Shown: one piece after another, positions 1-64,000 of the stretch
Numbering within the stretch: the stretch's first letter is position 1
Layout of the letters: each line of letters begins with the position of its first letter
Assembly: GCF_022695595.1 (NCBI RefSeq)
Contig: NZ_CP074380.1
Location: 2,845,501-2,909,500 of the forward strand
DNA length: 64,000 nt
Direction of reading: 5' to 3'
Source: Streptomyces sp. MST-110588
GTDB taxonomy: Bacteria > Actinomycetota > Actinomycetes > Streptomycetales > Streptomycetaceae
Notes under the pieces: model-generated
Database searches by the model: none
What the model saw: only the letters and a program-made list of their open reading frames with translations
What the model was told of the DNA's origin: nothing
Translations under genes and position numbers: made by a program

Positions 1-716
1 TCGCACACCACCAGGCTGACCACCGCGCCTTCCGTACGGTGCCGCTCCAGCGCCTCGTCCAGCCGCATGTCCACCGCACGGCGGTTGGCCAGCCCGGTCA
101 GCGCGTCGGTGAACGCCAGCCGGCGGGCCTCGGCCAGCCGCTCGGTCTGGACGATGCCGGCCGCCGCCACCGCCGCCAGTACGGTGGCGAAGTCGGCGTC
201 GTCCCGGTCGAAGACCGGCTCCCCGGCCCGCCGGGCCACGTACAGCTCGCCCCAGGCCCTCCCGTGCAGCACGATCGGCGCCACCACGCAGCAGCCCCGG
301 CCGCGGCGGCGCAGCGCGGCGACCCGCTGGTGGTTGTACGAGCCCTCGCGCCGGGGGCCGTCCGCCGTCTCCACCCAGGCACTGGGCTCCCCGCCGCCGG
401 CCCACTGCTCGTGCAGGAAGCCGACGATCTCGGGGAACTCGTTGACCGGGTAGGACTCGGCGTCGGGGAACGGTCGCTCGTCCGGGGCGAGTTCGCCGAC
501 GTTGACCAGGACCTTGAGCCGGCCGCGCTCGCGTTCCCACGCCGAGATCGCCGCGAAGGAGCCGCCGAGGGCCGTCCGCGCGCCGTCCGCCGCGACGCGC
601 GCCGACTCCCGGGGCGTGCCGGCCGCCGCCATCGCCTGCGCCAGCTCCACCACGGCCCGCAGCCGCGCATCGCCCTCGCCCGTCACCGGACCCTCGCATT
701 CCGTCGCCGTGAGCAC
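1..716 (-). CDS. GAF-GGDEF diguanylate cyclase-like protein (C-terminus cut by window edge)
   Basis: The frame read leftward from about 716 encodes a GAF-like sensor region and then enters a GGDEF domain: the hallmark LTDALTGLANRR-type start of the fold appears as LAFTDALTGLANRR near 70-120. The signature GG(D/E)EF loop lies beyond the window, so catalytic competence cannot be judged. The family makes cyclic di-GMP, which in Streptomyces controls development through BldD. I chose the GTG at 714-716; in-frame GTGs at 723-725 and 684-686 and an ATG at 630-632 are alternatives, and no strong ribosome site decides between them. It lies 250 bp upstream of the enoyl-CoA hydratase gene on the same strand. 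Confidence 0.75.
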   Translation of the reverse strand, partial: MLTATECEGPVTGEGDARLRAVVELAQAMAAAGTPRESARVAADGARTALGGSFAAISAWERERGRLKVLVNVGELAPDERPFPDAESYPVNEFPEIVGFLHEQWAGGGEPSAWVETADGPRREGSYNHQRVAALRRRGRGCCVVAPIVLHGRAWGELYVARRAGEPVFDRDDADFATVLAAVAAAGIVQTERLAEARRLAFTDALTGLANRRAVDMRLDEALERHRTEGAVVSLVVC

Positions 717-967
717 ACCCTGCACCCCAGCGTAGGAATGTTTAACCCCTTCCGCCCCTTCCGCTCGCATATCTCACCCCGACATCACCCTTACCCGGTG
801 CCACTGGCGTTACGCGGGTCGGCAGCGGCCGGGCCGATGCGGCGCGGCGGGGCCGGTCGGCGCGGCGGGGTCGGTGCGGTCCGGTCCGGCGCGGACCGCC
901 CCAGTACGGCGGCGCGGTACTGAACTCCCCCGCCACTCACTCCCCCGGCCACTCGCCCCCGGGCCGC

Positions 968-1762
968 TCACTCCCCCGGCCACTCCGGCGCCCGCTTCTC
1001 GTTGAAGGCCGCCACGCCCTCGGCCCGGTCCCCGGAGAAGGCCACACTGCGCCAGGCGCCGTCCTCCACCTCCAGCCCGGCCCGCAGGTCCAGCCCCTGC
1101 CCGAGCCGCATCGCACGCTTCGCCGCGCGCAGCCCGACCGGCGAGTTACGGGCGATCCGCGCCCCCAGCTCCAGCGCGTGCGTACGGTCCCGCCCCTCCT
1201 CCACCAGCTCGTCGACCAGCCCCAACTCCCGGGCCTCGGCCGCCTCCACCCGCCGCGCGGTGAACACCAGCTCCGCCGCCCTGGCCGCCCCCACCCGGCG
1301 CGGCAGCAACTGCGTCCCCCCGCCGCCGGGGATCACACCCACCGACACCTCCGGAAGCCCGACCACGGCCGTACGGTCCGCCACGATCAGGTCGCAGGCC
1401 AGCGCCAGCTCGAAGCCGCCGCCGAGCGCGAAGCCGTGCACCGCGGCGATGGCGGGCACCGGCAGTTCCAGCACGCCGGTGTAGGCGGCGCGGGTGTGCG
1501 GACGCTGCCGCATCAAATCGGCATCGCTGAAGGAGTTGCGCTCCTTCAAATCAGCCCCCACACAGAACGCACGCTCGCTGGTGGACGTCAGCACCACGGC
1601 CCTGACCTGCCGGTCCTCGCCCAGCGCCGTACACGCACGGGCCAGGCCCAGCGCGAGATCGGTCGACACGGCGTTCATGGCCCGGGGCCGGTCCAGCACC
1701 AGCTCCGCGACGAAGCCGTGCCGCCGCACGGCCACCCACTCCCCGAAACGCTCCTCGGACAT
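968..1762 (-). CDS. enoyl-CoA hydratase/isomerase family protein
   Basis: A 264-residue crotonase-fold protein. The oxyanion-hole motifs are visible: CVGADLKER around residue 67 and HGFALGGGFELALACD around residue 110, with the catalytic-type Glu in LPEVSVGVIPGGGG near residue 137. The length is normal for the family. Such enzymes hydrate trans-2-enoyl-CoA in beta-oxidation or related catabolism; the exact substrate cannot be told from sequence. It is transcribed in the same direction as the downstream adenylate cyclase gene, with 183 bp between the stop of the cyclase and this start-distal side, so it may be a separate unit. Confidence 0.9.
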   Translation of the reverse strand: MSEERFGEWVAVRRHGFVAELVLDRPRAMNAVSTDLALGLARACTALGEDRQVRAVVLTSTSERAFCVGADLKERNSFSDADLMRQRPHTRAAYTGVLELPVPAIAAVHGFALGGGFELALACDLIVADRTAVVGLPEVSVGVIPGGGGTQLLPRRVGAARAAELVFTARRVEAAEARELGLVDELVEEGRDRTHALELGARIARNSPVGLRAAKRAMRLGQGLDLRAGLEVEDGAWRSVAFSGDRAEGVAAFNEKRAPEWPGE

Positions 1763-1945
1763 GCCACCTCCCGGTTAACGGTCGTTCCCGAGATCATGGC
1801 AGCCGGTCCCGCCCCGCGTCAGCGCCGGGGTGCCCCGCATCACATCTGTACGGATTCCCGGTGCCGTACGAGGCGAGGGGGCCCGCCCCGCACCCGCCCC
1901 CTCATCGGCGCCCCCTGGCCCGTACGACCGCCGGAAACGCCCCGC

Positions 1946-3448
1946 CTACCCCCGCCGCTCCAGGAGCCACGGTTCGACGACGCCCAGGCCGCGCACCGGG
2001 CGCTGCCACATCGGCCGCAGAGCGAAGCGGTAGGACGGCAACGGCTCCTCGGGGGCGCCCTCTTCCGCGGCCCGTTCCGCGGCGGCCTTCTCCGCCGCGG
2101 CGGCCTCCGCCTCGGAGACCGGTGCGTCACCGGTCCGTGCCAGTTCCTCCGCGAGTGCCTCGTCCACCAGCACCGCGTCCTTGGGCGCTATCGATGTCAG
2201 CCGGCTGGCCAGGTTGACGGTCGTGCCGAAGACGTCGCCCATGCGCGTGGTGACCGTGCCGAAGGCGATGCCGACGCGCAGTTCCGGCATCGTCTCGTCG
2301 TTCGCCAGGGTCTCGATGAGCCGCAGCCCGATCTCGGCGGCGGTGCCCGCGTCGTCGGCGGCGAAGAGCACCTCGTCACCGAGGGTCTTGATGAGCCGTC
2401 CGCCGTGCGCGGCGACCAGGTCGGCGGCGGTGGTCTCGAACGCCTCGACCAGCTCGCCCAGTTCCTCCTCCTCCAGGCGGCGGGTCAGCCGGGTGAAGCC
2501 CACCAGGTCCGCGAAGCCGACGGCCAGCCGCCGGTCGACCATCTCCGCGTCGTCCTGGGCCTGTACGACGCGGCCGGTGGCGGCGGCCAGTTGGCGGCGC
2601 CAGACGTAGATCAGGAACTCCTCCAGCTCGGGCAGGAGCAGTTCGACCAGCGGGTAGGTGATCTCCGTACGCGTCAGGCCGGAGTCCTGGGGCTCGGTCA
2701 GCCCCTCCAGGAAGGAATCTATCTGCCAGTCGGCGAGCCGGGCGGTGGTCTGGCCGGTGGAGCGGGCGACCTGGACGGCCATCGCCTCGCTGAGCAGTCC
2801 CGCCTCCACCAGGCCGGCCAGCCGGCGCAGGGCCAGGACGTCCGCCTCGGTCAGCGCCTTGACCTGGCCGATGTCGGCGAAGCCCATGGCGCGCCAGAAG
2901 CGGGAGGCCAGCTCCATGGAGACGCCGGCGCTGCGGGCCGCCTGGAAGGGGGTGTACTGGCGGTCGGCGCCGAGGATGAGCTGTTCGAGGCGGATGGCGA
3001 TGGTGTCGTGGTCGGCCTCCTGCGCACCGGCCCCGTCCGTCCCGGGCTCCGGACCAGCCCCCGCACCGGGCCCGTCGCCGTCGTCGCCGTCGTCGTCGGC
3101 GGCGGCGGTGTCGTACGCCGCGCCCGACGCCGCACCGGACTGTCCGTTGTGCGCGGCGCGAGCACTCCCGTCGGCGCGGGCGCTCCCGCCGGCACGGGCG
3201 TTCCCGTCGGCGTGCGCGCCTTTGCCGGCGCGGGCGTTCCCGTCGGCATGGGCGGCCCCGTCGGCGTGGGCGGCCCCGTCGTACGGCGTGCCGAAGACCC
3301 CGCCGGACCCTTTGACGCCACCCGCGTCCGCCCGTCCGTCCGGGCCCGCCTGCGCCTGCCGGTCGCCTCCGTCACGCCGGGCTAGGCCCGTGTCACGTGG
3401 GGCGATGCCCGCATCGCGCGGGACGGCCCCCGAGTCGTCGGCGGTCAC
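1946..3448 (-). CDS. cya: adenylate cyclase, class III
   Basis: A 500-residue class III nucleotidyl cyclase. The C-terminal catalytic domain shows the metal-binding FADLVGFTRLTRR segment, KTLGDEVLFA with the second metal-site Asp, and the transition-state region DVFGTTVNLASRLTS with Asn and Arg. A helical regulatory domain (about residues 150-300) precedes it. The first ~120 residues are low-complexity, with seven 18-bp repeats (see 3158-3283) that look like a lineage-specific expansion. It would make cAMP, which in S. coelicolor affects germination and antibiotic production. The start at 3448 is the first ATG in the frame; an internal start beyond the repeats is possible. birA lies immediately upstream on the same strand. 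Confidence 0.88.
   Translation of the reverse strand: MTADDSGAVPRDAGIAPRDTGLARRDGGDRQAQAGPDGRADAGGVKGSGGVFGTPYDGAAHADGAAHADGNARAGKGAHADGNARAGGSARADGSARAAHNGQSGAASGAAYDTAAADDDGDDGDGPGAGAGPEPGTDGAGAQEADHDTIAIRLEQLILGADRQYTPFQAARSAGVSMELASRFWRAMGFADIGQVKALTEADVLALRRLAGLVEAGLLSEAMAVQVARSTGQTTARLADWQIDSFLEGLTEPQDSGLTRTEITYPLVELLLPELEEFLIYVWRRQLAAATGRVVQAQDDAEMVDRRLAVGFADLVGFTRLTRRLEEEELGELVEAFETTAADLVAAHGGRLIKTLGDEVLFAADDAGTAAEIGLRLIETLANDETMPELRVGIAFGTVTTRMGDVFGTTVNLASRLTSIAPKDAVLVDEALAEELARTGDAPVSEAEAAAAEKAAAERAAEEGAPEEPLPSYRFALRPMWQRPVRGLGVVEPWLLERRG
3158..3283. repeat. seven 18-bp tandem repeats inside cya
   Basis: Seven exact-length 18-bp units, consensus near GCGGGCGTTCCCGTCGGC on the plus strand, encode a hexapeptide pattern A-(D/G)-G-x-A-(R/H) in the cyclase N-terminus. 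Unit length is a multiple of three, so copy-number change would keep the reading frame. Confidence 0.85.
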
Positions 3449-3622
3449 CGCCCGCTCCCTGTCCGATCCCTGCGCACTGCCCTTCCGATCACTGTTCGCC
3501 CGGCACCCGCCCCACGGCGGATCGACTCAACGATACGGCAGGTGTGCTCTGGCTCACTCTCATATCCCGCCCCTAACGCACCAACAACCCCATACGAGGG
3601 ATTTGTCCCTCTGGACGGTTCG

Positions 3623-4635
3623 TCAAGATTCCCCCTCGTCACCCGGGGACGACCCCGCCCCGCCACTCCCCGCAGACCCCGCGTCACCGTCACGGGCGGG
3701 CCGCAGATGCACGATGTCGCCCGCGCCGACCGGCTGCTGCACCCCCTGCGCCGTGGCCAGCACCAGCCGCCCGTCGCCGTCGACCGCCACGGCCTCGCCG
3801 ACCAGTTCCCGGCCCCCGGAAGCTCGGCGCGTACGGTCCGGCCCAAGGTCGCGCACCCGGCCGCGTACGCATCCAGCAGGCGCCCGGCCGACGGGTCGCC
3901 GTCCGCCGCCTGCCAGTCGCCGTACCACTGCTCGAACGAGCGCAGTACGGAGCGCAGCAGCGGGTCCCGGTCGGTGGTGGTGGCACCGGCCAGGGCCAGC
4001 GAGGCGGCGCCGGGCACCGGCAGCTCCTCGGCCCGCAGCGAGACGTTCAGTCCGATGCCGATCACCACGGCGCCCGCGGAGCCGGCCTCCGGGCCGCCCG
4101 TCCCGCCGGCCCGCTCGGCGAGGATGCCGCCCACCTTGCGCTCTTCGCCATGACCCGCACCGGCCCCGGGAACGGTCACCAATAGGTCGTTCGGCCACTT
4201 CAGAGCCGTGTCCACCCCGGCGCTCCGGGAGAGCGCGGTGGCCGTGGCGACCCCGGCCAGCAGCGGCAGCCAGCCCCACCGCTCCACCGGCACCCGTGGC
4301 CGCAGCAGTACGGAGAAGAAGAGCCCGGAGCGCGGCGGCGCGGACCACCGGCGGTCCAGCCGCCCGCGTCCGGCGCTCTGCTCCTCGGCCACCAGCACCG
4401 CGCCTTCGGGCGCGCCCGCGGCGGCCCGCGCCACCAGGTCCGTATTGGTGGAGCCGGTGGACCGGACGACGTCGAAGGAGGTCCACAGCGAGCCGGGTCG
4501 CAGCAGCGCCCGGCGCAGTGCGGTCTCGTTGAGCGGCGGGCGGTCCAGGTCGGACCAGCGTCCACCGCCGGGGCCGCCGCCGAGCCCGCCCGCGCGGTGG
4601 TCTTTGTCCTGGTTTTCCGGTGGTTGAGGCGTCAT
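3623..4635 (-). pseudogene. birA: biotin--[acetyl-CoA carboxylase] ligase BirA, frame interrupted
   Basis: Biotin protein ligase that would charge AccA2 (16865-18634). Reading from 4635, the catalytic domain is intact: STGSTNTDL near residue 60, the GRGRLDRRW biotin-AMP loop, and KWPNDLLV. At 3813-3817 (CCCCC on plus) the frame breaks. Upstream reads LPGAGNWSARP, while the neighbouring frame continues as GGRELVGEAVAVDGDGRLV and GDIVHLRPA, a typical BPL C-terminal domain ending at 3623. Restoring one base in the run gives a normal 337-residue protein. Without it, translation runs into the cya start at 3445. Because biotin ligase should be essential, a base-calling error is more likely than a true null. 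Confidence 0.85.
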
Positions 4636-4766
4636 GACCCCAGCCTAGGTGTGGTCAACGACGCAGTGCCTCTGAGAAGTCCCGCCGATACGCTACGAAG
4701 CGGTAGCCAACGCCGTACCACCATTCGTACGAGCACCAGTCCAGGACGAGCAGGAGCCGCATCCCG

Positions 4767-6374
4767 ATGTCCGAGCCGGAAGCACCCCGTATGGACCACG
4801 CAGACATCCACACCACCGCGGGAAAGCTGGCCGATCTGCAGCGACGGATCGAAGAAGCCACCCACGCCGGCTCCGTCCGTGCCGTGGAGAAGCAGCACGC
4901 CAAGGGCAAGTTGACGGCGCGTGAGCGCGTAGAGCTGCTGCTGGACGAGGGGTCGTTCGTCGAGCTGGACGAGTTCGCGCGGCACCGCTCGACCAACTTC
5001 GGCATCGAGCGGAACCGGCCGTACGGCGACGGGGTCGTCACCGGCTACGGCACCGTCGACGGCCGTACGGTCTGTGTCTACTCCCAGGACTTCACGATCT
5101 TCGGCGGTTCGCTGGGCGAGGTCTACGGCGAGAAGATCGTCAAGGTCATGGACTTCGCGATGAAGAACGGCTGCCCGGTCGTCGGCATCAACGACGGCGG
5201 CGGCGCCCGCATCCAGGAGGGCGTGGTCGCGCTCGGCCTGTTCGCGGAGATCTTCCGCCGCAACGTCCACGCCTCCGGCGTCGTCCCGCAGATCTCCCTG
5301 ATCGTCGGCCCGTGCGCGGGCGGCGCGGTCTACTCCCCGGCCATCACCGACTTCACGGTCATGGTCGACCGGACCTCGCACATGTTCATCACCGGCCCGG
5401 ACGTCATCAAGACCGTCACCGGTGAGGACGTGGGCTTCGAGGAGCTGGGCGGGGCCCGTACCCACAACACCACTTCGGGCGTGGCGCACCACATGGCCGG
5501 CGACGAGAAGGACGCCATCGAGTACGTCAAGGCGCTGCTGTCCTATCTGCCCTCCAACAACCTCTCCGAGCCGCCGGCCTTCCCCGAGGAGGCGGACCTG
5601 GAGACCTCCGAGGCCGATCTGGAGCTGGACACCCTCATCCCGGACTCGGCGAACCAGCCGTACGACATGCACACCGCCATCGAGCACGTGCTGGACGACA
5701 ACGAGTTCCTGGAGACCCAGGCGCTGTTCGCGCCGAACATCATCACCGGGTTCGGGCGGGTCGAGGGGCACTCGGTCGGCATCGTCGCCAACCAGCCGAT
5801 GCAGTTCGCCGGCTGTCTGGACATCAACGCCAGCGAGAAGGCGGCGCGCTTCGTGCGCACCTGCGACGCGTACAACATCCCGGTCCTGACGTTCGTGGAC
5901 GTACCGGGCTTCCTGCCGGGTACGGACCAGGAATGGGACGGCATCATCCGGCGCGGCGCCAAACTGATCTACGCCTACGCGGAGGCGACGGTTCCGCTGA
6001 TCACGGTCATCACCCGCAAGGCGTTCGGCGGCGCGTACGACGTCATGGGCTCCAAGCACCTGGGCGCGGACCTCAACCTCGCCTGGCCGACCGCGCAGAT
6101 CGCGGTGATGGGCGCGCAGGGCGCGGTCAACATCCTGCACCGGCGTACGCTCGCGGCCATCGAGGACCCGGCCGAGCAGGACGTCAGGCGCCAGGAGCTG
6201 ATCCAGGAGTACGAGGACACGCTGCTCAACCCGTACGTGGCGGCCGAGCGCGGCTACGTCGACGCGGTGATCATGCCGTCCGACACCCGCCGCCACATCG
6301 TCCGCGGGCTGCGCACGCTGCGGAACAAGCGTGAGGCCCTGCCGCCGAAGAAGCACGGCAACATCCCGCTCTAG
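4767..6374 (+). CDS. pccB: propionyl-CoA carboxylase beta subunit (carboxyltransferase)
   Basis: A 535-residue carboxyltransferase of the acyl-CoA carboxylase family, which moves CO2 from biotinylated AccA2 to propionyl-CoA to make methylmalonyl-CoA. Two crotonase-like halves are present; oxyanion glycines occur in [12 protein letters not shown] and [11 protein letters not shown] in the N half and [13 protein letters not shown] in the C half. The Asp of AYDVM (about residue 425) sits where established work on Streptomyces PccB/AccB places the specificity residue (Asp for propionyl-CoA, Ile-type for acetyl-CoA). The pccB stop overlaps the ribosome site of pccE. Divergent from birA across 131 bp. 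Confidence 0.95.
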
Positions 6375-6385
6375 GAGGTCGGTCG

Positions 6386-6595
6386 GTGATGATCAAGGTC
6401 CTACGGGGCAACCCCACTCCCGAGGAGCTGGCCGCCGCACTCGCGGTGGTCCAGGCCCGCGCGGCGGCCGTGGCTGCCGTCGCGCCCGGCCCGGAGCGTA
6501 CGGATCAGTGGGCCGACCCGGCCGCCACCGTTCCGGGCCGCCGGCTGCCGCACCCGGGCCCGCGGGCCTGGCGCACGAGCTACTGGCCGCGCTGA
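6386..6595 (+). CDS. pccE: acyl-CoA carboxylase epsilon subunit
   Basis: A 69-residue small protein beginning IKVLRGNPTPEELAAALAV, the characteristic epsilon-subunit motif, with a WADP segment and a C-terminal WRTSYWPR tail. Epsilon subunits stabilise the alpha-beta carboxylase complex in actinobacteria. An AGGAGG at 6373-6378 overlaps the pccB stop; the start may be GTG 6386 (7-nt spacing) or ATG 6389 (10-nt spacing). The 11-nt gap makes co-translation with pccB likely. Confidence 0.93.
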   Translation: MMIKVLRGNPTPEELAAALAVVQARAAAVAAVAPGPERTDQWADPAATVPGRRLPHPGPRAWRTSYWPR

Positions 6596-6752
6596 GAGTG
6601 CCGGTACGGGCGCGGGCGGCGCGACACGCGCCCGCGCCCGGGCCCGTACGCGCCCCCGGACCGACGTGCGGCGTCATCCGGAAGACACTTTCCGGCCCAC
6701 TTGAGTACGCGTACTCAGGCGCCGCCGGCCCGGCCGGGCGCAGGATCGGAGC

Positions 6753-6881
6753 ATGCTGTGGTCCGACCCGCCCGACGAGCCTCCCGAGGAGCTGCGCGAC
6801 GCCCAGGCGATGCTCCGCCGGATGGGCGTCGTGATGGCGGTCGCCGCGGTGGTCCTGATGTTCCTGGTCCTCGGCCGCTGA
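6753..6881 (+). CDS. 42-residue single-pass membrane micro-protein
   Basis: A short frame starting [20 protein letters not shown] and ending in a hydrophobic helix ([17 protein letters not shown]). The acidic N-terminus is followed by an Arg pair and one transmembrane span, which predicts an N-in/C-out or tail-anchored arrangement. CGGAG precedes the ATG by about 2 nt, a close ribosome site. It follows pccE by 157 bp on the same strand. I recall a small ORF at this place in other Streptomyces, but I cannot check it. Function unknown. Confidence 0.6.
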
Positions 6882-6926
6882 GCCGGTCGTTGAGCCGGTC
6901 GTTGAACCGGGCGCCGAACCGGTCAC
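6879..6926. repeat. four 12-bp tandem repeats
   Basis: TGAGCCGGTCGT occurs twice exactly and twice degenerately (TGAACCGGGCGC, CGAACCGGTCAC), starting in the stop codon of the micro-protein. Confidence 0.7.
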
Positions 6927-7069
6927 CGGGCCGTTCGCGCCCTCCTTGATCCTCCCCTGCTGCAACCGCAGCACCGTCACGCGCATCTTTCACTCTCGAA
7001 GGCCGCAATTCGGGCGTCCTTGGATCGGGACGAGGCTGGGCGCCGCACGGCACCGGGAGTGGGAGAGCG

Positions 7070-8545
7070 ATGAACAGGCCGCTGAGGCACATAGCCGTCT
7101 TCTGCGGGGCGCTGGCCCTCGCCCTTCTGGTGCGGGCCACCTGGATCCAGTTCGTCCAGGGCGACACGCTGGCGAACGACAAGCACAACCGGCGGGTGAC
7201 CATCGCGCGGTACGCCGAACCGCGCGGCGACATCATCGTCGGCGGGCAGCCGATCACCGGCTCCCAGGCGGTGCCCGGCTCGGACCTGAAGTACAAGCGG
7301 ACGTTCAAGGACGGCCCCATGTACGCGCCGATCACCGGCTACTCCTCCCAGGCCCAGGGCTCGGTCTTCCTGGAAGGCGTCTACGACAAGTTCCTCTCCG
7401 GCCGGGACGACCGGCTCTTCCTCAAGCACGCCAAGGACGTGCTGACCGGCAGCCGGCCGCACGGCGGCGATGTGATCACCACCATCGACCCGAAGGTGCA
7501 GAAAGTCGCCTACAAGAGCCTGACCGACCTCAAGGCGCAGGGCGCGGTGGTCGCCCTGGACCCGCGCAGCGGCAAGATCCTCGCCATGGCGAGCACGCCG
7601 TCGTACGACCCCAACACCTTCTCGGGCAACTCGCTGAAGGAGGGCAAGAGGTTCAAGGCGCTCCTGGACGACAAGAAGAACAAGCCGCTGAACAACCGCG
7701 CGAACCGGGAGATCTACCCGCCCGGCTCCACCTTCAAGATCCTCACCGCGGCGGCGGCCCTGGAACACGGCGTCGTCACCGACATCAACGCCCCCTCCGG
7801 CGCCCCCGCCCCGTACACGCTGCCGGGCACCCGTACCAAGGTCGGCAACGACGTCGACAACTCGCTGTGCGACAAGGTCTCCCTCAAGGCCGGGCTCCAG
7901 TGGTCGTGCAACAACGTCTACCTGGACGCCGCGAAGAAGGTCGGCAAGGACAAGATGCGCGAGACGGCGGAGAAGTTCGGCTTCAACAAGGAGTACTTCA
8001 CCCCCGTACGCGCCGCCGTCAGCGGCTACCCGAGCAAGCTGGACGCGCCGCAGACCGCGCTGACCGGCATGGGCCAGGGCAGCGTGACCAGCACCCCGCT
8101 CCAGATGGCCATGGTGGCCGCCGGGCTGGCCAACAACGGCAAGGTCATGGAGCCGTACCTGGTCGAGGAGCTGCGCGGCCCGGACCTGACCCCGGTCGAG
8201 AAGCACAAGCCGAAGGTGATGTCGCAGGCCGTCTCCGAGGACACCGCGAAGAAGGTGCAGGAGATGATGGAGAACACCGCCGAGCACGGTACGGCCAAGA
8301 AGGCGCTGATCAGCGGCGTCAAGGTCGGCGCCAAGACCGGGACGGCGCAGCACGGCATGGACGTACGGGACGAGCGCCCGTACGCCTGGTTCGTCGCCTA
8401 CGCCAAGCAGGGGGACGGGTCGCCGGTGGCGGTCGCCGTCTTCGTCGACCCCAAGGACATGGACATGCCCCGCTCGGAGATCGCGGGCGGGCGGCTCGGC
8501 GGGCCCATCGCCAAGAAGGTCATGGAGGCCGCCCTCAAGAAGTGA
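7070..8545 (+). CDS. penicillin-binding protein, PbpA/class B-type transpeptidase
   Basis: A 491-residue membrane-anchored transpeptidase: an N-terminal signal anchor (residues 5-25), a dimerisation/non-catalytic domain, then the penicillin-binding fold. All three active-site motifs are present: S220-T-F-K, S279-C-N and K422-T-G. This is the PbpA-like group that sits with FtsW/RodA proteins in actinobacteria, but here no SEDS gene is adjacent. GGGAG lies just before the ATG. It interrupts the pccE-maf neighbourhood that I remember as contiguous in S. coelicolor, so it may be an inserted extra PBP. Confidence 0.92.
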
Positions 8546-8607
8546 GGCACCCGCGGACGCGAAGGCGAAACGATCACTCAGGCCGCTCCCGTACGCGCCC
8601 CTCTACG

Positions 8608-9228
8608 ATGACGGACATGACCGAACAGCCCGCCCGCCGCCGTCTCGTCCTCGCCTCCCAGTCCCCGGCCCGCCTCGGCCTGCTGCGACAGGCCGGCCTC
8701 GCACCGGAGGTCCTCGTCAGCGGCGTGGACGAGGACGCGATCACCGCCCCCACCCCCGGCGAGCTGGCCCGGGTCCTGGCCGAGGCGAAGGCCGACGCCG
8801 TCTCCGTACGGCCCGAGGTGGCCGGCGCCCTGGTCATCGGCTGCGACTCCGTACTGGAGCTGGACGGGCAGGCGCTGGGCAAGCCCGCGGACGCCGAGGA
8901 CGCCACCGCGCGCTGGAAGTCCATGCGCGGCCGGTCCGGCGTGCTGCGCACCGGCCACTGCCTGATCGACACCGCCGACGGCCGCCGGGTCTCGGCCACC
9001 GCCTCCACCACCGTCCGCTTCGGCGAGCCCACGGACGCCGAGATCGCCGCGTACGTGGCCAGCGGCGAACCACTGTACGTCGCCGGGGCCTTCACCCTGG
9101 ACGGCCGGTCCGCGCCGTTCATCGACGGGATCGACGGCGACCCGGGCAACGTCATCGGTCTGTCGCTGCCCCTGCTGCGCCGCCTCCTGGCCGACCTGGA
9201 CGTCTCGATCACCGACCTATGGTCCTGA
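8608..9228 (+). CDS. maf: Maf-family nucleoside triphosphate pyrophosphatase
   Basis: A 206-residue Maf protein. The N-terminal SQSPAR(L) substrate-binding motif follows [21 protein letters not shown] contains the catalytic Asp and the conserved KP, and [20 protein letters not shown] residues follow. The family hydrolyses non-canonical or modified NTPs and is linked to septum arrest. Start is ATG 8608; ATG 8617 is also possible. The frame is open far upstream, antisense to nothing real, so the start is placed by homology. Confidence 0.93.
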
Positions 9229-9241
9229 GCGAGGGCCATGA

Positions 9242-9279
9242 GGCGGGCCGCGTCGCAGGCCGCGTGGTAGCGGCCCGCC
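9242..9279. terminator. hairpin after maf
   Basis: A perfect 10-bp inverted repeat, GGCGGGCCGC with GCGGCCCGCC, separated by 18 nt, 13 nt downstream of the maf stop. No T-run is visible, as is usual in this genus. Confidence 0.55.
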
Positions 9280-9449
9280 GGGTGGACATGACATGAATCA
9301 CCCCGCCACCCGCCGTTAACGTCGATTAACATGCCCCGTACACCGAGGCCGGGAAGCCGAAGCAGCCCAGGAAGCGCAAGAAGCGCAGACAGCCCGGGCA
9401 GGACGCCCGGACCGGCGGTCCACCGGATCAGCAAGGGGGGCACGACGTC

Positions 9450-11614
9450 GTGCGCAGATTCAGTCCGCTCCAGCTCGTCATCTGGACAGCCGTGGCCGCC
9501 GTCGGCGCGGCCGGCTGGTCCGTACTGGCCCTGTCCCGGGGCGAAAAGGTCTCGGCGATCTGGATCGTGGCGGCGGCCGTCGGCTCGTACCTGATCGCCC
9601 AGCGCTTCTACGCTCGCTTCATCGCCCGCAAGGTCCTGCGGGTGGACGACCGCCGGGCCACCCCGCCGAGCGGTACGACGACGGGGTCGACTTCCACCCC
9701 ACCGACCGCCGGGTCCTGTTCGGCCACCACTTCGCGGCCATCGCGGGCGCCGGCCCGCTGGTCGGCCCGGTGCTCGCCGCGCAGATGGGCTATCTCCCCG
9801 GCACCATCTGGATCATCGTCGGCGTCATCTTCGCGGGCGCCGTACAGGACATGGTGGTCCTGTTCTTCTCCATGCGGCGCGACGGTACGTCCCTGGGGCA
9901 GATGGCCCGTGACGAGATCGGCCGCGTGGGCGGGATCGCCGCCCTGATCGCGGTGTTCGCCATCATGATCATCATCCTGGCCGTACTGGCGATGATCGTC
10001 GTCAACGCCCTCGCCGAGTCCGCCTGGGGCACGTTCTCCATCGCCGCGACCATCCCCATCGCCCTGCTGATGGGCTGCTATCTGCGCTTCCTGCGCCCCG
10101 GCAAGGTCACCGAGGTCTCCCTGATCGGCGTAGTCCTGCTCCTCGCCGCCATCGTCGGCGGCAACTGGGTCGCCGAGTCCTCCTTCGCCGACGCCTTCGT
10201 CCTCTCCCCGCGCACGCTGGTCATCTGCCTGGTCGCGTACGGATTCATCGCCTCCGTCCTCCCGGTGTGGATGCTGCTGGCCCCGCGCGACTACCTCTCC
10301 ACCTTCATGAAGGTCGGCACCATCGCCCTGCTGGCCGTCGGCGTCCTGATGGCCATGCCGGACCTGACCGTCGACCCCGTCAGCCGCTTCGCACGCGAGG
10401 GCACCGGACCGGTCTTCGCCGGCGGCCTCTTCCCGTTCGCCTTCATCACCATCGCCTGCGGCGCGCTCTCCGGCTTCCACGCGCTGATCTCCTCCGGCAC
10501 CACCCCGAAGATGATCGAGAAGGAGTCGCAGGTCCCGCTGATCGGCTACGGCTCCATGCTGATGGAGTCCTTCGTCGCGATCATGGCCCTGGTTGCCGCC
10601 TGCGTCATCGACCCCGGCCTGTACTACGCGATGAACGCCCCGGCCGGCGTACTCGGCGACACCCTCCAGTCCGCCTCCCAGGCGGTCGCCGGCTTCGGCT
10701 TCCGCATCACCCCCGACCAACTGGCCGCCGCCGCGCACGCGGTCGGCGAGGACTCCCTGGTCTCCCGTACGGGCGGCGCGCCCACCCTCGCGGTCGGCAT
10801 GGCGACCATCCTGGGCAAGGCGTTCGGGACGGACGGCATGATGTCGTTCTGGTACCACTTCGCGATCATGTTCGAGGCGCTGTTCATCCTGACCGCCGTC
10901 GACGCCGCCACCCGCGTGGGCCGCTTCATGCTCCAGGACATGATCGGCAACGCCGTACCGCGCTTCCGCGACAAGACCTGGAAGCCCGGCATCTGGATCA
11001 CCTCGGCCGTCGTGGTCCTGGCCTGGGGCTACTTCCTGTGGGTCGGCGTCAACGACCCGCTGGGCGGCATCAACCAGCTCTTCCCGCTCTTCGGTACGGC
11101 CAACCAGCTCCTGGCCTCCATCGCCCTGGCCGTCTCCACCACCCTGGTCATCAAGTCCGGCCGTCTGAAGTGGGCGTGGGTGACGGGCGTACCGCTGCTG
11201 TGGGCGCTGGCCGTCACCATGACCGCGAGCTGGCAGAAGGTCTTCTCCGACAACCCGGCCGTCGGCTTCTTCGCCCAGCGCGCCAAGTACGAGCACGCGC
11301 TGGAGGCCGGGAAGGTACTGGCCCCCGCGAAGTCCCTGGACGACATGTCCACCGTCGTCCACAACTCCACGGTGACCGGCACCCTGTCCATCGCCTTCGC
11401 CGCCCTGACCGTCGTCATCGTCCTGGCCTGCGCCGTGGTCTGCGTCAAGGCCGTCCGCAACGGCGGCTCCCTCCCCCTCCACGAGGCCGAGTACGTACCG
11501 TCCCGCCGCACGGCACCGTCCGGCTTGTTCTCGTCCACCTCCCCCGCCCCCGACCCCGAACCGGCCACCACATCCACCGGCTCATCCACCGGCTCCGGCA
11601 CCCTTACCCCATGA
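9450..11614 (+). pseudogene. cstA: carbon starvation protein CstA, frame interrupted near N-terminus
   Basis: A multi-pass pyruvate/peptide transporter of the CstA family, about 721 residues when the frame is repaired. Residues 1-72 read normally from GTG 9450 (RRFSPLQLVIWTAV, first TM). At 9661-9668 the frame shifts: the sequence reads ATPPSGTTT, but one added G (CCCCGGCCGAG) gives ATPAERYDDGVDFHP and then FGHHFAAIAGAGPLVGPVLA, the conserved CstA core. The rest, from 9770, is uninterrupted and ends with a Ser/Thr/Pro tail. The stop overlaps the next gene (ATGA). An open frame upstream of 9450 encodes a Lys/Arg-rich stretch that might be a longer N-terminus if another base is missing near 9334. 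Confidence 0.88.
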
Positions 11615-11823
11615 CCCGCCTCCAGCAGACCCTGGCCGGCACCCGTCGCGGCGCGGCCAAGCTCCTGTGGTACGTACGCGAACTCAACGGCGAGCACGCG
11701 TACGACCGCTACGCGGAGCGCGCCCGCGCCGCCGGCGAGCCCGTCATGACCCGCCGAGAGTTCGAACACCGCCGCACGGACCGCCGCGACGCCGACCCCC
11801 GAGAGGGCGGCACCTGCTGCTGA
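11611..11823 (+). CDS. YbdD/YjiX family protein (DUF466)
   Basis: A 70-residue cytoplasmic protein: WYVRELNGEHAYDRYAER and VMTRREFEHRR match the small family encoded next to cstA in many bacteria (ybdD in E. coli), where it is needed for CstA-type pyruvate uptake. It starts within the cstA stop (ATGA at 11611-11614), indicating translational coupling. It ends with a double Cys (GTCC). Confidence 0.9.
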   Translation: MTRLQQTLAGTRRGAAKLLWYVRELNGEHAYDRYAERARAAGEPVMTRREFEHRRTDRRDADPREGGTCC

Positions 11824-11993
11824 CCCCCTGCGCCCTGCCCCTGGCTCGGCCCCGTCGAAAACTCACTCACCTCAATTCAATCTCCTCCACCGGTCACACT
11901 CCCACCGCGCGGCACGTCATAGCAGTGACGGACCCAAGAGGCCCGGCCGAAGCCAACCGTCCCGGCGCCGCCGCCCGATGAGGAGCACTGCTG

Positions 11994-12341
11994 ATGCCCA
12001 CCACCTATCTCGTCGTCACCCTCCTGGCCGCCGCCATGACGGGCTTCTCGGCCGGCAGCGCCTTCCTCCGCGCCAAGTGGGTCATCAAGCCCATAGCCGA
12101 CTACGGCATCCCCGCGTCCTGGCTGCCCTGGCTCGGCGCGGCCAAGGCCGCCGGGGCGGTGGGCCTGGTCGTCGGCCTGTTCGTCCCGGTCATCGGCATC
12201 CTGGCCGGGACCGGCCTGGTGCTGTACTTCACCGGAGCCGTCATCACCGTCATCCGGTCGCGCATCTACAGCCACATCCCCTTCCCCGTGGTGTACGCGG
12301 CCCCGGTGGTCGGCGCCCTGGCCCTGGCCCTCGCCGCCTGA
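11994..12341 (+). CDS. DoxX family membrane protein
   Basis: A 115-residue four-helix membrane protein (segments near residues 5-22, 48-68, 70-90, 97-115) with the DoxX-like FSAGSAFLRAKWVIKP and GIPASWLPWLGAAKAAGAVGL signature. GAGGAG lies 9 nt before the ATG. Role unclear; DoxX proteins are variously tied to redox or quinone functions. Confidence 0.82.
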   Translation: MPTTYLVVTLLAAAMTGFSAGSAFLRAKWVIKPIADYGIPASWLPWLGAAKAAGAVGLVVGLFVPVIGILAGTGLVLYFTGAVITVIRSRIYSHIPFPVVYAAPVVGALALALAA

Positions 12342-12355
12342 GCCCCCGGACCACG

Positions 12356-12739
12356 TCAAGGGCCCTCCTCCTCCACCAGCACGTTCAACGTGTTCCACAG
12401 CAGCAGGGCATGGACGAGGTGCCCGTCGGGAGTCGGCGGGCACCGCCAGGCCAGCGGCCAGGTCGTGCCGTAGAGGGCGGGCACACGGATGTACCCGGTC
12501 CGCCCTCGCCCGCCCGTGATCCGGTACGCGGCACGCGGCCAGGCCCGGTACGCCGTACTGCCCGGCGGCACGAGGAATTACGTCGACCGCCGCCCGCTCA
12601 CCTCCGAAATCACCGGCCCCGGCGTCCCCCGCGTCAGCCGTTCCATGAGATCGGCCAGGTCCCGCCCGGTCTCCCCATCGACCCGTACGGCGTCGAAGTG
12701 TGTCCCCGCTATCCGCAGTTGGTGCCCACTAGCAGGCAA
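12356..12739 (-). pseudogene. small XRE-locus-associated protein, interrupted by an in-frame TAA
   Basis: Two same-frame pieces belong together: an N-part containing HFDAVRVDGETGRDLADLME and VISEVSGRRST, and a C-part FLVPPGSTAYRAWP ... GRTGYIRVPALYGTTWPLAWRCPP ... LVHALLLWNTLNVL. They are separated only by the TAA at 12578-12580, where TAC (Tyr) would be expected. Proteins of this shape are commonly encoded divergently beside XRE/DUF397 pairs in Streptomyces (family knowledge; function unknown). The start is uncertain: TTG 12739 is a guess, since the frame stays open to 12913. Confidence 0.55.
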
Positions 12740-12912
12740 CCAGCCCAGACTTCCACAGTCGCTTTCGCGGTGACTTTCCGTATTCACGGGAACAGTGTCA
12801 GTGGGTCCCGCTAGCGTTTTCCATGACAGAGAGTGCACCACCGAACACGGTGCGGCAGGTTTGTGGTGCGCTCGAACCGGGTTGAGTGCAGTCGAGTGGG
12901 GCGGTGACCGCA

Positions 12913-13746
12913 ATGGCGCGGACAGAGAACAAGGAAGCGGCCTCCACCGCCACGCAGTTGGCGGCGGAGATCGCCAGAATCCTACGAGAGCACGCCGGGA
13001 TGACGCAGGTGGAAGTCGGCCAGATCATCGGCTACACGGGCTCGGCCGTCAGCGCGATGGAAACAGGCGCCCAGCCCGCCAGCGACGACATGCTGCTCGG
13101 CCTCAACGACCTCCTCACCAAGGACACGGACATCCTGAAGGCGGCCATCAAGTACGTCCGCCTGGACAAGTTCCCCAGGCAGTTCAAGGACTTCGCGCTC
13201 ATCGAGGCGAAAGCCCTGACGCTGTGCTCGTACGAGACTCTCGTGGTCGATGGGTTGTTCCAGACGGAGGACTACGCTCGCGCTCTGATCGGTGGCGGCT
13301 ATCCACCTCCGCCGGAACAGCGTGTCGCTGAACTGGTCGAAGCCCGGATGGCACGCAAGGCTTTGTTCGACCGCGAGCCCACAGCACTGATCGAGTTGAT
13401 CCTCGAAGAGTCGGTTCTAATGAGGCTGTTCGGCACCCGCGAGATCATGCGTGCCCAACTGCTGTCTCTCGCTCAGTACGCTCAACGCCCCAACGTCACG
13501 ATCCAAGTGCTACCGCTCAACCGTGGACTTCGTGGTGATCACGCAGGCGCGCATGGTCCCATGAAGCTGCTGGAGACTCTTGAGCATGATCACCTCGTCT
13601 ACCTGGAGGCGCAGGACGTCAGTTCGCTCATCAGCGATCCAGCCGAGGTATCTATTCGCGCCCACCGGTATGCAAAGATCCGCGCACAGGCCCTGGGACC
13701 TGATGAATCTCTGGGCCTCATCGAGCGATTGGCAGGAGAACTATGA
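12913..13746 (+). CDS. XRE-family regulator with DUF5753 domain
   Basis: About 277 residues: an N-terminal helix-turn-helix (ILREHAGMTQVEVGQIIGYTGSAVSAMETG, residues 25-55), then the DUF5753 ligand/partner region with SYETLVVDGLFQTEDYARAL, RPNVTIQVLPLNRGLRGDH and the C-terminal YLEAQDVSSLI. This is the BldB/WhiJ-like regulator type that pairs with a small DUF397 protein, here overlapping it by 4 nt (ATGA at 13743). ATG 12913 is chosen; the frame is open to 12886. Codon choice is slightly less GC-rich than the backbone. Confidence 0.88.
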   Translation: MARTENKEAASTATQLAAEIARILREHAGMTQVEVGQIIGYTGSAVSAMETGAQPASDDMLLGLNDLLTKDTDILKAAIKYVRLDKFPRQFKDFALIEAKALTLCSYETLVVDGLFQTEDYARALIGGGYPPPPEQRVAELVEARMARKALFDREPTALIELILEESVLMRLFGTREIMRAQLLSLAQYAQRPNVTIQVLPLNRGLRGDHAGAHGPMKLLETLEHDHLVYLEAQDVSSLISDPAEVSIRAHRYAKIRAQALGPDESLGLIERLAGEL

Positions 13747-13933
13747 AGAGTACCTTGCAGTGGCTCAAGTCCAGCCACAGCGATGCAGGTGGCGGCAACT
13801 GTGTCGAAGTAGCCAGCGGTGCCGCCATCCATGTACGTGACTCCAAGGACCCCAGCGGCCCCATACTGACCATCGCCCCCGACGCCTGGGTGGCGTTTGT
13901 CGGGATGGTGGTGGGGGCGACGGGGGCTGGTGA
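13743..13933 (+). pseudogene. DUF397 domain protein, 3' end shifted
   Basis: Begins WLKSSHSDAGGGNCVEVA and continues VRDSKDPSGPILTI ... AWVAFV, the standard DUF397 signature of ~60 residues. As written, the frame does not stop but runs on through 14150, antisense to the GNAT gene. Adding one G to GGGGG at 13913-13917 gives an immediate TGA at 13931-13933 and a 63-residue protein of normal size. It is translationally coupled to the XRE gene and is probably its antagonist or partner, as in WhiJ-type loci. Confidence 0.7.
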
Positions 13934-13942
13934 CAGGGGGCC

Positions 13943-14510
13943 TTACGCGGTGGTGGGGGCCAGGGGTCGCCTTGGATGCGGGCGTGGAGGTGTTCGTCGT
14001 GCCAGCCGTCCGCGTGGAGGAGGGCGCTGCGTTGGGTGCCCTCCAACAGGAAGCCGGCCCTTGTCGCGACTTGGCAGGAGGCCGGGTTGGCGACGGAGTG
14101 GCAGATGCGTAGCCGGTGGAGGCCGAGGTCGTCCAGGGCCCAGCGGCTGACCCGTACGGTCGCGTCCACCATGAGGCCGCCGCCGCGTCCGGCGGGGAGC
14201 AGCCAGTAGAGGAATTCCGCGCTGCCGCCCCGGAGGTCCATGTCGCCCAGGCCGATCAGGCCGACCGGGGCCGCTCCGTCCGACGGGGTGATGGCCCAGA
14301 TCGCGGCTTCCTCGGCCTGCCAGCGGTGCGCCCAGTGGGCGATTTTCGTGCGGGCCTCGTCGGGTGACATGGGGACGGAGCGGTTCCACTGCTGGATGTC
14401 CGGGTCGTGGGAGGCGGTGGCGAGGGTCTGGGCGTCGGTGTCGTTCTGCTGCCAGGGGCGTAGGCAGGCGCCGCCGGTCAGGGGAAGGCGGGTTGTTCGT
14501 AACGGCTCAT
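13943..14510 (-). pseudogene. GNAT family N-acetyltransferase, two single-base frame breaks
   Basis: The core is a RimJ/RimL-like GNAT: LIGLGDMDLRGGSAEFLYWL, then the acetyl-CoA loop region AGRGGGLMVDATVRVSRWA and the VANPASCQVATRAGFLLEG segment. The 5' end reads MSRYEQPAFP from ATG 14510 and then meets TGA; one more base in the run at 14481-14484 joins it to LTGGACLRPWQQND. At the 3' end, one more base in the run at 13955-13959 gives TAA at 13943. Repaired, the protein is 189 residues, normal for the family, and no longer overlaps the DUF397 gene. Substrate unknown. Confidence 0.7.
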
Positions 14511-14619
14511 TTGGCCGGTGGGGACTGCTGAGGGTATGGGTGTGACCATGGGCGCATCCTGCCAGGGGCAGGTGCGGCCGGGACTGTACGACGCCGGGAG
14601 GTCCGTTCGTACGCGGATG

Positions 14620-14790
14620 TTAGGACGGGTGCGTACGCGTAGGGGCACCGACGGAAGTCCGGGCCTTACGGAGAGCGGCCAGTTCGTGTCCTCGCTCGGC
14701 GTCGACCATTTCCGCCTTGATGGTGTCGATGCGCTCGCGCTTCTCGGGAGTGATGACGGCCGTCAGGTCGGCCATGGTGCCGAGTTTCAT
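14620..14790 (-). pseudogene. HigA-like antitoxin remnant, truncated before the HTH
   Basis: A 56-codon frame: KLGTMADLTAVITPEKRERI then EMVDAERGHELAALRKARTS, after which it ends in unrelated residues. Intact members continue from ALRKAR into an XRE helix-turn-helix, which is missing here. It starts at ATG 14790 inside the stop of the upstream toxin remnant (ATGA), the usual layout of a HigBA-type pair. Confidence 0.55.
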
Positions 14791-14941
14791 CTGCCCTGCC
14801 CCTTCTTCTTCTCCTGTTCCAAGGCTTCAAGGTAGGCCGTGTACTTGTCTCGAAGACGAACAGCATCCGGATGCTCACGGTCTCGCCGCTCCGGGGGCGC
14901 AGTTCCCGCATGGTCCGGTAGCGACTTCTTTCGCGTTCCCG
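14787..14941 (-). pseudogene. HigB/Gp49-like toxin remnant with internal deletion
   Basis: Frame A carries RSRYRTMRELRPRSGETVSI-RMLFVF, the conserved middle of the phage Gp49-like/HigB fold. Frame B, beginning about 14858, carries DKYTAYLEALEQEKKKGQGR, the usual C-terminal helix. The DPWRQ...GDK...WY core normally between them is gone, and the N-terminus is also missing. The join changes frame, so no functional toxin can be made. Overlap with the antitoxin remnant confirms an old operon. Confidence 0.55.
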
Positions 14942-15033
14942 CCGGCACCCGGCACCCGACGCCCACGGCCCGATACCCGATATCCGACACTTGCCGTACA
15001 GACCCGCCGCCCCGGCCCCGGAGGAAGATCGTT

Positions 15034-15783
15034 ATGCCGCAGTCCGTCGATCGTGCGCTGGATCTGATCGACGCGGTGGCCGAGGCGTCCGGGCCCGTGA
15101 CCGCCAAGGCGCTGGCCCGGCGGCTGGGCTGCGGGCTGTCGACGGTGTACGCGCTGCTGGGGTCGCTGACCGAGCGCGGGCACCTGGAGCGTACGGCGGC
15201 CGGGTACACCCTCGGCTACCGGGTGCCGACGCTGCACAGCGCCTTCCGGCGGCAGCAGCGGATCGACGAGCGGGTGCACGAGTCGCTGCTGCGGCTGCGC
15301 CGTCTCTCGGGGGCCGATGTCTTCTTCAGTACGTACCGGGACGGGGAGATCACGGTGGTGGACGGGGCGACGAGCGGGCCGGACTCGGTCTTCTCGGTCG
15401 GCCGGGACACCGGCGCGCACGCCACCGCGCACGGCCGGATGCTGCTCTCCTCGCTGCCGGGCGCGGCCCGCCGCCAGTACCTGGCCGCCGGTGGTCTGCC
15501 GCCGCGCACCCCGCACACCATCACCTCGGCCGAGCGCCTGGAGCGGGAGCTGCGGCGGGTACGGCGTGCCGGGGTCGCGGTGGAGGTGGAGCAGGCGGCG
15601 CCGGGGATGGCGTGTGTCGCGGTGCCGCTGCCCATGGCACCGGCGGGCGGGGCTGCGGCCGGCGGGGTGCGGGCCGGTGGGACTGCCGTGTCGGCCGCCG
15701 TGCCGGTCGCGGAGTTCCAGCGGCTGCGGGAGCCGCTGATCGAGGCGCTGCGCCGCGAGGCGGCGGCCCTGGCGTCCTCGTAA
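15034..15783 (+). CDS. IclR-family transcriptional regulator
   Basis: 249 residues. N-terminal winged HTH (SVDRALDLIDAVAEASGPVTAKALARRLGCGLSTVYALLGSL, residues 4-45) followed by the effector-binding domain with the family's TAHGRMLLSSLP segment. The ATG follows GGAGGA at 15020-15025 with ideal spacing. The C-terminal domain carries a Gly/Ala-rich insertion (PAGGAAAGGVRAGGTA) not typical of the family. The target is unknown; no divergent catabolic operon is adjacent. Confidence 0.9.
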   Translation: MPQSVDRALDLIDAVAEASGPVTAKALARRLGCGLSTVYALLGSLTERGHLERTAAGYTLGYRVPTLHSAFRRQQRIDERVHESLLRLRRLSGADVFFSTYRDGEITVVDGATSGPDSVFSVGRDTGAHATAHGRMLLSSLPGAARRQYLAAGGLPPRTPHTITSAERLERELRRVRRAGVAVEVEQAAPGMACVAVPLPMAPAGGAAAGGVRAGGTAVSAAVPVAEFQRLREPLIEALRREAAALASS

Positions 15784-15835
15784 GGGCGTACGGCCGGGTG
15801 AGGCGTACGACGGCCGCCGGGGGCCGGGGGCCGGT

Positions 15836-16273
15836 TCACCCGTTCGCCGGAACGTCCCTGCCCGCCGCGACGGCCTCGCCGCGCGGAGACCCGTACGCCA
15901 TCAGGGTCAGGACGAGCAGACCCAGGACGGCCATCATCAGGGCGAACGCGCCCCAGCCCAGCAGGCCGACCGCGAAGGCGCCGAGCACGCCGTGCAGGAC
16001 GGCGCAGCAGATGAGGGCGATGCGTCCGAAGGAGCCCGGCGGGCGGTCGCGTACGGCGGCTCGGACGAGGACGAAGGCGCAGGTCAGCAGGTAGAGGCCG
16101 AAGAGGGCGCCGACCGCCCAGGCTCCGGTGGCCATCGCGCCGGGCTCCAGGCCGGCCATGGACATGCGCTGCTTGTCCACGACGATGGCCAGGATCCAGT
16201 TGAGCAGCAGTACCCCGGCTGTCTCCAGCACCAGGACGACGGCCGTGGCCCAGGCCACCGGTTTGCGTGCCAT
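15836..16273 (-). CDS. four-TM membrane protein of unknown function
   Basis: 145 residues with four predicted membrane helices (about 8-28, 45-70, 85-105, 108-130) and short loops; starts KPVAWATAVVLVLETAGVLL. GGAGGAGG lies 9 nt before ATG 16273. The frame is open upstream through the tandem repeat at 16443-16585, but the ribosome site and TM content argue for this start. Convergent with the IclR gene (52-bp gap). Confidence 0.75.
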   Translation of the reverse strand: MARKPVAWATAVVLVLETAGVLLLNWILAIVVDKQRMSMAGLEPGAMATGAWAVGALFGLYLLTCAFVLVRAAVRDRPPGSFGRIALICCAVLHGVLGAFAVGLLGWGAFALMMAVLGLLVLTLMAYGSPRGEAVAAGRDVPANG

Positions 16274-16442
16274 CCCCACGTCCTCCTCCCCTTCCCGCGG
16301 GTTACCGCGAGTAAAGCGACCGTCCGCGCACGGTACCTCCGCCTCCCCCCTGTCAGGGAAGAACCGGGCGGAAGGAAGGTCACGAAGAGGGTGGGGTGGG
16401 TAAGAGACAGGGTGAGGGGCCTGGACCCGCCGCCCGAGGTCC

Positions 16443-16585
16443 GTACCCGACGTACGGGAGCGGCACCCGCCGCCCGAGGGGCCGCACCCCGCCGTACAGG
16501 AACGGCACCCGCCGCACGAGGGTCCGCACCCGCCGTACGGGAGCGATACCTGCCGCACGGGACCGGCACCCGCCGTACGGGAACG
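16443..16585. repeat. seven ~20-bp tandem repeats centred on CCGTACGG
   Basis: Consensus GCACCCGCCGTACGGGAACG; seven degenerate copies of 20-21 bp in the intergenic space between the membrane-protein gene and accA2. Most units carry the self-complementary core (C)CGTACGG or a one-base variant. Confidence 0.8.
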
Positions 16586-16864
16586 GGGCCGACCGGAGGA
16601 TTCAGTGGCAAAGTTTCCCTCGCCCATTCGTAGGGACTCCACAAAGAAACGGCGCCTCGGGGTTCACCCGCCCGTCGAGACCTTGACCACATCACGGCCG
16701 CTGAGTGGCGTACGGAATGCGGGCCTACCCTGGGACGGCAAGGGACTTCCGCTCCTCGCCGGCGCCGGGTGCACGCTCCGTGTGGGCAAGCTCACGCCGG
16801 GGAACGGGTCGGCACGAGGTGTCGCCAGTCCCTAAACTCGCCTTGTTTCAAGGAGGGAGCCATC

Positions 16865-18634
16865 GTGCGCAAGGTGCTCATCGCCAACCGAGGCGAAATC
16901 GCTGTTCGCGTTGCCCGTGCATGCCGGGACGCCGGGATCGGGAGCGTAGCCGTCTACGCGGACCCTGACCGGGACGCCCTGCACGTCCGCGCGGCAGACG
17001 AGGCATACGCCCTGGGCGGTGACACTCCTGCCACCAGCTACCTGGACATCGCCAAGGTCCTTGCCGCCGCCGCCGATTCGGGCGCCGACGCCATCCACCC
17101 GGGTTACGGCTTCCTCTCCGAGAACGCCGACTTCGCGCAGGCCGTCCTGGACGCCGGGCTGACCTGGATCGGCCCGCCGCCGCAGGCCATCCGCGACCTC
17201 GGTGACAAGGTGGCGGCCCGTCACATCGCCCAGCGCGCCGGTGCGCCGCTGGTCGCCGGCACCCCCGACCCGGTCTCCGGGGCGGATGAAGTCGTGGCCT
17301 TCGCCGAGGAGCACGGCCTGCCGATCGCCATCAAGGCGGCCTTCGGCGGTGGCGGTCGCGGCCTGAAGGTGGCGCGCACGCTGGAAGAGGTCCCGGAGCT
17401 GTACGACTCCGCCGTACGGGAGGCCGTGGCGGCCTTCGGGCGCGGCGAGTGCTTCGTGGAGCGCTACCTGGACCGTCCGCGGCACGTGGAGACCCAGTGC
17501 CTGGCCGACAAGCACGGCAACGTGGTCGTCGTCTCCACCCGTGACTGCTCCCTCCAGCGCCGCCACCAGAAGCTGGTCGAGGAGGCCCCGGCGCCCTTCC
17601 TGTCGGAAGAGCAGAACGCCGAGCTGTACCGCGCCTCCAAGGCCATCCTCAAGGAGGCCGGGTACGAGGGCGCGGGCACCTGCGAGTTCCTGGTCGGCCA
17701 GGACGGCACGATCTCCTTCCTGGAGGTCAACACCCGCCTCCAGGTCGAGCACCCGGTCACCGAAGAGGTCACCGGCATCGACCTCGTACGCGAGATGTTC
17801 CGCATCGCCGACGGCGAGGAGCTGGGGTACGACGACCCGGCGGTGCGCGGCCACTCCTTCGAGTTCCGCATCAACGGCGAGGACCCGGGCCGCAACTTCC
17901 TGCCCGCCCCCGGCACGGTGACGAGGTTCGACGCGCCGGCCGGCCCCGGTGTGCGCCTGGACGCGGGGGTGGAGGCCGGCTCGGTCATCGGCCCGGCCTG
18001 GGACTCCCTGCTCGCCAAGCTGGTCGTCACCGGCGCCACCCGCGAGCAGGCGCTCCAGCGGGCCGCCCGCGCGCTGGAGGAGTTCACGGTCGAGGGCATG
18101 GCCACCGCCATCCCCTTCCACCGTACGGTCGTCAAGGACCCGGCCTTCGCGCCCGAACTGACCGGCTCCACCGACCCGTTCACGGTCCACACCCGCTGGA
18201 TCGAGACCGAGTTCAAGAACGAGATCCCGGCCTTCGCCGGCACCGGCACGGACGAGGCCGAGGCGGACAGCCGCGAGACGGTCGTCGTCGAGGTCGGCGG
18301 CAAGCGCCTGGAGGTCTCCCTGCCGTCCTCGCTGGGCATGCCGCTGGCCCGGGCCGCGGTCGCCGGCGGCGCCAAGCCCAAGCGCAAGGCGGGCAAGAAG
18401 TCCGGCTCCGCCGCCTCGGGTGACGCGCTCGCCTCGCCGATGCAGGGCACGATCGTCAAGGTCGCGGTCGAGGAGGGCCAGGAGGTGGCCGAGGGTGACC
18501 TGATCGTCGTCCTGGAGGCGATGAAGATGGAGCAGCCCCTCAACGCCCACCGGGCCGGCACCGTCAAGGGCCTGAACGCCGAGGTCGGCGCCTCCCTCTC
18601 CTCCGGCGCGGTCATCTGCGAGATCAAGGACTGA
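16865..18634 (+). CDS. accA2: acyl-CoA carboxylase alpha subunit (biotin carboxylase + BCCP)
   Basis: 589 residues. Biotin carboxylase domain starts [20 protein letters not shown]; the ATP-grasp glycine loop [13 protein letters not shown] is near residue 160 and [15 protein letters not shown] near residue 290. A linker with Lys-rich [12 protein letters not shown] precedes a C-terminal BCCP domain, with the biotin-accepting Lys in EAMKMEQ (about residue 554). It supplies carboxybiotin to PccB and other beta subunits. GTG 16865 follows AAGGAGG. The last 59 bp are duplicated 1846 bp downstream (see 18578-20482). Confidence 0.95.
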
Positions 18635-18657
18635 CGGCAGCACCGTCACGTACGTAC

Positions 18658-18695
18658 GCGAGGGGCGCCCGGCACAGCCGCCGGGCGCCCCTCGC
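18658..18695. terminator. accA2 terminator
   Basis: A perfect 16-bp stem, GCGAGGGGCGCCCGGC with its complement, and a 6-nt loop, 24 nt after the accA2 stop. Confidence 0.85.
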
Positions 18696-18702
18696 GGCGT
18701 CT

Positions 18703-19111
18703 TCACCGCCTCGCGTGTGCGGGACGCACCGGAGGGACGGCCGAGATGCAGCTGATAGGGACAGCGGCGCGACTCGCGACTTTAGTGGCTGACCACTGCC
18801 CATCACCGTCCTCTTCGGATCCGCCGGGCCCCAACCATCGATGACGTCCCCACCGTGCGCAACCTCCGTGACACCGGCGGACCCCGTCGAAAGCCACCCA
18901 GGAAACACCGGTATGCCACCCTGCCGGGCGGTTGTCCCGGCGGCCTGCTTGATCTGTACGCAGGCGGCCTTCTGACGCATCATTCAGTCTGTCGCAGTCA
19001 TTCCTCAGATGTTGCTCAAATATTCGGTTTCTCTCAACAGCCCAGATCGCACCGTGCTCTGATGAGACCACCACTGGCCACATAGAGGGCCGGGTCATTG
19101 AAGGAGCACCT
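18703..19111. other. ~410 bp without a convincing gene
   Basis: Leader side of the insert. I see an inverted repeat AGTGG-CTGA-CCACT near 18785-18798 and an unusually AT-rich stretch around 18990-19080, a likely promoter zone for the secreted protein. The open frames here lack coding character. Confidence 0.5.
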
Positions 19112-19813
19112 ATTTCAGGCAGAGCTCGCGTCATCGCAACTACTGTTGGACTGATGATCATAGGGGGTATGGGACCGGCCTTCGCAGACGAATCGGGCCC
19201 GCAGGCGAACCCGGTGGGCCCGGCCCTCACGGCACCGGGAGCGGATGTAGTGGCTGGTTCGGTGACGGACGCTCCTGGTGCGGACGTAGAGGCCGCGCCG
19301 GATGGTGATCTTGCATCGCTGCCGGAGGACCTTGCGTTACCCGGAGCGGTGGATGGTCCGGATCTCGATGAGCCCAAGGCGCCAAGTGGTCGGTACTGCG
19401 AACCGGGAAATGTCGCCCGCATCACCAAAAACTTGAAGAACACCATGGCCGTGAAGTACTCGACCTTCGTACGGAACAACAAGCCCTACGCGGTAGATTT
19501 CAAGTTCGCTTCGAAGAAATCGGGAACTACAACGATCGGCACCTCCGTAACGGTGAGCGGCGAGACAAAGATCTTATTCCTGGGAAAGATCAAGGCTGAG
19601 GTCAATGCCAACGCCAGCAAGAGCTGGACGTCGGAGCTGGGAGTCGAGGTCGGCGGCAAGGCCAAAGCCAGAAGTACCGTCTACGGCGACTACGGGATCA
19701 TGAAGGAGAACGTGCGCGCCTACAAGGCGTACATGTACAGCAACTGCGAGATCGGGCGGAAGCAGGAGATGACGGTGTGGGCTCCCTACCGTGAGGGCTG
19801 GGTCCTCAAGTAG
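19112..19813 (+). CDS. secreted protein of unknown function, possible ATT start
   Basis: About 233 residues if translation begins at ATT 19112, which lies 5 nt after AAGGAG; the first ATG in frame is 19154. Only the ATT start gives a proper signal peptide: a basic start (SGRARVI), a hydrophobic core and AFA-DE cleavage. Next comes an acidic Pro/Ala-rich stretch (to ~residue 95), then a beta-rich domain with SGTTTIGTSVTVSGETKI, a Lys/Ala-rich amphipathic segment and VWAPYREGW near the end. The Ser/Thr alternation recalls aerolysin/ETX-MTX2-type pore formers, but this is only an impression. Two Cys (about 96 and 211) could form a disulfide. Terminator at 19838 follows. Confidence 0.65.
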   Translation: MSGRARVIATTVGLMIIGGMGPAFADESGPQANPVGPALTAPGADVVAGSVTDAPGADVEAAPDGDLASLPEDLALPGAVDGPDLDEPKAPSGRYCEPGNVARITKNLKNTMAVKYSTFVRNNKPYAVDFKFASKKSGTTTIGTSVTVSGETKILFLGKIKAEVNANASKSWTSELGVEVGGKAKARSTVYGDYGIMKENVRAYKAYMYSNCEIGRKQEMTVWAPYREGWVLK

Positions 19814-19837
19814 CCGTTCGCCCACACAAACCGATCT

Positions 19838-19873
19838 CCGGTCCTGGCCCGGTTTCAGCCGGGCCAGGACCGG
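19838..19873. terminator. hairpin between secreted protein and lipoprotein genes
   Basis: A perfect 15-bp stem CCGGTCCTGGCCCGG with its complement, 6-nt loop, 24 nt after the stop of the secreted-protein gene. Confidence 0.8.
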
Positions 19874-19895
19874 AGGTTCTTCCAGGAGGATCCCC

Positions 19896-20345
19896 GTGCG
19901 CCGTCACGCTTCCGCCTCAACCGCGCTCTTCATCATGCTGCTGGCCGCTGGTTGCACCGGCGGGAACGACAAGGGAAACGACAAGGGAGCCGGCCAAGAC
20001 ACTCCCGGACCCAGCGCGACGAAATCAAACTCGGCAGCACTCGACCTGCCCGCGAAAGCACGGATCCTCGTCCCGCCGACTTCAGGCACGGGCAACGCGA
20101 AACTTCCCGGGTTCAAGGTGGACAAGGACGTCTACACCATCCATGCCAGGTGCGTAGGCAAAGGTAAAATCACGATCGTTTACGGGAATGACCCAAAAGA
20201 TCAGCCTACCCCGGTCTCCTGCAACGGGCCCGTCACGATCGGACGTGTCTATACGGACGCCAAGTCCCAGTCTTTGGCCGTTCAGGTGAGCCATGGGAGC
20301 CCTCGCTGGACAGTTGCTGTCGTCTCCGGAGAGCACACCATGTGA
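19896..20345 (+). CDS. small lipoprotein, unknown function
   Basis: 149 residues from GTG 19896, preceded by AGGAGGA. The N-terminus [19 protein letters not shown] is a lipoprotein signal ending in a Cys; [14 protein letters not shown] follows as a flexible linker. The mature domain has two further Cys (CVGKG and VSCNG) that probably pair. No family recognised. It lies directly downstream of the secreted-protein gene inside the insert, though a hairpin separates them; a surface partner or protector for that protein is a reasonable guess. Confidence 0.7.
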
Positions 20346-20501
20346 AACTCACGGACTGCGGAGATTTCTCCGTGCCTATCGGCGGTGCGCTGAAGTGCCT
20401 GTGCGCGATTTCTCCGCCCACCTGCCGAGGTCGGCGCCTCCCTCTCCTCCGGCGCGGTCATCTGCGAGATCAAGGACTGACGACGACGCCACATTCGTCT
20501 A

Positions 20502-20536
20502 CGAGGGCCGCCCGGCACACCGCCGGGCGGCCCTCG
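20502..20536. terminator. hairpin after second accA2-end copy
   Basis: A 15-bp stem CGAGGGCCGCCCGGC with its complement and a 5-nt loop, similar to but diverged from the accA2 terminator. Confidence 0.75.
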
Positions 20537-20595
20537 CGCCGTGCTGCCGTCCCGCACACTGTTGCGGGACGGCCGGCTGTGCCAGGGTGCCGTGC

Positions 20596-21123
20596 ATGGT
20601 CACGATGCCCGACGGACGCTCCGTACCGCCCCCGCACGCCGATGAACGCACCATGCTCGAAAGCTGGTTGCAGTTCCACCGCGACACGCTCGCGCTGAAG
20701 TGCGCGGGACTCGACGACCGCCGCATACGGCTGGCCTCGGCGCCACCGTCCTCGATGACACTGCTGGGCCTGGTGCAGCACATGGCGGAGGTGGAACGCC
20801 ACTGGTTCCAGCGGGTTCTCGCCGGCCAGGACGTGCCGCCCCTGTACCCGGACGGGCTCGGGAACGGCTTCGCGCTCGCGCCGGGCCGCGGGATCGACGA
20901 GGCGCTGTCCGCCTGGCGGGCGGAGGTCGGGCGGAGCCATGAGCTGATCGCGAACGCCTCGCTCGACGACTCCGGCGACCTTCCGGAAAGCCAGGTGGGG
21001 TATGTGGCGGAACGGAGCGTTTCGCTCCGCTGGATCCTGATCCACATGATCGAGGAGTACGCACGGCACAACGGTCACGCGGATCTGATCCGGGAGCGCA
21101 TCGACGGTGTCACGGGCACGTGA
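20596..21123 (+). CDS. DinB/DUF664 family protein
   Basis: About 175 residues: [20 protein letters not shown], then the metal-ligand style helices [15 protein letters not shown] (His) and [19 protein letters not shown] (two His), typical of the DinB-like four-helix metalloproteins that include thiol-dependent S-transferases. Start ATG 20596 or 20605; no strong ribosome site. Unlinked to the mycothiol-type gene at 35469. Confidence 0.85.
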
Positions 21124-21190
21124 GGACGCCGCGGGCATGTGAGGACGCCGCGGGCTCCCCGGGGTCCCCAAGGTTCCCGGACTCCCCGGG

Positions 21191-22375
21191 CTAGGAGTTG
21201 CCGACCACGTCCTCCGGGAAGGTGAGCTGCTTGCTCATCCACTGGAGCGCGGCGGGCAGTTCACGGCGCCAGGTGATGAAGTTGTGGCTGCCGTGGTCCA
21301 GGATGATCGACTCGGCCTTCATGGGGGGCTTGACCGCGTCCAGGAACGCCTTGGCCGCCGGATAGTTCTTCTCGCCCTCGCGGCTGGTGCCGATCAAGAC
21401 GGACACCTGCGGCGCGGGCAGGTTCTCCAGGCGCCACATCAGGTCGTGGCCCTGCTTGCGGCGCATGCGGTCCTTGTCGTCACCGAAGAGGTTGCCGGTG
21501 GTCGGGTCGTTGTGGATGCGGTAGTCGGGCGAGAGGGCGGCGGCGGAGGTGTACGTACGGGGGTGGCGCATGGCGAGCTGGAGGGCGCAGCTACCGCCGG
21601 AGGAGTAGCCGAAGACGCCCCAGCCGCCCGGGTCGCGGCCGACGCGGTAGTGGGACTTCAGGGCGTCCGGCAGGTCCTTGGCGAAGAAGGTCTCGGCCTG
21701 CGGGCCGCCGGGGACGTCCACGCACTGGGTGTCGCGGGGCGGTGCGATGGTGGGCCGCAGCATCACGATGACGGTGGGCTGCATCTGCCCCTTGCGGATC
21801 AGTTCGCCGGCGGTCTGCGGGACGCGCAGGTGCTGCCCCAGCAGAAAGGTTCCTCCTGGGTAGCCGCTGATCGCGACGACCACCGGGAAGCGCTGCCGGG
21901 CGAACTGCCGCTGGAAGTACTGCGGCGGCAGGTAGACGTACGCCGGGTCCACGGCCCTGGTGCGCTTGCCCACGATCCGTACGGACTCCACCTTGCCCGT
22001 CCGCTCCGGCGGCCCCTTCGGCAGACCGTGCACCTTGTCCAGGCCCTCCGGCCCCGAAGCCTGTACGAGCCCCTTGGCGGGGTCGCCGGCCGGGCCCGCG
22101 CCCCCGTGGTCGCCCCACTTGCTCACGGCTGCCGGGGCGTCGTCGTACGTACCCAGCAGCTCGCCCCAGGAGCTGTAGAACTGGAAGTTGGCGTTCACGG
22201 CGAGGCCGAGCGCGGAGACGATCGCGAGCTGCGTGGCGACGACGGTGCCGAGCCTGCCGAGCATCGGCAGCGGACCGCGTCCGGCCAGCCGTGGCCACAG
22301 CCACAGGGTGAGCCCGACGCAGACCACGGCGACCGCGATCATGATGTAGAGCAGCGATCGGCTGGTCAGTCCCAT
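21191..22375 (-). CDS. membrane-anchored esterase (Ag85/esterase-D-like alpha/beta hydrolase)
   Basis: 394 residues. Two N-terminal membrane helices (about 8-28, 42-62) are followed by an extracytoplasmic alpha/beta hydrolase: PVVVAISGYPGG, nucleophile elbow FGYSSGGSCALQLA with the active Ser, an acid in the GTSREGEKNYP region, and the catalytic His in LDHGSHNFITW. This matches the putative esterase family that includes mycolyltransferase-like enzymes. Substrate unknown. Divergent from the TetR gene across 406 bp. Confidence 0.87.
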   Translation of the reverse strand: MGLTSRSLLYIMIAVAVVCVGLTLWLWPRLAGRGPLPMLGRLGTVVATQLAIVSALGLAVNANFQFYSSWGELLGTYDDAPAAVSKWGDHGGAGPAGDPAKGLVQASGPEGLDKVHGLPKGPPERTGKVESVRIVGKRTRAVDPAYVYLPPQYFQRQFARQRFPVVVAISGYPGGTFLLGQHLRVPQTAGELIRKGQMQPTVIVMLRPTIAPPRDTQCVDVPGGPQAETFFAKDLPDALKSHYRVGRDPGGWGVFGYSSGGSCALQLAMRHPRTYTSAAALSPDYRIHNDPTTGNLFGDDKDRMRRKQGHDLMWRLENLPAPQVSVLIGTSREGEKNYPAAKAFLDAVKPPMKAESIILDHGSHNFITWRRELPAALQWMSKQLTFPEDVVGNS

Positions 22376-22781
22376 TGCGTTCCCCAGGTTCCCGTCATGC
22401 GTTCCAGCGGCACCTAAAGCCTCATTGCGCCAGGTTTGATGGCCGCCGTGGGGACGGCGTTGCGGTCATGGGCAGTTGTTCCGCCACGCGCCCGCGGCGG
22501 TACGACTGCGCTTCGCCTGTGGTCCGCCTCCCGGACACCCCGCGCCCCGGAAACCCCCGTACGGGCGATTCCGCGGGCGGGCGGGGACGGCATACTCCGA
22601 ACGGGGGACCGCCTCCGGGACGGCACGGCCGGTGCCCACGGCTCGTACGGCACGACCGGACGTACGGAGCGGCCGGGGTCCCCGTACGGCCATAGGGAGA
22701 CGGCCCCCGGCCGGGCAGTGGCATGCTGGACGCACCGGGCCCTGATGGGCCGGGCCTTCAGGGAGGACGGCGAGGACGGCG
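22376..22781. other. 406-bp divergent intergenic region
   Basis: No gene supported. The region separates the esterase and TetR starts and holds several CGTACGG octamer-like elements near 22556-22690. No clear promoter hexamers or TetR palindrome stand out. Confidence 0.5.
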
Positions 22782-23372
22782 ATGGTGACCGAGACGGCAG
22801 GGCAGGCTTCCGTGCGCCCCATGCGCGCCGACGCGCGTCGCAACTACGAGCGGCTGCTGACCCACGCCCGGAGCGCCTTCACGGAACGTGGCACGGACAC
22901 CTCGCTGGAGGACATCGCGCGCCGCGCGGGCGTCGGGATCGGCACCCTCTACCGGCACTTCCCCAACCGTACGTCCCTGATGGGCGCCGTGTTCCAGAGC
23001 GAGGTGGACGCGCTGCTGGCCCGCGCCCGGGAACTGAGCGAGGCACCGCAGCCGTGCGCGGCGCTCGTGGAGTGGCTCCGGGCGATCATCAGCCACGCCA
23101 GCACCTACCGGGGGCTGGCCCGGGCACTGATGGCCGCGCCGGCCGACGAGACGTCGGGACTGGCGCGGTGCAGTGTGCCGATGCGCGAGGCAGGCGGCGC
23201 CCTGCTGGCCCGCGCGCAGCGCGCCGGGGCGGTACGCGACGACGTCAGCATCGGCGACCTGATGCAGCTCACCAACGGCATCGCACTGGCCGCCGAGGAA
23301 GCACCGGACGACCCGGAGCTGGCCGACCGGCTGCTGACGCTGACGTTGAAGGGGCTGAAGGCGGAGCGGTAG
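22782..23372 (+). CDS. TetR-family regulator
   Basis: 196 residues. HTH is TSLEDIARRAGVGIGTLYRHFPNRTSLM (residues 38-66), with the usual YRHF contact. The C-terminal ligand domain resembles the SbtR-like group (HASTYRGLARALMAA). The start with TGTGACC-like MVTETAGQAS is the ATG at 22782. Likely regulates itself or the divergent esterase. Confidence 0.9.
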   Translation: MVTETAGQASVRPMRADARRNYERLLTHARSAFTERGTDTSLEDIARRAGVGIGTLYRHFPNRTSLMGAVFQSEVDALLARARELSEAPQPCAALVEWLRAIISHASTYRGLARALMAAPADETSGLARCSVPMREAGGALLARAQRAGAVRDDVSIGDLMQLTNGIALAAEEAPDDPELADRLLTLTLKGLKAER

Positions 23373-23520
23373 CCGGCGCCCGGCGGTCCGCAGCGAGCGC
23401 CCGGCGGTCCGTAGCCGACGCCCGGCGTGACCGCAGCCCGCGCCCGGCGGTCCGTAGCCGACGCCCGGCGGGCCGCAGCCAAGGCCCGGCGGTCCACAGC
23501 CCGCGCCCCTCGGTCCGCAG
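23372..23520. repeat. seven 21-bp tandem repeats after the TetR gene
   Basis: Units of 21 bp (one 22) with consensus AGCCGACGCCCGGCGGTCCGT fill most of the gap between the convergent TetR and DeoR genes. Unit length is a codon multiple, but no real gene reads it. Confidence 0.8.
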
Positions 23521-23589
23521 CCGTCCGGGCAGGCGTGCGCCCGGCGGGGGTCGCCCCGCCGGCACGCTCACACAGCTCTCACCCAGCTC

Positions 23590-24591
23590 TCAGCGGCGCC
23601 GGGGAGCCAGGTCGGCGACCCGGCCGCTGCCGGGCTGCTCCGCCAGGGGTGCCGCCGAGCGGAGCTGCGGTCCCGGTCCCGGTACCGGGCCGCCGGCCGC
23701 CGGGTGGCTGCGCCGCTGGCCCGGCAGCGGTACGTCTCTGCGGGGGCCCCGCCGGTCGGGCTGCTGGGCACCCTCCGCACCTGGGTGACCGGGGCCGGTT
23801 CCGGTGGCCGGTCCGCCCGCGACCGTGATCTGCACGCCCTGGTCGGCCAGCGCCTGCAGCTCGGTCGCGGCCCGGTCGTCGTGGCCCGACGGCTCGTCGG
23901 TGACCAGGCGCGTGATCACATCCGTCGGCACGGTCTGGAACATGGTGTCCGTACCGAGCTTGGTGTGGTCGGCGAGCACCACGACCTCCGCCGCCGCCTG
24001 CACCAGTGCGCGGTCGACGCTGGCGGAGAGCATGTTGGAGGTGGACAGGCCGCGCTCGGCGGTCAGCCCGCTGCCCGACAGGAAGGCACGGGAGACCCGC
24101 AGGCCCTGGAGGGACTGCTCGGCACCGCTGCCGACCAGCGCGTAGTTCGAGCCGCGCAGGGTGCCGCCGGTCATCACGACCTCGACGCGGTTGGCGTGCG
24201 CCAACGCCTGGGCGACCAGCAGGGAGTTGGTGACCACGGTCAGTCCGGGTACGCGGGCGAGCCGGCGGGCCAGCTCCTGCGTGGTGGTCCCGGCGCCGAC
24301 GACGATGGCCTCGCCTTCCTCGACGAGGCCCGCCGCGAGATCGGCGATGGCCGTTTTCTCGGCGGTCGCTAGATGGGATTTCTGGGGGAATCCGGACTCG
24401 CGGGCGAAACCTCCCGGCAAGACCGCACCGCCGTGCCGGCGGTCGAGGAGTCCTTCTGCCTCCAGTGCCCGCACGTCCCGCCGTACGGTCACTTCGGAGG
24501 TCTGGACGACGCGGGCGAGCTCACGGAGCGAAACCGCTCCGTTCGCACGCACCATTTCAAGGATCAGTTGGCGACGTTCTGCAGCGAACAC
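23590..24591 (-). CDS. DeoR-family transcriptional regulator
   Basis: 333 residues. N-terminal DeoR HTH: ERRQLILEMVRANGAVSLRELARVVQTSEVTVRRDVRALE. The sugar-phosphate sensor domain follows with GGAVLPGG, VVGAGTTTQELAR and VVTNSLLVAQALA. The C-terminal ~80 residues are Pro/Gly/Arg-rich. Members bind phosphorylated sugars. It lies near PNP and the phosphohexomutase and is a candidate regulator of the nucleoside genes, but nothing here proves that. Confidence 0.9.
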   Translation of the reverse strand: MFAAERRQLILEMVRANGAVSLRELARVVQTSEVTVRRDVRALEAEGLLDRRHGGAVLPGGFARESGFPQKSHLATAEKTAIADLAAGLVEEGEAIVVGAGTTTQELARRLARVPGLTVVTNSLLVAQALAHANRVEVVMTGGTLRGSNYALVGSGAEQSLQGLRVSRAFLSGSGLTAERGLSTSNMLSASVDRALVQAAAEVVVLADHTKLGTDTMFQTVPTDVITRLVTDEPSGHDDRAATELQALADQGVQITVAGGPATGTGPGHPGAEGAQQPDRRGPRRDVPLPGQRRSHPAAGGPVPGPGPQLRSAAPLAEQPGSGRVADLAPRRR

Positions 24592-24817
24592 GAAACTGAC
24601 AGTAACGCCAACGACCGTCTGTTTTCAGCAGGTTGCACCAATTAACGGAAGTTGTTCATTCCCGACCCCTGCACGTGGTATATGACGGAGGCCATGGAAA
24701 ATGCCCGCGGGAGGGTACCCGGACACCCGTACGGAGGCCCTTTCGGACATCCGTACGGAAACGCGGGCGAACGCACGATGGCGCGCGGAACGTCCGTACG
24801 GTCCGGGTCGACCAGGA

Positions 24818-26262
24818 CTACTGGGACGCCGACTTGCGGGTGTGCAACTGCCGCGCCACCTCGGCTATCGAGCCGGACAGCGACGGATAGACCGTGAAGG
24901 CACTGGCGATCTGCTCCACCGTCAGGTTGTTGTCCACCGCGATCGATATGGGGTGGATCAGCTCGCTGGCGCGCGGCGAGACCACGACGCCCCCGACCAC
25001 GATGCCCGTACCGGGGCGGCAGAACAGCTTCACGAAGCCGTCGCGGATGCCCTGCATCTTCGCGCGCGGGTTGCGCAGCAGCGGCAGCTTGACGACCCGG
25101 GCGTCGATCCGGCCGGCGTCCACGTCCGCCTGCGAGTAGCCGACCGTGGCGATCTCCGGGTCGGTGAAGACGTTGGCGGAGACGGTCTTGAGGTTCAGCG
25201 GCGTGACCGCGTCGCCCAGGAAGTGGTACATCGCGATCCGGCCCTGCATCGCGGCGACGGAGGCCAGCGCGAGGACGCCGGTGCAGTCGCCGGCCGCGTA
25301 CACGCCGGGCGCCGAGGTCCGCGAGACCCGGTCGGTCCGGATGTGACCGGAATCCGTCAGGCTGACTCCGGCTTCTTCCAGTCCGATGCCGGCGGTGTTC
25401 GGGATGGAGCCGACCGCCATCAGGCAGTGGGTGCCGGAGATCGTACGGCCGTCGGAGAGCGTCACCTCGACACGATCACCCACAAGTTTGGCGGAAGCGG
25501 CACGCGAACGCGCCATCACGTTCATCCCGCGCCGGCGGAAGACGTCCTCCAGGACGGCGGCGGCGTCCGGGTCCTCGCCCGGCAGCACCCGGTCGCGGGA
25601 GGAGACGAGGGTGACGCGCGAGCCGAGCGCCTGATAGGCGCCCGCGAACTCCGCGCCGGTGACGCCCGAGCCGACCACGATCAGCTCTTCGGGCAGTTCG
25701 TCCAGGTCGTAGACCTGCGTCCAGTTCAGGATGCGCTCGCCGTCCGGCTGCGCGTCGGGGATCTCGCGCGGGTGGGCGCCGGTGGCGATCAGGACCGCGT
25801 CGGCGGTCAGCGTCTCTTCCGTACCGTCGGCCGTACGGACCACGACCCGGCGCGAGCCGTCCGGCGCCTGCCCCGGCTCCAGCCGGCCCCGGCCGCGCAG
25901 CACCCGGCCGCCCGCCCGGGTCACCGAGGCGGTGATGTCGTGCGACTGGGCCAGCGCGAGCCGCTTGACGCGCCGGTTGACCTTGCCGAGGTCCACGCCG
26001 ACCACCCGCGCGGGCGGTCCTTGTACGGCGTGTCGTCCTCGACGATGATGCCCAGCTCCTCGTACGAGGAGTCGAAGGTCGTCATCACCTCGGCCGTCGC
26101 GATGAGAGTCTTCGAGGGCACGCAGTCGGTGAGCACCGACGCCCCGCCCAGACCGTCGCAGTCGACGACGGTCACCTCCGCGCCGAGAGAGGCGCCCACC
26201 AGGGCCGCCTCGTATCCGCCGGGTCCGCCACCGATGATCACGATCCGAGTCACGTACTCCAT
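24818..26262 (-). pseudogene. NAD(P)H-quinone/flavoprotein disulfide reductase (Lpd-like), frame interrupted
   Basis: FAD-dependent pyridine nucleotide-disulfide oxidoreductase, 481 residues if repaired. N-terminus VTRIVIIGGGPGGYEAALVG binds FAD; GGASVLTDCVPSKTLIA holds a single Cys where lipoamide dehydrogenases have CxxxxC, so it belongs to the quinone-reductase/LpdA-like group. At 26011-26015 the frame shifts: DDTPYKDRP is followed by RGWSAW here, while the other frame gives ARVVGVDLGKVNRRVK. One added base restores it. NAD-binding IVVGSGVTGAEFAGAY and GVYAAGDCTGV follow. Start ATG 26262 or GTG 26253. Confidence 0.87.
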
Positions 26263-26356
26263 TGTCCCGTACGCCCGTGCCACGGTCCCCTTGGGGCGGC
26301 CGTAGGAATCTCCCGTATCAAGAGCCCACCCGATGACCTCCCGTACTCTCTGAGCC

Positions 26357-26794
26357 ATGTCGCTTTACGCCGCGTACGCCGGCAACCTCGACGCGCGGCT
26401 GATGTCCCGCCGCGCACCGCACTCGCCGCTGCGCGGCACCGGCTGGCTCAACGGCTGGCGGCTCACCTTCGGCGGCGAGCAGATGGGCTGGGAGGGCGCA
26501 CTGCCGACCATCGTCGAGGCCCCCCGCTCGCAGGTCTTCGTCGGGCTGTACGACATCGCCCCGATGGACGAGGAGTCCATGGACCGCTGGGAGGGCGTGG
26601 GCCTGGACATCTACCGGCGGATGCGGGTGCGGGTGCACACCCTGGACGGTGACGAGGCGGCCTGGACGTACGTCCTGAACGGATACGAGGGCGGGCTGCC
26701 CTCGGCCCGCTATCTGGGTGAAATCGCCGACGCGGCGGAATCCGCGGGCGCGCCCCACGATTATGTGATGGAACTGCGCAAGCGGCCCTGCTGA
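26357..26794 (+). CDS. gamma-glutamylcyclotransferase-like protein (AIG2 fold)
   Basis: 145 residues with the family's opening LYAAYAGNLDARLMSRRAP and WEGVGLDIYRRMRVRVHTLDG; the central VGLYDIAPMDEESMDRWEG carries an acidic residue where the catalytic Glu is expected. Divergent from the flavoprotein gene across 94 bp. Confidence 0.87.
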   Translation: MSLYAAYAGNLDARLMSRRAPHSPLRGTGWLNGWRLTFGGEQMGWEGALPTIVEAPRSQVFVGLYDIAPMDEESMDRWEGVGLDIYRRMRVRVHTLDGDEAAWTYVLNGYEGGLPSARYLGEIADAAESAGAPHDYVMELRKRPC

Positions 26795-26843
26795 GGCGGG
26801 AGCGGAGCTACGCTTCCGGCAACCGCAGGAAGAGGGACGCAGG

Positions 26844-27116
26844 ATGCCCACCTACCAGGTGCACTTCACCGAAATGGCCGCCGCCGCCCGTGACCGCCTC
26901 GACGGCCGGCAGCGCGCCGCGTTCGACAAGGGCATCTCCCTGCTGGCACGGGACCCGTTCCTTGACGTCTCGCGCCCCATAAGCGCCACGGGTGACGACC
27001 GGACCGTCCGCCTCACGCAGAACATCCTGGTCGAGTACACGGTCAGCATGGGACGGCTGCTGATCTTCGTCGTCGAGGTCTTCAACGACAAGGACATTCT
27101 CGTCACGGAGGACTGA
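26844..27116 (+). CDS. small conserved-looking protein, ParE/RelE-like shape
   Basis: 90 residues: PTYQVHFTEMAAAARDRLDG, LARDPFLDVSRPI, DDRTVRLTQNILVEYTV and LLIFVVEVFNDKDIL. The order helix-helix-beta sheet with YxVxFTE at the start resembles the ParE/RelE toxin fold, but no antitoxin gene is adjacent and the catalytic residues of RelE are not evident. It may be a domesticated orphan. GCAGG precedes the ATG. Confidence 0.6.
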   Translation: MPTYQVHFTEMAAAARDRLDGRQRAAFDKGISLLARDPFLDVSRPISATGDDRTVRLTQNILVEYTVSMGRLLIFVVEVFNDKDILVTED

Positions 27117-27207
27117 GCCCCGACGGGCACTTACGCAGCCCGGGGTCCGGGGGCGGACGCCTGTGCGAAGGCACAAAACAACCGGCGCAACCCCGTGAGC
27201 AGTGACA

Positions 27208-27221
27208 TCTACGCGCGTAGG
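27208..27221. promoter_or_regulatory. palindromic operator upstream of purine nucleoside phosphorylase
   Basis: TCTACGCGCGTAGG, with perfect 12-bp palindrome CTACGCGCGTAG at 27209-27220. A TACCCT -10-like hexamer at 27233-27238 would start transcription at or next to the GTG 27246, so the palindrome would cover the -35 region. The same palindrome occurs at deoC and add. Confidence 0.75.
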
Positions 27222-27245
27222 CAATTACCGGTTACCCTCGTCCGC

Positions 27246-28067
27246 GTGAACGCATTTGCTACTTCGGACATCGAGGCAGACCCGCAGGGTGCCGCCAACG
27301 CCGCCGCCGCCCGCCTGCGCGAGCTGACCGGCGCCGAGACCCACGACGTGGCCCTGGTCATGGGCTCCGGCTGGGCCCCGGCCGCCGACTCGCTCGGCGC
27401 GCCGGAGCACGAGTTCCCGGTCACCGAGCTGCCCGGTTTCCCGCCGCCGGCCGTCGCCGGCCACGGCGGCAAGGTCCGCTCGTACAAGATCGGCGACAAG
27501 CGCGCGCTGGTCTTCCTGGGCCGTACGCACTTCTACGAGGGCCGCGGCGTCGCCAGCGTCGTGCACGGCGTCCGTTCGGCCGTCGCCGCCGGCTGCAAGA
27601 CGGTCGTGCTGACCAACGGGTGCGGCGGTCTGCGCGCGGGCATGCGCCCGGGCCAGCCGGTCCTGATCAGCGACCACCTGAACCTCACCGCCACCTCCCC
27701 CATCAAGGGCGCGAACTTCGTCGACCTGACCGACCTGTACTCGCCGCGACTGCGCGCGCTGTGCAAGGAGGTCGACGCGACCCTGGAGGAGGGCGTCTAC
27801 GCCCAGCTCCCCGGCCCGCACTACGAGACCCCGGCCGAGATCCGGATGCTCCGCACCATGGGCGCCGACCTGGTCGGCATGTCCACGGTCCTGGAGGCCA
27901 TCGCCGCCCGTGAGGCCGGCGCCGAGGTCCTGGGCCTCTCCCTGGTGACGAACCTCGCCGCGGGCATGACCGGCGAGCCGCTCAACCACGAAGAGGTCCT
28001 CCAGGCCGGCCGCGACTCCGCGACCCGCATGGGCAGCCTGCTCGGCCAGGTGCTCGGCAAGCTCTGA
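27246..28067 (+). CDS. purine-nucleoside phosphorylase
   Basis: 273 residues of the trimeric PNP family: phosphate-site [35 protein letters not shown], and the base-site [20 protein letters not shown] with [14 protein letters not shown]. It splits purine (deoxy)nucleosides to base and (deoxy)ribose-1-phosphate, which the downstream phosphomutase can convert to the 5-phosphate. GTG 27246 is chosen because the promoter geometry suggests a leaderless message; the frame is open to 27195, but that would place the operator inside the gene. Confidence 0.93.
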
Positions 28068-28090
28068 GACCGGACCGGCCATGAGGTCCC

Positions 28091-28138
28091 GCGCCCCGGT
28101 TCACGTACGGATTCCGGTCCGTAGGTGACCCGGGGCGC
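28091..28138. terminator. hairpin after PNP
   Basis: 14-bp arms GCGCCCCGGTTCAC and GTGACCCGGGGCGC with one mismatch and a 20-nt loop, 23 nt after the stop. Confidence 0.7.
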
Positions 28139-28299
28139 GCCTTGTGGCCATGGCGCCCCGCGCAGGGCACCTTACGTAGACGTACCTACGCGAGGCGGCC
28201 CCCGCACCCCCTCACAGGACACGGCCTCGCGGGCACCCGGCCTTCACAGCAGGTACACGGCCCCAGAGGCACACAGGCACACACAGGCAGGAGCATCAC

Positions 28300-29976
28300 G
28301 TGGCAATCGATCCCGCCGAGCTGATCAGCCGGGCGAAGGCATGGCAGGCCGAGGACCCCGACGCGGAGACCCGCGAGGAGCTGGGCAAGCTCATCGACGC
28401 CGAGGACACCGAGGAGCTGGCGGCCCGTTTCGCGGGCACGCTCCAGTTCGGTACGGCCGGGCTGCGCGGCGAGCTGGGCGCGGGCCCGATGCGGATGAAC
28501 CGTTCCGTCGTCATCCGGGCCGCGGCCGGCCTCGCCGCGTACCTCAAGGACAAGGGCCAGGGCGAGGGCCTGGTCGTCATCGGGTACGACGCGCGCCACA
28601 AGAGCGCCGACTTCGCCCGGGACACCGCCGCCGTCATGGTCGGCGCGGGCCTGAAGGCCGCGGTGCTGCCGCGTCCGCTGCCCACCCCCGTCCTCGCCTT
28701 CGCCATACGGCACCTCGGGGCGGTCGCCGGTGTCGAGGTCACCGCCAGCCACAACCCGCCGCGCGACAACGGCTACAAGGTCTACCTGGGTGACGGCTCC
28801 CAGATCGTGCCGCCCGCGGACGGCGAGATCGCCGAGCGGATCGCGGCCGTGGCCTCCCTGCACGACGTGCCGCGCCCCTCGGAGGGCTGGGAGATCCTCG
28901 GCGAGGACGTCCTGGACGCCTACCTGGCCCGTACGGACGCCGTGCTCACCCCCGGCTCGCCGCGTGGGATCGGCGTCGTCTACACGCCGATGCACGGTGT
29001 CGGCCGGGACGTGCTGGTCGCCGCCTTCGAGCGGGCGGGCTTCCCGGCGCCGGCCGTGGTCGCCGAGCAGGCCGAGCCGGACCCCGACTTCCCCACCGTC
29101 GCCTTCCCCAACCCCGAAGAGCCCGGCGCGATGGACCTGGCCTTCGCCACCGCCCGTGCCACCGAGGGCACCGACATCGTCATCGCCAACGACCCCGACG
29201 CGGACCGCTGCGCCGTCGCCGTACCGGCGCCCGGCACCGAAGCGGGCTGGCGGATGCTGCGCGGTGACGAGGTCGGCGCGCTGCTCGCCGCCCACCTGGT
29301 CACCAAGCAGGCCCAGGGCACGTTCGCGACGACGATCGTCTCCTCCTCCCTGCTCTCCCGCATCGCGGCGGCGGCCTCGCTCCCGTACGAGGAGACCCTG
29401 ACCGGCTTCAAGTGGCTGGCCCGCGTCGACGGCCTGCGGTACGCCTACGAGGAGGCGCTGGGCTACTGCGTGGACCCCGAGGGCGTACGGGACAAGGACG
29501 GCATCACCGCCGCCCTGCTCGTCACCGAACTGGCCGCCGGGCTCAAGCAGGCCGGCCGCACCCTCACCGACCTGCTGGACGACCTGGCGCTGCGGCACGG
29601 CCTGCACGCCACCGACCAGCTCTCGGTCCGCGTCCAGGACCTGTCGCTGATCGGCGCCGCCATGGAGCGGCTGCGCGAGCAGCCGCCGACCGTCCTGGCG
29701 GGCCTGTCCGTGGCCTCCTCCGACGACCTCTCGCAGGGTACGGACGCGCTGCCGCCGACCGACGGGCTGCGCTACCACCTGGCCGGGTCCGAGGCGGTCG
29801 GCGTGTCGGCCGGCCGGGTGGTCGTCCGGCCCAGCGGCACCGAGCCCAAGCTCAAGTGCTACCTGGAGGTCGTGGTCCCGGTCGCCTCGGCGCAGGCCCT
29901 GGCCCAGGCCCGTACGACGGCGGACGCCGCGCTCACCGCGATCAAGGCGGACCTTTCGGCGGCGGCCGGCATCTGA
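28300..29976 (+). CDS. phospho-sugar mutase (phosphomannomutase/phosphoglucomutase family)
   Basis: 558 residues with the four alpha-D-phosphohexomutase domains: FGTAGLRGELGAGPMRMNR, catalytic phosphoserine loop EVTASHNPPRDNGYKVY, Mg site ANDPDADRCAVAV, sugar-binding GFKWLARVDG...YEEALGYCV and phosphate-binding RPSGTEPKLK. GTG 28300 follows AGGAGC. Position next to PNP and deoC suggests it works as a phosphopentomutase in nucleoside salvage, but the family is broad. Half-sites resembling the nucleoside operator lie at 28174-28192 (ACGTAGA and CCTACGCGA). Confidence 0.9.
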   Translation: MAIDPAELISRAKAWQAEDPDAETREELGKLIDAEDTEELAARFAGTLQFGTAGLRGELGAGPMRMNRSVVIRAAAGLAAYLKDKGQGEGLVVIGYDARHKSADFARDTAAVMVGAGLKAAVLPRPLPTPVLAFAIRHLGAVAGVEVTASHNPPRDNGYKVYLGDGSQIVPPADGEIAERIAAVASLHDVPRPSEGWEILGEDVLDAYLARTDAVLTPGSPRGIGVVYTPMHGVGRDVLVAAFERAGFPAPAVVAEQAEPDPDFPTVAFPNPEEPGAMDLAFATARATEGTDIVIANDPDADRCAVAVPAPGTEAGWRMLRGDEVGALLAAHLVTKQAQGTFATTIVSSSLLSRIAAAASLPYEETLTGFKWLARVDGLRYAYEEALGYCVDPEGVRDKDGITAALLVTELAAGLKQAGRTLTDLLDDLALRHGLHATDQLSVRVQDLSLIGAAMERLREQPPTVLAGLSVASSDDLSQGTDALPPTDGLRYHLAGSEAVGVSAGRVVVRPSGTEPKLKCYLEVVVPVASAQALAQARTTADAALTAIKADLSAAAGI

Positions 29977-30044
29977 CGCGGCCGTCGCCGCCGGCGGTCG
30001 CCTCCGACGGCGGTCGCCTCTGATGGCGGTAGGCGAAGGACCGA

Positions 30045-30080
30045 GCGGCGGGCCCGGGTCTCATGACCGGGGCCCGCCGC
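30045..30080. terminator. hairpin after phosphomutase
   Basis: 11-bp arms GCGGCGGGCCC and GGGCCCGCCGC with an inner GGTC/GACC pair. Confidence 0.75.
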
Positions 30081-30096
30081 GTTTGCGTCACACGCC

Positions 30097-30237
30097 TTAT
30101 GCAGAAATCGTCCGCGATGCCGGATCCAGGGCCTTGCCTTGACCGGCGAGAGCAGCGGCGAGGTCCTCGCCACGGTTGTACCGGGCGTACTCGACCGAGC
30201 CTGGCTTGTACGGATTGCCGTACACGATCCGGGTCAC
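30097..30237 (-). CDS. doubtful 46-codon ORF downstream of AraC gene
   Basis: GTG 30237 opens VTRIVYGNPYKPGSVEYARY and ends in TAA. The composition is less GC-rich than the neighbours and looks protein-like, perhaps the tail of a lost gene. No family recognised. Confidence 0.3.
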   Translation of the reverse strand: MTRIVYGNPYKPGSVEYARYNRGEDLAAALAGQGKALDPASRTISA

Positions 30238-30269
30238 AAGCGCGGCAAACGACCAGCGCCGGTCCCCGC

Positions 30270-31163
30270 TCAGCCGCCGGCGAGCACGCCGGCCGGGTCT
30301 TCGCCGACGACCCGGTGTGCGCTCGGGCTCACGCCCATGACCCGCTTGAACGCCGCACTGAAGCTGAAGGGATCGGCGTAGCCGACGCGCCGGGCGACGG
30401 CGGCCACCGTCGTGCCGGGCTCGGACAGCAGGTCGGCGGCCAAGGTCATGCGCCATTCCGTCAGGTAGGTCAGCGGCGGCTCGCCCAGCAGAGCCTGGAA
30501 GCGCTTGGCGAACGTGGAGCGGGACACCCCGGCGACGGCCGCCAGGGACGGCAGGGTCCAGGCCCGTTCCGGGGCGGCGTGCATGGCGCGCAGGGCGGGG
30601 CCCGCCACCTCGTCGCCCAGCGCGAGATACCAGGCGGGCGGGGCGGCCCCGGGCCGGTCGAACCATTGGCGCAGCGTGCACACCAGCAGCCAGTCGAGCA
30701 GCCGGTCGACCACGATCTGCCGGCCGGGCAGGCCGGCGGTGAGCTGGGCTTCCAGGTAGCCGCGCATGGCGGCGCAGTCGTGTTCGTCGGGGACGACGGC
30801 GACCGGCGGCAGGGCCCGCAGCAGCCTGCGGGGAACCTCGCCCGGGACACGGTAGGCGCCCACCAGGAGCATGGTCCGGCCGTCGCCGTCCGGTATCCGC
30901 TCCGGCCGGCCGACCGGTGTCTGCGGGGCATCCGTGAAGGCGAACGGCTCCGGGCCGCGGACGATCGCGGCCTCTCCCGTGCGCAACGGCTGCGGCTCAC
31001 CGCCGTCGTCCCGGACGATCCAGCCCGCGCCGCTCAGGGGGACGCACAGGGTGAGGTAGGCCTCCTTGGTGAAGCGCAGCGTCCACGGCGGTGTCAGTAC
31101 CGATCCGGCGAAGACGGCGCCCTTGGCACGCACGCCACGCAGCAGGTCGTCGAAGAGGTCCAT
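30270..31163 (-). CDS. AraC-family regulator with cupin-type sensor domain
   Basis: About 297 residues. N-terminal cupin (GAVFAGSVLTPPWTLRF, CVPLSGAGWIV) and two C-terminal HTH motifs: WTLPSLAAVAGVSRSTFAKRFQALLGEPPLTYLTEWRM and VAAVARRVGYADPFSFSAAFKRVMGVSPSAHR. Start ATG 31163 (GTG 31172 also possible). Divergent from the NmrA-like gene by 103 bp, the classic layout of a regulator and its single target. Confidence 0.9.
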   Translation of the reverse strand: MDLFDDLLRGVRAKGAVFAGSVLTPPWTLRFTKEAYLTLCVPLSGAGWIVRDDGGEPQPLRTGEAAIVRGPEPFAFTDAPQTPVGRPERIPDGDGRTMLLVGAYRVPGEVPRRLLRALPPVAVVPDEHDCAAMRGYLEAQLTAGLPGRQIVVDRLLDWLLVCTLRQWFDRPGAAPPAWYLALGDEVAGPALRAMHAAPERAWTLPSLAAVAGVSRSTFAKRFQALLGEPPLTYLTEWRMTLAADLLSEPGTTVAAVARRVGYADPFSFSAAFKRVMGVSPSAHRVVGEDPAGVLAGG

Positions 31164-31266
31164 GGGCGGCACGATATGCCAGGCCGTGCGGGGTGCGGAC
31201 GGCTGGACATGGGGTGCGGACGTTCACCCATGTCCCGTTCCGCGGGCGCCGGGTTGACTCGTCCGC

Positions 31267-32121
31267 ATGTCCGACAACGCTTTTTCTTCCACTGATCCAC
31301 GTCCGGTCCTGGTTCTCGGCGCGACCGGCAAGACCGGCCGCCGCGTGGTGCGCGAACTGCGCGCCGCGGGCGTGCCCGTCCGGGCCGCGTCCCGCTCCGG
31401 CGAGGTCCGCTTCGACTGGACGGAGCCCGCCACCTGGTCCGGCGCCCTGAACGGCGCCTCGGCCGTCTACCTGGTCGCTCCCGACGAGGGGTACGAGGTG
31501 GTGCCGGAGTTCACCGCGCGAGCCGTACGGGCGGGCGTCGGCCGGTTCGTGGCCCTCTCGGGCCGGGGCATCGAGCATGTCGGCCCGGACTTCGGGCAGG
31601 GCATGGCAACGGCCGAGGAGGCGGTGCGCGAATCCGGCGTCCAGTGGGCCGTCCTGCGGGCGAACAACTTCAACCAGAACTTCGACGAGGACCTGTGGCG
31701 GGAGCCGCTGCGCAACGGCCGCCTGGCCCTGCCCATCGGGAAGGTCCCGGAGCCGTTCATCGACGCGGACGACGTCGCGGCGGTGGCCGCGGCGCTGCTC
31801 ACGCGCGCCGCGCACACCGACGGCGTGACCGAGGTCTCCGGGCCGCGCGGCCTGACCTTCGACGAGGCCGTGGCGACGATGGCCCGGGCGGCCGGCCGGG
31901 AGATGGCGTACGTGGAACTGTCCCCGCAGGAGTACCACGCCGAGCTGCTGGCCGCCGGTCTCCCGGAGTCGGCGGCCAGGATGCTCGGTGCCCTGTTCGC
32001 CCTCCATCGGGCAGGGCACACGGTCGCTCCGACCGACGGCGTGCGGCAGGTCCTGGGCCGTGAGCCGGTGGACTTCGCGGCGTACGCGAAGCGGGCCGCC
32101 GCGGCGGGAGCATGGGCCTGA
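31267..32121 (+). CDS. NmrA-like NAD(P)-binding protein
   Basis: 284 residues with N-terminal Rossmann motif VLVLGATGKTGRRVVREL and an atypical-SDR/NmrA body (AVLRANNFNQNF, EPFIDADDVAAVAAALL). The TGxTGxxG-type loop is intact; no SDR Tyr-x-x-x-Lys pair stands out, so it may be a redox sensor or quinone-reductase-like enzyme. Regulated, by position, by the divergent AraC protein. Confidence 0.88.
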   Translation: MSDNAFSSTDPRPVLVLGATGKTGRRVVRELRAAGVPVRAASRSGEVRFDWTEPATWSGALNGASAVYLVAPDEGYEVVPEFTARAVRAGVGRFVALSGRGIEHVGPDFGQGMATAEEAVRESGVQWAVLRANNFNQNFDEDLWREPLRNGRLALPIGKVPEPFIDADDVAAVAAALLTRAAHTDGVTEVSGPRGLTFDEAVATMARAAGREMAYVELSPQEYHAELLAAGLPESAARMLGALFALHRAGHTVAPTDGVRQVLGREPVDFAAYAKRAAAAGAWA

Positions 32122-32238
32122 ACGGCCGCACGGGAAAAGGGCGTCGCCCCGGCTCGGTGCAGCGGGGGCGACGGTTGCCGGACGTACGGCCGTCCGGGCG
32201 CGGGTTTCCCGCCCGTTGCGGGAACTGACGAAGTACGC

Positions 32239-33081
32239 CTATCCGGCGCTGTGGCCGGCCCCGGCCCCGGTCCCGGTTCCGGCCTCGGTGCCGTCCCCGT
32301 CCGGGCCGGGCGTGTCCCGTCCCAGACCGCGGCGGATTGCGATCTCCACGGGGGAGTAGGCGCCGTCGGCCCGCTCCAGCTCGTACGGCGCGGCCGGCAG
32401 CAGCGGCGGCTGGGCCATGAAGCGCGGCCGTACCCCGTGGTGCGGCTGCGCCGCGTGCACCAGGAACGGATGGCACAAAAAGACGTCGCCCGGGGACCCG
32501 GTGGCCAGGGCGACGTCCCGGTGGTCGGACGCCGCCACCAGATCCGGCGCCAGGGCCAGCCCGCCGGCCCCGTCCTCCCCGTACTCCTCCAGCACCTTCG
32601 GCACGTCCAGGTGGGAGCCGACCCGGATCCGGGTCGGGGCGTCCTCCTCCCCGACCTCGCTGAACAAGAACAGCATCAGCAGCGCCCGGCCCCGGGAGCG
32701 CAGGTTGGTGAAGTACCAGCTCTCCCCCTCCGGCAGATAGCTCCCCTCGATGTGCCAGCCCGCGTCGTCCGGCTCCTCCGGGTGCGGGAACCGCAGCGGG
32801 AAGGTGCCCAGCGAGTAGCGCGGCTCCCAGCGCCCCGCGCCGACGAGCAGGTCGTACGCGCGATGCAGGGCCGGGGAGTTGGGGGCGGCGGCGAACGGCC
32901 CCTGCCCCATGCCCGGCACCCAGTGCACGGGCCGCGTCCATGTCGCCGGATCGTCCGGGTCGCAGCCCGTCTCCCGCCACAGCAGCCGCGCGCAGTCCGC
33001 GGCCACCCGCGGCGCGACGGCACCCTCCAGCTTCACGAAGCCGTCACGCAGGAAACGGGATACCAAGGTCGTGTCATCCAT
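32239..33081 (-). CDS. phytanoyl-CoA dioxygenase (PhyH) family protein
   Basis: About 280 residues. DGFVKLEGAV at the start and the iron site WHIEGSYL ... FLCHPFLVHAAQPH: the first ligand pair reads His-x-Glu instead of the usual His-x-Asp, while the distal His is present, followed by RPRFMAQPP with the 2-oxoglutarate-type Arg. The C-terminal 30 residues are Gly/Thr/Ala-rich. Start ATG 33081; 33102 is possible. Substrate unknown. Confidence 0.82.
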   Translation of the reverse strand: MDDTTLVSRFLRDGFVKLEGAVAPRVAADCARLLWRETGCDPDDPATWTRPVHWVPGMGQGPFAAAPNSPALHRAYDLLVGAGRWEPRYSLGTFPLRFPHPEEPDDAGWHIEGSYLPEGESWYFTNLRSRGRALLMLFLFSEVGEEDAPTRIRVGSHLDVPKVLEEYGEDGAGGLALAPDLVAASDHRDVALATGSPGDVFLCHPFLVHAAQPHHGVRPRFMAQPPLLPAAPYELERADGAYSPVEIAIRRGLGRDTPGPDGDGTEAGTGTGAGAGHSAG

Positions 33082-33339
33082 GCCCCCATCGTGCGGCGCC
33101 ACCGACCCCGGCCACCCGACACTTCCCGTACCGTCTTTGTCGGGTGTTCACCGAGCCCCGACGCCGCCGGCCGTCATGACGTCCACGGACACCACCCGTC
33201 AGGGGAAAGCCCCCGCCCAGGCACGGGACCGGGTGCACCCGCGGCCGACCCCGCTCGGCTCCCGCTACGGCGTCCGTGAGACCGTCGAACGCGAACCGCC
33301 CTCGTCGCGCAGCGTCACGCCCGGAGATGAAGACCGAGC

Positions 33340-33969
33340 TCAGAGCGCGATCAGCACCACGAGGCCGAGTACGCCCACCACGCACGGGGCGATGATCTCG
33401 TACGCCCAGCGCACCGCCGGACCGCCCTGCGCGCTCTCCCGCGCGGCGCCCCGCTCCTGGAGTTCGCGCAGCTCGTCAAGGGTGCGGTCGGCCGTGGCAC
33501 GGGGCGGCGGGCCGGCGTCCAGGTGCAGCCCGAACTGGCTCTTGGCGGGCCGGTTCGCGGAGCGCGCCGCCTGCCGGCCGGCCTTCTTGCGCTGCCGCAG
33601 CGACACCGGGACCGCCCAGAGCTGGTACTTCGTGCCGCCCGCGAAGACCTCGCTGGTGAAGGAGGCCCGGAGGTCCTCCACCGCGCCCCACGGCAGCGTG
33701 ATCGTACGGAAGGGGTTGCGCACCACGAGCCGGTCCTGTCCCGCCCGCACCACGGGCCGCAGGGTGAACGCGACCACCAGAGGCACCGCGAACAGCAGCC
33801 CGGCCACCGCCAGCAGCTTGGTGTGCCCCTCGCCGCGCACCAGCGCGTCACCGCCGAGCCAGGCGGCGAGCGCCAGCAGCATGACCCCGCCGGCCAGCCC
33901 GGCCGGCGAGCGGTAGCTGCGGTCCGCGTACTGCTGGACGGGGTCTGCGGGCTTGTCCGGGCTCGTCAT
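33340..33969 (-). CDS. PH-domain membrane protein
   Basis: 209 residues: two helices near 25-75 (LAGGVMLLALAAWLGGDAL, LLAVAGLLFAVPLVVAFTL), then a bacterial PH-like domain (DRLVVRNPFRTITLPWGAVEDLRA), a Lys/Arg-rich loop and a C-terminal membrane helix (CVVGVLGLVVLIAL). Common in Streptomyces; function unknown. Confidence 0.8.
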   Translation of the reverse strand: MTSPDKPADPVQQYADRSYRSPAGLAGGVMLLALAAWLGGDALVRGEGHTKLLAVAGLLFAVPLVVAFTLRPVVRAGQDRLVVRNPFRTITLPWGAVEDLRASFTSEVFAGGTKYQLWAVPVSLRQRKKAGRQAARSANRPAKSQFGLHLDAGPPPRATADRTLDELRELQERGAARESAQGGPAVRWAYEIIAPCVVGVLGLVVLIAL

Positions 33970-34057
33970 GCTGCCGATTGTGCCTCAGAGGGCCGGGTCG
34001 CCATAGGGGTGATGTTGACGGCCGGGTGGGAGCGGGGGCCCGGTCGGGGCCGGGGCG

Positions 34058-34111
34058 TTGACACCGTCGCCGCCGGACGGTTGTAATGACCGACGTGTCA
34101 CGTGACGTCGG
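34058..34111 (+). promoter_or_regulatory. strong -35/-10 promoter with overlapping start-site palindrome
   Basis: TTGACA at 34058-34063, 18-bp spacer, TGTAAT at 34082-34087. Directly after it is CCGACGT-GTCACGTG-ACGTCGG (34090-34111), a perfect 7-bp inverted repeat around an 8-bp core containing CACGTG, placed over the expected start point as an operator would be. Transcription would run toward the gene at 34449. Confidence 0.7.
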
Positions 34112-34448
34112 CCAAAGAGCAGTGGGCCGGCCGGCAGTCGGGCGAACACCTTCACTCCAGGGACGATCCCATGAGTTCACACTCCACGGCCTGAGCCTGT
34201 TCTGAGCGCCTCCGCGCGCCCTGCTCCGCGCCGTGCGGTCACCCGCGCGCCCGTATGCGCCATGGCTCGTACGCGATACACGCCATGCGCTCGTACGCGA
34301 TCCACGCCGTGCGCGCGTGCGTGCCACCGCCGGCAGCCTTCCGAGCACCCTTGTAGCCGCCCGCCCCGCGCAGCGGCTGTCCCGCATCCTCGCGGTTTCG
34401 CGCCCCTTCGCGCCGCCGCGCGCCCTTTTTCTGGAGACTCATCACCGT
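34112..34448. other. ~340-nt leader region without a clear gene
   Basis: Downstream of the promoter at 34058. It contains an 8-codon mini-ORF at 34172 (ATG to TGA, MSSHSTA) and two 24-bp direct repeats at 34265-34288 and 34289-34312 with two mismatches. Possible regulatory leader of the DDN-hemerythrin gene. Confidence 0.45.
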
Positions 34449-35438
34449 ATGTCGGTATCCCCTTTCAACCAGTCCGTCATCGAGGAGTTCCGCGCCAACG
34501 GAGGAAAGGTCGGCGGCCCCTTCGAAGGCGGCGACCTCCTCCTGCTGACCACCACCGGCGCCAAGTCGGGCCGGCAGACCACCACCCCGCTCGGTTACGT
34601 CCGCCACGACGGCCTGCCGCTGGTCGTCGGATCGAACCTCGGCGGGCCCCGGCACCCCGCCTGGTACCACAACCTGCTCGCCCACCCCCAGGTCCAGGTG
34701 GAGATCGGCACCGAGTCGTACGCCGCGATAGCCGTCCCCGCCGAGGGCGCCCGGCGGGACGAGCTGTTCGCGCACGTGGTGCGCGCGGTGCCCGGGTACG
34801 GCGACTACCAGGCCGCCACCTCCCGGGTCCTGCCCGTCGTGGTCCTGGAGCGCGCCGGCCACGAGCCGGAGGAGGGCCCTGTGGAGGTCACCACCCTCGC
34901 CGGCAAGCTCCTGGAGGTCCACACCTGGCTGCGCGGACAGCTCCGGCACGTACGCGCGGAGACCGAGGCGCACTTCGCCGAGCGGGCCGCCCACCAGGGC
35001 CCCGGGGAGCCACCGAAGCCGGGGCTGGGGCTCCAGATCCGCCAGCACTGCCTGGCGTTCTGCCAGTCGTTGGAGTTCCACCACACCAGCGAGGACGCCC
35101 ATGTGTTCCCCGCCATGGCGGGCTACCACCCCGAGCTGAAGGACGCCTTCGACCGGCTGCGCGAGGAGCACCGTACGGTCGCGCGCATCCAGGACGAACT
35201 CCTCGCCCTGCTGGCCGACATCACCACCGCCGACCCCGAGCGCTTCCGCACGGAGCTGGCGCGGATGTCGCGGGAGCTGACGGCCCACCTCGACTACGAG
35301 GAAGAGGTGCTGCTGCCGCCGCTGGCCCAGGTCCCCTGGCCGCCTGCCCCGCCGGCCGCTCCGGCCCCACCCGCCCCGCCGGTCACCGACCGGGAACCGG
35401 CCGCTGACCGGGAGCCGGCCGCCGACCAGAGGCCGTAA
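34449..35438 (+). CDS. fusion of DDN-type deazaflavin nitroreductase and hemerythrin domain
   Basis: 329 residues. Residues 1-135 are a F420/flavin-dependent split-barrel of the DDN family (LLLLTTTGAKSGRQTTTPL, GGPRHPAWYHNLLAHPQVQVE). Residues 145-290 are a hemerythrin-like four-helix bundle with iron ligands in VHTWLRGQLRHV, FHHTSEDAHVFP, REEHRTVAR and HLDYEEEVLLPPL. A Pro/Ala tail follows. The fusion suggests an O2-, NO- or redox-sensing reductase. ATG 34449 is the start consistent with the DDN N-terminus. Confidence 0.9.
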   Translation: MSVSPFNQSVIEEFRANGGKVGGPFEGGDLLLLTTTGAKSGRQTTTPLGYVRHDGLPLVVGSNLGGPRHPAWYHNLLAHPQVQVEIGTESYAAIAVPAEGARRDELFAHVVRAVPGYGDYQAATSRVLPVVVLERAGHEPEEGPVEVTTLAGKLLEVHTWLRGQLRHVRAETEAHFAERAAHQGPGEPPKPGLGLQIRQHCLAFCQSLEFHHTSEDAHVFPAMAGYHPELKDAFDRLREEHRTVARIQDELLALLADITTADPERFRTELARMSRELTAHLDYEEEVLLPPLAQVPWPPAPPAAPAPPAPPVTDREPAADREPAADQRP

Positions 35439-35468
35439 GCAGGTCCAGAGCCCGCCGGCCCCCGCGGA

Positions 35469-36062
35469 TCAGGGCCGGCGCCCCGTGAAACACAGGAACG
35501 CGGTCTGCGGGTCGGCGTCCGGCGGGGCGGCGACGCCCGGGTCGAACGCGCCGGTCATCAGCAGCCCGCCGTGATGCGGCAGCAGCGCCTCATGGGTACG
35601 GGCGACGGCCTCCGGGTCCAGGGATTCATCGCCCCCGGTGGCGCGGGCCAGGTCCCAGGTGTGCCCCAGCAGCTCCAGGGCTCCGATGAGATCGACGGCC
35701 CGCTCCACCGGCACCGGGCCCAGAGGCCCGTCCGGCAGCGGCCGGGCCGCCCGGTCCGGGTCGGTGAGCACGGCGAGCATGTCGTCACGGGCGGCGGTGA
35801 ACGCCGCCGCCAGGTCCGCGTCCGGCGCCACGTCCGGGGCGTCGGCCATCCCGCAGACACCGACGCCGTACGCGGCGGCCGGCGCCTGGCCGCCGGCCAG
35901 GGCGAGGATGCCGCGGTGCCCGTTGACGACATGGCCGACCACGTCACGGGCCGTCCAGCCGCGGCACGGGCTCGGCGCGTCCCAGCGGTCCTCGGGAGTG
36001 GCCCGGACGCGGGCCAGGAAGCCGTCGGCGAGTCGGGCGTAGCGGTCCGCGATCGGTGACAT
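35469..36062 (-). CDS. TIGR03086-type/maleylpyruvate isomerase N-terminal domain protein
   Basis: 197 residues: YARLADGFLARVRATPEDRWDAPSPCRGWTARDVVGHVVNGHRG is the typical mycothiol-dependent DinB-like start with its metal His, and LIGALELLGHTWDLARATG supplies the second helix. Such proteins are thiol-dependent transferases or isomerases using mycothiol. Start ATG 36062. Divergent from deoC across 158 bp. Confidence 0.87.
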   Translation of the reverse strand: MSPIADRYARLADGFLARVRATPEDRWDAPSPCRGWTARDVVGHVVNGHRGILALAGGQAPAAAYGVGVCGMADAPDVAPDADLAAAFTAARDDMLAVLTDPDRAARPLPDGPLGPVPVERAVDLIGALELLGHTWDLARATGGDESLDPEAVARTHEALLPHHGGLLMTGAFDPGVAAPPDADPQTAFLCFTGRRP

Positions 36063-36184
36063 GGGGGACTTCCTGCCCGGAAATCCTGCCGGGAATCTTC
36101 CGCGGAACCGGCCCGGAAACCGGCCCGCCGCTGCCCGGATCACCCCCTGGCGGACGGTTGCGCAAAGTGAGTACGAGCCAGGGG

Positions 36185-36214
36185 GTGACAGGTAGCTACG
36201 CGCGTAGATATGCT
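36185..36214 (+). promoter_or_regulatory. deoC promoter with palindromic operator in the spacer
   Basis: GTGACA (36185-36190) and TATGCT (36209-36214) are 18 bp apart, and the perfect palindrome CTACGCGCGTAG (36196-36207) fills the spacer. The predicted start point falls on GTG 36221, so the message is probably leaderless. Confidence 0.75.
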
Positions 36215-36220
36215 CCCCTG

Positions 36221-37222
36221 GTGACCATGCCCACCACTGTTCCCGCATACGGCAAGGAAGCCGCGGGGCGTCTGGCGTCGATGGCGGACGTGACCGCCTC
36301 CGACGGTGCGCTGCGCCGCTTCCTCCACGGCCTCCCGGGCGTCGACGCGGTCGGCCTCCAGGCCCGCGCCGCGACCCTCGGCACCCGCTCGATCAAGAAC
36401 ACGGCGAAGGCGTACGCCATCGATCTCGCCATCACGATGATCGACCTGACGACGCTGGAAGGCGCGGACACCCCGGGCAAGGTCCGGGCCCTGTGCGCCA
36501 AGGGCGTCAACCCGGACCCCACCGACCGCACCGTCCCCAAGGTCGCCGCGATCTGTGTCTACCCCGACATGGTGGCGACCGCGAAGGACGCGCTCGGTGA
36601 CTCCGGGATCCACGTCGCCTCCGTCGCCACCGCCTTCCCCGCGGGCCGCGCCGCGCTGCCCGTCAAGCTCGCCGACACCCGTGACGCGGTCGCGGCCGGC
36701 GCCGACGAGATCGACATGGTGATCGACCGGGGTGCCTTCCTCTCCGGCCGCTACATGTCGGTGTTCGAGGAGATCAAGCAGGTCAAGGAGGCGTGCCGGC
36801 GTGAGGACGGCAGCGCCGCCCACCTGAAGGTGATCTTCGAGACCGGTGAGCTCCAGACGTACGACAACGTCCGCCGGGTCTCCTGGCTGTCGATGCTGGC
36901 CGGCGCCGACTTCATCAAGACCTCGACCGGCAAGGTGGCGGTCAACGCCACTCCCCCGGTGACCCTGCTGATGCTGGAGGCCGTCCGCGACTTCCACGCC
37001 GCCACGGGGGTACAGGTCGGTGTGAAGCCGGCCGGCGGTATCCGTACGACCAAGGACGCCGTCAAGTACCTGGTGATGGTCAACGAGACGCTGGGCGAGG
37101 GGTGGCTGACCCCCGACTGGTTCCGCTTCGGTGCCTCCAGCCTGCTCAACGACCTGCTGATGCAGCGCCAGAAGCTCAGCACCGGCCGTTACTCCGGCCC
37201 CGACTACGTCACGGTGGACTGA
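36221..37222 (+). CDS. deoC: deoxyribose-phosphate aldolase
   Basis: About 333 residues from GTG 36221 (ATG 36227 is the alternative). Class I aldolase: VAAICVYPDMV, EIDMVIDRGAFLSGR, LKVIFETGEL, Schiff-base Lys in DFIKTSTGK, and KPAGGIRTTKDAVKYL. Converts deoxyribose-5-phosphate to acetaldehyde and glyceraldehyde-3-phosphate; the two aldehyde dehydrogenase genes immediately downstream would dispose of the aldehyde. About 70 residues longer at the N-terminus than the E. coli type. Controlled by the operator in its promoter. Confidence 0.95.
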   Translation: MTMPTTVPAYGKEAAGRLASMADVTASDGALRRFLHGLPGVDAVGLQARAATLGTRSIKNTAKAYAIDLAITMIDLTTLEGADTPGKVRALCAKGVNPDPTDRTVPKVAAICVYPDMVATAKDALGDSGIHVASVATAFPAGRAALPVKLADTRDAVAAGADEIDMVIDRGAFLSGRYMSVFEEIKQVKEACRREDGSAAHLKVIFETGELQTYDNVRRVSWLSMLAGADFIKTSTGKVAVNATPPVTLLMLEAVRDFHAATGVQVGVKPAGGIRTTKDAVKYLVMVNETLGEGWLTPDWFRFGASSLLNDLLMQRQKLSTGRYSGPDYVTVD

Positions 37223-37224
37223 CC

Positions 37225-38655
37225 ATGACCTTCGAATACGCACCGGCGCCCGAGTCGCGCGCCGTCGTCGACATCGCGCCGTCCTACGGCCTGTTCATCG
37301 ACGGCGAGTTCACCGAGGCCGCCGACGGCAAGGTCTTCAAGACCGTCTCCCCCGCCAACGAGGAGGTCCTCTCCGAGGTCGCCCAGGCGGGCGCCCAGGA
37401 CGTGGACCGCGCCGTGCGGGCCGCCCGCAAGGCGTTCGAGAAGTGGTCGGCGCTGCCGGGCGCCGAGCGCGCCAAGTACCTCTTCCGGATCGCCCGGATC
37501 ATCCAGGAGCGCTCGCGCGAGCTGGCCGTCCTGGAGTCCCTGGACAACGGCAAGCCGATCCGCGAGTCCCGCGACTCCGACCTGCCGCTGGTCGCCGCGC
37601 ACTTCTTCTACTACGCGGGCTGGGCCGACAAGCTCGGCCACGCCGGGTACGGCGCGAACCCGCGCCCGCTGGGCGTCGCGGGCCAGGTCATCCCCTGGAA
37701 CTTCCCGCTGCTGATGCTGGCGTGGAAGATCGCCCCGGCGCTGGCCTGCGGCAACACCGTCGTCCTCAAGCCCGCCGAGACGACCCCGCTCTCCGCCCTG
37801 TTCTTCGCGGACATCTGCCGCCAGGCGGGCCTGCCCAAGGGTGTCGTCAACATCCTGACGGGTGACGGCACCACCGGCGCCGAGCTGGTCGCCCACCCGG
37901 ACGTCAACAAGGTCGCCTTCACCGGTTCCACCGAGGTCGGCAAGGCCATCGCCCGTACGGTCGCCGGTACGGACAAGAAGCTCACCCTCGAACTGGGCGG
38001 CAAGGCGGCGAACATCGTCTTCGACGACGCCCCGGTCGACCAGGCCGTCGAGGGCATCGTCAACGGCATCTTCTTCAACCAGGGGCACGTCTGCTGCGCG
38101 GGCTCCCGCCTCTTGGTCCAGGAGTCGGTGCAGGACGAGCTGCTGGACGCGCTCAAGCGCCGGATGGCGACCCTGCGCGTCGGCGACCCGCTGGACAAGA
38201 ACACCGACATCGGCGCGATCAACTCCGCCGAGCAGCTCGCGCGCATCAAGTCGCTGGCCGAGGCGGGCGAGCAGGAGGGCGCCGAGCGCTGGGCCCCGGC
38301 CTGCGAACTGCCCGACAGCGGCTACTGGTTCGCCCCGACCCTCTTCACGGGTGTCACGCAGGCGCACCGCATCGCCCGCGAGGAGATCTTCGGCCCGGTG
38401 CTGTCGGTGCTGACCTTCCGCACGCCCGAAGAGGCCGTGGAGAAGGCCAACAACACCCCCTACGGCCTCTCCGCCGGCATCTGGACGGAGAAGGGCAGCC
38501 GCAGCCTGTGGATGGCCGGCAAGCTGCGGGCGGGCATCGTCTGGTCCAACACGTTCAACAAGTTCGACCCGGCCTCGCCGTTCGGCGGTTACAAGGAGTC
38601 GGGCTTCGGCCGCGAGGGCGGCCGGCACGGTCTGGAGGCGTACCTCGATGTCTGA
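37225..38655 (+). CDS. aldehyde dehydrogenase
   Basis: 476 residues with a full ALDH fold: NAD site GQVIPWNFPLLMLAWKIAPAL, KPAETTPLSA, FTGSTEVGK, general base Glu in LELGGKAANIV, and the nucleophile Cys in FFNQGHVCCAGSRLLVQ. Starts 2 nt after the deoC stop, so it is in the same operon and likely oxidises acetaldehyde released by DeoC. Confidence 0.94.
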   Translation: MTFEYAPAPESRAVVDIAPSYGLFIDGEFTEAADGKVFKTVSPANEEVLSEVAQAGAQDVDRAVRAARKAFEKWSALPGAERAKYLFRIARIIQERSRELAVLESLDNGKPIRESRDSDLPLVAAHFFYYAGWADKLGHAGYGANPRPLGVAGQVIPWNFPLLMLAWKIAPALACGNTVVLKPAETTPLSALFFADICRQAGLPKGVVNILTGDGTTGAELVAHPDVNKVAFTGSTEVGKAIARTVAGTDKKLTLELGGKAANIVFDDAPVDQAVEGIVNGIFFNQGHVCCAGSRLLVQESVQDELLDALKRRMATLRVGDPLDKNTDIGAINSAEQLARIKSLAEAGEQEGAERWAPACELPDSGYWFAPTLFTGVTQAHRIAREEIFGPVLSVLTFRTPEEAVEKANNTPYGLSAGIWTEKGSRSLWMAGKLRAGIVWSNTFNKFDPASPFGGYKESGFGREGGRHGLEAYLDV

Positions 38656-39514
38656 TCGCTTGAGCGTTCTCAAGACCTACAAGCTGTACGTCGGGGGCAA
38701 GTTCCCCCGGTCCGAGAGCGGACGGGTGTACGAGGTGACCGACTCAAAGGACAAGTGGCTCGCCAACGCGCCGATGTCCTCCCGCAAGGACGCCCGGGAC
38801 GCGGTGGTCGCCGCCCGTAAGGCGTTCGGTGGCTGGTCCGGCGCCACGGCCTACAACCGCGGCCAGATCCTCTACCGCGTCGCCGAGATGCTGGAGGGCC
38901 GCCGCGAGCAGTTCGTCGCGGAGGTCGCCGACGCCGAGGGCCTGTCGAAGTCCAAGGCGGGCGCGGTCGTGGACGCCGCGATCGACCGCTGGGTCTGGTA
39001 CGCGGGCTGGTCGGACAAGGTCGCGCAGATCGCCGGCTCGGCCAACCCCGTCGCGGGCCCGTACTTCAACCTCTCCACCCCGGAGCCGACCGGCGTCGTG
39101 GCCGTCCTCGCGCCGCAGGACTCCTCCTTCCTCGGCCTGGTGTCGGTGATCGCCCCGGCGATCGTCACCGGCAACACGGTCGTGGTGACCACGAGCAAGA
39201 AGTCCCCGCTGCCCGCCCTGTCGCTGGGCGAGGTGCTGGCCACCTCCGACCTGCCCGGCGGCGTCGTCAACATCCTCTCGGGCCGTACGGCGGAGCTGGC
39301 GGGCCCGCTCGCCGCCCACCAGGACGTCAACGCCATCGACCTGGCGGGCGCGGCGGGCGACGCCGAGCTGGCCACCGCCCTGGAGACGGCGGCGGCGGAC
39401 AACCTCAAGCGCGTGCTGCGTCCACAGGCTGTGGACTGGGCCGCCGACCCGGGGACCGAGCGCCTGCTCGCCTTCCTGGAGACGAAGACCGTCTGGCACC
39501 CGATGGGCGTCTGA
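38648..39514 (+). CDS. aldehyde dehydrogenase-like protein lacking the catalytic Cys domain
   Basis: 288 residues, about 60 percent of an ALDH. The cofactor half is recognisable (EPTGVVAVLAPQDSSFLGLV, GNTVVVTTSKKSPLPALSLGEVL), but the protein ends soon after the region where the Glu base and Cys nucleophile should lie; no GQxC motif is present. It overlaps the preceding gene by 8 nt, so the pair is co-translated. Probably a structural or regulatory partner of the full-length enzyme. I recall a similar short partner in other Streptomyces. Confidence 0.85.
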   Translation: MSDRLSVLKTYKLYVGGKFPRSESGRVYEVTDSKDKWLANAPMSSRKDARDAVVAARKAFGGWSGATAYNRGQILYRVAEMLEGRREQFVAEVADAEGLSKSKAGAVVDAAIDRWVWYAGWSDKVAQIAGSANPVAGPYFNLSTPEPTGVVAVLAPQDSSFLGLVSVIAPAIVTGNTVVVTTSKKSPLPALSLGEVLATSDLPGGVVNILSGRTAELAGPLAAHQDVNAIDLAGAAGDAELATALETAAADNLKRVLRPQAVDWAADPGTERLLAFLETKTVWHPMGV

Positions 39515-39530
39515 CACCCTTCTGGCCGTA

Positions 39531-39613
39531 TGGCTTCGTACGGATTCATTCAGGTCCGTACGGTCTTACGGTTTCGTACGGATGCCGTATGCGTGCCGTA
39601 CGCCTCCGTACGG
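39531..39613. repeat. cluster of CGTACGG-type octamers after the deoC operon
   Basis: Within ~80 bp there are four CGTACGG copies plus variants (TTACGG, GCCGTATG, GCCGTACG) spaced 8-22 bp. Not a regular tandem array. It lies between the operon end and its terminator. Confidence 0.6.
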
Positions 39614-39616
39614 CTC

Positions 39617-39659
39617 ACCGCGCCCGCCCGCCCTCCTTACGAGGGCGGGCGGGCGCGGT
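39617..39659. terminator. deoC operon terminator
   Basis: A perfect 19-bp stem ACCGCGCCCGCCCGCCCTC with its complement and a 5-nt loop. Confidence 0.88.
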
Positions 39660-39800
39660 GCGTTCATACGGGGCTCCGGCGTTTCAGGGTCGGCCCGGCC
39701 CCCTCCCGCGGGGTCCCGGCGCAAGGCCGCGATTCCGTGCGGCGGTGGCGGTGCGGGCCCCGTGGTGGATCCGTACGGCGGTACGGCGCCGGCCGCCCGT

Positions 39801-40382
39801 TCAGTCCGGCAGCAGGTCCAGCGCCATGCCCGTCACGGGCAGGTCCCGCAGCGCGCCGCCGTCGGTCACCGGTTTCGTCACGATCGCGGTCGTCAGCGGC
39901 TTGAAGTCGGCGATCTGTGTGCCGAGGGTGTTGTTCAGGGGGTCGGTGCCGGTGCCCGCGAGCGGGTCGAGGTGGAAGTCCTTGACCGGGCGGGCGCCGC
40001 CCGACAGGGTCTTCTCCCCGCCCTTGAGCAGTCCTTCGGCCGCCCCGCTCGCCCAGGAGAGTTGCTTGTTCCCGTGCCGGCCGGCCGCTTCCTCGGGCGC
40101 GTCCGGGCCGGGGTGGCGGTCTCTGTTTTTGGACGGTCCGCGGTTTTTGCCCTTGACCGAATGACGGGCCGCCTCCTGCATGGCGGCGGGCGAGGTGTCG
40201 GCGGGGTCGTGGCGCGCCTGCGGGGTGGCGTCGGGCGCCGTGAGGAAGGGGGCCGCGCCCGCCGTGTTCGCGCCGCCCGCCGCGAGCGCCGTGCCGGCCG
40301 CCGACACCGCCAGCCCGGCACGCACCAGACAGCGCGGGATGCGGCGTCGCTTGGGACGGGCGTGACGAGCGTGAGAAGCCAT
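39801..40382 (-). CDS. secreted protein of unknown function
   Basis: 193 residues. Basic N-terminus (HARHARPKRRR) and hydrophobic core ending GANTAGAAP give a signal peptide, possibly Tat-like with its many Arg. The mature part is Asp/Pro/Gly-rich and has no Cys; the C-terminus DLPVTGMALDLLPD is hydrophobic. Conserved features look like the Streptomyces cell-surface proteins annotated hypothetical. Confidence 0.72.
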   Translation of the reverse strand: MASHARHARPKRRRIPRCLVRAGLAVSAAGTALAAGGANTAGAAPFLTAPDATPQARHDPADTSPAAMQEAARHSVKGKNRGPSKNRDRHPGPDAPEEAAGRHGNKQLSWASGAAEGLLKGGEKTLSGGARPVKDFHLDPLAGTGTDPLNNTLGTQIADFKPLTTAIVTKPVTDGGALRDLPVTGMALDLLPD

Positions 40383-40537
40383 CGGCGACCTGCCTGTAGA
40401 TCCTGAGTGCGGCCCCGTCCACGCGAAGGTGCTCGTGGGTGATGGGGTGACTGCACAGCGTAGTTGAGGCGTCGCGCGCGATCCACCGAGCGCGCCTGGG
40501 GTAGCTCACTCGGCCCAATGCCCGACAATGGTTGTCC

Positions 40538-41227
40538 GTGAGCCTTCAGCCGTCCGCCCAGCCCGCCGCCCGGCCCTCCGCCCCGCCCGGCGCCCGGGTC
40601 GTCCTGCTGACGGGCCCCTCGGGGTCCGGCAAGACGTCCCTGGCCGCCCGCACGGGCCTGCCCGTCCTGAACCTCGACGACTTCTACAAGGAGGGCACGG
40701 ACCCCACGCTGCCGCAGCTCCCCGACGGCCGCGGCGCCGACTGGGACTCCCCGCTCTCCTGGGACGCCGGCGCCGCCCTCGCCGCGATCGGGGACCTGTG
40801 CCGTACGGGCCGTACCACCGCCCCCGTGTACGACATCTCCACCAGCGCGCGCGTCGGCGAGACCCCCGTCGACATCGGTGACGCCCCCCTGTTCATCGCG
40901 GAGGGCATCTTCGCGGCCGACGTCATCGCGGACTGCCGTGCGGCGGGGCTGCTCGCCGACGCGCTGTGCCTGCGCGGCCGTCCCGCCACCACCTTCCGCC
41001 GGCGGCTGGTCCGGGACCTGCGCGAGGCCCGTAAGCCGGTGCTCTACCTCATACGGCGCGGACTGCGCCTGATGCGCGCGGAACGGGTGATCGTGGCCCG
41101 GCACGTGACGCTCGGCGCCCACCCCTGCGCCAAGCCGGAGGCGCTGTCCCGGATATCCTCCGCGCGGGCCACGGGGGACGGGCCCCGGGCCGCCGGGGCC
41201 GTACTCCGCACCCCCACGCAGATCTGA
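40538..41227 (+). CDS. udk: uridine kinase
   Basis: About 229 residues. P-loop LLTGPSGSGKTSLA, then LNLDDFYKEGTDPTLPQL (Walker-B-like Asp-Asp and substrate Tyr), PLFIAEGIFAADV and RRRLVRDLREARKP. Phosphorylates uridine/cytidine, the salvage branch opposite to deoA/cdd breakdown. GTG 40538 preferred; TTG 40532 in frame. Confidence 0.87.
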   Translation: MSLQPSAQPAARPSAPPGARVVLLTGPSGSGKTSLAARTGLPVLNLDDFYKEGTDPTLPQLPDGRGADWDSPLSWDAGAALAAIGDLCRTGRTTAPVYDISTSARVGETPVDIGDAPLFIAEGIFAADVIADCRAAGLLADALCLRGRPATTFRRRLVRDLREARKPVLYLIRRGLRLMRAERVIVARHVTLGAHPCAKPEALSRISSARATGDGPRAAGAVLRTPTQI

Positions 41228-41261
41228 CCGCGAGAAACCACAGGACCGCAGGAGGGGACAC

Positions 41262-41741
41262 ATGCCTAAACAGCACACCTACCGGACCCGTGTCGTATGG
41301 ACCGGCAACACCGGTACCGGCACCAGCGGTTACCGGGACTACGCACGGGACCACGAGGTCAGCGCCGACGGCCCGCCGCCGTTCCAGGGCAGCGCCGACC
41401 CGGCCTTCCGCGGCGACCCGGGGCGCTGGAACCCCGAACAACTGCTGCTGGCCTCGCTGTCGCAGTGCCACATGCTGTCCTACCTGGCGCTGTGCTCCCT
41501 GGCGGGCCTGGCGGTGACGGCCTACGAGGACGACGCCGAGGGCACGATGAGCGGGGACGGCAAGGGCGGCGGACAGTTCACCGAGGCGGTGCTGCGCCCG
41601 CACGTCGAGGTGGCCTCCGCCGACCTGGTCGACCGGGCCAGGGAGCTGCACGCCGAGGCGCACGCCAAGTGCTTCATCGCCAACTCGGTGAACTTCCCGG
41701 TCCGCAACGAACCGGTGGTGACGGTACGGGGCGACGTGTGA
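41262..41741 (+). CDS. OsmC family peroxiredoxin-like protein
   Basis: 159 residues: WTGNTGTGTSGYRDYARDHEV, NPEQLLLASLSQCHMLSYLALC with the first redox Cys, and AHAKCFIANSVNFPV with the second. Both catalytic-type Cys are present, so organic hydroperoxide reduction is plausible. GGAGG 9 nt upstream. Confidence 0.9.
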   Translation: MPKQHTYRTRVVWTGNTGTGTSGYRDYARDHEVSADGPPPFQGSADPAFRGDPGRWNPEQLLLASLSQCHMLSYLALCSLAGLAVTAYEDDAEGTMSGDGKGGGQFTEAVLRPHVEVASADLVDRARELHAEAHAKCFIANSVNFPVRNEPVVTVRGDV

Positions 41742-42418
41742 CGGCGACGGCGGAACCGCCGGAACCGACGGGCCCGGCGGAACCCGACGCGCCCCGGCTC
41801 GTCGACCGGGCGCTGATGGAATCGGTCTTCCCTCCGGAGGTACTCCTCACCGTGGAAGAGGGAAGCCTTCCGGCGGAATTGCACGAATCCGCCCGGTCGG
41901 TCCTGACCGGTATCGGCCTGCCGCACGACCGGAGTTCCTTCTTCTTCGTCGACGGGCGCTTCTTCGAAGAGGATTCCCGCCGCGCTTTCGCCCGGTGCTC
42001 GGAACTTCCCTACCTCTCCGGTTACCGGAACATGCCGGACGGCTGGGAGAACTGGCTGGTGATCGGGGGAATTTTCGACGACGGCGTCATCCTCGACCCC
42101 GTCTCCGGGGCCGTGTACTGCCTGCCGGACGGCGAGTGGACGGCATGGCCGCTCAACCGGAACCTGGACTCCTTCGCCTATTTCCTGTACCTGATCGAGT
42201 CCGAGCGCCCCCACTTCGACTTCACGGTGTCGGACGAGATCGAGGACTCGGAAGGCACGGCGAAATCCCTGCGGGACCGGATGATGCGGGCCGATCCGCT
42301 CCCTTTCGACGGGACTGAGCCCGCCTGGTCGGAGAAGGCAGATCTGTTCGACGCGGAGGCGCCGCCGCTGCCGCCGTGGGACCGGGTGCTGTGGGACGTA
42401 CACGAGTCGGTGGGCTGA
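41738..42418 (+). CDS. SUKH-4 family immunity-like protein
   Basis: 226 residues from GTG 41738, overlapping the OsmC stop (GTGA). Central motifs PPEVLLTVEEGSLPAELHESARSVLTGIGLP and FVDGRFFEEDS, LVIGGIFDDGVILDPVSGAVYCLPDGEWTAWPLNRNLDSFAYFLYL are typical of SUKH-4 proteins, which in polymorphic-toxin systems neutralise nuclease/deaminase toxins. No toxin gene is next to it, so it may be an orphan or have another role. Confidence 0.8.
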   Translation: MTATAEPPEPTGPAEPDAPRLVDRALMESVFPPEVLLTVEEGSLPAELHESARSVLTGIGLPHDRSSFFFVDGRFFEEDSRRAFARCSELPYLSGYRNMPDGWENWLVIGGIFDDGVILDPVSGAVYCLPDGEWTAWPLNRNLDSFAYFLYLIESERPHFDFTVSDEIEDSEGTAKSLRDRMMRADPLPFDGTEPAWSEKADLFDAEAPPLPPWDRVLWDVHESVG

Positions 42419-42426
42419 ACCACGCG

Positions 42427-42473
42427 AAGGAGCGGGTTCGGGCAGACCCCCCGGCCACCCGAACCCGCTCCTT
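42427..42473. terminator. bidirectional terminator between SUKH-4 gene and sigQ
   Basis: A perfect 16-bp stem AAGGAGCGGGTTCGGG with its complement, 15-nt loop, between convergent genes. Confidence 0.85.
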
Positions 42474-42536
42474 CTCCCCCGATTTCCCCCGTTGCTCCCC
42501 CGTGTCCCCCGTTTCCCCCTCGTTCCCCCGTTGCCT

Positions 42537-43382
42537 TCAGGCCACCAGCTCGCCGAAGGACTCCTCCTCGTCCCGGCCGAAGCTGAGGACCTCGTCTTCC
42601 CGCAGCCGGCGCAGTGAGCGCCAGATGCTGGACTTGACCGTGCCGACGCTGATCCCGAGGATGTCGGCGATCTCCGGGTCCGTACGGCCCTCGTAGTAGC
42701 GCAGTACGAGCATCGTGCGCTGCGTCTCGGGCAGCCGGGCCAGCGCCTGCCACAGCACGGCGCGCAGTTCCGTGCCGCGCATGGCGTCCACGTCGCCCGC
42801 CGTCTCCGGCAGCTCCTCGGTCGGGTATTCGTTGAGCTTGCGCCGGCGCCAGGCGCTGATGTGCAGGTTGGTCATCGTGCGGCGCAGGTAGCCGCCCAGC
42901 GCCGCCTTGTCGGTGATCCGGTCCCACGCCCGGTAGGTCGAGAACAGCGCGCTCTGGAGCAGGTCTTCGGCCTCGTGGCGGTCACCGGTCAGGTGGTAGG
43001 CGGTCGCGTACAGGGAGGCCCGGCGCTCCTGGACGTAGGCCGTGAACGCCGCTTCGGCGTCCTGGCCCCCGGTCGCGGAGTCCCGTCCCCCCGTGGCCTC
43101 CCCGTACGTCGCTCCCCCGCTGTTTCCCCCGCCGTTTCCCCCGTTGGTCCCTCCCAAGGCGTCGATGGCCACCATGTACGGCGGCCTCGGACGCCCGGTG
43201 CCGCGAGCGCACCCCCGCCCTCCCCCACGCTCGAACGCGCTCGTGCGGGAGGGGCCCCCATCGGCACCGGACTTCTCCGCCCCGGCCTCGTTCTCCCCCT
43301 GCCGGGTACGCGCGCAGGACCGGCCGACGTCGTGGAGACGCGTGATTACTGCGCTGGTCGCGGCCCGGTGCAGTGTGTTCAT
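42537..43382 (-). CDS. sigQ: ECF sigma factor SigQ
   Basis: About 281 residues. A long low-complexity N-terminus (Gly/Asn-rich GGTNGGNGGGNSGG) precedes ECF region 2 (YVQERRASLYATAYHLTGDRHEAEDLLQ ... YLRRTMTNLHISAWRRRK) and region 4 (ALARLPETQRTMLVLRYYEGRTDPEIADILGISVGTVKSSIWRSL). Position divergent from afsQ1/afsQ2 identifies it as SigQ, whose gene is controlled by AfsQ1 in S. coelicolor. Start ATG 43382; the frame is open to 43460. Confidence 0.88.
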   Translation of the reverse strand: MNTLHRAATSAVITRLHDVGRSCARTRQGENEAGAEKSGADGGPSRTSAFERGGGRGCARGTGRPRPPYMVAIDALGGTNGGNGGGNSGGATYGEATGGRDSATGGQDAEAAFTAYVQERRASLYATAYHLTGDRHEAEDLLQSALFSTYRAWDRITDKAALGGYLRRTMTNLHISAWRRRKLNEYPTEELPETAGDVDAMRGTELRAVLWQALARLPETQRTMLVLRYYEGRTDPEIADILGISVGTVKSSIWRSLRRLREDEVLSFGRDEEESFGELVA

Positions 43383-43590
43383 CTCGCGCCCCCCGTCGGT
43401 TGAGCCTGTGCGTGTGCTGGCTTGCGTCTTGAGTCCGGTGTCTTGAGTCCGATGCCTCAAGCCCGGTGTCTTAAGTCGTGGATTTTGCTTTTTGACCGTT
43501 TATGCGGTTGTCCGTCTTCTCTTCCGGGGCCTGCTCCTTCCCGGTGCACAAAAGACTGCCGCGGCAGTTTCATGGCGCTGTCCGCCGACT

Positions 43591-43606
43591 GTCACAGCCC
43601 TGTCAC
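43591..43606. promoter_or_regulatory. AfsQ1-type binding site
   Basis: GTCAC-AGCCCT-GTCAC matches exactly the published S. coelicolor AfsQ1 consensus GTnAC-n6-GTnAC and lies in the sigQ/afsQ1 intergenic region where AfsQ1 is known to bind. Confidence 0.82.
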
Positions 43607-43698
43607 AGGGGCGCGGCGGGTGGCGGCCGGGGCGCACCGGGTGCGGCGGCGGCTGCGCCGGTCGAACTCCTGGCGGCCCATGGGCCAGAATGACCGGT

Positions 43699-44376
43699 GT
43701 GCCTTTCCTGTTGCTGATCGAGGACGACGACGCCATCCGTACGGCGCTCGAACTCTCGCTGTCGCGCCAAGGTCACCGTGTGGTGACCGCGGCGACGGGC
43801 GAGGACGGTCTGAAGCTGCTGCGCGAGCAGCGCCCGGACCTGATCGTGCTGGACGTGATGCTGCCGGGCATCGACGGTTTCGAGGTGTGCCGGCGGATCC
43901 GCCGTACGGACCAGTTGCCGATCATCCTGCTCACCGCGCGCAACGACGACATCGACGTGGTGGTCGGCCTGGAGTCCGGCGCCGACGACTATGTCGTCAA
44001 GCCGGTGCAGGGGCGGGTGCTGGACGCCCGTATCCGGGCCGTCCTGCGGCGGGGGGAGCGGGAGTCCAACGACTCGGCGACGTTCGGGGCACTGGTCATC
44101 GACCGGTCGGCGATGACCGTCACCAAGAACGGCGAGGACCTGCAACTGACACCGACCGAGCTGCGGTTGCTGCTGGAGCTCAGCCGCCGCCCCGGGCAGG
44201 CGCTGTCCCGGCAGCAGTTGCTGCGGCTGGTGTGGGAGCACGACTACCTCGGGGACTCCCGTCTGGTGGACGCGTGTGTGCAGCGGCTGCGCGCGAAGGT
44301 CGAGGACGTGCCGTCCTCGCCGACCCTGATCCGTACGGTCCGGGGTGTGGGCTACCGACTGGACACCCCGCAGTGA
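43699..44376 (+). CDS. afsQ1: response regulator AfsQ1
   Basis: 225 residues from GTG 43699 (equal to the length I recall for S. coelicolor AfsQ1); ATG 43690 is in frame. Receiver domain has acidic pocket EDDD, phospho-Asp in LIVLDVMLPGIDG, ILLTARNDD and Lys in YVVKPVQGR. OmpR-type winged helix ends QRLRAKVEDVPSSPTLIRTVRGVGYRL. Responds to nitrogen/antibiotic signals through AfsQ2. Stop overlaps the afsQ2 GTG. Confidence 0.93.
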   Translation: MPFLLLIEDDDAIRTALELSLSRQGHRVVTAATGEDGLKLLREQRPDLIVLDVMLPGIDGFEVCRRIRRTDQLPIILLTARNDDIDVVVGLESGADDYVVKPVQGRVLDARIRAVLRRGERESNDSATFGALVIDRSAMTVTKNGEDLQLTPTELRLLLELSRRPGQALSRQQLLRLVWEHDYLGDSRLVDACVQRLRAKVEDVPSSPTLIRTVRGVGYRLDTPQ

Positions 44377-46129
44377 CCGAGCCCACCCCCGGCCGTGGCG
44401 CCGGCCGGCCGCTGGGCCGTCTGCTCGGCCGGGCCTCCGGCCTGCTGCGCTGGACCAGTCTGCGGCTGCGCCTGGTCGTCGTCTTCGCGCTGGTGGCGCT
44501 GACCGCCGCGGTCTCCGCCTCCGGCATCGCGTACTGGCTCAACCGCAACACCGTCCTGGACCGTACGCAGAACTCCGCGCTGAACGACTTCCGCAAGTCC
44601 CTGGAGGACCAGACGCGTTCGCTGCCGCTGCGACCGCGCTGCTCGGAGCTGCGCGGCGCGGCACAGCAGATGGCGGGCGGGCCGCAGGACTACGCGGTGC
44701 TGCTGGTCGCCGTGGACGACGAGGGCAAGGAGTGCGCCGCCACCACGGACAAGGACCTGCTGACGCTCAAGACCGTGCCCGAGTCGCTGCGTACGGCGGT
44801 CAACGAGAAGCGCAGGATCGACGAGTCCAACCGCTACCCGCACCACATGTACTGGCAGCGCAAGGAGCTGGGCGGCACCCCGTACCTGGTCGCCGGGGCG
44901 AAGATGAACGGCGGCGGCCCGACCGGCTACATGGTCAAGTCGCTGGCCACCGAGCGCCAGGACCTCAACTCCCTGGCCTGGTCGCTGGGGATCGCCACCG
45001 CGCTGGCGCTGGTCGGCTCGGCGCTGCTGGCCCAGGCCGCGGCGACGACCGTGCTGCGGCCGGTGCAGCGGCTGGGGCACGCGGCCCGGCAGCTCGGCGA
45101 GGGCCGGCTGGACACCCGGCTGCGGGTGACCGGCACCGACGAACTCGCCGACCTGTCCAGGACCTTCAACCGGACCGCCGAGCGGCTCGAACAGCGGGTG
45201 GCGGAGCTGAGCAGCCGCGAGGCGTCCTCCCGCCGGTTCGTGGCCGACATGTCGCACGAGCTGCGGACGCCGCTGACGGCGATCACGGCCGTGACGGAGG
45301 TCCTGGAGGAGGAGGCCGACTCGCTCGACCCGATGATCGCCCCCGCGGTGCAACTGGTGGTCAGCGAGACCCGGCGGCTGAACGACCTGGTGGAGAACCT
45401 GATGGAGGTCACCCGCTTCGACGCGGGGACGGCGCGGCTGGTGCTGGACGACGTCGACGTCGCCGACCAGGTGACCGCCTGCATCGACGCGCGGGCCTGG
45501 CTGGACGCGGTGGAGCTGGACGCCGAGCGCGGCATCGTGGCCCGTCTGGACCCGCGCCGCCTGGACGTCATCCTCGCCAACCTCATCGGCAACGCGCTCA
45601 AGCACGGCGGCTCGCCGGTACGGGTGTCGGTACGGACCGAGGAGACGGCGGCGGGCGAGGACCTGCTGATCCGGGTACGGGACCACGGCCCCGGCATCCC
45701 GCAGGACGTACTGCCGCACGTCTTCGACCGCTTCTACAAGGCGAGCGCGTCCCGGCCGCGGTCGGAGGGCAGCGGGCTGGGCCTGTCCATCGCGCTGGAG
45801 AACGCCCACATCCACGGCGGCGGGATCACGGCCGCCAACTCCGAGGAGGGCGGCGCGGTCTTCACGCTGCGGCTGCCGATGGACGCCTCCCGGCTGACGG
45901 ACGAGGCGGGGACCGACCCGGACGACGCGGACGACGCCGCCGATGTCACCGACGTCACCGGCGCCTCCGGTGGGGGCGGGAGCGGCTCCGGGAACAGGAA
46001 CGGGTCCGGGAGCGGCACCGGGGCGGCTCCGGGGGCGGCTCCGGAATGGGCGGCGGCGGTGGGAGCGGCGGGGCCGGCGGCACCACCGCCGCCCGCGCGG
46101 CCGGCCGGCACACGGAAGGCGACCGATGA
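44373..46129 (+). pseudogene. afsQ2: sensor kinase AfsQ2, C-terminal tail frame-shifted
   Basis: The sensor kinase is complete: TM1 near residues 33-52, extracytoplasmic domain, TM2 near 190-215, HAMP, H-box FVADMSHELRTPLTAITAV, N-box ANLIGNALKHG, and ATP lid DHGPGIPQDVLPHVFDRFYKASASR then GSGLGLSIALE. Only the Gly/Ser-rich tail is affected: the written frame runs past 46129 through the next gene to 46619. One added G at 46020-46023 restores a Gly-rich tail ending GRHTEGDR with TGA overlapping the lipoprotein start. Catalysis should be unaffected. Repaired length about 585 residues. Confidence 0.88.
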
Positions 46130-46782
46130 GGCGGCGCACACACACCTGGCTCACGCGCACGTGGCGTACCCGTACGTGGCGTACGGGCGCCCGGCGTACC
46201 GGCACCCGGCCTGCGCGCGCCTGGGGGCAGACGGCCGCGGTGGCGGCGCTCGCGCTCACCGCCGCCGGCTGCGGGATCCGCGGCACCACCGTGCCCGTGG
46301 ACGCCGGCGGCGCGCCCTCGCGGGTGAGCTGCAAGGTGCCCGCGGGCGCCGGCGCGCCCGACGGCATCCAGGTCAAGATCTTCCTGGGGTGCGGCTCGGC
46401 GCTGGCACGGGTGGAGCGTACCGTCGCGCTGCCCAAGGGCCGGCCCGCCACGGACCGTACCGCGGTGGCCCGTACGCTCCTGGACGAACTCCAGGAGCAC
46501 CCTTCGGCCGCCGAGGAGGAGGCCGGGTTCAGCTCGGCCGTCCCCGCGGAGCTGGAGGTCCTCGGGCGGCGGGCGGGCGACCCGGACAAGGCGCTGCGGC
46601 TGAGCATCCGGCCCGATGACCTGCCGCCCTTCGCGCTCGCACAGCTCGTGTGCACGTACGGGGACAGCTCGGCCCTCGGCGGGGACCACTCGGCGGTGCT
46701 CGGCGGCCCCGGCGACAGCCCCACCCGCCGCTACGACTGCTCCGCCGACGTCCTGGCCCACCCGAACCTGGGAGTCGGCTGA
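46126..46782 (+). CDS. AfsQ-operon lipoprotein
   Basis: 218 residues. ATG 46126 sits in the afsQ2 stop (ATGA). An unusually long basic N-region with near-repeats TRTWRTRTWRTGARRTGTRP precedes a hydrophobic core and lipobox LTAAGC. The mature part has three further Cys. The third gene of the afsQ operon encodes a lipoprotein in S. coelicolor and may modulate AfsQ2 signal sensing; that role is inference. Confidence 0.82.
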   Translation: MRRRTHTWLTRTWRTRTWRTGARRTGTRPARAWGQTAAVAALALTAAGCGIRGTTVPVDAGGAPSRVSCKVPAGAGAPDGIQVKIFLGCGSALARVERTVALPKGRPATDRTAVARTLLDELQEHPSAAEEEAGFSSAVPAELEVLGRRAGDPDKALRLSIRPDDLPPFALAQLVCTYGDSSALGGDHSAVLGGPGDSPTRRYDCSADVLAHPNLGVG

Positions 46783-46875
46783 GTCCCCCGCGTCCCGGCC
46801 CGCCTCCGTCGTCGGGGCGGACCGGGCGCGGACGGCAGCGGAACCGCGGCCCCCGGTCGCCGCGTCCTGGCCTGT

Positions 46876-47427
46876 GTGCAGCGTCATGGCCCAGGCGGCA
46901 CCGCCGCCCCCCGTTTGCGCGCCGCGGGAGTCCTCCTCCTCGCGGCGCATCTGCTGATCGTCGGCTGGCTGATGCTGCGGCCCCGCACCGTCACCTGGGT
47001 CCCGGCCGCGAACTTCACCCCGCTGGCGTCGATCCGCGTGGAGCTGGCCCGCGGCCCCTGGGAGGCCGCGCAGAACCTGGGCGGGGCGATGCTGCTGCTG
47101 GCGCCGCTGGGCGTCCTGCTGCCGCTGGCCGCCGGGCGGCTGCATGTCTCGCCGCTGTTCTCCATGCTCCGTACGGTCTTCGCGGGCGCGATGACCGCGC
47201 TGCTGATCGAGCTGCTCCAGACCGGTGTGCCGGGCCGGGTGCCGGACGTGGACATGGTGCTGCTGAACACCGCCGGGGTAGCACTGGCGCACCTCCTCGT
47301 CGTACCAGGGTTCCGGTCCTGGCTCCGCCGTCGGGATGAGGCGCCCCCGGCCCCCACCCCGAAGATCGCCAGGGTCGGAATGGCCCGGAAGGCCGATGTT
47401 CTGGCGGGCTCGCGAACCTACCTTTGA
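46876..47427 (+). CDS. VanZ family membrane protein
   Basis: 183 residues with four to five membrane helices (15-35, 65-85, 100-120, 130-150) and the VanZ-like N-terminal GWLMLRPRTVTWVPAANFTPL, AAQNLGGAMLLLAPLGVLLPLAAG and TALLIELLQ...GRVPDVDMVLLNTAG signature. Start GTG 46876 has little ribosome-site support. Function of the family outside teicoplanin resistance is unclear. Confidence 0.83.
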   Translation: MQRHGPGGTAAPRLRAAGVLLLAAHLLIVGWLMLRPRTVTWVPAANFTPLASIRVELARGPWEAAQNLGGAMLLLAPLGVLLPLAAGRLHVSPLFSMLRTVFAGAMTALLIELLQTGVPGRVPDVDMVLLNTAGVALAHLLVVPGFRSWLRRRDEAPPAPTPKIARVGMARKADVLAGSRTYL

Positions 47428-47483
47428 GTCATGGGGCACGCACCTGAAAGGCCCCGCCGAAAACTCACGAGGAGTTGTTCATC

Positions 47484-47687
47484 ATGGCTGCCGCACTGGT
47501 CCGTCCCCGCAACGACAGGATGATCGCCGGAGTGTGCGCGGGCCTGGCCCGGCGCTTCGGCACCACTCCCGGGAAAGTGCGCGTGATATTCCTGCTCTCG
47601 TGCCTTCTGCCCGGCCCGCAATTCCTCGTCTACCTGGCGATGTGGTTCTTCATCCCGGCCGAGGGCAGCTCCGCCAAAAGCTGGTGA
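47484..47687 (+). CDS. PspC domain protein
   Basis: 67 residues: LVRPRNDRMIAGVCAGLARRFGTTP then one membrane helix VRVIFLLSCLLPGPQFLVYLAMWFFIP, the canonical short PspC protein. GAGGAG lies about 10 nt upstream. Envelope-stress role presumed. Confidence 0.88.
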   Translation: MAAALVRPRNDRMIAGVCAGLARRFGTTPGKVRVIFLLSCLLPGPQFLVYLAMWFFIPAEGSSAKSW

Positions 47688-47720
47688 TCCGGGCCCCGGA
47701 GACGGAATTCCCCACACATA

Positions 47721-47770
47721 CGGCCGCGCCCCGGTCCCGTACGGAAAACATACGGGCCGGGGCGCGGCCG
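47721..47770. terminator. bidirectional terminator after pspC-like gene
   Basis: Outer 14-bp arms CGGCCGCGCCCCGG and CCGGGGCGCGGCCG, inner CCCGTA/TACGGG, one bulge; A-rich loop. Lies between convergent genes. Confidence 0.85.
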
Positions 47771-47787
47771 GGACGCGCCGGGGGGTG

Positions 47788-48069
47788 TCAGCGCTTGACC
47801 TGGAGACTCTTGTTGACGAGACCGGGCGGCAGCCCGCCGAGCAGGTCGCCCGGCTTGTTGTCGCCCTCGGCGACCCGGTCGCCCTTGGAGACCTTGCCGG
47901 TGATGCTCTTGGCGGCCTTGTCGATCGGCAGCTTCAGACCCCCCACGGAGCCGCTGCCCGGAGCCGAGCCGAGCGCCGCGGCGTCGGCGCAGGCGGGTCC
48001 GGCCGCGGCGGCGGCGAAGGCGATACCGAGCGCGGCGGCGCCGAGGGTCTTGATGGTTCCCTGCTTCAT
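47788..48069 (-). CDS. small secreted protein
   Basis: 93 residues from ATG 48069. KQGTIKTLGAAALGIAFAAAAAGPACADA is a signal peptide with AxA cleavage. The mature part is short, with LPIDKAAKSITGKVSKGDRV and LGGLPPGLVNKSLQVKR. No family recognised. Confidence 0.72.
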   Translation of the reverse strand: MKQGTIKTLGAAALGIAFAAAAAGPACADAAALGSAPGSGSVGGLKLPIDKAAKSITGKVSKGDRVAEGDNKPGDLLGGLPPGLVNKSLQVKR

Positions 48070-48206
48070 CGCATTACGTCCTCGTGATGGGGGTTGAGCC
48101 GGCACTGAAACCTAATGACGCGCCGACGCCGCCGCAAACACCCGCCGAAGCGATAAACAGCCCTTCATTCATCGGGCCGGACGCCGCCCACTCCCGCGAT
48201 ATTCCC

Positions 48207-49367
48207 TTACGCTGAGTAAGGTTCGCTGTTCACGCCGGACGAGGTAGAAGCCTGGCGGAACAGCCATTCGGACCGCAGTTCGGCGTATCCGGGCTTGATC
48301 ACGTCATTGATCATCGCCAGACGTTCATCGAAAGGAATGAACGCGGACTTCATGGCATTGACGGTGAACCACTGCATGTCGTCGAGCGTGTAGCGGAATG
48401 TCTCGACGAGGTGCTCGAATTCCCGCGACATGCTCGTACCGCTCATCAGCCGGTTGTCGGTGTTGACCGTCAGCCGGAACTGCAGACGGCGCAGCAGCCC
48501 GATGGGGTGCTCGGCGTACGAGGCCGCGGCACCGGTCTGGAGGTTGGAGGTCGGGCACATCTCCAGCGGGATGCGCTTGTCCCGTACGTACGAGGCCAGC
48601 CGGCCCAGCTTGACCCCGCCGTCCTCGGCGACCTGGATGTCGTCGATGATCCGCACGCCGTGGCCCAGCCGGTCGGCGCCGCACCACTGGAGCGCCTGCC
48701 AGATGGAGGGCAGCCCGAACGCCTCGCCCGCGTGGATCGTGAAGTGGTTGTTCTCGCGCTTGAGGTACTCGAAGGCGTCCAGGTGGCGGGTGGGAGGGAA
48801 GCCGGCCTCGGCGCCCGCGATGTCGAAGCCGACGACGCCCAGGTCGCGGTAGCGGTTGGCCAGTTCGGCGATCTCCAGGGCGCGGGCCGCGTGCCGCATG
48901 GCGGTCAGCAGCGCGCCGACCCGGATGCGGTGGCCGTTGGCGCGGGCCCGCCGCTCACCCTCGCGGAAGCCCTCGTTCACGGCCTCGACGACCTCTTCGA
49001 GGGTCAGCCCCTTCTCCAGGTGCTGTTCGGGGGCGTAGCGGATCTCGGCGTACACGACGCCGTCCGCGGCCAGGTCCTCGGCGCACTCGGCGGCCACCCG
49101 GGTCAGCGCCTCGCGGGTCTGCATGACGGCGCAGGTGTGCGCGAAGGTCTCCAGATAGCGCTCCAGCGACCCGGAGTCGGCCGCCTCGCGGAACCAGACG
49201 CCCAGCTTCTCGGGGTCGGTCTCGGGGAGGTTGTCATACCCGGTCTCACGGGCCAGCTCGACGATGGTCGCGGGGCGCAGGCCGCCGTCGAGGTGGTCGT
49301 GCAGCAGCACCTTGGGTGCGCGGCGGATCTGGTCGCCGGTAGGGAGGTTGGTGGTCTCGCTGGTCAT
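48207..49367 (-). CDS. add: adenosine deaminase
   Basis: 386 residues. Metal ligands in [22 protein letters not shown] with catalytic Glu, RLGHGVRI and the [11 protein letters not shown]sp-Asp site (one of the pair is Asn-Thr-Asp). Converts (deoxy)adenosine to (deoxy)inosine, feeding PNP. The start at 49367 follows TAGAGT by 6 nt, so the message may be leaderless; the palindromic operator lies just upstream at 49384-49395. Confidence 0.94.
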
Positions 49368-49383
49368 CTCGGCACTCTAGCCC

Positions 49384-49395
49384 CTACGCGCGTAG
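49384..49395. promoter_or_regulatory. palindromic operator upstream of add
   Basis: Perfect 12-bp palindrome CTACGCGCGTAG, 17 nt before the add ATG. On the minus strand it sits just upstream of a TAGAGT -10-like box, so bound protein would block the promoter. Confidence 0.75.
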
Positions 49396-49471
49396 ATCAC
49401 ACTGAACGATATGCAACGGTGACCCGTACGCAGGGTGGCCCGCACGCCGCCTTACTGCCATCGTTGCGCTC

Positions 49472-50231
49472 ATGGCTCAGCAAGCGTTGCCGGTGCGCGG
49501 TGCCCGGCTGGGAAGACCGCTGGGAACGGCCGGTTCGGGGCAGGCGGTGTGCGGCGTCGCCCTCGTCCTGCCCGAGTGCGGGGTGACCGGCACCCGGCGC
49601 CCCTCCCCCTGACGGCACTGGCGGTCCGCCCGCTGGCCGCCCGGCTGGCCCGGGCAGGCCGCAGGGAGGGCCTGGCCGCCCACGTCCTGCGCTACCGCTG
49701 CCGGGGCTGGAACGGCGCCGCGGCCGAGCAGGCCCGGGACGCCCGGTGGGCCCTGGAGGAGGTCGTCAGACGCTACGGGGACGTGCCGGTCTGCCTGGTC
49801 GGTACGGGCATGGGCGCCCGCGCGGCCCTGCGCTCGGCGGGCCACCCGGCCGTCAGCTCCGTACTGGCGCTGGCACCCTGGCTGCCCGGCCCCGCGAGGA
49901 GGAGCCCGAGCCGGTCAAACACCTCGTCGGCCGCGCCGTCCTGCTCGTCCACGGCACGAACGACGAACGCGTCGACCCCGAACTGTCCTACCGCTTCGCC
50001 GAGCGCGCCAAGAAGATCAACCGCGATGTCTGCCGCTTCGAGGTCCACTCCGACGGCCACGCCCTCCACCAGCACCGCTCCGAAGTCCTCGCGCTGGCCG
50101 CCGACTTCATGCTCGGCTCGCTGTTCGCGCACGCCTACTCCCGCCCGGTCCAGGACGCGCTGGCGGCCCCGCCGCCGCTGGGTCTGCGGATGCCGCTGGC
50201 GTCGGGTTTCGGGCTGTCGCTGCGGCACTGA
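49472..50231 (+). pseudogene. alpha/beta hydrolase family protein, two single-base frame breaks
   Basis: Three frames must be joined: QQALPVRGARLGRPLGTAG (from ATG 49472), then LAVRPLAARLARAGRREGLAAHVLRYRCRGW with nucleophile-elbow-like VCLVGTGMGARAALRSAGH, then EPVKHLVGRAVLLVHGTNDERVDPELSYRFAE ending LASGFGLSLRH. The breaks are at CCCCC 49605-49609 and near 49891-49895; one added base at each gives a 253-residue protein. The elbow has Thr-Gly-Met instead of Ser, so catalytic status is doubtful. Divergent from add. Confidence 0.72.
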
Positions 50232-50316
50232 GGGCGCCCGTGCCGCCATCGGCTCCGTAGGGAACGACACCCGCGCAGCGCCCCCGCCGGGGAACCGGAG
50301 GAACCGCCTCTCCCCA

Positions 50317-51267
50317 TTACCGTGGGATCAACTGCCCCCGCCGCCCCAGCAGGAACTTCTTGAACGCGGCCACCGGTGCCGTGTCGGGATGGCCGTCCAG
50401 CCACGCCACCCCGATCTCACGCACCGCGCGCGGCGCCGTGACGGTCAGCTCCGCCACGCCCGGCCGGGGCACCGCCGGCGGCGGCAGCAGCGCGACCCCG
50501 AGTCCGGCCGCGACCAGGCCGCGCAGCGTCTCGGCCTCCTCCCCCTCGAAGGCGACCTTGGGCGTGAAGCCCGCCTCGGCGCACAGCGCGTCGGTGATGC
50601 GGCGCAGCCCGTACCCCGGCTCCAGGGTCACGAACAGCTCGCCCGCGGCCTCCGCGAGCCGGATCCGCTTACGGGCGGCCAGCGGATGGTCGTCGGGAAC
50701 CACCAGCCGCAGCTTCTGCTCGTCCAGGCGGCGGGCGACCAGGTCGGGGGCGTCCGGGACGGGCGAGGTCAGGCACAGGTCCAGGTCGCCGGCGCGCAGC
50801 CGTTCGATCATCGCCTCGCCGTAGTTCTGGACGAGCTGGAAGCGTACGCGGGGGTGGTCGGCCCGGAAGGTGCGGATCAGACCGGGTACGGTCTCCGAGC
50901 CGAGAGTGTGCAGGAAGCCGAAGGCGACCTTGCCCACGGCCGGGTCGGCGTCGGCCTGTACGGACTCCGCGGCCCGCGTCACGTCGCCGAGCGCGCGTTC
51001 GGTGGAGGCGAGGAAGGCGCGGCCGGCCGGGGTCAGGGAGAGCGTACGGCCGTGCCGGGCGAACAGCGCGACGCCCAGATCGGCCTCCAGGCGGACGATG
51101 GCGCGGCTCAGGGTGGGCTGGGGCATGCCGAGTTCGTGCGCGGCGCGGGTGACGTGCTCGTGCCGGGCGACGGCCGCGAACTGGGCGAGCCGCGGGGTGA
51201 GCGCCAGCGCCCACGAGTCCGCTCCCAGCTCCGCCGCCTCCCCCTTCCCTCCCTCTGTTCCCCTCAT
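50317..51267 (-). CDS. LysR-family regulator
   Basis: About 316 residues. HTH LAQFAAVARHEHVTRAAHELGMPQPTLSRAIVRLEADLGVALF, then the LysR effector domain (VGKVAFGFLHTLGSETVPGLIRTF...DLDLCLTSPVPDAP). Start ATG 51267; the frame extends to 51324. Divergent from the MFS gene (120 bp), so it probably controls that transporter. Confidence 0.9.
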   Translation of the reverse strand: MRGTEGGKGEAAELGADSWALALTPRLAQFAAVARHEHVTRAAHELGMPQPTLSRAIVRLEADLGVALFARHGRTLSLTPAGRAFLASTERALGDVTRAAESVQADADPAVGKVAFGFLHTLGSETVPGLIRTFRADHPRVRFQLVQNYGEAMIERLRAGDLDLCLTSPVPDAPDLVARRLDEQKLRLVVPDDHPLAARKRIRLAEAAGELFVTLEPGYGLRRITDALCAEAGFTPKVAFEGEEAETLRGLVAAGLGVALLPPPAVPRPGVAELTVTAPRAVREIGVAWLDGHPDTAPVAAFKKFLLGRRGQLIPR

Positions 51268-51387
51268 GTCTTTTCTGTTGCGATGTTGCGACAGACCCAC
51301 CCCTGACCTGCGTTCATACTCCACGGCATCAATTATGGCCGTTCAATGCATTGGACGCATGAAAAAGCCGCGGCCTACATTCGGATC

Positions 51388-52719
51388 ATGCCTCCTGCTG
51401 ATACCGGGGCGTCCGCCACCCAGTGCGCGGACGCCTCCCCCTCGTCGTCCCCTCGTACCGACTCCCGCGCCGCTGCCGCCGCCGGCCCGGCCGACCCCGA
51501 GTCCGCCAAGCTGCGCCCCGGCGGCCCCGGCTACCGCCGGATGAGCCTGGCCCTCTTCGCGGCCGGCGTCGCCACCTTCGCGCTCCTTTACTCCACGCAG
51601 GCCCTGCTGCCCGCCATCTCCGCGGGCCTGGACGTCACCGCGGACCAGGCGAGCTGGACCGTCTCGGCCGCCACCTTCGGCCTGGCCCTGGGCGTCATCC
51701 CGCTCAGCGCCCTGTCCGAACGCTTCGGCCGCCGCGCGATGATGACCGCCTCCCTGACGGTGGCCGCGCTCGTGGCGATGCTGGTGCCCTTCGCCCCGTC
51801 GCTGGGCTGGCTGGTCGCCCTGCGCGCCGTCCAGGGCGTGGCGCTGGCCGGGCTGCCGGCCTCGGCGATGGCGTTCCTGGCCGAGGAGGTACGGGCCAAG
51901 GCGCTGGTCGCCGCGATCGGTCTGTTCGTGGCGGGCAACAGCATCGGCGGCATGTCCGGCCGGATCGTCACCGGCTGGGTCGCCCAGGCGTGGGGCTGGC
52001 GGGCGGCGCTCGGCGCGGTGGGGCTGATGGCCGTGGTGTGCGCGGTGGCCTTCCGGCTGCTGGCCCCCAGGCCCCGGCACTTCACACCCCGTACGGTCGG
52101 CCCGCGCGCGCTGGCCCGTACCCTCGCCGGACACCTCGGCGACCCGCTGCTGCGCCGGCTGTACGCCATCGGCGCGCTGTTCATGACGGTCTTCGGCGCG
52201 GTCTACACGGTCATCGGTTACCGCCTGGTCGCCGAGCCGTTCAACCTCCCCCAGGGCATCGTCGGTTCGATCTTCCTGATCTACCTGGTCGGTACGGTCT
52301 CCTCGGCCGCCGCCGGCAAACTGGTCGGCCGCCTCGGCCGGCGCGGCGCCCTGTACCTGGCGGTCGGCACCACCGCGGCCGGACTGCTGCTCTCCCTGTC
52401 CGACGCGCTCGGCGCCGTACTGCTGGGCCTGGTCCTGATCACGGCCGGCTTCTTCGCCGGGCACGCGGTGGCGTCCTCCTCGGTCAGCCGCGCCGCCAAG
52501 ACGGGCCGCGCCCAGGCGTCGGCCCTCTACCAGAGCGCGTACTACATCGGCAGCAGCCTCGGCGGCACCCTGGGCGCCCTGGCCTTCCACGCGGGCGGCT
52601 GGGAGGCCACCGTCCTCCTCGGTCTGACCGCCATGGTCGCCGCCGCGTCCATCACCCTCTACGCCACCCGCAAGGCCGCCGCCGAACGCCGCATCCTGCA
52701 CCTGGGCAAGGCCGCGTAG
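51388..52719 (+). CDS. MFS transporter, YnfM-like
   Basis: About 443 residues with twelve membrane helices; loop 2-3 motif ALSERFGRRAMM and the AFLAEEVRAKALVAAIG region resemble the arabinose-efflux/YnfM group. N-terminal ~45 residues are hydrophilic. ATG 51388 chosen over 51346 because the extra residues are charged and lack a ribosome site. Substrate unknown. Confidence 0.9.
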   Translation: MPPADTGASATQCADASPSSSPRTDSRAAAAAGPADPESAKLRPGGPGYRRMSLALFAAGVATFALLYSTQALLPAISAGLDVTADQASWTVSAATFGLALGVIPLSALSERFGRRAMMTASLTVAALVAMLVPFAPSLGWLVALRAVQGVALAGLPASAMAFLAEEVRAKALVAAIGLFVAGNSIGGMSGRIVTGWVAQAWGWRAALGAVGLMAVVCAVAFRLLAPRPRHFTPRTVGPRALARTLAGHLGDPLLRRLYAIGALFMTVFGAVYTVIGYRLVAEPFNLPQGIVGSIFLIYLVGTVSSAAAGKLVGRLGRRGALYLAVGTTAAGLLLSLSDALGAVLLGLVLITAGFFAGHAVASSSVSRAAKTGRAQASALYQSAYYIGSSLGGTLGALAFHAGGWEATVLLGLTAMVAAASITLYATRKAAAERRILHLGKAA

Positions 52720-52743
52720 GCCCGCGCAGCGGCCACCTGAACA

Positions 52744-52789
52744 CGAAGGGCCCGCCCCACCGTCTGTTCCCGGTGGGGCGGGCCCTTCG
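52744..52789. terminator. terminator after MFS gene
   Basis: A perfect 18-bp stem CGAAGGGCCCGCCCCACC with its complement, 10-nt loop, T-rich flank. Confidence 0.88.
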
Positions 52790-52805
52790 TTCGTTCGCGA
52801 GCCGC

Positions 52806-53393
52806 CTATTCCTTGACGGGGAACCCGGCTGTCTCGACAACCACGTCGAAGGGCTCCGGCAGACGAATCTCCTCGCCGAACTTCACCGCTTGCAGCACCC
52901 GGTACAGGTCCCTCTCGGGCTCTCCGAACAAGGTGACCGTAGATGCTTCCGGAGCCCAGACGTCCACCAACAGGTACAGCGGCACACCGGCTCGCGCGTA
53001 CCCGGCGGCCTTGTCGATCCGGTCCTGACAGGCGTTGGTCGGCGAGGTGATCTCGACGACCAATTCGGCGGCAGCGCCGGGGATGAAGTTGCCCGGTTCA
53101 TCCAGTGCGGCCTCAGGAGCTACTACCAGGTCGGGGATGTACAAGCCCCTGCGAGAGGGAACAGACACTCCGACCGTTTGGTACATCCCCCAGTCCTCGG
53201 GCAGAACGCCGGTCAGGGCGCGCTGCAGCTTCCACGCGATCTTGTTGTGCCAGTTCGCAGGAGCAGGTGACACGGTGACGATCCCCTCGATGATCTCCAC
53301 CTTGCAGCCCTCGGGGCCCTCCGTCTCCTCCCAGAGCCGGAGGAGTGTCTCCCAGCCGTGATCCGGCTCGTGGTGGACGGTGAGTGCGCTCAT
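52806..53393 (-). CDS. Uma2 family endonuclease-like protein, copy A
   Basis: 195 residues of the Uma2/PD-(D/E)xK fold: EGCKVEIIEGIVTVSPAPANWHN, GLYIPDLVVAPEAALDE with Asp, and ELVVEITSPTNACQDRIDKAAGYARAGVPLYLLVDV with the Glu and Lys region. These are widespread in Streptomyces, often tied to mobile elements; function unproven. Intact, while its duplicate at 54469-54860 is broken. Confidence 0.88.
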   Translation of the reverse strand: MSALTVHHEPDHGWETLLRLWEETEGPEGCKVEIIEGIVTVSPAPANWHNKIAWKLQRALTGVLPEDWGMYQTVGVSVPSRRGLYIPDLVVAPEAALDEPGNFIPGAAAELVVEITSPTNACQDRIDKAAGYARAGVPLYLLVDVWAPEASTVTLFGEPERDLYRVLQAVKFGEEIRLPEPFDVVVETAGFPVKE

Positions 53394-53610
53394 GGCGGTC
53401 TCCTCTATCGGTACGTCACCGATCCCAGCATGCCGAACCGGGGCGGATGCAGTCCATCAACATCTCTCACCCGTACGAGGGCCCCAGCGGCCCCCTCACC
53501 CCCCGGCGCTCTCCGGCAGGGCCGCCCGCAGGGCCGACTCCGGCGCCTTCCCGGTCGCCCAGGCTCAGATCACCCGCCGGGCCCTACGGTCCACCGGGAG
53601 CGCACGGCGG
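53391..53610. repeat. 220-bp direct repeat, copy A
   Basis: Ungapped match to 54858-55077 with scattered mismatches. Contains the Uma2 5' end, its upstream region and the 3' end of the gene found whole at 54963-55547. Confidence 0.85.
53496..53610 (-). pseudogene. 3' fragment of the immunity-candidate gene
   Basis: About 38 codons matching the last part of the 54963-55547 protein (AFPVDRRARR, IWAWATG, PESALRAALPESAGG). The rest of the gene is absent here. Confidence 0.75.
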
Positions 53611-53692
53611 CGGCCACCACTTCAACGGCTGCGCGCGACCCTCGACGGAGGCGCCGGAGGCGGCTTCTGCAAGACCAGGACAAGTAAGTGCA

Positions 53693-54304
53693 TTACAAAC
53701 TCAACCGCGTCACCCAACGCTCGGCCCAATTCCGCTGCGCAGTCTCGATGTGCTCGTAGGACGCGATGCGCTTCGCGTGTTCCTGGAGCTTCACGATCTG
53801 CTCGGGATGGGAAACGATGGAAAATCCGATACCGATCTGCCAGTATCCAGCAACCATTACCACGTCCCCCTGAACCGACATCATCGCAAAGGTCGGGTTA
53901 TTCGGACCTGCCCCGAGGAGCCCGCTCTCGCAGCCGGATCCAGCAATGTCCCAGTTCTCGCAAAGCGAAACCCGCGCCCAACGATATGATCGGAATTCCG
54001 CCTCGTCCGACGGGTTCATCGAAGTGTCGATGCCGATCAAGAATTCAGGGCGGCCATCGCCTGCCACGGAGAACAGGCCGCATTCATGAGCTACCCTTTC
54101 CCACTCTGTATTGATCCTGGAATGCAGGTCCGGCTCGTCGTGACTGATCATGACGTCATGCCTCCCATCCTGCTCATACAGTTGTGTCACATATAGCGCC
54201 ACCCCAACTGGCGTAAGGTCATCGCGAGTGCCCACCACCTCAATGAAGTTGAAACCGGCAGCGGAAATAGCGTCCAAGATTTCCGGATGCAATGCGCCTG
54301 GCAT
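53693..54304 (-). CDS. unrecognised protein, likely orphan immunity protein
   Basis: 203 residues: HPEILDAISAAGFNFIEVVG, VMISHDEPDLHSRINTEWERVAHECG, EAEFRSYRWARVSLCENWD, GPNNPTFAMMSVQGDVVMVAGYWQIG. No family recognised. No signal peptide or TM. Its base composition is clearly less GC-rich than the backbone, a sign of transfer, and it lies just downstream of an RHS scrap and between copies of a duplicated segment. That is where displaced toxin-tip/immunity cassettes accumulate. Confidence 0.6.
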   Translation of the reverse strand: MPGALHPEILDAISAAGFNFIEVVGTRDDLTPVGVALYVTQLYEQDGRHDVMISHDEPDLHSRINTEWERVAHECGLFSVAGDGRPEFLIGIDTSMNPSDEAEFRSYRWARVSLCENWDIAGSGCESGLLGAGPNNPTFAMMSVQGDVVMVAGYWQIGIGFSIVSHPEQIVKLQEHAKRIASYEHIETAQRNWAERWVTRLSL

Positions 54305-54408
54305 ATTTCACCCTCCTTCACTTTGCCCGCCCGTGCGAGCGGCGGAGCGTCATGTCGCTCGACTCGTTCTCGCGGTGCCGGATGGCAACACCTAGCGTTT
54401 GGCGTATT

Positions 54409-54468
54409 TGTAGTACGAGAGGTGATGTGCTGCTCGGTGAGGCGGCCGAGGGCGTCATAGGCGCAGGT
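54409..54468 (-). pseudogene. RHS/YD-repeat fragment
   Basis: Read leftward, the DNA encodes CAYDALGRLTEQHITSRTT, a YD repeat of the RHS type, similar to SFDARGRLTDQHVASVTE inside the large toxin gene. It is fused to the broken Uma2 copy B without a start. Confidence 0.6.
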
Positions 54469-54860
54469 GGAAGTTCGGTGCGGTCATGCCGGGCGTTGTA
54501 CGGCGACGTGATCTCCACGACGAGTTCGGCGGCGGCAGCGGGAACGTGATTCTCGGACACACTCCGGACAAGCGGTTTCGGAACGACGACAAGGTCCGGC
54601 ATGTACAGGCCCCTGCGCGAAGGCAGGGCGATATGGAGGGTCTGGTAGATCCCTCAGTCGTTCGGAATCACGCTGTACAGCAGACGATGAACCGAGTCCG
54701 CGATGTCGTTGTGCTTCGGAGCGGGCGCTGGTGACACGGTGACGATCCCCTCGGGGATCTCCACCTTGCAGCCCTCCGGCCAGTCCGTCTCCTTCCAGAG
54801 ACGGACAAGGTCCTCCCACTCGCCGTTGCCCGGCGTGCAGGGGGCGGTGACTACGCTCAT
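54469..54860 (-). pseudogene. Uma2 family protein, copy B, nonsense and truncation
   Basis: Starts like copy A (EWEDLVRLWKETDWPEGCKVEI, EGIVTVSPAPAPKHNDIA) but has an in-frame TGA at about 54654-54656 where copy A has Trp (DWGMYQT). Reading beyond it continues GIYQTLHIALPSRRGLYMPDLVVVP and ELVVEITSPYNARHDRTE, then the sequence joins RHS DNA, losing the C-terminal third. Confidence 0.8.
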
Positions 54861-55077
54861 GGCGGTCTCCTCCATCGGTACGTCACCGATCCCAGCATGC
54901 CGAACGGAGCCGGACCCGGTCCATCGACACCGATCACCCGTACGAGGGCCCCAGCGGCCCCCTCACCCCCCGGCGCTCTCCGACAGGGCCGCCCGCAGAG
55001 CCGACTCCGGCGCCTCCCCGGTCGCCCAGGCCCAGATCGCCCGCCGGGCCCTACGGTCCACCGGGAACGCACGGCGG
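54858..55077. repeat. 220-bp direct repeat, copy B
   Basis: Partner of 53391-53610; same length without gaps. Confidence 0.85.
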
Positions 55078-55547
55078 CACGCGCGGTAGAGGAGGCCCGG
55101 CTGTTCTGCCACGTACCACTCCTCGCCCGCGACCTTCAGGCAGAGATCAGCGGGCGGCATGCCTTCCGCGAAAAGCCTCGTCATCTCATCGACATCGACG
55201 TCGAACTTCGAGCGGGCGGCGACGGACAGGCCGTACGTCTCCTGGAACTCCCGGCAGATGTCGCGCGCCGCGTAGGACGGCACGCGGCGCAGCCACCATT
55301 CCTCCTCGGGCAACCGGGGAAACGCCTCGATCCCGAAGACCGGCCGCAGCCGCGCGTCGATCTCCTCCAGCTCCGCGACCGTCCGACGCCGGTCGGCCGG
55401 ACCTGCCGCAGCCGAGTTGGTGATCACCTCGTGGAGGACACTGCGCGCATTGACCTCCACGAGGTAGTCCTCCAGGTCCCACGCGTAGCCGTCGAGGCAG
55501 TCCCGCGCGAAGGCCCGCCAACGGCCGACCCTTTCCACGAATTCCAT
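54963..55547 (-). CDS. candidate immunity protein for the RHS toxin
   Basis: 194 residues from ATG 55547, preceded by GGGAGGTG; 58 nt downstream of the toxin stop on the same strand, the standard place for the cognate immunity gene. Mostly helical, acidic and Arg-rich: YAWDLEDYLVEVNARSVLHEV, LEEIDARLRPVFGIEAFPRLPEEEWWLR, DVDEMTRLFAEGMPPADLCLKVAGEEWYVAEQPGLLYRACRRAF. No family recognised. Against: its 3' end is also duplicated next to Uma2 copy A, so it may be an older Uma2 neighbour. Confidence 0.6.
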   Translation of the reverse strand: MEFVERVGRWRAFARDCLDGYAWDLEDYLVEVNARSVLHEVITNSAAAGPADRRRTVAELEEIDARLRPVFGIEAFPRLPEEEWWLRRVPSYAARDICREFQETYGLSVAARSKFDVDVDEMTRLFAEGMPPADLCLKVAGEEWYVAEQPGLLYRACRRAFPVDRRARRAIWAWATGEAPESALRAALSESAGG

Positions 55548-55605
55548 CAGCGCACCTCCCGGAGGCCGGGACGACTCACCGATGCGCCCGGTTTCGCCAC
55601 CGTCT

Positions 55606-58600
55606 CTACCTGCCGCTCTCGTTGTCCATGTATTTATGCGCGTCCATGATGGTTTCACCGGGACGGAAGTAGCTGGTGATTTTTCCGTTCTGCGCGATGG
55701 CCAATCTGCCTTCCGGGTCCATACGCAACACGGCACCATCGGATGAGCGGATCACTTCACGAACGCCCTGTGGTGGCACAGGATCACGGAACAACCTCTC
55801 CGAGTCCGCCACATAGCGCCCGAATCCATCGTCGTTGTCATGCTGGTCCTGGTATTCCGGCATATCAGGTTTCCCGTCCCTCGCACCTTCTCCGTAAGCG
55901 TGCTTGTCGTAATGTTCATCCACTGTGGTGACGTCCCATTTGTACGGCGCAAGCCCGAGCGGGTCGCTCCATACGTGCGGGTTGTGGACGTACGCGACCG
56001 GATTGGGGGCCGGGTGCAGCCCCAGGGGGTCAGGAGTGGCATATCGAGCCACTTCAGGGTCGTAGTAGCGGTTGAAGTTGTAGTGGAGGGCGGTTTCCGG
56101 GTCGAAGTACTGACCCGGAAAGCGGAGCGGTGTGTAGGCGGTACTGGCCGCGGTCCAGGCCGCCAGCCCCCACAACGTGCTGCGGCTACGCCACGAGATG
56201 TGACCGCTTTCGTCGACGAGTTCGGTGGGGGCGCCTACGAGGTCGGTGACGATCGCGAAGAACCGCTCGGCGACCTCGGTGTCGGTCATGCCGGTGAGGC
56301 GTTCGCGCTGGGTCAACGGCTTCAGGCCGCGGTGGTCCCATGTGAGCGTGGCCCGCGTCTTCTGACCCTGGACGGATGTGGTCTGTTCGCACAGGGTGGT
56401 GCCGTCCCAGGTGAAGTCCACCTGCTCGGCGACGCCGAGCCCGTCACCGGTCAGGCGTTGCTTGGCGGTGCGCCGGCCCAGGGGGTCATAGGTGTAGCGC
56501 CAGGTGGTGCCGTCGGGTGTGACGCAGGAGACGAGACGGTTCTCGGCGTCCCATGTGTAGTGCCAGGTGTCCGGCTTCCGTGACAGGCGGCTCTTTTGAC
56601 GCAGGATGGTGCGGCCGGCCGCGTCGTATTCGTAACGGATTCCTCCGGCGCGGCTCAGGCGGGTGCCGGCGTAAAGGCGCTCACCTCGGGCCTCGGGGGC
56701 CGGGTGACGGTCGGGCCAGGCCGCGTGGCTCTGGTTCCCGGCCGCGTCATAGGCGTAGGTCTCGCTCCAGTTACGGGCGAAGACGGTGACCACACGGCCC
56801 GCGGGGTCCAGTTCGAACCGACGGCGACCGTTGATGTGATCGTCCACGCCCGTGAGATGTCCGTCCGCGCGGTAGGTGTACGCGCGGCGCTGAATGGTTT
56901 CGGTCACCGAGGCGACGTGCTGGTCGGTGAGACGGCCGCGGGCGTCGAAGCTGTGGGTGAAAGTGATGTCTCCGAGGGTGCGGGACAGTTCCTGGCCGAG
57001 CGCGTCGTGCGTGAAGGTCAGGGTGCGGCCGGAGACGTCGAGTCCGCAGCGACGCCCCGCGGCGTCGTACGTCCAGGTGCTGACCGCGCCGGTGGGGGTG
57101 GTGCGGGACGTACGACGTCCCAGGGCGTCGTAGCCGAAGGCAGTGGTGCGTCCGTTCACCGTCTCGGTGACGACCCGTCCGAATTCGTCGCGGGTATAGC
57201 TCAGTTCACTGCCCGGTGCCGTGATCCTGATCGGCTGGCCGGTCGCGTCGTACGTGAAATGGGTGAGTTCCCCGTCGACGTCTTTGGTGAGGGTGCGGCC
57301 GAGGATGTCGTACTGATAGCGAATGGTGTGATTCAGCGGAGTGGTACGGGAGACCAGGCGCCCGACTCCGTCATACGCATAGGCCTGAGTGCGACTGTCG
57401 AAATCCGTTTCCGATATCAGCCGGCCTGCGAGGTCGTACTCGTAATGCCAGGCCAGCCCCTGCTGGTTGGTGACCTTCGTGAGCCGCAGTTCGGTGTCGT
57501 GGAGGAATTCATGGCGTGCCCCGTCCGGGTCGGTGCGCGTCTTGAGCTGGTCGAAATGGCCGTATTCGAATGTGGTGACCTGGCCCAAGGGGTCGGTGTG
57601 TGTGATGCAGTTGCCCTCGCCGTCGTAGGACCAGCTTTCCTGGGTGCTGTCGGGGTTGATCCTGGACAGCAGGAGCCCTTCGGGGGTCCACCGGTAATGC
57701 GTGGTGTTGCCGAGGGGATCGGTCAGGGTGGCGGTGCGGCCGAACGCGTCTCGGTGGAAGGTTGTGGTCGCACCGAGCGCGTCGATGACCGTCAGAGGAA
57801 GGCCGCTGTCGTCGCAGGTGACACGGGTGGTGTTCCCCAGCGGGTCGGTGACCGTGGTGAGGTGGCCGTGCCGGTCGTAGGTGAAGCGGGTGGAGTGTCC
57901 GGCGGGATCCGTGACGGCGGTCCGGTTGCCCCTGGCGTCGTACTCGTACCGGACGGTCCGGCCTTCCGGACCGGTGATCTCCGCCGGCAGGCCCAGGTCG
58001 GTGTAGACGGTCGTGGTGGTGGAGCCGTCGGGGTGGACGACGGACACCAGGTGCCCGTCCTCGTCATAGGTCAGCCGTGTGACGGCACCCAGAGGGTCGG
58101 TGATCAGAACGGGACGGTCGTGCGTGTCATAGACGGTCCGGGTGGTGTGACCGAGCGGATCGGTGACGGCGATGACCTGTAGCTCTTCGTTGACGAGGTA
58201 CCGGGTGACGGCACCCTGCCCGTTGGTGTGCGTGGTGACACGATGGCCGCTGTCCGCGTCAGTCTCGTCATAGGTGAACCGGTTCGCCAGGTGTCCGTCA
58301 ACACCGGACTGGGCGGTGCAGCGGTGACGGTCGTCGTAGGCGTACTCGTACCGGGAGTCGTTGGAGTCCACCCAGGCGGTCAGGCGGTGCTCGGTGTCGT
58401 ATGCGAAGCGGGTCGTCGCTCCTGCGGAGTTGGTGACGGAAATGAGGTCGTCGGCCTCGTCGTGCCCGTAAGAGACCAGTAGCTGATCCGACCCGTCGTC
58501 GCCGGCGCCCGCCAGGTGCACCGTCGTGAGGCGGCCCCGCTCGTCACAGGTCAGCTTCAGCTCATGGCCGGCGCTGTGCCGGATCGCGTACGGAATGCCG

Positions 58601-60246
58601 TTCTCGTCCGCGTAATCGAAGGTGATCCGGTGCCCGTTGCGGTCGGTGATCTCATCGGGCAGGGCCAGGCCGGGTGCGTGTGGCGCGTCACTGAAGTAGT
58701 GGGTCCGGCCGCTCTGCGGGTCGTTGACGGCCCAGTCGCCCTGCGGCGTACGCATCAGGGGCCACCGCGGACCGCTCTTCGGCACAACCCGCTCACCGGC
58801 TTCGGGGAGCGGGTAGCGCAGCAGCATCCCCGTCTCGGTAACGAAGACGATGCCCTCGTCGTCGATCTCCAGGCGCTGGTCCACCGTGGAATACCACGAA
58901 GGCCCGATGTGCCGTCCGATGCGGGTCGAGGACTCGTACTTGCGGGTGAAGGTCAGCGGCAGGGCGCCGGGCAGGGAGATGTCGGTCTGGTTCAGGAACA
59001 CCTTGCCCGTGGCCAGGTCGACCGGGTCGGTGCCGTCCGTGCTCTTGCCCTCGTCCTCGCGGGTCTTGTCGCGGGGGTGGTCGGCGTCGGCCTGCTTGGC
59101 CGCCTCGCTCTTCGAGGGAGCTTTGGACCGGGCCCGCGAGGACGGGCCACCGCCGCCCTTGGGTCCCTTGGGGTCCTTGTGGTCGCCCTTGCCGATGCCC
59201 TTGAAGTGGTCGGAGAGCTTCTGGTCGTTCTCGTGGTGGTTCTTGGCCATCTGCTTGACGCCGCGGGTCATGTTGTCGTCGAGGTGGTGGGCGGCGTTCT
59301 TCACGCCCTTCTCGATGCCCTCGATGACCTTGTCCAGCATCGCGTTGGCCGCGTCCGCGATGGCGTCCTTGCCGCGGGTGCGGCCGTGGTGCCCCCTGGC
59401 CTTGCCGATCTTCCCGCCGGCCTTGTGGCGGAAGGCGCCGCCCGCGCTCTGCAGGCTGGTGACGACCCGGTCGTGCTCGTCCTTGTCGAAGCTGAACCCG
59501 CCGCTCGCCCCGCCGCCCCCACCGGACCCGCCGCCGCTGCCGGCGCTGAGGAGCTGCATCGGGTTGGCGGCGGCGTCCTTGGCGGCGCCCTTGGCGTCCT
59601 GCACGCCCTGCTTGAAGCCGTCCTTGCCGGCCTGGGCGGTACGGCCCAGGTCCACCCCGTCCTGCACGCCCAGGGCGTTGGCGCCGAGCTGGACCACCAG
59701 GTCGCCGACCATCGCCCCCAGCGCCTCCTCGACGGGGGTCAGGGCGATGCTGACGACCTGCTCGGCGACCTGCTGGCAGACCTCCTTGAACAGCCGCTTG
59801 ACGATCACGCGGGTGGCCTGGGTCGCGGCCAGCGCCCCCACCTCGGACAGGCCCAGGGTGAAGGGGGCCGCGGCCTGTGCGGCGATCACCTCCGCGGCCA
59901 GGATGCCGAGCTGGACGATCGCCCCGATCTTGGCGCCCTCGATGAGCACCGCGACCCCGTCCAGGGCGGTGGCGGCCAGCCGGCCGCAGTCCGCCAGGCC
60001 CTTGAGATGGGTGCCGTTGATCTTGCCCCAGTGGGCGTTCAGCGCCTCCACGGCCAGCGAGCCGCCGGCCGACTCCACCAGGCCCTGGATGGCGGTGTGC
60101 GCCTCGTTCGCGCCCTCGTCGATGTCCTCGGCGAACTCCCGCATGGCCTCGGCCATCTCGCGGTAGTCGTCCTCGTCCACATTCGGCCACGACACCCCGA
60201 TGATGTCGAGAACCTCATCCGCCCACCCAGGCAGCACAACACCCAT
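55606..60246 (-). CDS. RHS/YD-repeat polymorphic toxin with WXG-like N-terminus
   Basis: 1546 residues from ATG 60246 (open to 60273). Residues 1-75 form a helical WXG/Esx-like region; 95-200 are Ala/Val-rich with possible membrane insertion. A Gly/Ser linker (~250) and a Lys/His-rich stretch follow. A DUF6531-type entry (DPVDLATGKVFLNQTDISLPG, ~400) leads to about thirty YD repeats (520-1290) and the RHS core end RFPGQYFDPETALHYNFNRYYDPEVARYATPDPLGL. After a second DPLGL comes a 114-residue tip with HYDKHAYGE and DPEGRLAIAQNGKITSYF-RP. The tip resembles BECR-type RNases. No secretion signal, so type VII-like export is inferred. Confidence 0.88.
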   Translation of the reverse strand: MGVVLPGWADEVLDIIGVSWPNVDEDDYREMAEAMREFAEDIDEGANEAHTAIQGLVESAGGSLAVEALNAHWGKINGTHLKGLADCGRLAATALDGVAVLIEGAKIGAIVQLGILAAEVIAAQAAAPFTLGLSEVGALAATQATRVIVKRLFKEVCQQVAEQVVSIALTPVEEALGAMVGDLVVQLGANALGVQDGVDLGRTAQAGKDGFKQGVQDAKGAAKDAAANPMQLLSAGSGGGSGGGGGASGGFSFDKDEHDRVVTSLQSAGGAFRHKAGGKIGKARGHHGRTRGKDAIADAANAMLDKVIEGIEKGVKNAAHHLDDNMTRGVKQMAKNHHENDQKLSDHFKGIGKGDHKDPKGPKGGGGPSSRARSKAPSKSEAAKQADADHPRDKTREDEGKSTDGTDPVDLATGKVFLNQTDISLPGALPLTFTRKYESSTRIGRHIGPSWYSTVDQRLEIDDEGIVFVTETGMLLRYPLPEAGERVVPKSGPRWPLMRTPQGDWAVNDPQSGRTHYFSDAPHAPGLALPDEITDRNGHRITFDYADENGIPYAIRHSAGHELKLTCDERGRLTTVHLAGAGDDGSDQLLVSYGHDEADDLISVTNSAGATTRFAYDTEHRLTAWVDSNDSRYEYAYDDRHRCTAQSGVDGHLANRFTYDETDADSGHRVTTHTNGQGAVTRYLVNEELQVIAVTDPLGHTTRTVYDTHDRPVLITDPLGAVTRLTYDEDGHLVSVVHPDGSTTTTVYTDLGLPAEITGPEGRTVRYEYDARGNRTAVTDPAGHSTRFTYDRHGHLTTVTDPLGNTTRVTCDDSGLPLTVIDALGATTTFHRDAFGRTATLTDPLGNTTHYRWTPEGLLLSRINPDSTQESWSYDGEGNCITHTDPLGQVTTFEYGHFDQLKTRTDPDGARHEFLHDTELRLTKVTNQQGLAWHYEYDLAGRLISETDFDSRTQAYAYDGVGRLVSRTTPLNHTIRYQYDILGRTLTKDVDGELTHFTYDATGQPIRITAPGSELSYTRDEFGRVVTETVNGRTTAFGYDALGRRTSRTTPTGAVSTWTYDAAGRRCGLDVSGRTLTFTHDALGQELSRTLGDITFTHSFDARGRLTDQHVASVTETIQRRAYTYRADGHLTGVDDHINGRRRFELDPAGRVVTVFARNWSETYAYDAAGNQSHAAWPDRHPAPEARGERLYAGTRLSRAGGIRYEYDAAGRTILRQKSRLSRKPDTWHYTWDAENRLVSCVTPDGTTWRYTYDPLGRRTAKQRLTGDGLGVAEQVDFTWDGTTLCEQTTSVQGQKTRATLTWDHRGLKPLTQRERLTGMTDTEVAERFFAIVTDLVGAPTELVDESGHISWRSRSTLWGLAAWTAASTAYTPLRFPGQYFDPETALHYNFNRYYDPEVARYATPDPLGLHPAPNPVAYVHNPHVWSDPLGLAPYKWDVTTVDEHYDKHAYGEGARDGKPDMPEYQDQHDNDDGFGRYVADSERLFRDPVPPQGVREVIRSSDGAVLRMDPEGRLAIAQNGKITSYFRPGETIMDAHKYMDNESGR

Positions 60247-60339
60247 ACGAAAAACACGCCCCCGTAGAACCAACCGTCAACCGATCAGATGCTCTCACCT
60301 GGGTGAACGGTTCCTGTAACCGGGAAAAGCGTGCATGGG

Positions 60340-60378
60340 CAGGCCCCCGCCGCCGCTGGGGGACGGGGCGGGGGCCTG
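60340..60378. terminator. deoA terminator
   Basis: A 12-bp stem CAGGCCCCCGCC with its complement, between deoA and the RHS gene. Nearby 60427-60470 holds GGTCGGGCC-type short repeats. Confidence 0.7.
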
Positions 60379-60489
60379 GTCGAGGGAGCCGGCGGGGGCG
60401 GGGCCGTCGGGGTTTCGGTGAGCCGGTGTGGCCGGTCGGGCCGGTCGGGCCGGTCGGCCGATGCGGGCCGGTCAGCCGTTGCCGCCGGG

Positions 60490-61767
60490 TCAGCCGATGC
60501 GGTCGAGGATGATGGGGTTGGGGGTGAAGTCGGTGCCTTCGGGGGCGATGAGGACGTTGCCGTCGAGGGCTTCGAGGGCGTAGCCGAACTTCTCCGGGGT
60601 GTCGGTGTGGAGGGTCAGCAGGGGCTGGCCGGCGGTGACCTTGTCGCCGGGCTTGGCGTGCATCTCGATGCCGGCGCCCGCCTGCACCGGGTCCTCCTTG
60701 CGGGCGCGGCCGGCGCCCAGGCGCCAGGCGGCGATGCCCACCGCGTAGGCGTCCAGCGTGGTCAGGACGCCGGAGGAGGAGGCGTTGACGACGTGCTGCT
60801 CGCGGGCGACCGGGAGGGTGGCGTCGGGGTCGCCGCCCTGGGCCTGGATCATGCGGCGCCAGTGGTCCATGGCCGAGCCGTCGGCCAGCGCCTTGGCGGG
60901 GTCGGCGTCGGGGAGGCCGGCGGCGGTGAGCATCTCGCGGGCCAGGGCGAGGGTGAGTTCGACGACGTCGGCGGGGCCGCCGCCCGCCAGGACCTCGACG
61001 GACTCGCGTACTTCCAGCGCGTTGCCGGCGGTCAGGCCGAGGGGGGTGGACATGTCGGTGAGCAGGGCGGTGGTGCGCACGCCGTGGTCGGTGCCGAGTC
61101 CGACCATGGTGGAGGCCAGTTCGCGGGCGTCGTCCAGGTTCTTCATGAAGGCGCCGGAGCCGACCTTGACGTCCAGGACGAGCGAGCCGGTGCCCTCGGC
61201 GATCTTCTTGGACATGATGGAGGAGGCGATCAGCGGGATGGCCTCGACGGTGCCGGTGACGTCGCGCAGCGCGTAGAGCTTCTTGTCGGCGGGGGCCAGG
61301 CCGTCGCCGGCCGCGCAGATGACGGAGCCGACGTTGCGCAGGACGTCCATCATCTCGTCGTTGGAGAGCAGGGCGCGCCAGCCGGGGATGGACTCCAGCT
61401 TGTCCAGGGTGCCGCCGGTGTGGCCCAGGCCGCGGCCGGAGAGCTGGGGTACGGCCGCGCCGCAGGCGGCGACCAGCGGGGCGAGCGGGAGGGTGATCTT
61501 GTCGCCGACGCCGCCGGTGGAGTGCTTGTCCGCGGTGGGGCGGGGCAGGGACGAGAAGTCCATGCGCTCACCGGAGGCGATCATGGCCGCGGTCCAGCGG
61601 GCGATCTCCGTACGGTTCATGCCGTTCAGCAGGATCGCCATGGCCAGCGCGGACATCTGCTCGTCAGCGACCTCACCGCGCGTATACGCGTCGATGACCC
61701 AGTCGATCTGCTCCGGGGTCAGTTCGCCGCGGTCGCGCTTGGTACGGATGACGGAGATGACGTCCAT
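60490..61767 (-). CDS. deoA: thymidine (pyrimidine-nucleoside) phosphorylase
   Basis: 425 residues. Phosphate/base site KHSTGGVGDKITLPLAPLVAACG, SGRGLGHTGGTLDKLESIPG, SKKIAEGTGSLVLDVKVGSGAFMK and the C-terminal barrel-sandwich domain (EMHAKPGDKVTAGQPLLTLH). Splits thymidine/deoxyuridine to base and deoxyribose-1-phosphate, upstream of phosphomutase and DeoC. ATG 61767 follows AAAGGAAG. It has its own promoter and a variant operator at 61799, separated from cdd by a terminator. Confidence 0.95.
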   Translation of the reverse strand: MDVISVIRTKRDRGELTPEQIDWVIDAYTRGEVADEQMSALAMAILLNGMNRTEIARWTAAMIASGERMDFSSLPRPTADKHSTGGVGDKITLPLAPLVAACGAAVPQLSGRGLGHTGGTLDKLESIPGWRALLSNDEMMDVLRNVGSVICAAGDGLAPADKKLYALRDVTGTVEAIPLIASSIMSKKIAEGTGSLVLDVKVGSGAFMKNLDDARELASTMVGLGTDHGVRTTALLTDMSTPLGLTAGNALEVRESVEVLAGGGPADVVELTLALAREMLTAAGLPDADPAKALADGSAMDHWRRMIQAQGGDPDATLPVAREQHVVNASSSGVLTTLDAYAVGIAAWRLGAGRARKEDPVQAGAGIEMHAKPGDKVTAGQPLLTLHTDTPEKFGYALEALDGNVLIAPEGTDFTPNPIILDRIG

Positions 61768-61798
61768 GGGGACTTCCTTTCGAACGGTTATCTCCTGT

Positions 61799-61812
61799 TC
61801 TACACGCATAGA
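61799..61812. promoter_or_regulatory. variant palindromic operator upstream of deoA
   Basis: TCTACACGCATAGA, matching TCTACGCGCGTAGA at 12 of 14 positions and keeping TCTA..CG..TAGA symmetry. Lies 32 nt upstream of the deoA ATG. Confidence 0.68.
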
Positions 61813-61878
61813 TCGTGGAGATCGAGAGGAGAGGGGGATCAGGGGAGGGTGGGAGGGGGTTGCGGGGGCTGAAAACAG

Positions 61879-61913
61879 CCGGCCGGGCCGCCGTGTACGG
61901 GCGGCCCGGCCGG
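61879..61913 (-). terminator. terminator of the permease-cdd operon
   Basis: A 14-bp stem CCGGCCGGGCCGCC with its complement and 7-nt loop. On the minus strand it is followed by GTTTTC, a rare T-run here. Confidence 0.85.
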
Positions 61914-61921
61914 GTGCGGAG

Positions 61922-62317
61922 TCAGCGGTTCAGGTGCTGCGGCCCGAAGGCGTCCGGGAGCAGTTCGGCCAGCGGGCGGATGCCCGCGGCGGTGTCCACC
62001 AGCAGTTCCGGGCCGCCGTGCTCGTACAGGAGCTGGCGGCAGCGCCCGCACGGGACCAGCAGCTCGCCCGCACCGTCCACGCAGGTGAAGGCGGTCAGCC
62101 GGCCGCCGCCGCCGGCGAAGAGGGCGGAGACCAGACCGCATTCGGCGCACAGGCCGATGCCGTAGGAGGCGTTCTCCACGTTGCAGCCGGTGACGGTACG
62201 GCCGTCGTCGACCAGCGCCGCGGCGCCCACGGGGTAGCCGGAGTACGGGGCGTAGGCCCGGGACATCGCGTCCCGGGCCTGCGCACGCAGTGACTCCCAG
62301 TCGGGAGCTGTGGTCAC
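61922..62317 (-). CDS. cdd: cytidine deaminase
   Basis: 131 residues. Substrate site YAPYSGYPVGAAALVDDGR, catalytic zinc motif CNVENASYGIGLCAE with the active Glu, and PCGRCRQLL with the two Cys ligands. Converts (deoxy)cytidine to (deoxy)uridine for DeoA. GTG 62317 overlaps the upstream permease stop (GTGA), so it is in the transporter operon. Confidence 0.95.
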   Translation of the reverse strand: MTTAPDWESLRAQARDAMSRAYAPYSGYPVGAAALVDDGRTVTGCNVENASYGIGLCAECGLVSALFAGGGGRLTAFTCVDGAGELLVPCGRCRQLLYEHGGPELLVDTAAGIRPLAELLPDAFGPQHLNR

Positions 62318-63609
62318 TTGCCCTGGCCTCTCCGGTAGGGCTTGCCCACGGCCTTGGGTACCCGTAGCCGTTGCGCGGCCAGCGAGAGGACCAGCAGCGT
62401 GGCGATGTAGGGCGCGACGCCGACGATCTCCAGCGGGACCGTGTCGGTGGTGGCGTACCACAGGCCCAGCAGGGCCGCGACGACCAGGCTGACGATGCCC
62501 TGGACGCGGTGGCCGCCGCGCAGCTTCCACGCCGCGAGGCCGACGAGCAGCACCGCGAGCAGGAGCAGCAGGGCGTGCACGGTGGGGCCGCCGCCGCGCA
62601 ACTGGAGCGCGTCCATGAAGCCGAACAGGCCCGCGCCCATGGCCACGCCGCCCGGCCGCCAGTTGCCGAAGATCATCGTGGCCAGACCGATGTAGCCGCG
62701 CCCGCCGGTCTGTCCGTCCTGGTAGATGTGGACGTAGATCGCCAGGAAGGCTCCGCCGAGGCCGGCCAGCGCGCCGGAGACCATGACCGCCACGTACTTG
62801 TACGTGTAGACGTTCACGCCCAGCGACTCGGCCGCCACCGGGCTCTCGCCACAGGACCGCAGCCGCAGGCCGAAGGGCGAGCGCCACAGCACGAAGAAGC
62901 TGAGCACGAAGATGATCACGGACAGGACGGTCAGCCACGAGACGTTGCTGACCAGCGAGCCCAGGATGCCGGCGAGGTCGGAGACCAGGAACCAGTGGTG
63001 CTTCTCGATGGACAGGAGCCAGTCGGACAGGCCCGGCACGGTGAAGGTGGGCATGTCCGCCATCGGCGGTGACTGCTTGTCGTTGCCGCCGGCCGCGGCG
63101 GCCTCGCTGCCTTCCGCGCCGAACCACAGCTTGGCCAGGAACTGGGTCAGTCCCAGCGCCATGATGTTGACGGCCACACCGGAGATGATGTGGTCGACGT
63201 TGAAGGTGACGGTGGCGATCGCGTGCAGCAGTCCGCCGAGCGCGCCGCCGACGATGCCGGCCACCGCCGCGGCCCACGGGCCGTGCTGCCAGCCGACCGC
63301 GCCGGCCGAGAACGTGCCGAGCATCATCATGCCTTCGAGGCCGATGTTGACCACGCCGGAGCGCTCGGCCCACAGGCCGCCCAGACCGGCCAGGCCGATC
63401 GGCACGGCGGCGTTGAGCGCCGCGGTGTACTGACCGGATTCGGTCAGCGCGTTGGCACCGGTGATCACGCGGAGCAGCGAGAGCAGGATCAGCCCGCCCG
63501 AGGTGATCAGCAGGATCTTGGGGTAGGAGAGCCTGGTCCGTACGGACGCGGCCCGTGACGTGTTGCCGTCGGTCCCCTTGCCGACCTTGGCAGTGAGGTT
63601 CTGGCTCAC
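62314..63609 (-). CDS. ABC transporter permease, nucleoside/sugar type
   Basis: 431 residues, about ten membrane helices, BPD_transp_2 family: ALNAAVPIGLAGLGGLWAERSGVVNIGLEGMMMLG, ISGVAVNIMALGLTQFL, GESPVAAESLGVNVYTYKYVAVMVSGALAGLGGAFL. This is the nucleoside-uptake (NupQ/YufQ-like) subgroup, consistent with cdd and deoA downstream. It overlaps the upstream permease by 4 nt. Confidence 0.9.
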   Translation of the reverse strand: MSQNLTAKVGKGTDGNTSRAASVRTRLSYPKILLITSGGLILLSLLRVITGANALTESGQYTAALNAAVPIGLAGLGGLWAERSGVVNIGLEGMMMLGTFSAGAVGWQHGPWAAAVAGIVGGALGGLLHAIATVTFNVDHIISGVAVNIMALGLTQFLAKLWFGAEGSEAAAAGGNDKQSPPMADMPTFTVPGLSDWLLSIEKHHWFLVSDLAGILGSLVSNVSWLTVLSVIIFVLSFFVLWRSPFGLRLRSCGESPVAAESLGVNVYTYKYVAVMVSGALAGLGGAFLAIYVHIYQDGQTGGRGYIGLATMIFGNWRPGGVAMGAGLFGFMDALQLRGGGPTVHALLLLLAVLLVGLAAWKLRGGHRVQGIVSLVVAALLGLWYATTDTVPLEIVGVAPYIATLLVLSLAAQRLRVPKAVGKPYRRGQGK

Positions 63610-64000
63610 GCGGACACCTCCGCCTTGTCGGTCTTACGGGCCTGGGCGGCGAGCTCTTCGCCGACCCGCCGCTGCTGGAGCTTGAGGCCGTACCGCCGTA
63701 CGAGTTCGTAGGCGATGACGACGCACAGGACGATGACGCCCTGCATCACGCCGACGATCTCCTGTTCGTAGTCCTCGAATTCGAGCTGGGTGCCGGTGCG
63801 CTCCAGGAAGCCCCACAGCAGGGCGGCCACGGCCATGCCCACCGGGTGGTTACGGCCCAGCAGCGCGATGGCGATGCCGGTGAAGCCGATGCCGACGGGG
63901 AAGTCGGTGCCGTAGTTGTAGGAGACACCGAGCAGCGTCGGCATGCCGATCAGGCCGGCCGCCGCGCCGGAGAGCAGCATGGAGGTGAGGACCATGCGCT
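63606..64000 (-). CDS. ABC transporter permease, nucleoside type (N-terminus cut by window edge)
   Basis: About 131 C-terminal residues of a second BPD_transp_2 permease: LTSMLLSGAAAGLIGMPTLLGV, FPVGIGFTGIAIALLGRNHPVGMAVAALLWGFLERTGTQLE, GVMQGVIVLCVVIAYELVRRYGLK. Partner of the permease at 62314-63609; the ATPase and binding protein should lie beyond the window. Confidence 0.88.
   Translation of the reverse strand, partial: RMVLTSMLLSGAAAGLIGMPTLLGVSYNYGTDFPVGIGFTGIAIALLGRNHPVGMAVAALLWGFLERTGTQLEFEDYEQEIVGVMQGVIVLCVVIAYELVRRYGLKLQQRRVGEELAAQARKTDKAEVSA

Follow-up and report, generated by a model that had tools for sequence, protein, structure and literature searches.

Could genes of nucleoside breakdown that lie scattered along a Streptomyces chromosome be controlled through one shared operator, and which protein would then bind it? 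In the stretch of DNA analysed here (64 kb, hereafter called the window), an exact search locates the mirror-symmetric CTACGCGCGTAG at 27209-27220, 36196-36207 and 49384-49395, with no further exact copy in the 64-kb window, and a window search places TCTACACGCATAGA at 61799-61812, upstream of deoA. These positions, together with the statement that no other copy is present, had been given in a sequence-only reading of the same DNA and are borne out by the exact search. The flanked genes had also been regarded as nucleoside-breakdown genes, which is confirmed by the Pfam domains of PNP, deoC, add and deoA. The operators and genes concerned are as follows.

27208..27221, no strand: operator TCTACGCGCGTAGG, upstream of PNP, from the window search
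27246..28067, plus strand: PNP, purine nucleoside phosphorylase (PF01048), with a putative GTG start taken from the sequence, possibly leaderless
36195..36208, no strand: operator GCTACGCGCGTAGA, upstream of deoC and just 5' of a -10-like TATGCT
36221..37222, plus strand: deoC, deoxyribose-phosphate aldolase (PF01791), with a putative GTG start
48207..49367, minus strand: add, adenosine deaminase (PF00962)
49383..49396, no strand: operator CCTACGCGCGTAGA, which is TCTACGCGCGTAGG when read towards add, just 5' of a -10-like TAGAGT
60490..61767, minus strand: deoA, thymidine/pyrimidine phosphorylase (PF00591, PF02885, PF07831)
61799..61812, no strand: operator TCTACACGCATAGA, which is TCTATGCGTGTAGA when read towards deoA, lineage-variable
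61922..62320, minus strand: cdd, cytidine deaminase (PF00383), without an operator of its own
62314..63609, minus strand: nucleoside ABC permease (PF02653)

The ATPase and bmpA (PF02608) of the nucleoside ABC system lie beyond the window edge, and cdd is probably transcribed by read-through from the nucleoside ABC promoters on its right. With start codons assigned by eye, the gap between the 14-bp site and the start codon is 24 bp for PNP, 12 bp for deoC, 15 bp for add and 31 bp for deoA. The start of deoA was read from the sequence as the ATG at 61767, preceded by AAAGGAAG; a longer mechanical open reading frame of deoA, extending to 61809, would run into the operator. The promoter elements were also read by eye. 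Downstream of the add operator come a -10-like TAnAGT, seen in 9 of 11 species, and then the ATG; TATGCT comes after the deoC operator, and the PNP operator covers the presumed -35 region. Such a placement would suit steric repression.

The chance expectation was calculated from the base composition, with the GC content taken as 0.72 (that of the window is 0.709). By this calculation, chance would supply about 0.007 exact copies of the 12-mer in 64 kb and 0.86 in the whole genome, while 3 were found in the window and 4 in the genome. When mismatches are allowed in the window, the excess shrinks: the 14-mer with no more than three mismatches gives 7 matches against 2.78 expected, a count reached in 1 of 100 shuffles, and the 12-mer with no more than two gives 8 against 4.55, reached in 10 of 100. 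Since these loose counts sit near the shuffled expectation, the remaining loose matches in the window are probably due to chance. Half-sites before the phosphomutase gene had also been proposed, and the letters are indeed present at 28174-28192, but conservation fails: none of the 10 orthologous promoters has a site with up to three mismatches (the best match in these 10 has 4-6), and the half-sites were dropped as an operator. Among the 15 sites listed, the central positions 7-8 are CG in 14, and the consensus is TCTACGCGCGTAGA.

Is the motif then confined to the window? The 7.9 Mb genome contains four exact copies of CTACGCGCGTAG, grouped within 40 kb, and every one of them is at a nucleoside gene. 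The fourth is at G000:C1:2911922, 2.4 kb to the right of the window, between bmpA and the nucleoside ABC ATPase gene, and bmpA has a 3-mismatch site in this genome. A search of the whole genome with TCTACGCGCGTAGA, allowing two mismatches, gives 19 places compared with 5 for the reversed-pattern control. The neighbourhoods of all 19 were read, with the genes partly named by eye: 14 belong to genes of nucleic-acid use, one is at the start of a LacI gene next to glnR, one is unclear and three are inside unrelated genes. Confinement of the matches to nucleoside genes holds for all four exact copies but not strictly at two mismatches. The 14 targets include PNP, deoC, add, deoA, the nucleoside ABC system and purS, an NCS2 permease (PF00860) and an NCS1 permease (PF02133), UshA-type and CpdB-type nucleotidases (each named from its best NCBIfam model, with a score below cut-off), an ExeM-like secreted nuclease, and a secreted HNH nuclease (PF07510) whose site is within its first codons. 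They also include a dihydropyrimidinase (TIGR02033 above cut-off) and a carbon-nitrogen hydrolase, for which the best model is N-carbamoylputrescine amidase, below cut-off; the hydrolase is described as pyrimidine-degradation-like solely on account of the dihydropyrimidinase gene 8 kb away. The site at G000:C1:5605165, next to acid-phosphatase-like (PF03767 below cut-off) and alcohol dehydrogenase genes, and that of the dihydropyrimidinase (L011) are doubtful, because both are absent among the sites of the three other genomes described below. The in-gene matches at loci L014, L019 and L021 were set aside as chance.

In three other Streptomyces genomes (G013, G031 and G107), 67 places with no more than two mismatches were found, compared with 22 for the reversed control. 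They fall in 64 stretches, all of which were read, with genes named by eye and Pfam applied to representatives. The same gene kinds as in the reference genome occur at 38 of the 67 places, and a nucleic-acid link is absent at 26. Sites are present in all three genomes for purS, NCS2, add, deoC, PNP, the HNH nuclease, the ExeM-like nuclease (PF03372), the carbon-nitrogen hydrolase and an endonuclease I (PF04231), the last of which has its site inside the predicted frame in G031. CpdB, UshA and the nucleoside ABC system have sites in two of the three, and NCS1 in one. Three further places, seen in G031 only, are at genes for a GH25 lysozyme, a phospholipase A2 and a GDSL lipase.

Conservation on a larger scale was also considered. 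Exact CTACGCGCGTAG occurs in all 121 Streptomyces genomes, with 2-6 copies each, compared with 0-3 for the reversed control. In a phylum sample of 296 genomes, the 9 Streptomyces all have 3-5 exact copies, and 5 of the 287 others have one. For the gene-first tests, which start from genes rather than from the motif, 30 genomes were used. A site with no more than two mismatches was found at all 30 purS loci and at all 29 loci of the UshA type, a gene that reaches the threshold in 29 of the 30 genomes. For the CpdB type, with loci from 26 of the 30 genomes, 26 of 29 loci have a site at this threshold and 29 of 29 at three mismatches. By comparison, 200 shuffled palindromes at two mismatches match 0.12% (purS), 0.02% (UshA) and 0.21% (CpdB) of the loci. 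The motif is thus conserved upstream of orthologous genes, a check that speaks for the sequence-only reading.

The gene cluster of the window itself was compared in 11 other species, in regions chosen around known exact copies. A 1-mismatch site precedes PNP in 10 of 10 orthologues (at -38 in nine and -41 in one), and sites precede add in 11 of 11 (at -29 in 9 of 11) and deoC in 9 of 10; because of the way in which the regions were chosen, these figures confirm the position rather than give an unbiased rate. The ABC ATPase has a site in 6 of 9 orthologues at two mismatches and 7 of 9 at three, bmpA in 9 of 9 at three, and deoA in only 4 of 10, so that the deoA site is lineage-variable. In the same comparison, a site was found in none of the 10 cdd and none of the 10 ABC permease orthologues, and operators for these two genes were dropped. 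Taken together, this is a real, genus-wide regulon, larger than stated before: there is strong support for dispersed nucleoside genes under a shared operator, but the regulon is wider than salvage and takes in secreted nucleases, nucleotidases, base permeases and purS.

Then, which regulator would read this operator? A palindromic operator with a central CpG is typical of the LacI family. Our candidate is a LacI-family protein of 341 aa encoded beside glnR, of the SCO4158 type, a putative orthology assigned from the family and the glnR neighbourhood. PF00356, PF13377 and PF00532 are all above cut-offs, corresponding to a LacI helix-turn-helix and a periplasmic-binding-protein-like ligand domain. 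The genome gives 13 PF00356 hits, and among them the recognition helix STAVVSYV is unique to this protein. It is present in all 37 Streptomyces sampled, split in two pieces in G010, and in a class sample of 118 genomes no best match from another genus exceeds 45% identity. In a scan of named genomes, orthologues are 84-93% identical among the best 80 of 367, and six of these 80 (2 Streptantibioticus and 4 Actinacidiphila, 88-90% identical) are from outside Streptomyces. Since both the regulator and the motif mark the genus, their co-occurrence alone proves little.

The relatives of the candidate and the DNA beside them were compared as well. Seven distant relatives (L147-L153), 40-45% identical, all share the AVVSY helix core, and five of them adjoin nucleoside or pentose genes, while L147 and L153 lie outside nucleoside clusters. 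The five neighbourhoods are as follows.

L148: divergent from a nucleoside hydrolase gene
L149: ABC genes and a pfkB kinase gene
L150: ABC genes and an adenosine deaminase gene
L151: nucleoside hydrolase and adenosine deaminase genes
L152: nucleoside hydrolase gene

Exact TCWANNCGNNTWGA occurs in four of the seven stretches, twice in L148 and once in each of L151, L152 and L153; the L151 site, TCTAAACGATTAGA, is located between the gene for the LacI protein and that for the nucleoside hydrolase. Among 22 genomes from the order of G471, 13 yielded a total of 19 relatives, partly overlapping L147-L153, and two were left out because no helix was read. The TCWANNCGNNTWGA pattern, with no more than one mismatch and within 200 bp upstream, is present in 15 of the 17 readable relatives (11 exact) compared with 2 of 203 background windows (none exact), a match that is strong but not independent, because some of these loci had been viewed before the pattern was defined and L268-L272, 5 of the 15, are near copies. 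Within 200 bp upstream of L275 and L277, no site of the TCWANNCGNNTWGA type was found. A TCTA half-site accompanies 8 of the 9 helices with STA or SVA, and a TCAA half-site accompanies all 7 with SPA. The LacI-family protein beside glnR is most likely the regulator of the TCTACGCGCGTAGA operator, an assignment which has support from the recognition helix, from the matching operators of the relatives and from the gene neighbourhoods of the relatives.

In the promoter of the candidate gene, all of the best 80 orthologues (of 367) keep CGCGTAGACT, and the other half of the self-site varies, being half-degenerate with 2-4 mismatches. The conserved half coincides with a -10-like TAGACT, and therefore its conservation is weak evidence for autoregulation. 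According to the available part of PMC4365011, where the gene is called ccpA, the SCO4158 promoter was used as a constitutive one in a reporter, which speaks against strong autoregulation. According to the text consulted of PMC4052901, autoregulation is found in 72% of LacI regulators. Elsewhere, SCO4158 is described as a LacI-family gene downstream of glnR and proposed to regulate glnR (PMC9739823, in part), is listed in a table of ArgR sites (PMC5839063, in part), and is tied to an antibiotic pigment in the title of Meng 2012, as given in reference lists. No link between SCO4158 and nucleic acids was found in the available portions of PMC9739823, PMC5839063 and PMC4365011 or in the title of Meng 2012, and the portion of the main text of PMC4052901 at hand makes no mention of SCO4158.

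Other readings of the palindrome should be weighed here. Owing to its proximity, the DeoR-family protein encoded at 23590-24591, with HTH_DeoR and DeoRC domains and a gene about 2.6 kb from the PNP site, had been named as one candidate; it would bind the palindrome, repress the four genes and respond to a sugar phosphate. However, the central-CpG palindrome matches the operators beside LacI relatives that have the same recognition-helix core. Moreover, no site was found upstream of deoR in the 5 orthologues inside the cluster regions, where the best matches have 5-6 mismatches, although this is weak evidence since not every regulator is autoregulated. The DeoR protein is thus not supported as the regulator, the LacI-family protein being better supported, and we regard control by DeoR as very unlikely. 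It could also be argued that the operator is read by a third transcription factor, distinct from both DeoR and the SCO4158-type protein, since the LacI assignment is comparative and the site in the promoter of the LacI gene is weak; the occurrence of STAVVSYV in only 1 of 13 PF00356 hits, with matching operators beside the relatives of that protein, makes this decidedly improbable. The palindrome could even be an element of DNA structure or a product of chance instead of an operator, as TACGCGCGTA alternates pyrimidine and purine and would be Z-prone. However, it is conserved before the same genes across Streptomyces, and the sites beside the relatives, such as TCTACTCGAATAGA, do not alternate, for which reason the Z-DNA reading was dropped; we find it scarcely credible.

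We therefore return to the LacI-family protein and ask how it would act. The sites, their conservation, their promoter position and the match of operator and helix in the relatives come from computation; we infer that this protein binds there, that it represses transcription instead of activating it, and that an inducer releases it. The palindrome overlaps the -35 to -10 region; a LacI dimer bound to it would obstruct RNA polymerase, and a product of nucleic-acid breakdown, such as a nucleoside or pentose derivative, would release the dimer. The reach of the regulon would extend from secreted nucleases and nucleotidases through base and nucleoside uptake to phosphorolysis, deamination and aldol cleavage, as well as to pyrimidine-degradation-like enzymes and the purS purine-synthesis operon. 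As the main alternative for the effector, the same protein might use a purine co-repressor, like PurR, so that purine plenty shuts off both scavenging and purS. The presence of purS in the regulon, with a site at every locus of the gene-first test, fits a co-repressor better and is awkward for a simple inducer model, and the NCS2 purine/uracil-type permease is a target in all four genomes read. However, the relatives are in catabolic loci with nucleoside hydrolase, adenosine deaminase, pfkB-kinase and ABC genes, and deoC, deoA and dihydropyrimidinase are breakdown genes. Release of repression by a nucleoside or pentose signal is favoured because of these catabolic loci, and a co-repressor appears possible but rather doubtful.

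Overall, we think it likely that Streptomyces has a genus-wide nucleic-acid-scavenging regulon with the TCTACGCGCGTAGA operator, most likely under an SCO4158-type LacI repressor. No prior description of such a regulon was found in the literature searched, which included few subscription journals. This would give a testable function to an orphan LacI-family regulator that all Streptomyces sampled possess, and nucleoside salvage and purine synthesis would be linked through one operator with secreted nucleases and nucleotidases. In the proteomics of PMC7244524, as far as its accessible text goes, S. coelicolor is reported to have far higher levels of putative nucleases together with adenosine deaminase than S. 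lividans. A bolder picture, which we consider quite unlikely, is that the one repressor beside glnR, the gene of the nitrogen master regulator, runs a genus-wide programme of feeding on extracellular DNA and RNA coupled to purine synthesis, with lysozyme, phospholipase A2 and lipase genes captured in some species. If so, the DNA and RNA would come from dead neighbours or from the lysed hyphae of the colony itself, and the captured genes would turn the system into a corpse-feeding or predation regulon. If the regulon is as proposed, nucleic-acid recycling in colony lysis would be joined to nitrogen, phosphate and antibiotic physiology.

How does this regulon compare with known LacI systems? CytR is the LacI-family regulator of nucleoside uptake and breakdown genes in Escherichia coli, and the likeness lies in this control of the same kinds of genes, whereas the CytR operator differs from that of Streptomyces. 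With 165 bits, where the NCBIfam equivalog of CytR has a cut-off of 436, the candidate does not qualify as a CytR orthologue, and the Streptomyces regulon additionally takes in secreted nucleases, nucleotidases and purS. The inducers of CytR are cytidine and adenosine, and PurR of Gammaproteobacteria is a LacI-family global regulator whose targets include purine synthesis genes (PMC4052901, sections available). With 178 bits against a cut-off of 501, the candidate does not qualify as a PurR orthologue either, and most of the Streptomyces targets are for breakdown and uptake. The same source, as far as available, describes UriR, AdeR and HpxR as local LacI-family nucleoside regulators, whereas the Streptomyces sites are dispersed over the genome; for UriR, the candidate scores 117 bits against a cut-off of 550 and again does not qualify as an orthologue. 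The Streptomyces regulon would belong with the LacI-family nucleoside regulons, with an unusual breadth.

Directly 5' of the gene for the LacI candidate, that is, the LacI-family protein encoded beside glnR, CGCGTAGACT is unchanged in all 80 orthologue promoters (L026-L105), where it also serves as a -10-like element. Judged from sequence, such an overlap may result in weak or self-limited expression of the LacI gene. In a further Streptomyces genome, G010, the LacI candidate is split into two overlapping pieces (G010:C2:3170764-3171853), which could reflect either a sequencing error or a recent loss; nevertheless, four exact operators are retained there.

Operator-like sites in G013, one of the three other Streptomyces genomes scanned, occur in pairs in the stretches L215, L217 and L218, with start-to-start distances of 14 to 110 bp, and precede the genes for an ExeM-like nuclease, a CpdB-type nucleotidase and endonuclease I. 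The pairing might allow looping or tandem binding. In the MST-110588 genome itself, an ExeM-like secreted nuclease gene (L023:369-2224, about 6.52 Mb on G000:C1) is seemingly broken across two reading frames in the assembly, either through a sequencing error or as a pseudogene.

In one species (G031), the genes downstream of operator-like sites at L199:1501, L257:2001 and L250:2001 encode a GH25 lysozyme, a secreted phospholipase A2 and a GDSL lipase, and the regulon is possibly widened here to the lysis of other cells. CCTACGCGCGTATA is found 5' of a gene for an M23-peptidase-like protein in two of the three species (L221:2001 and L237:2001), an assignment based on Pfam for the L221 protein only.

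At L153, a sugar-type ABC cluster is preceded by TCTACACGAGTAGA (L153:7754) and adjoins a LacI relative that is 40% identical to the LacI candidate. This arrangement suggests, at the sequence level, that the same operator code also serves another pathway.
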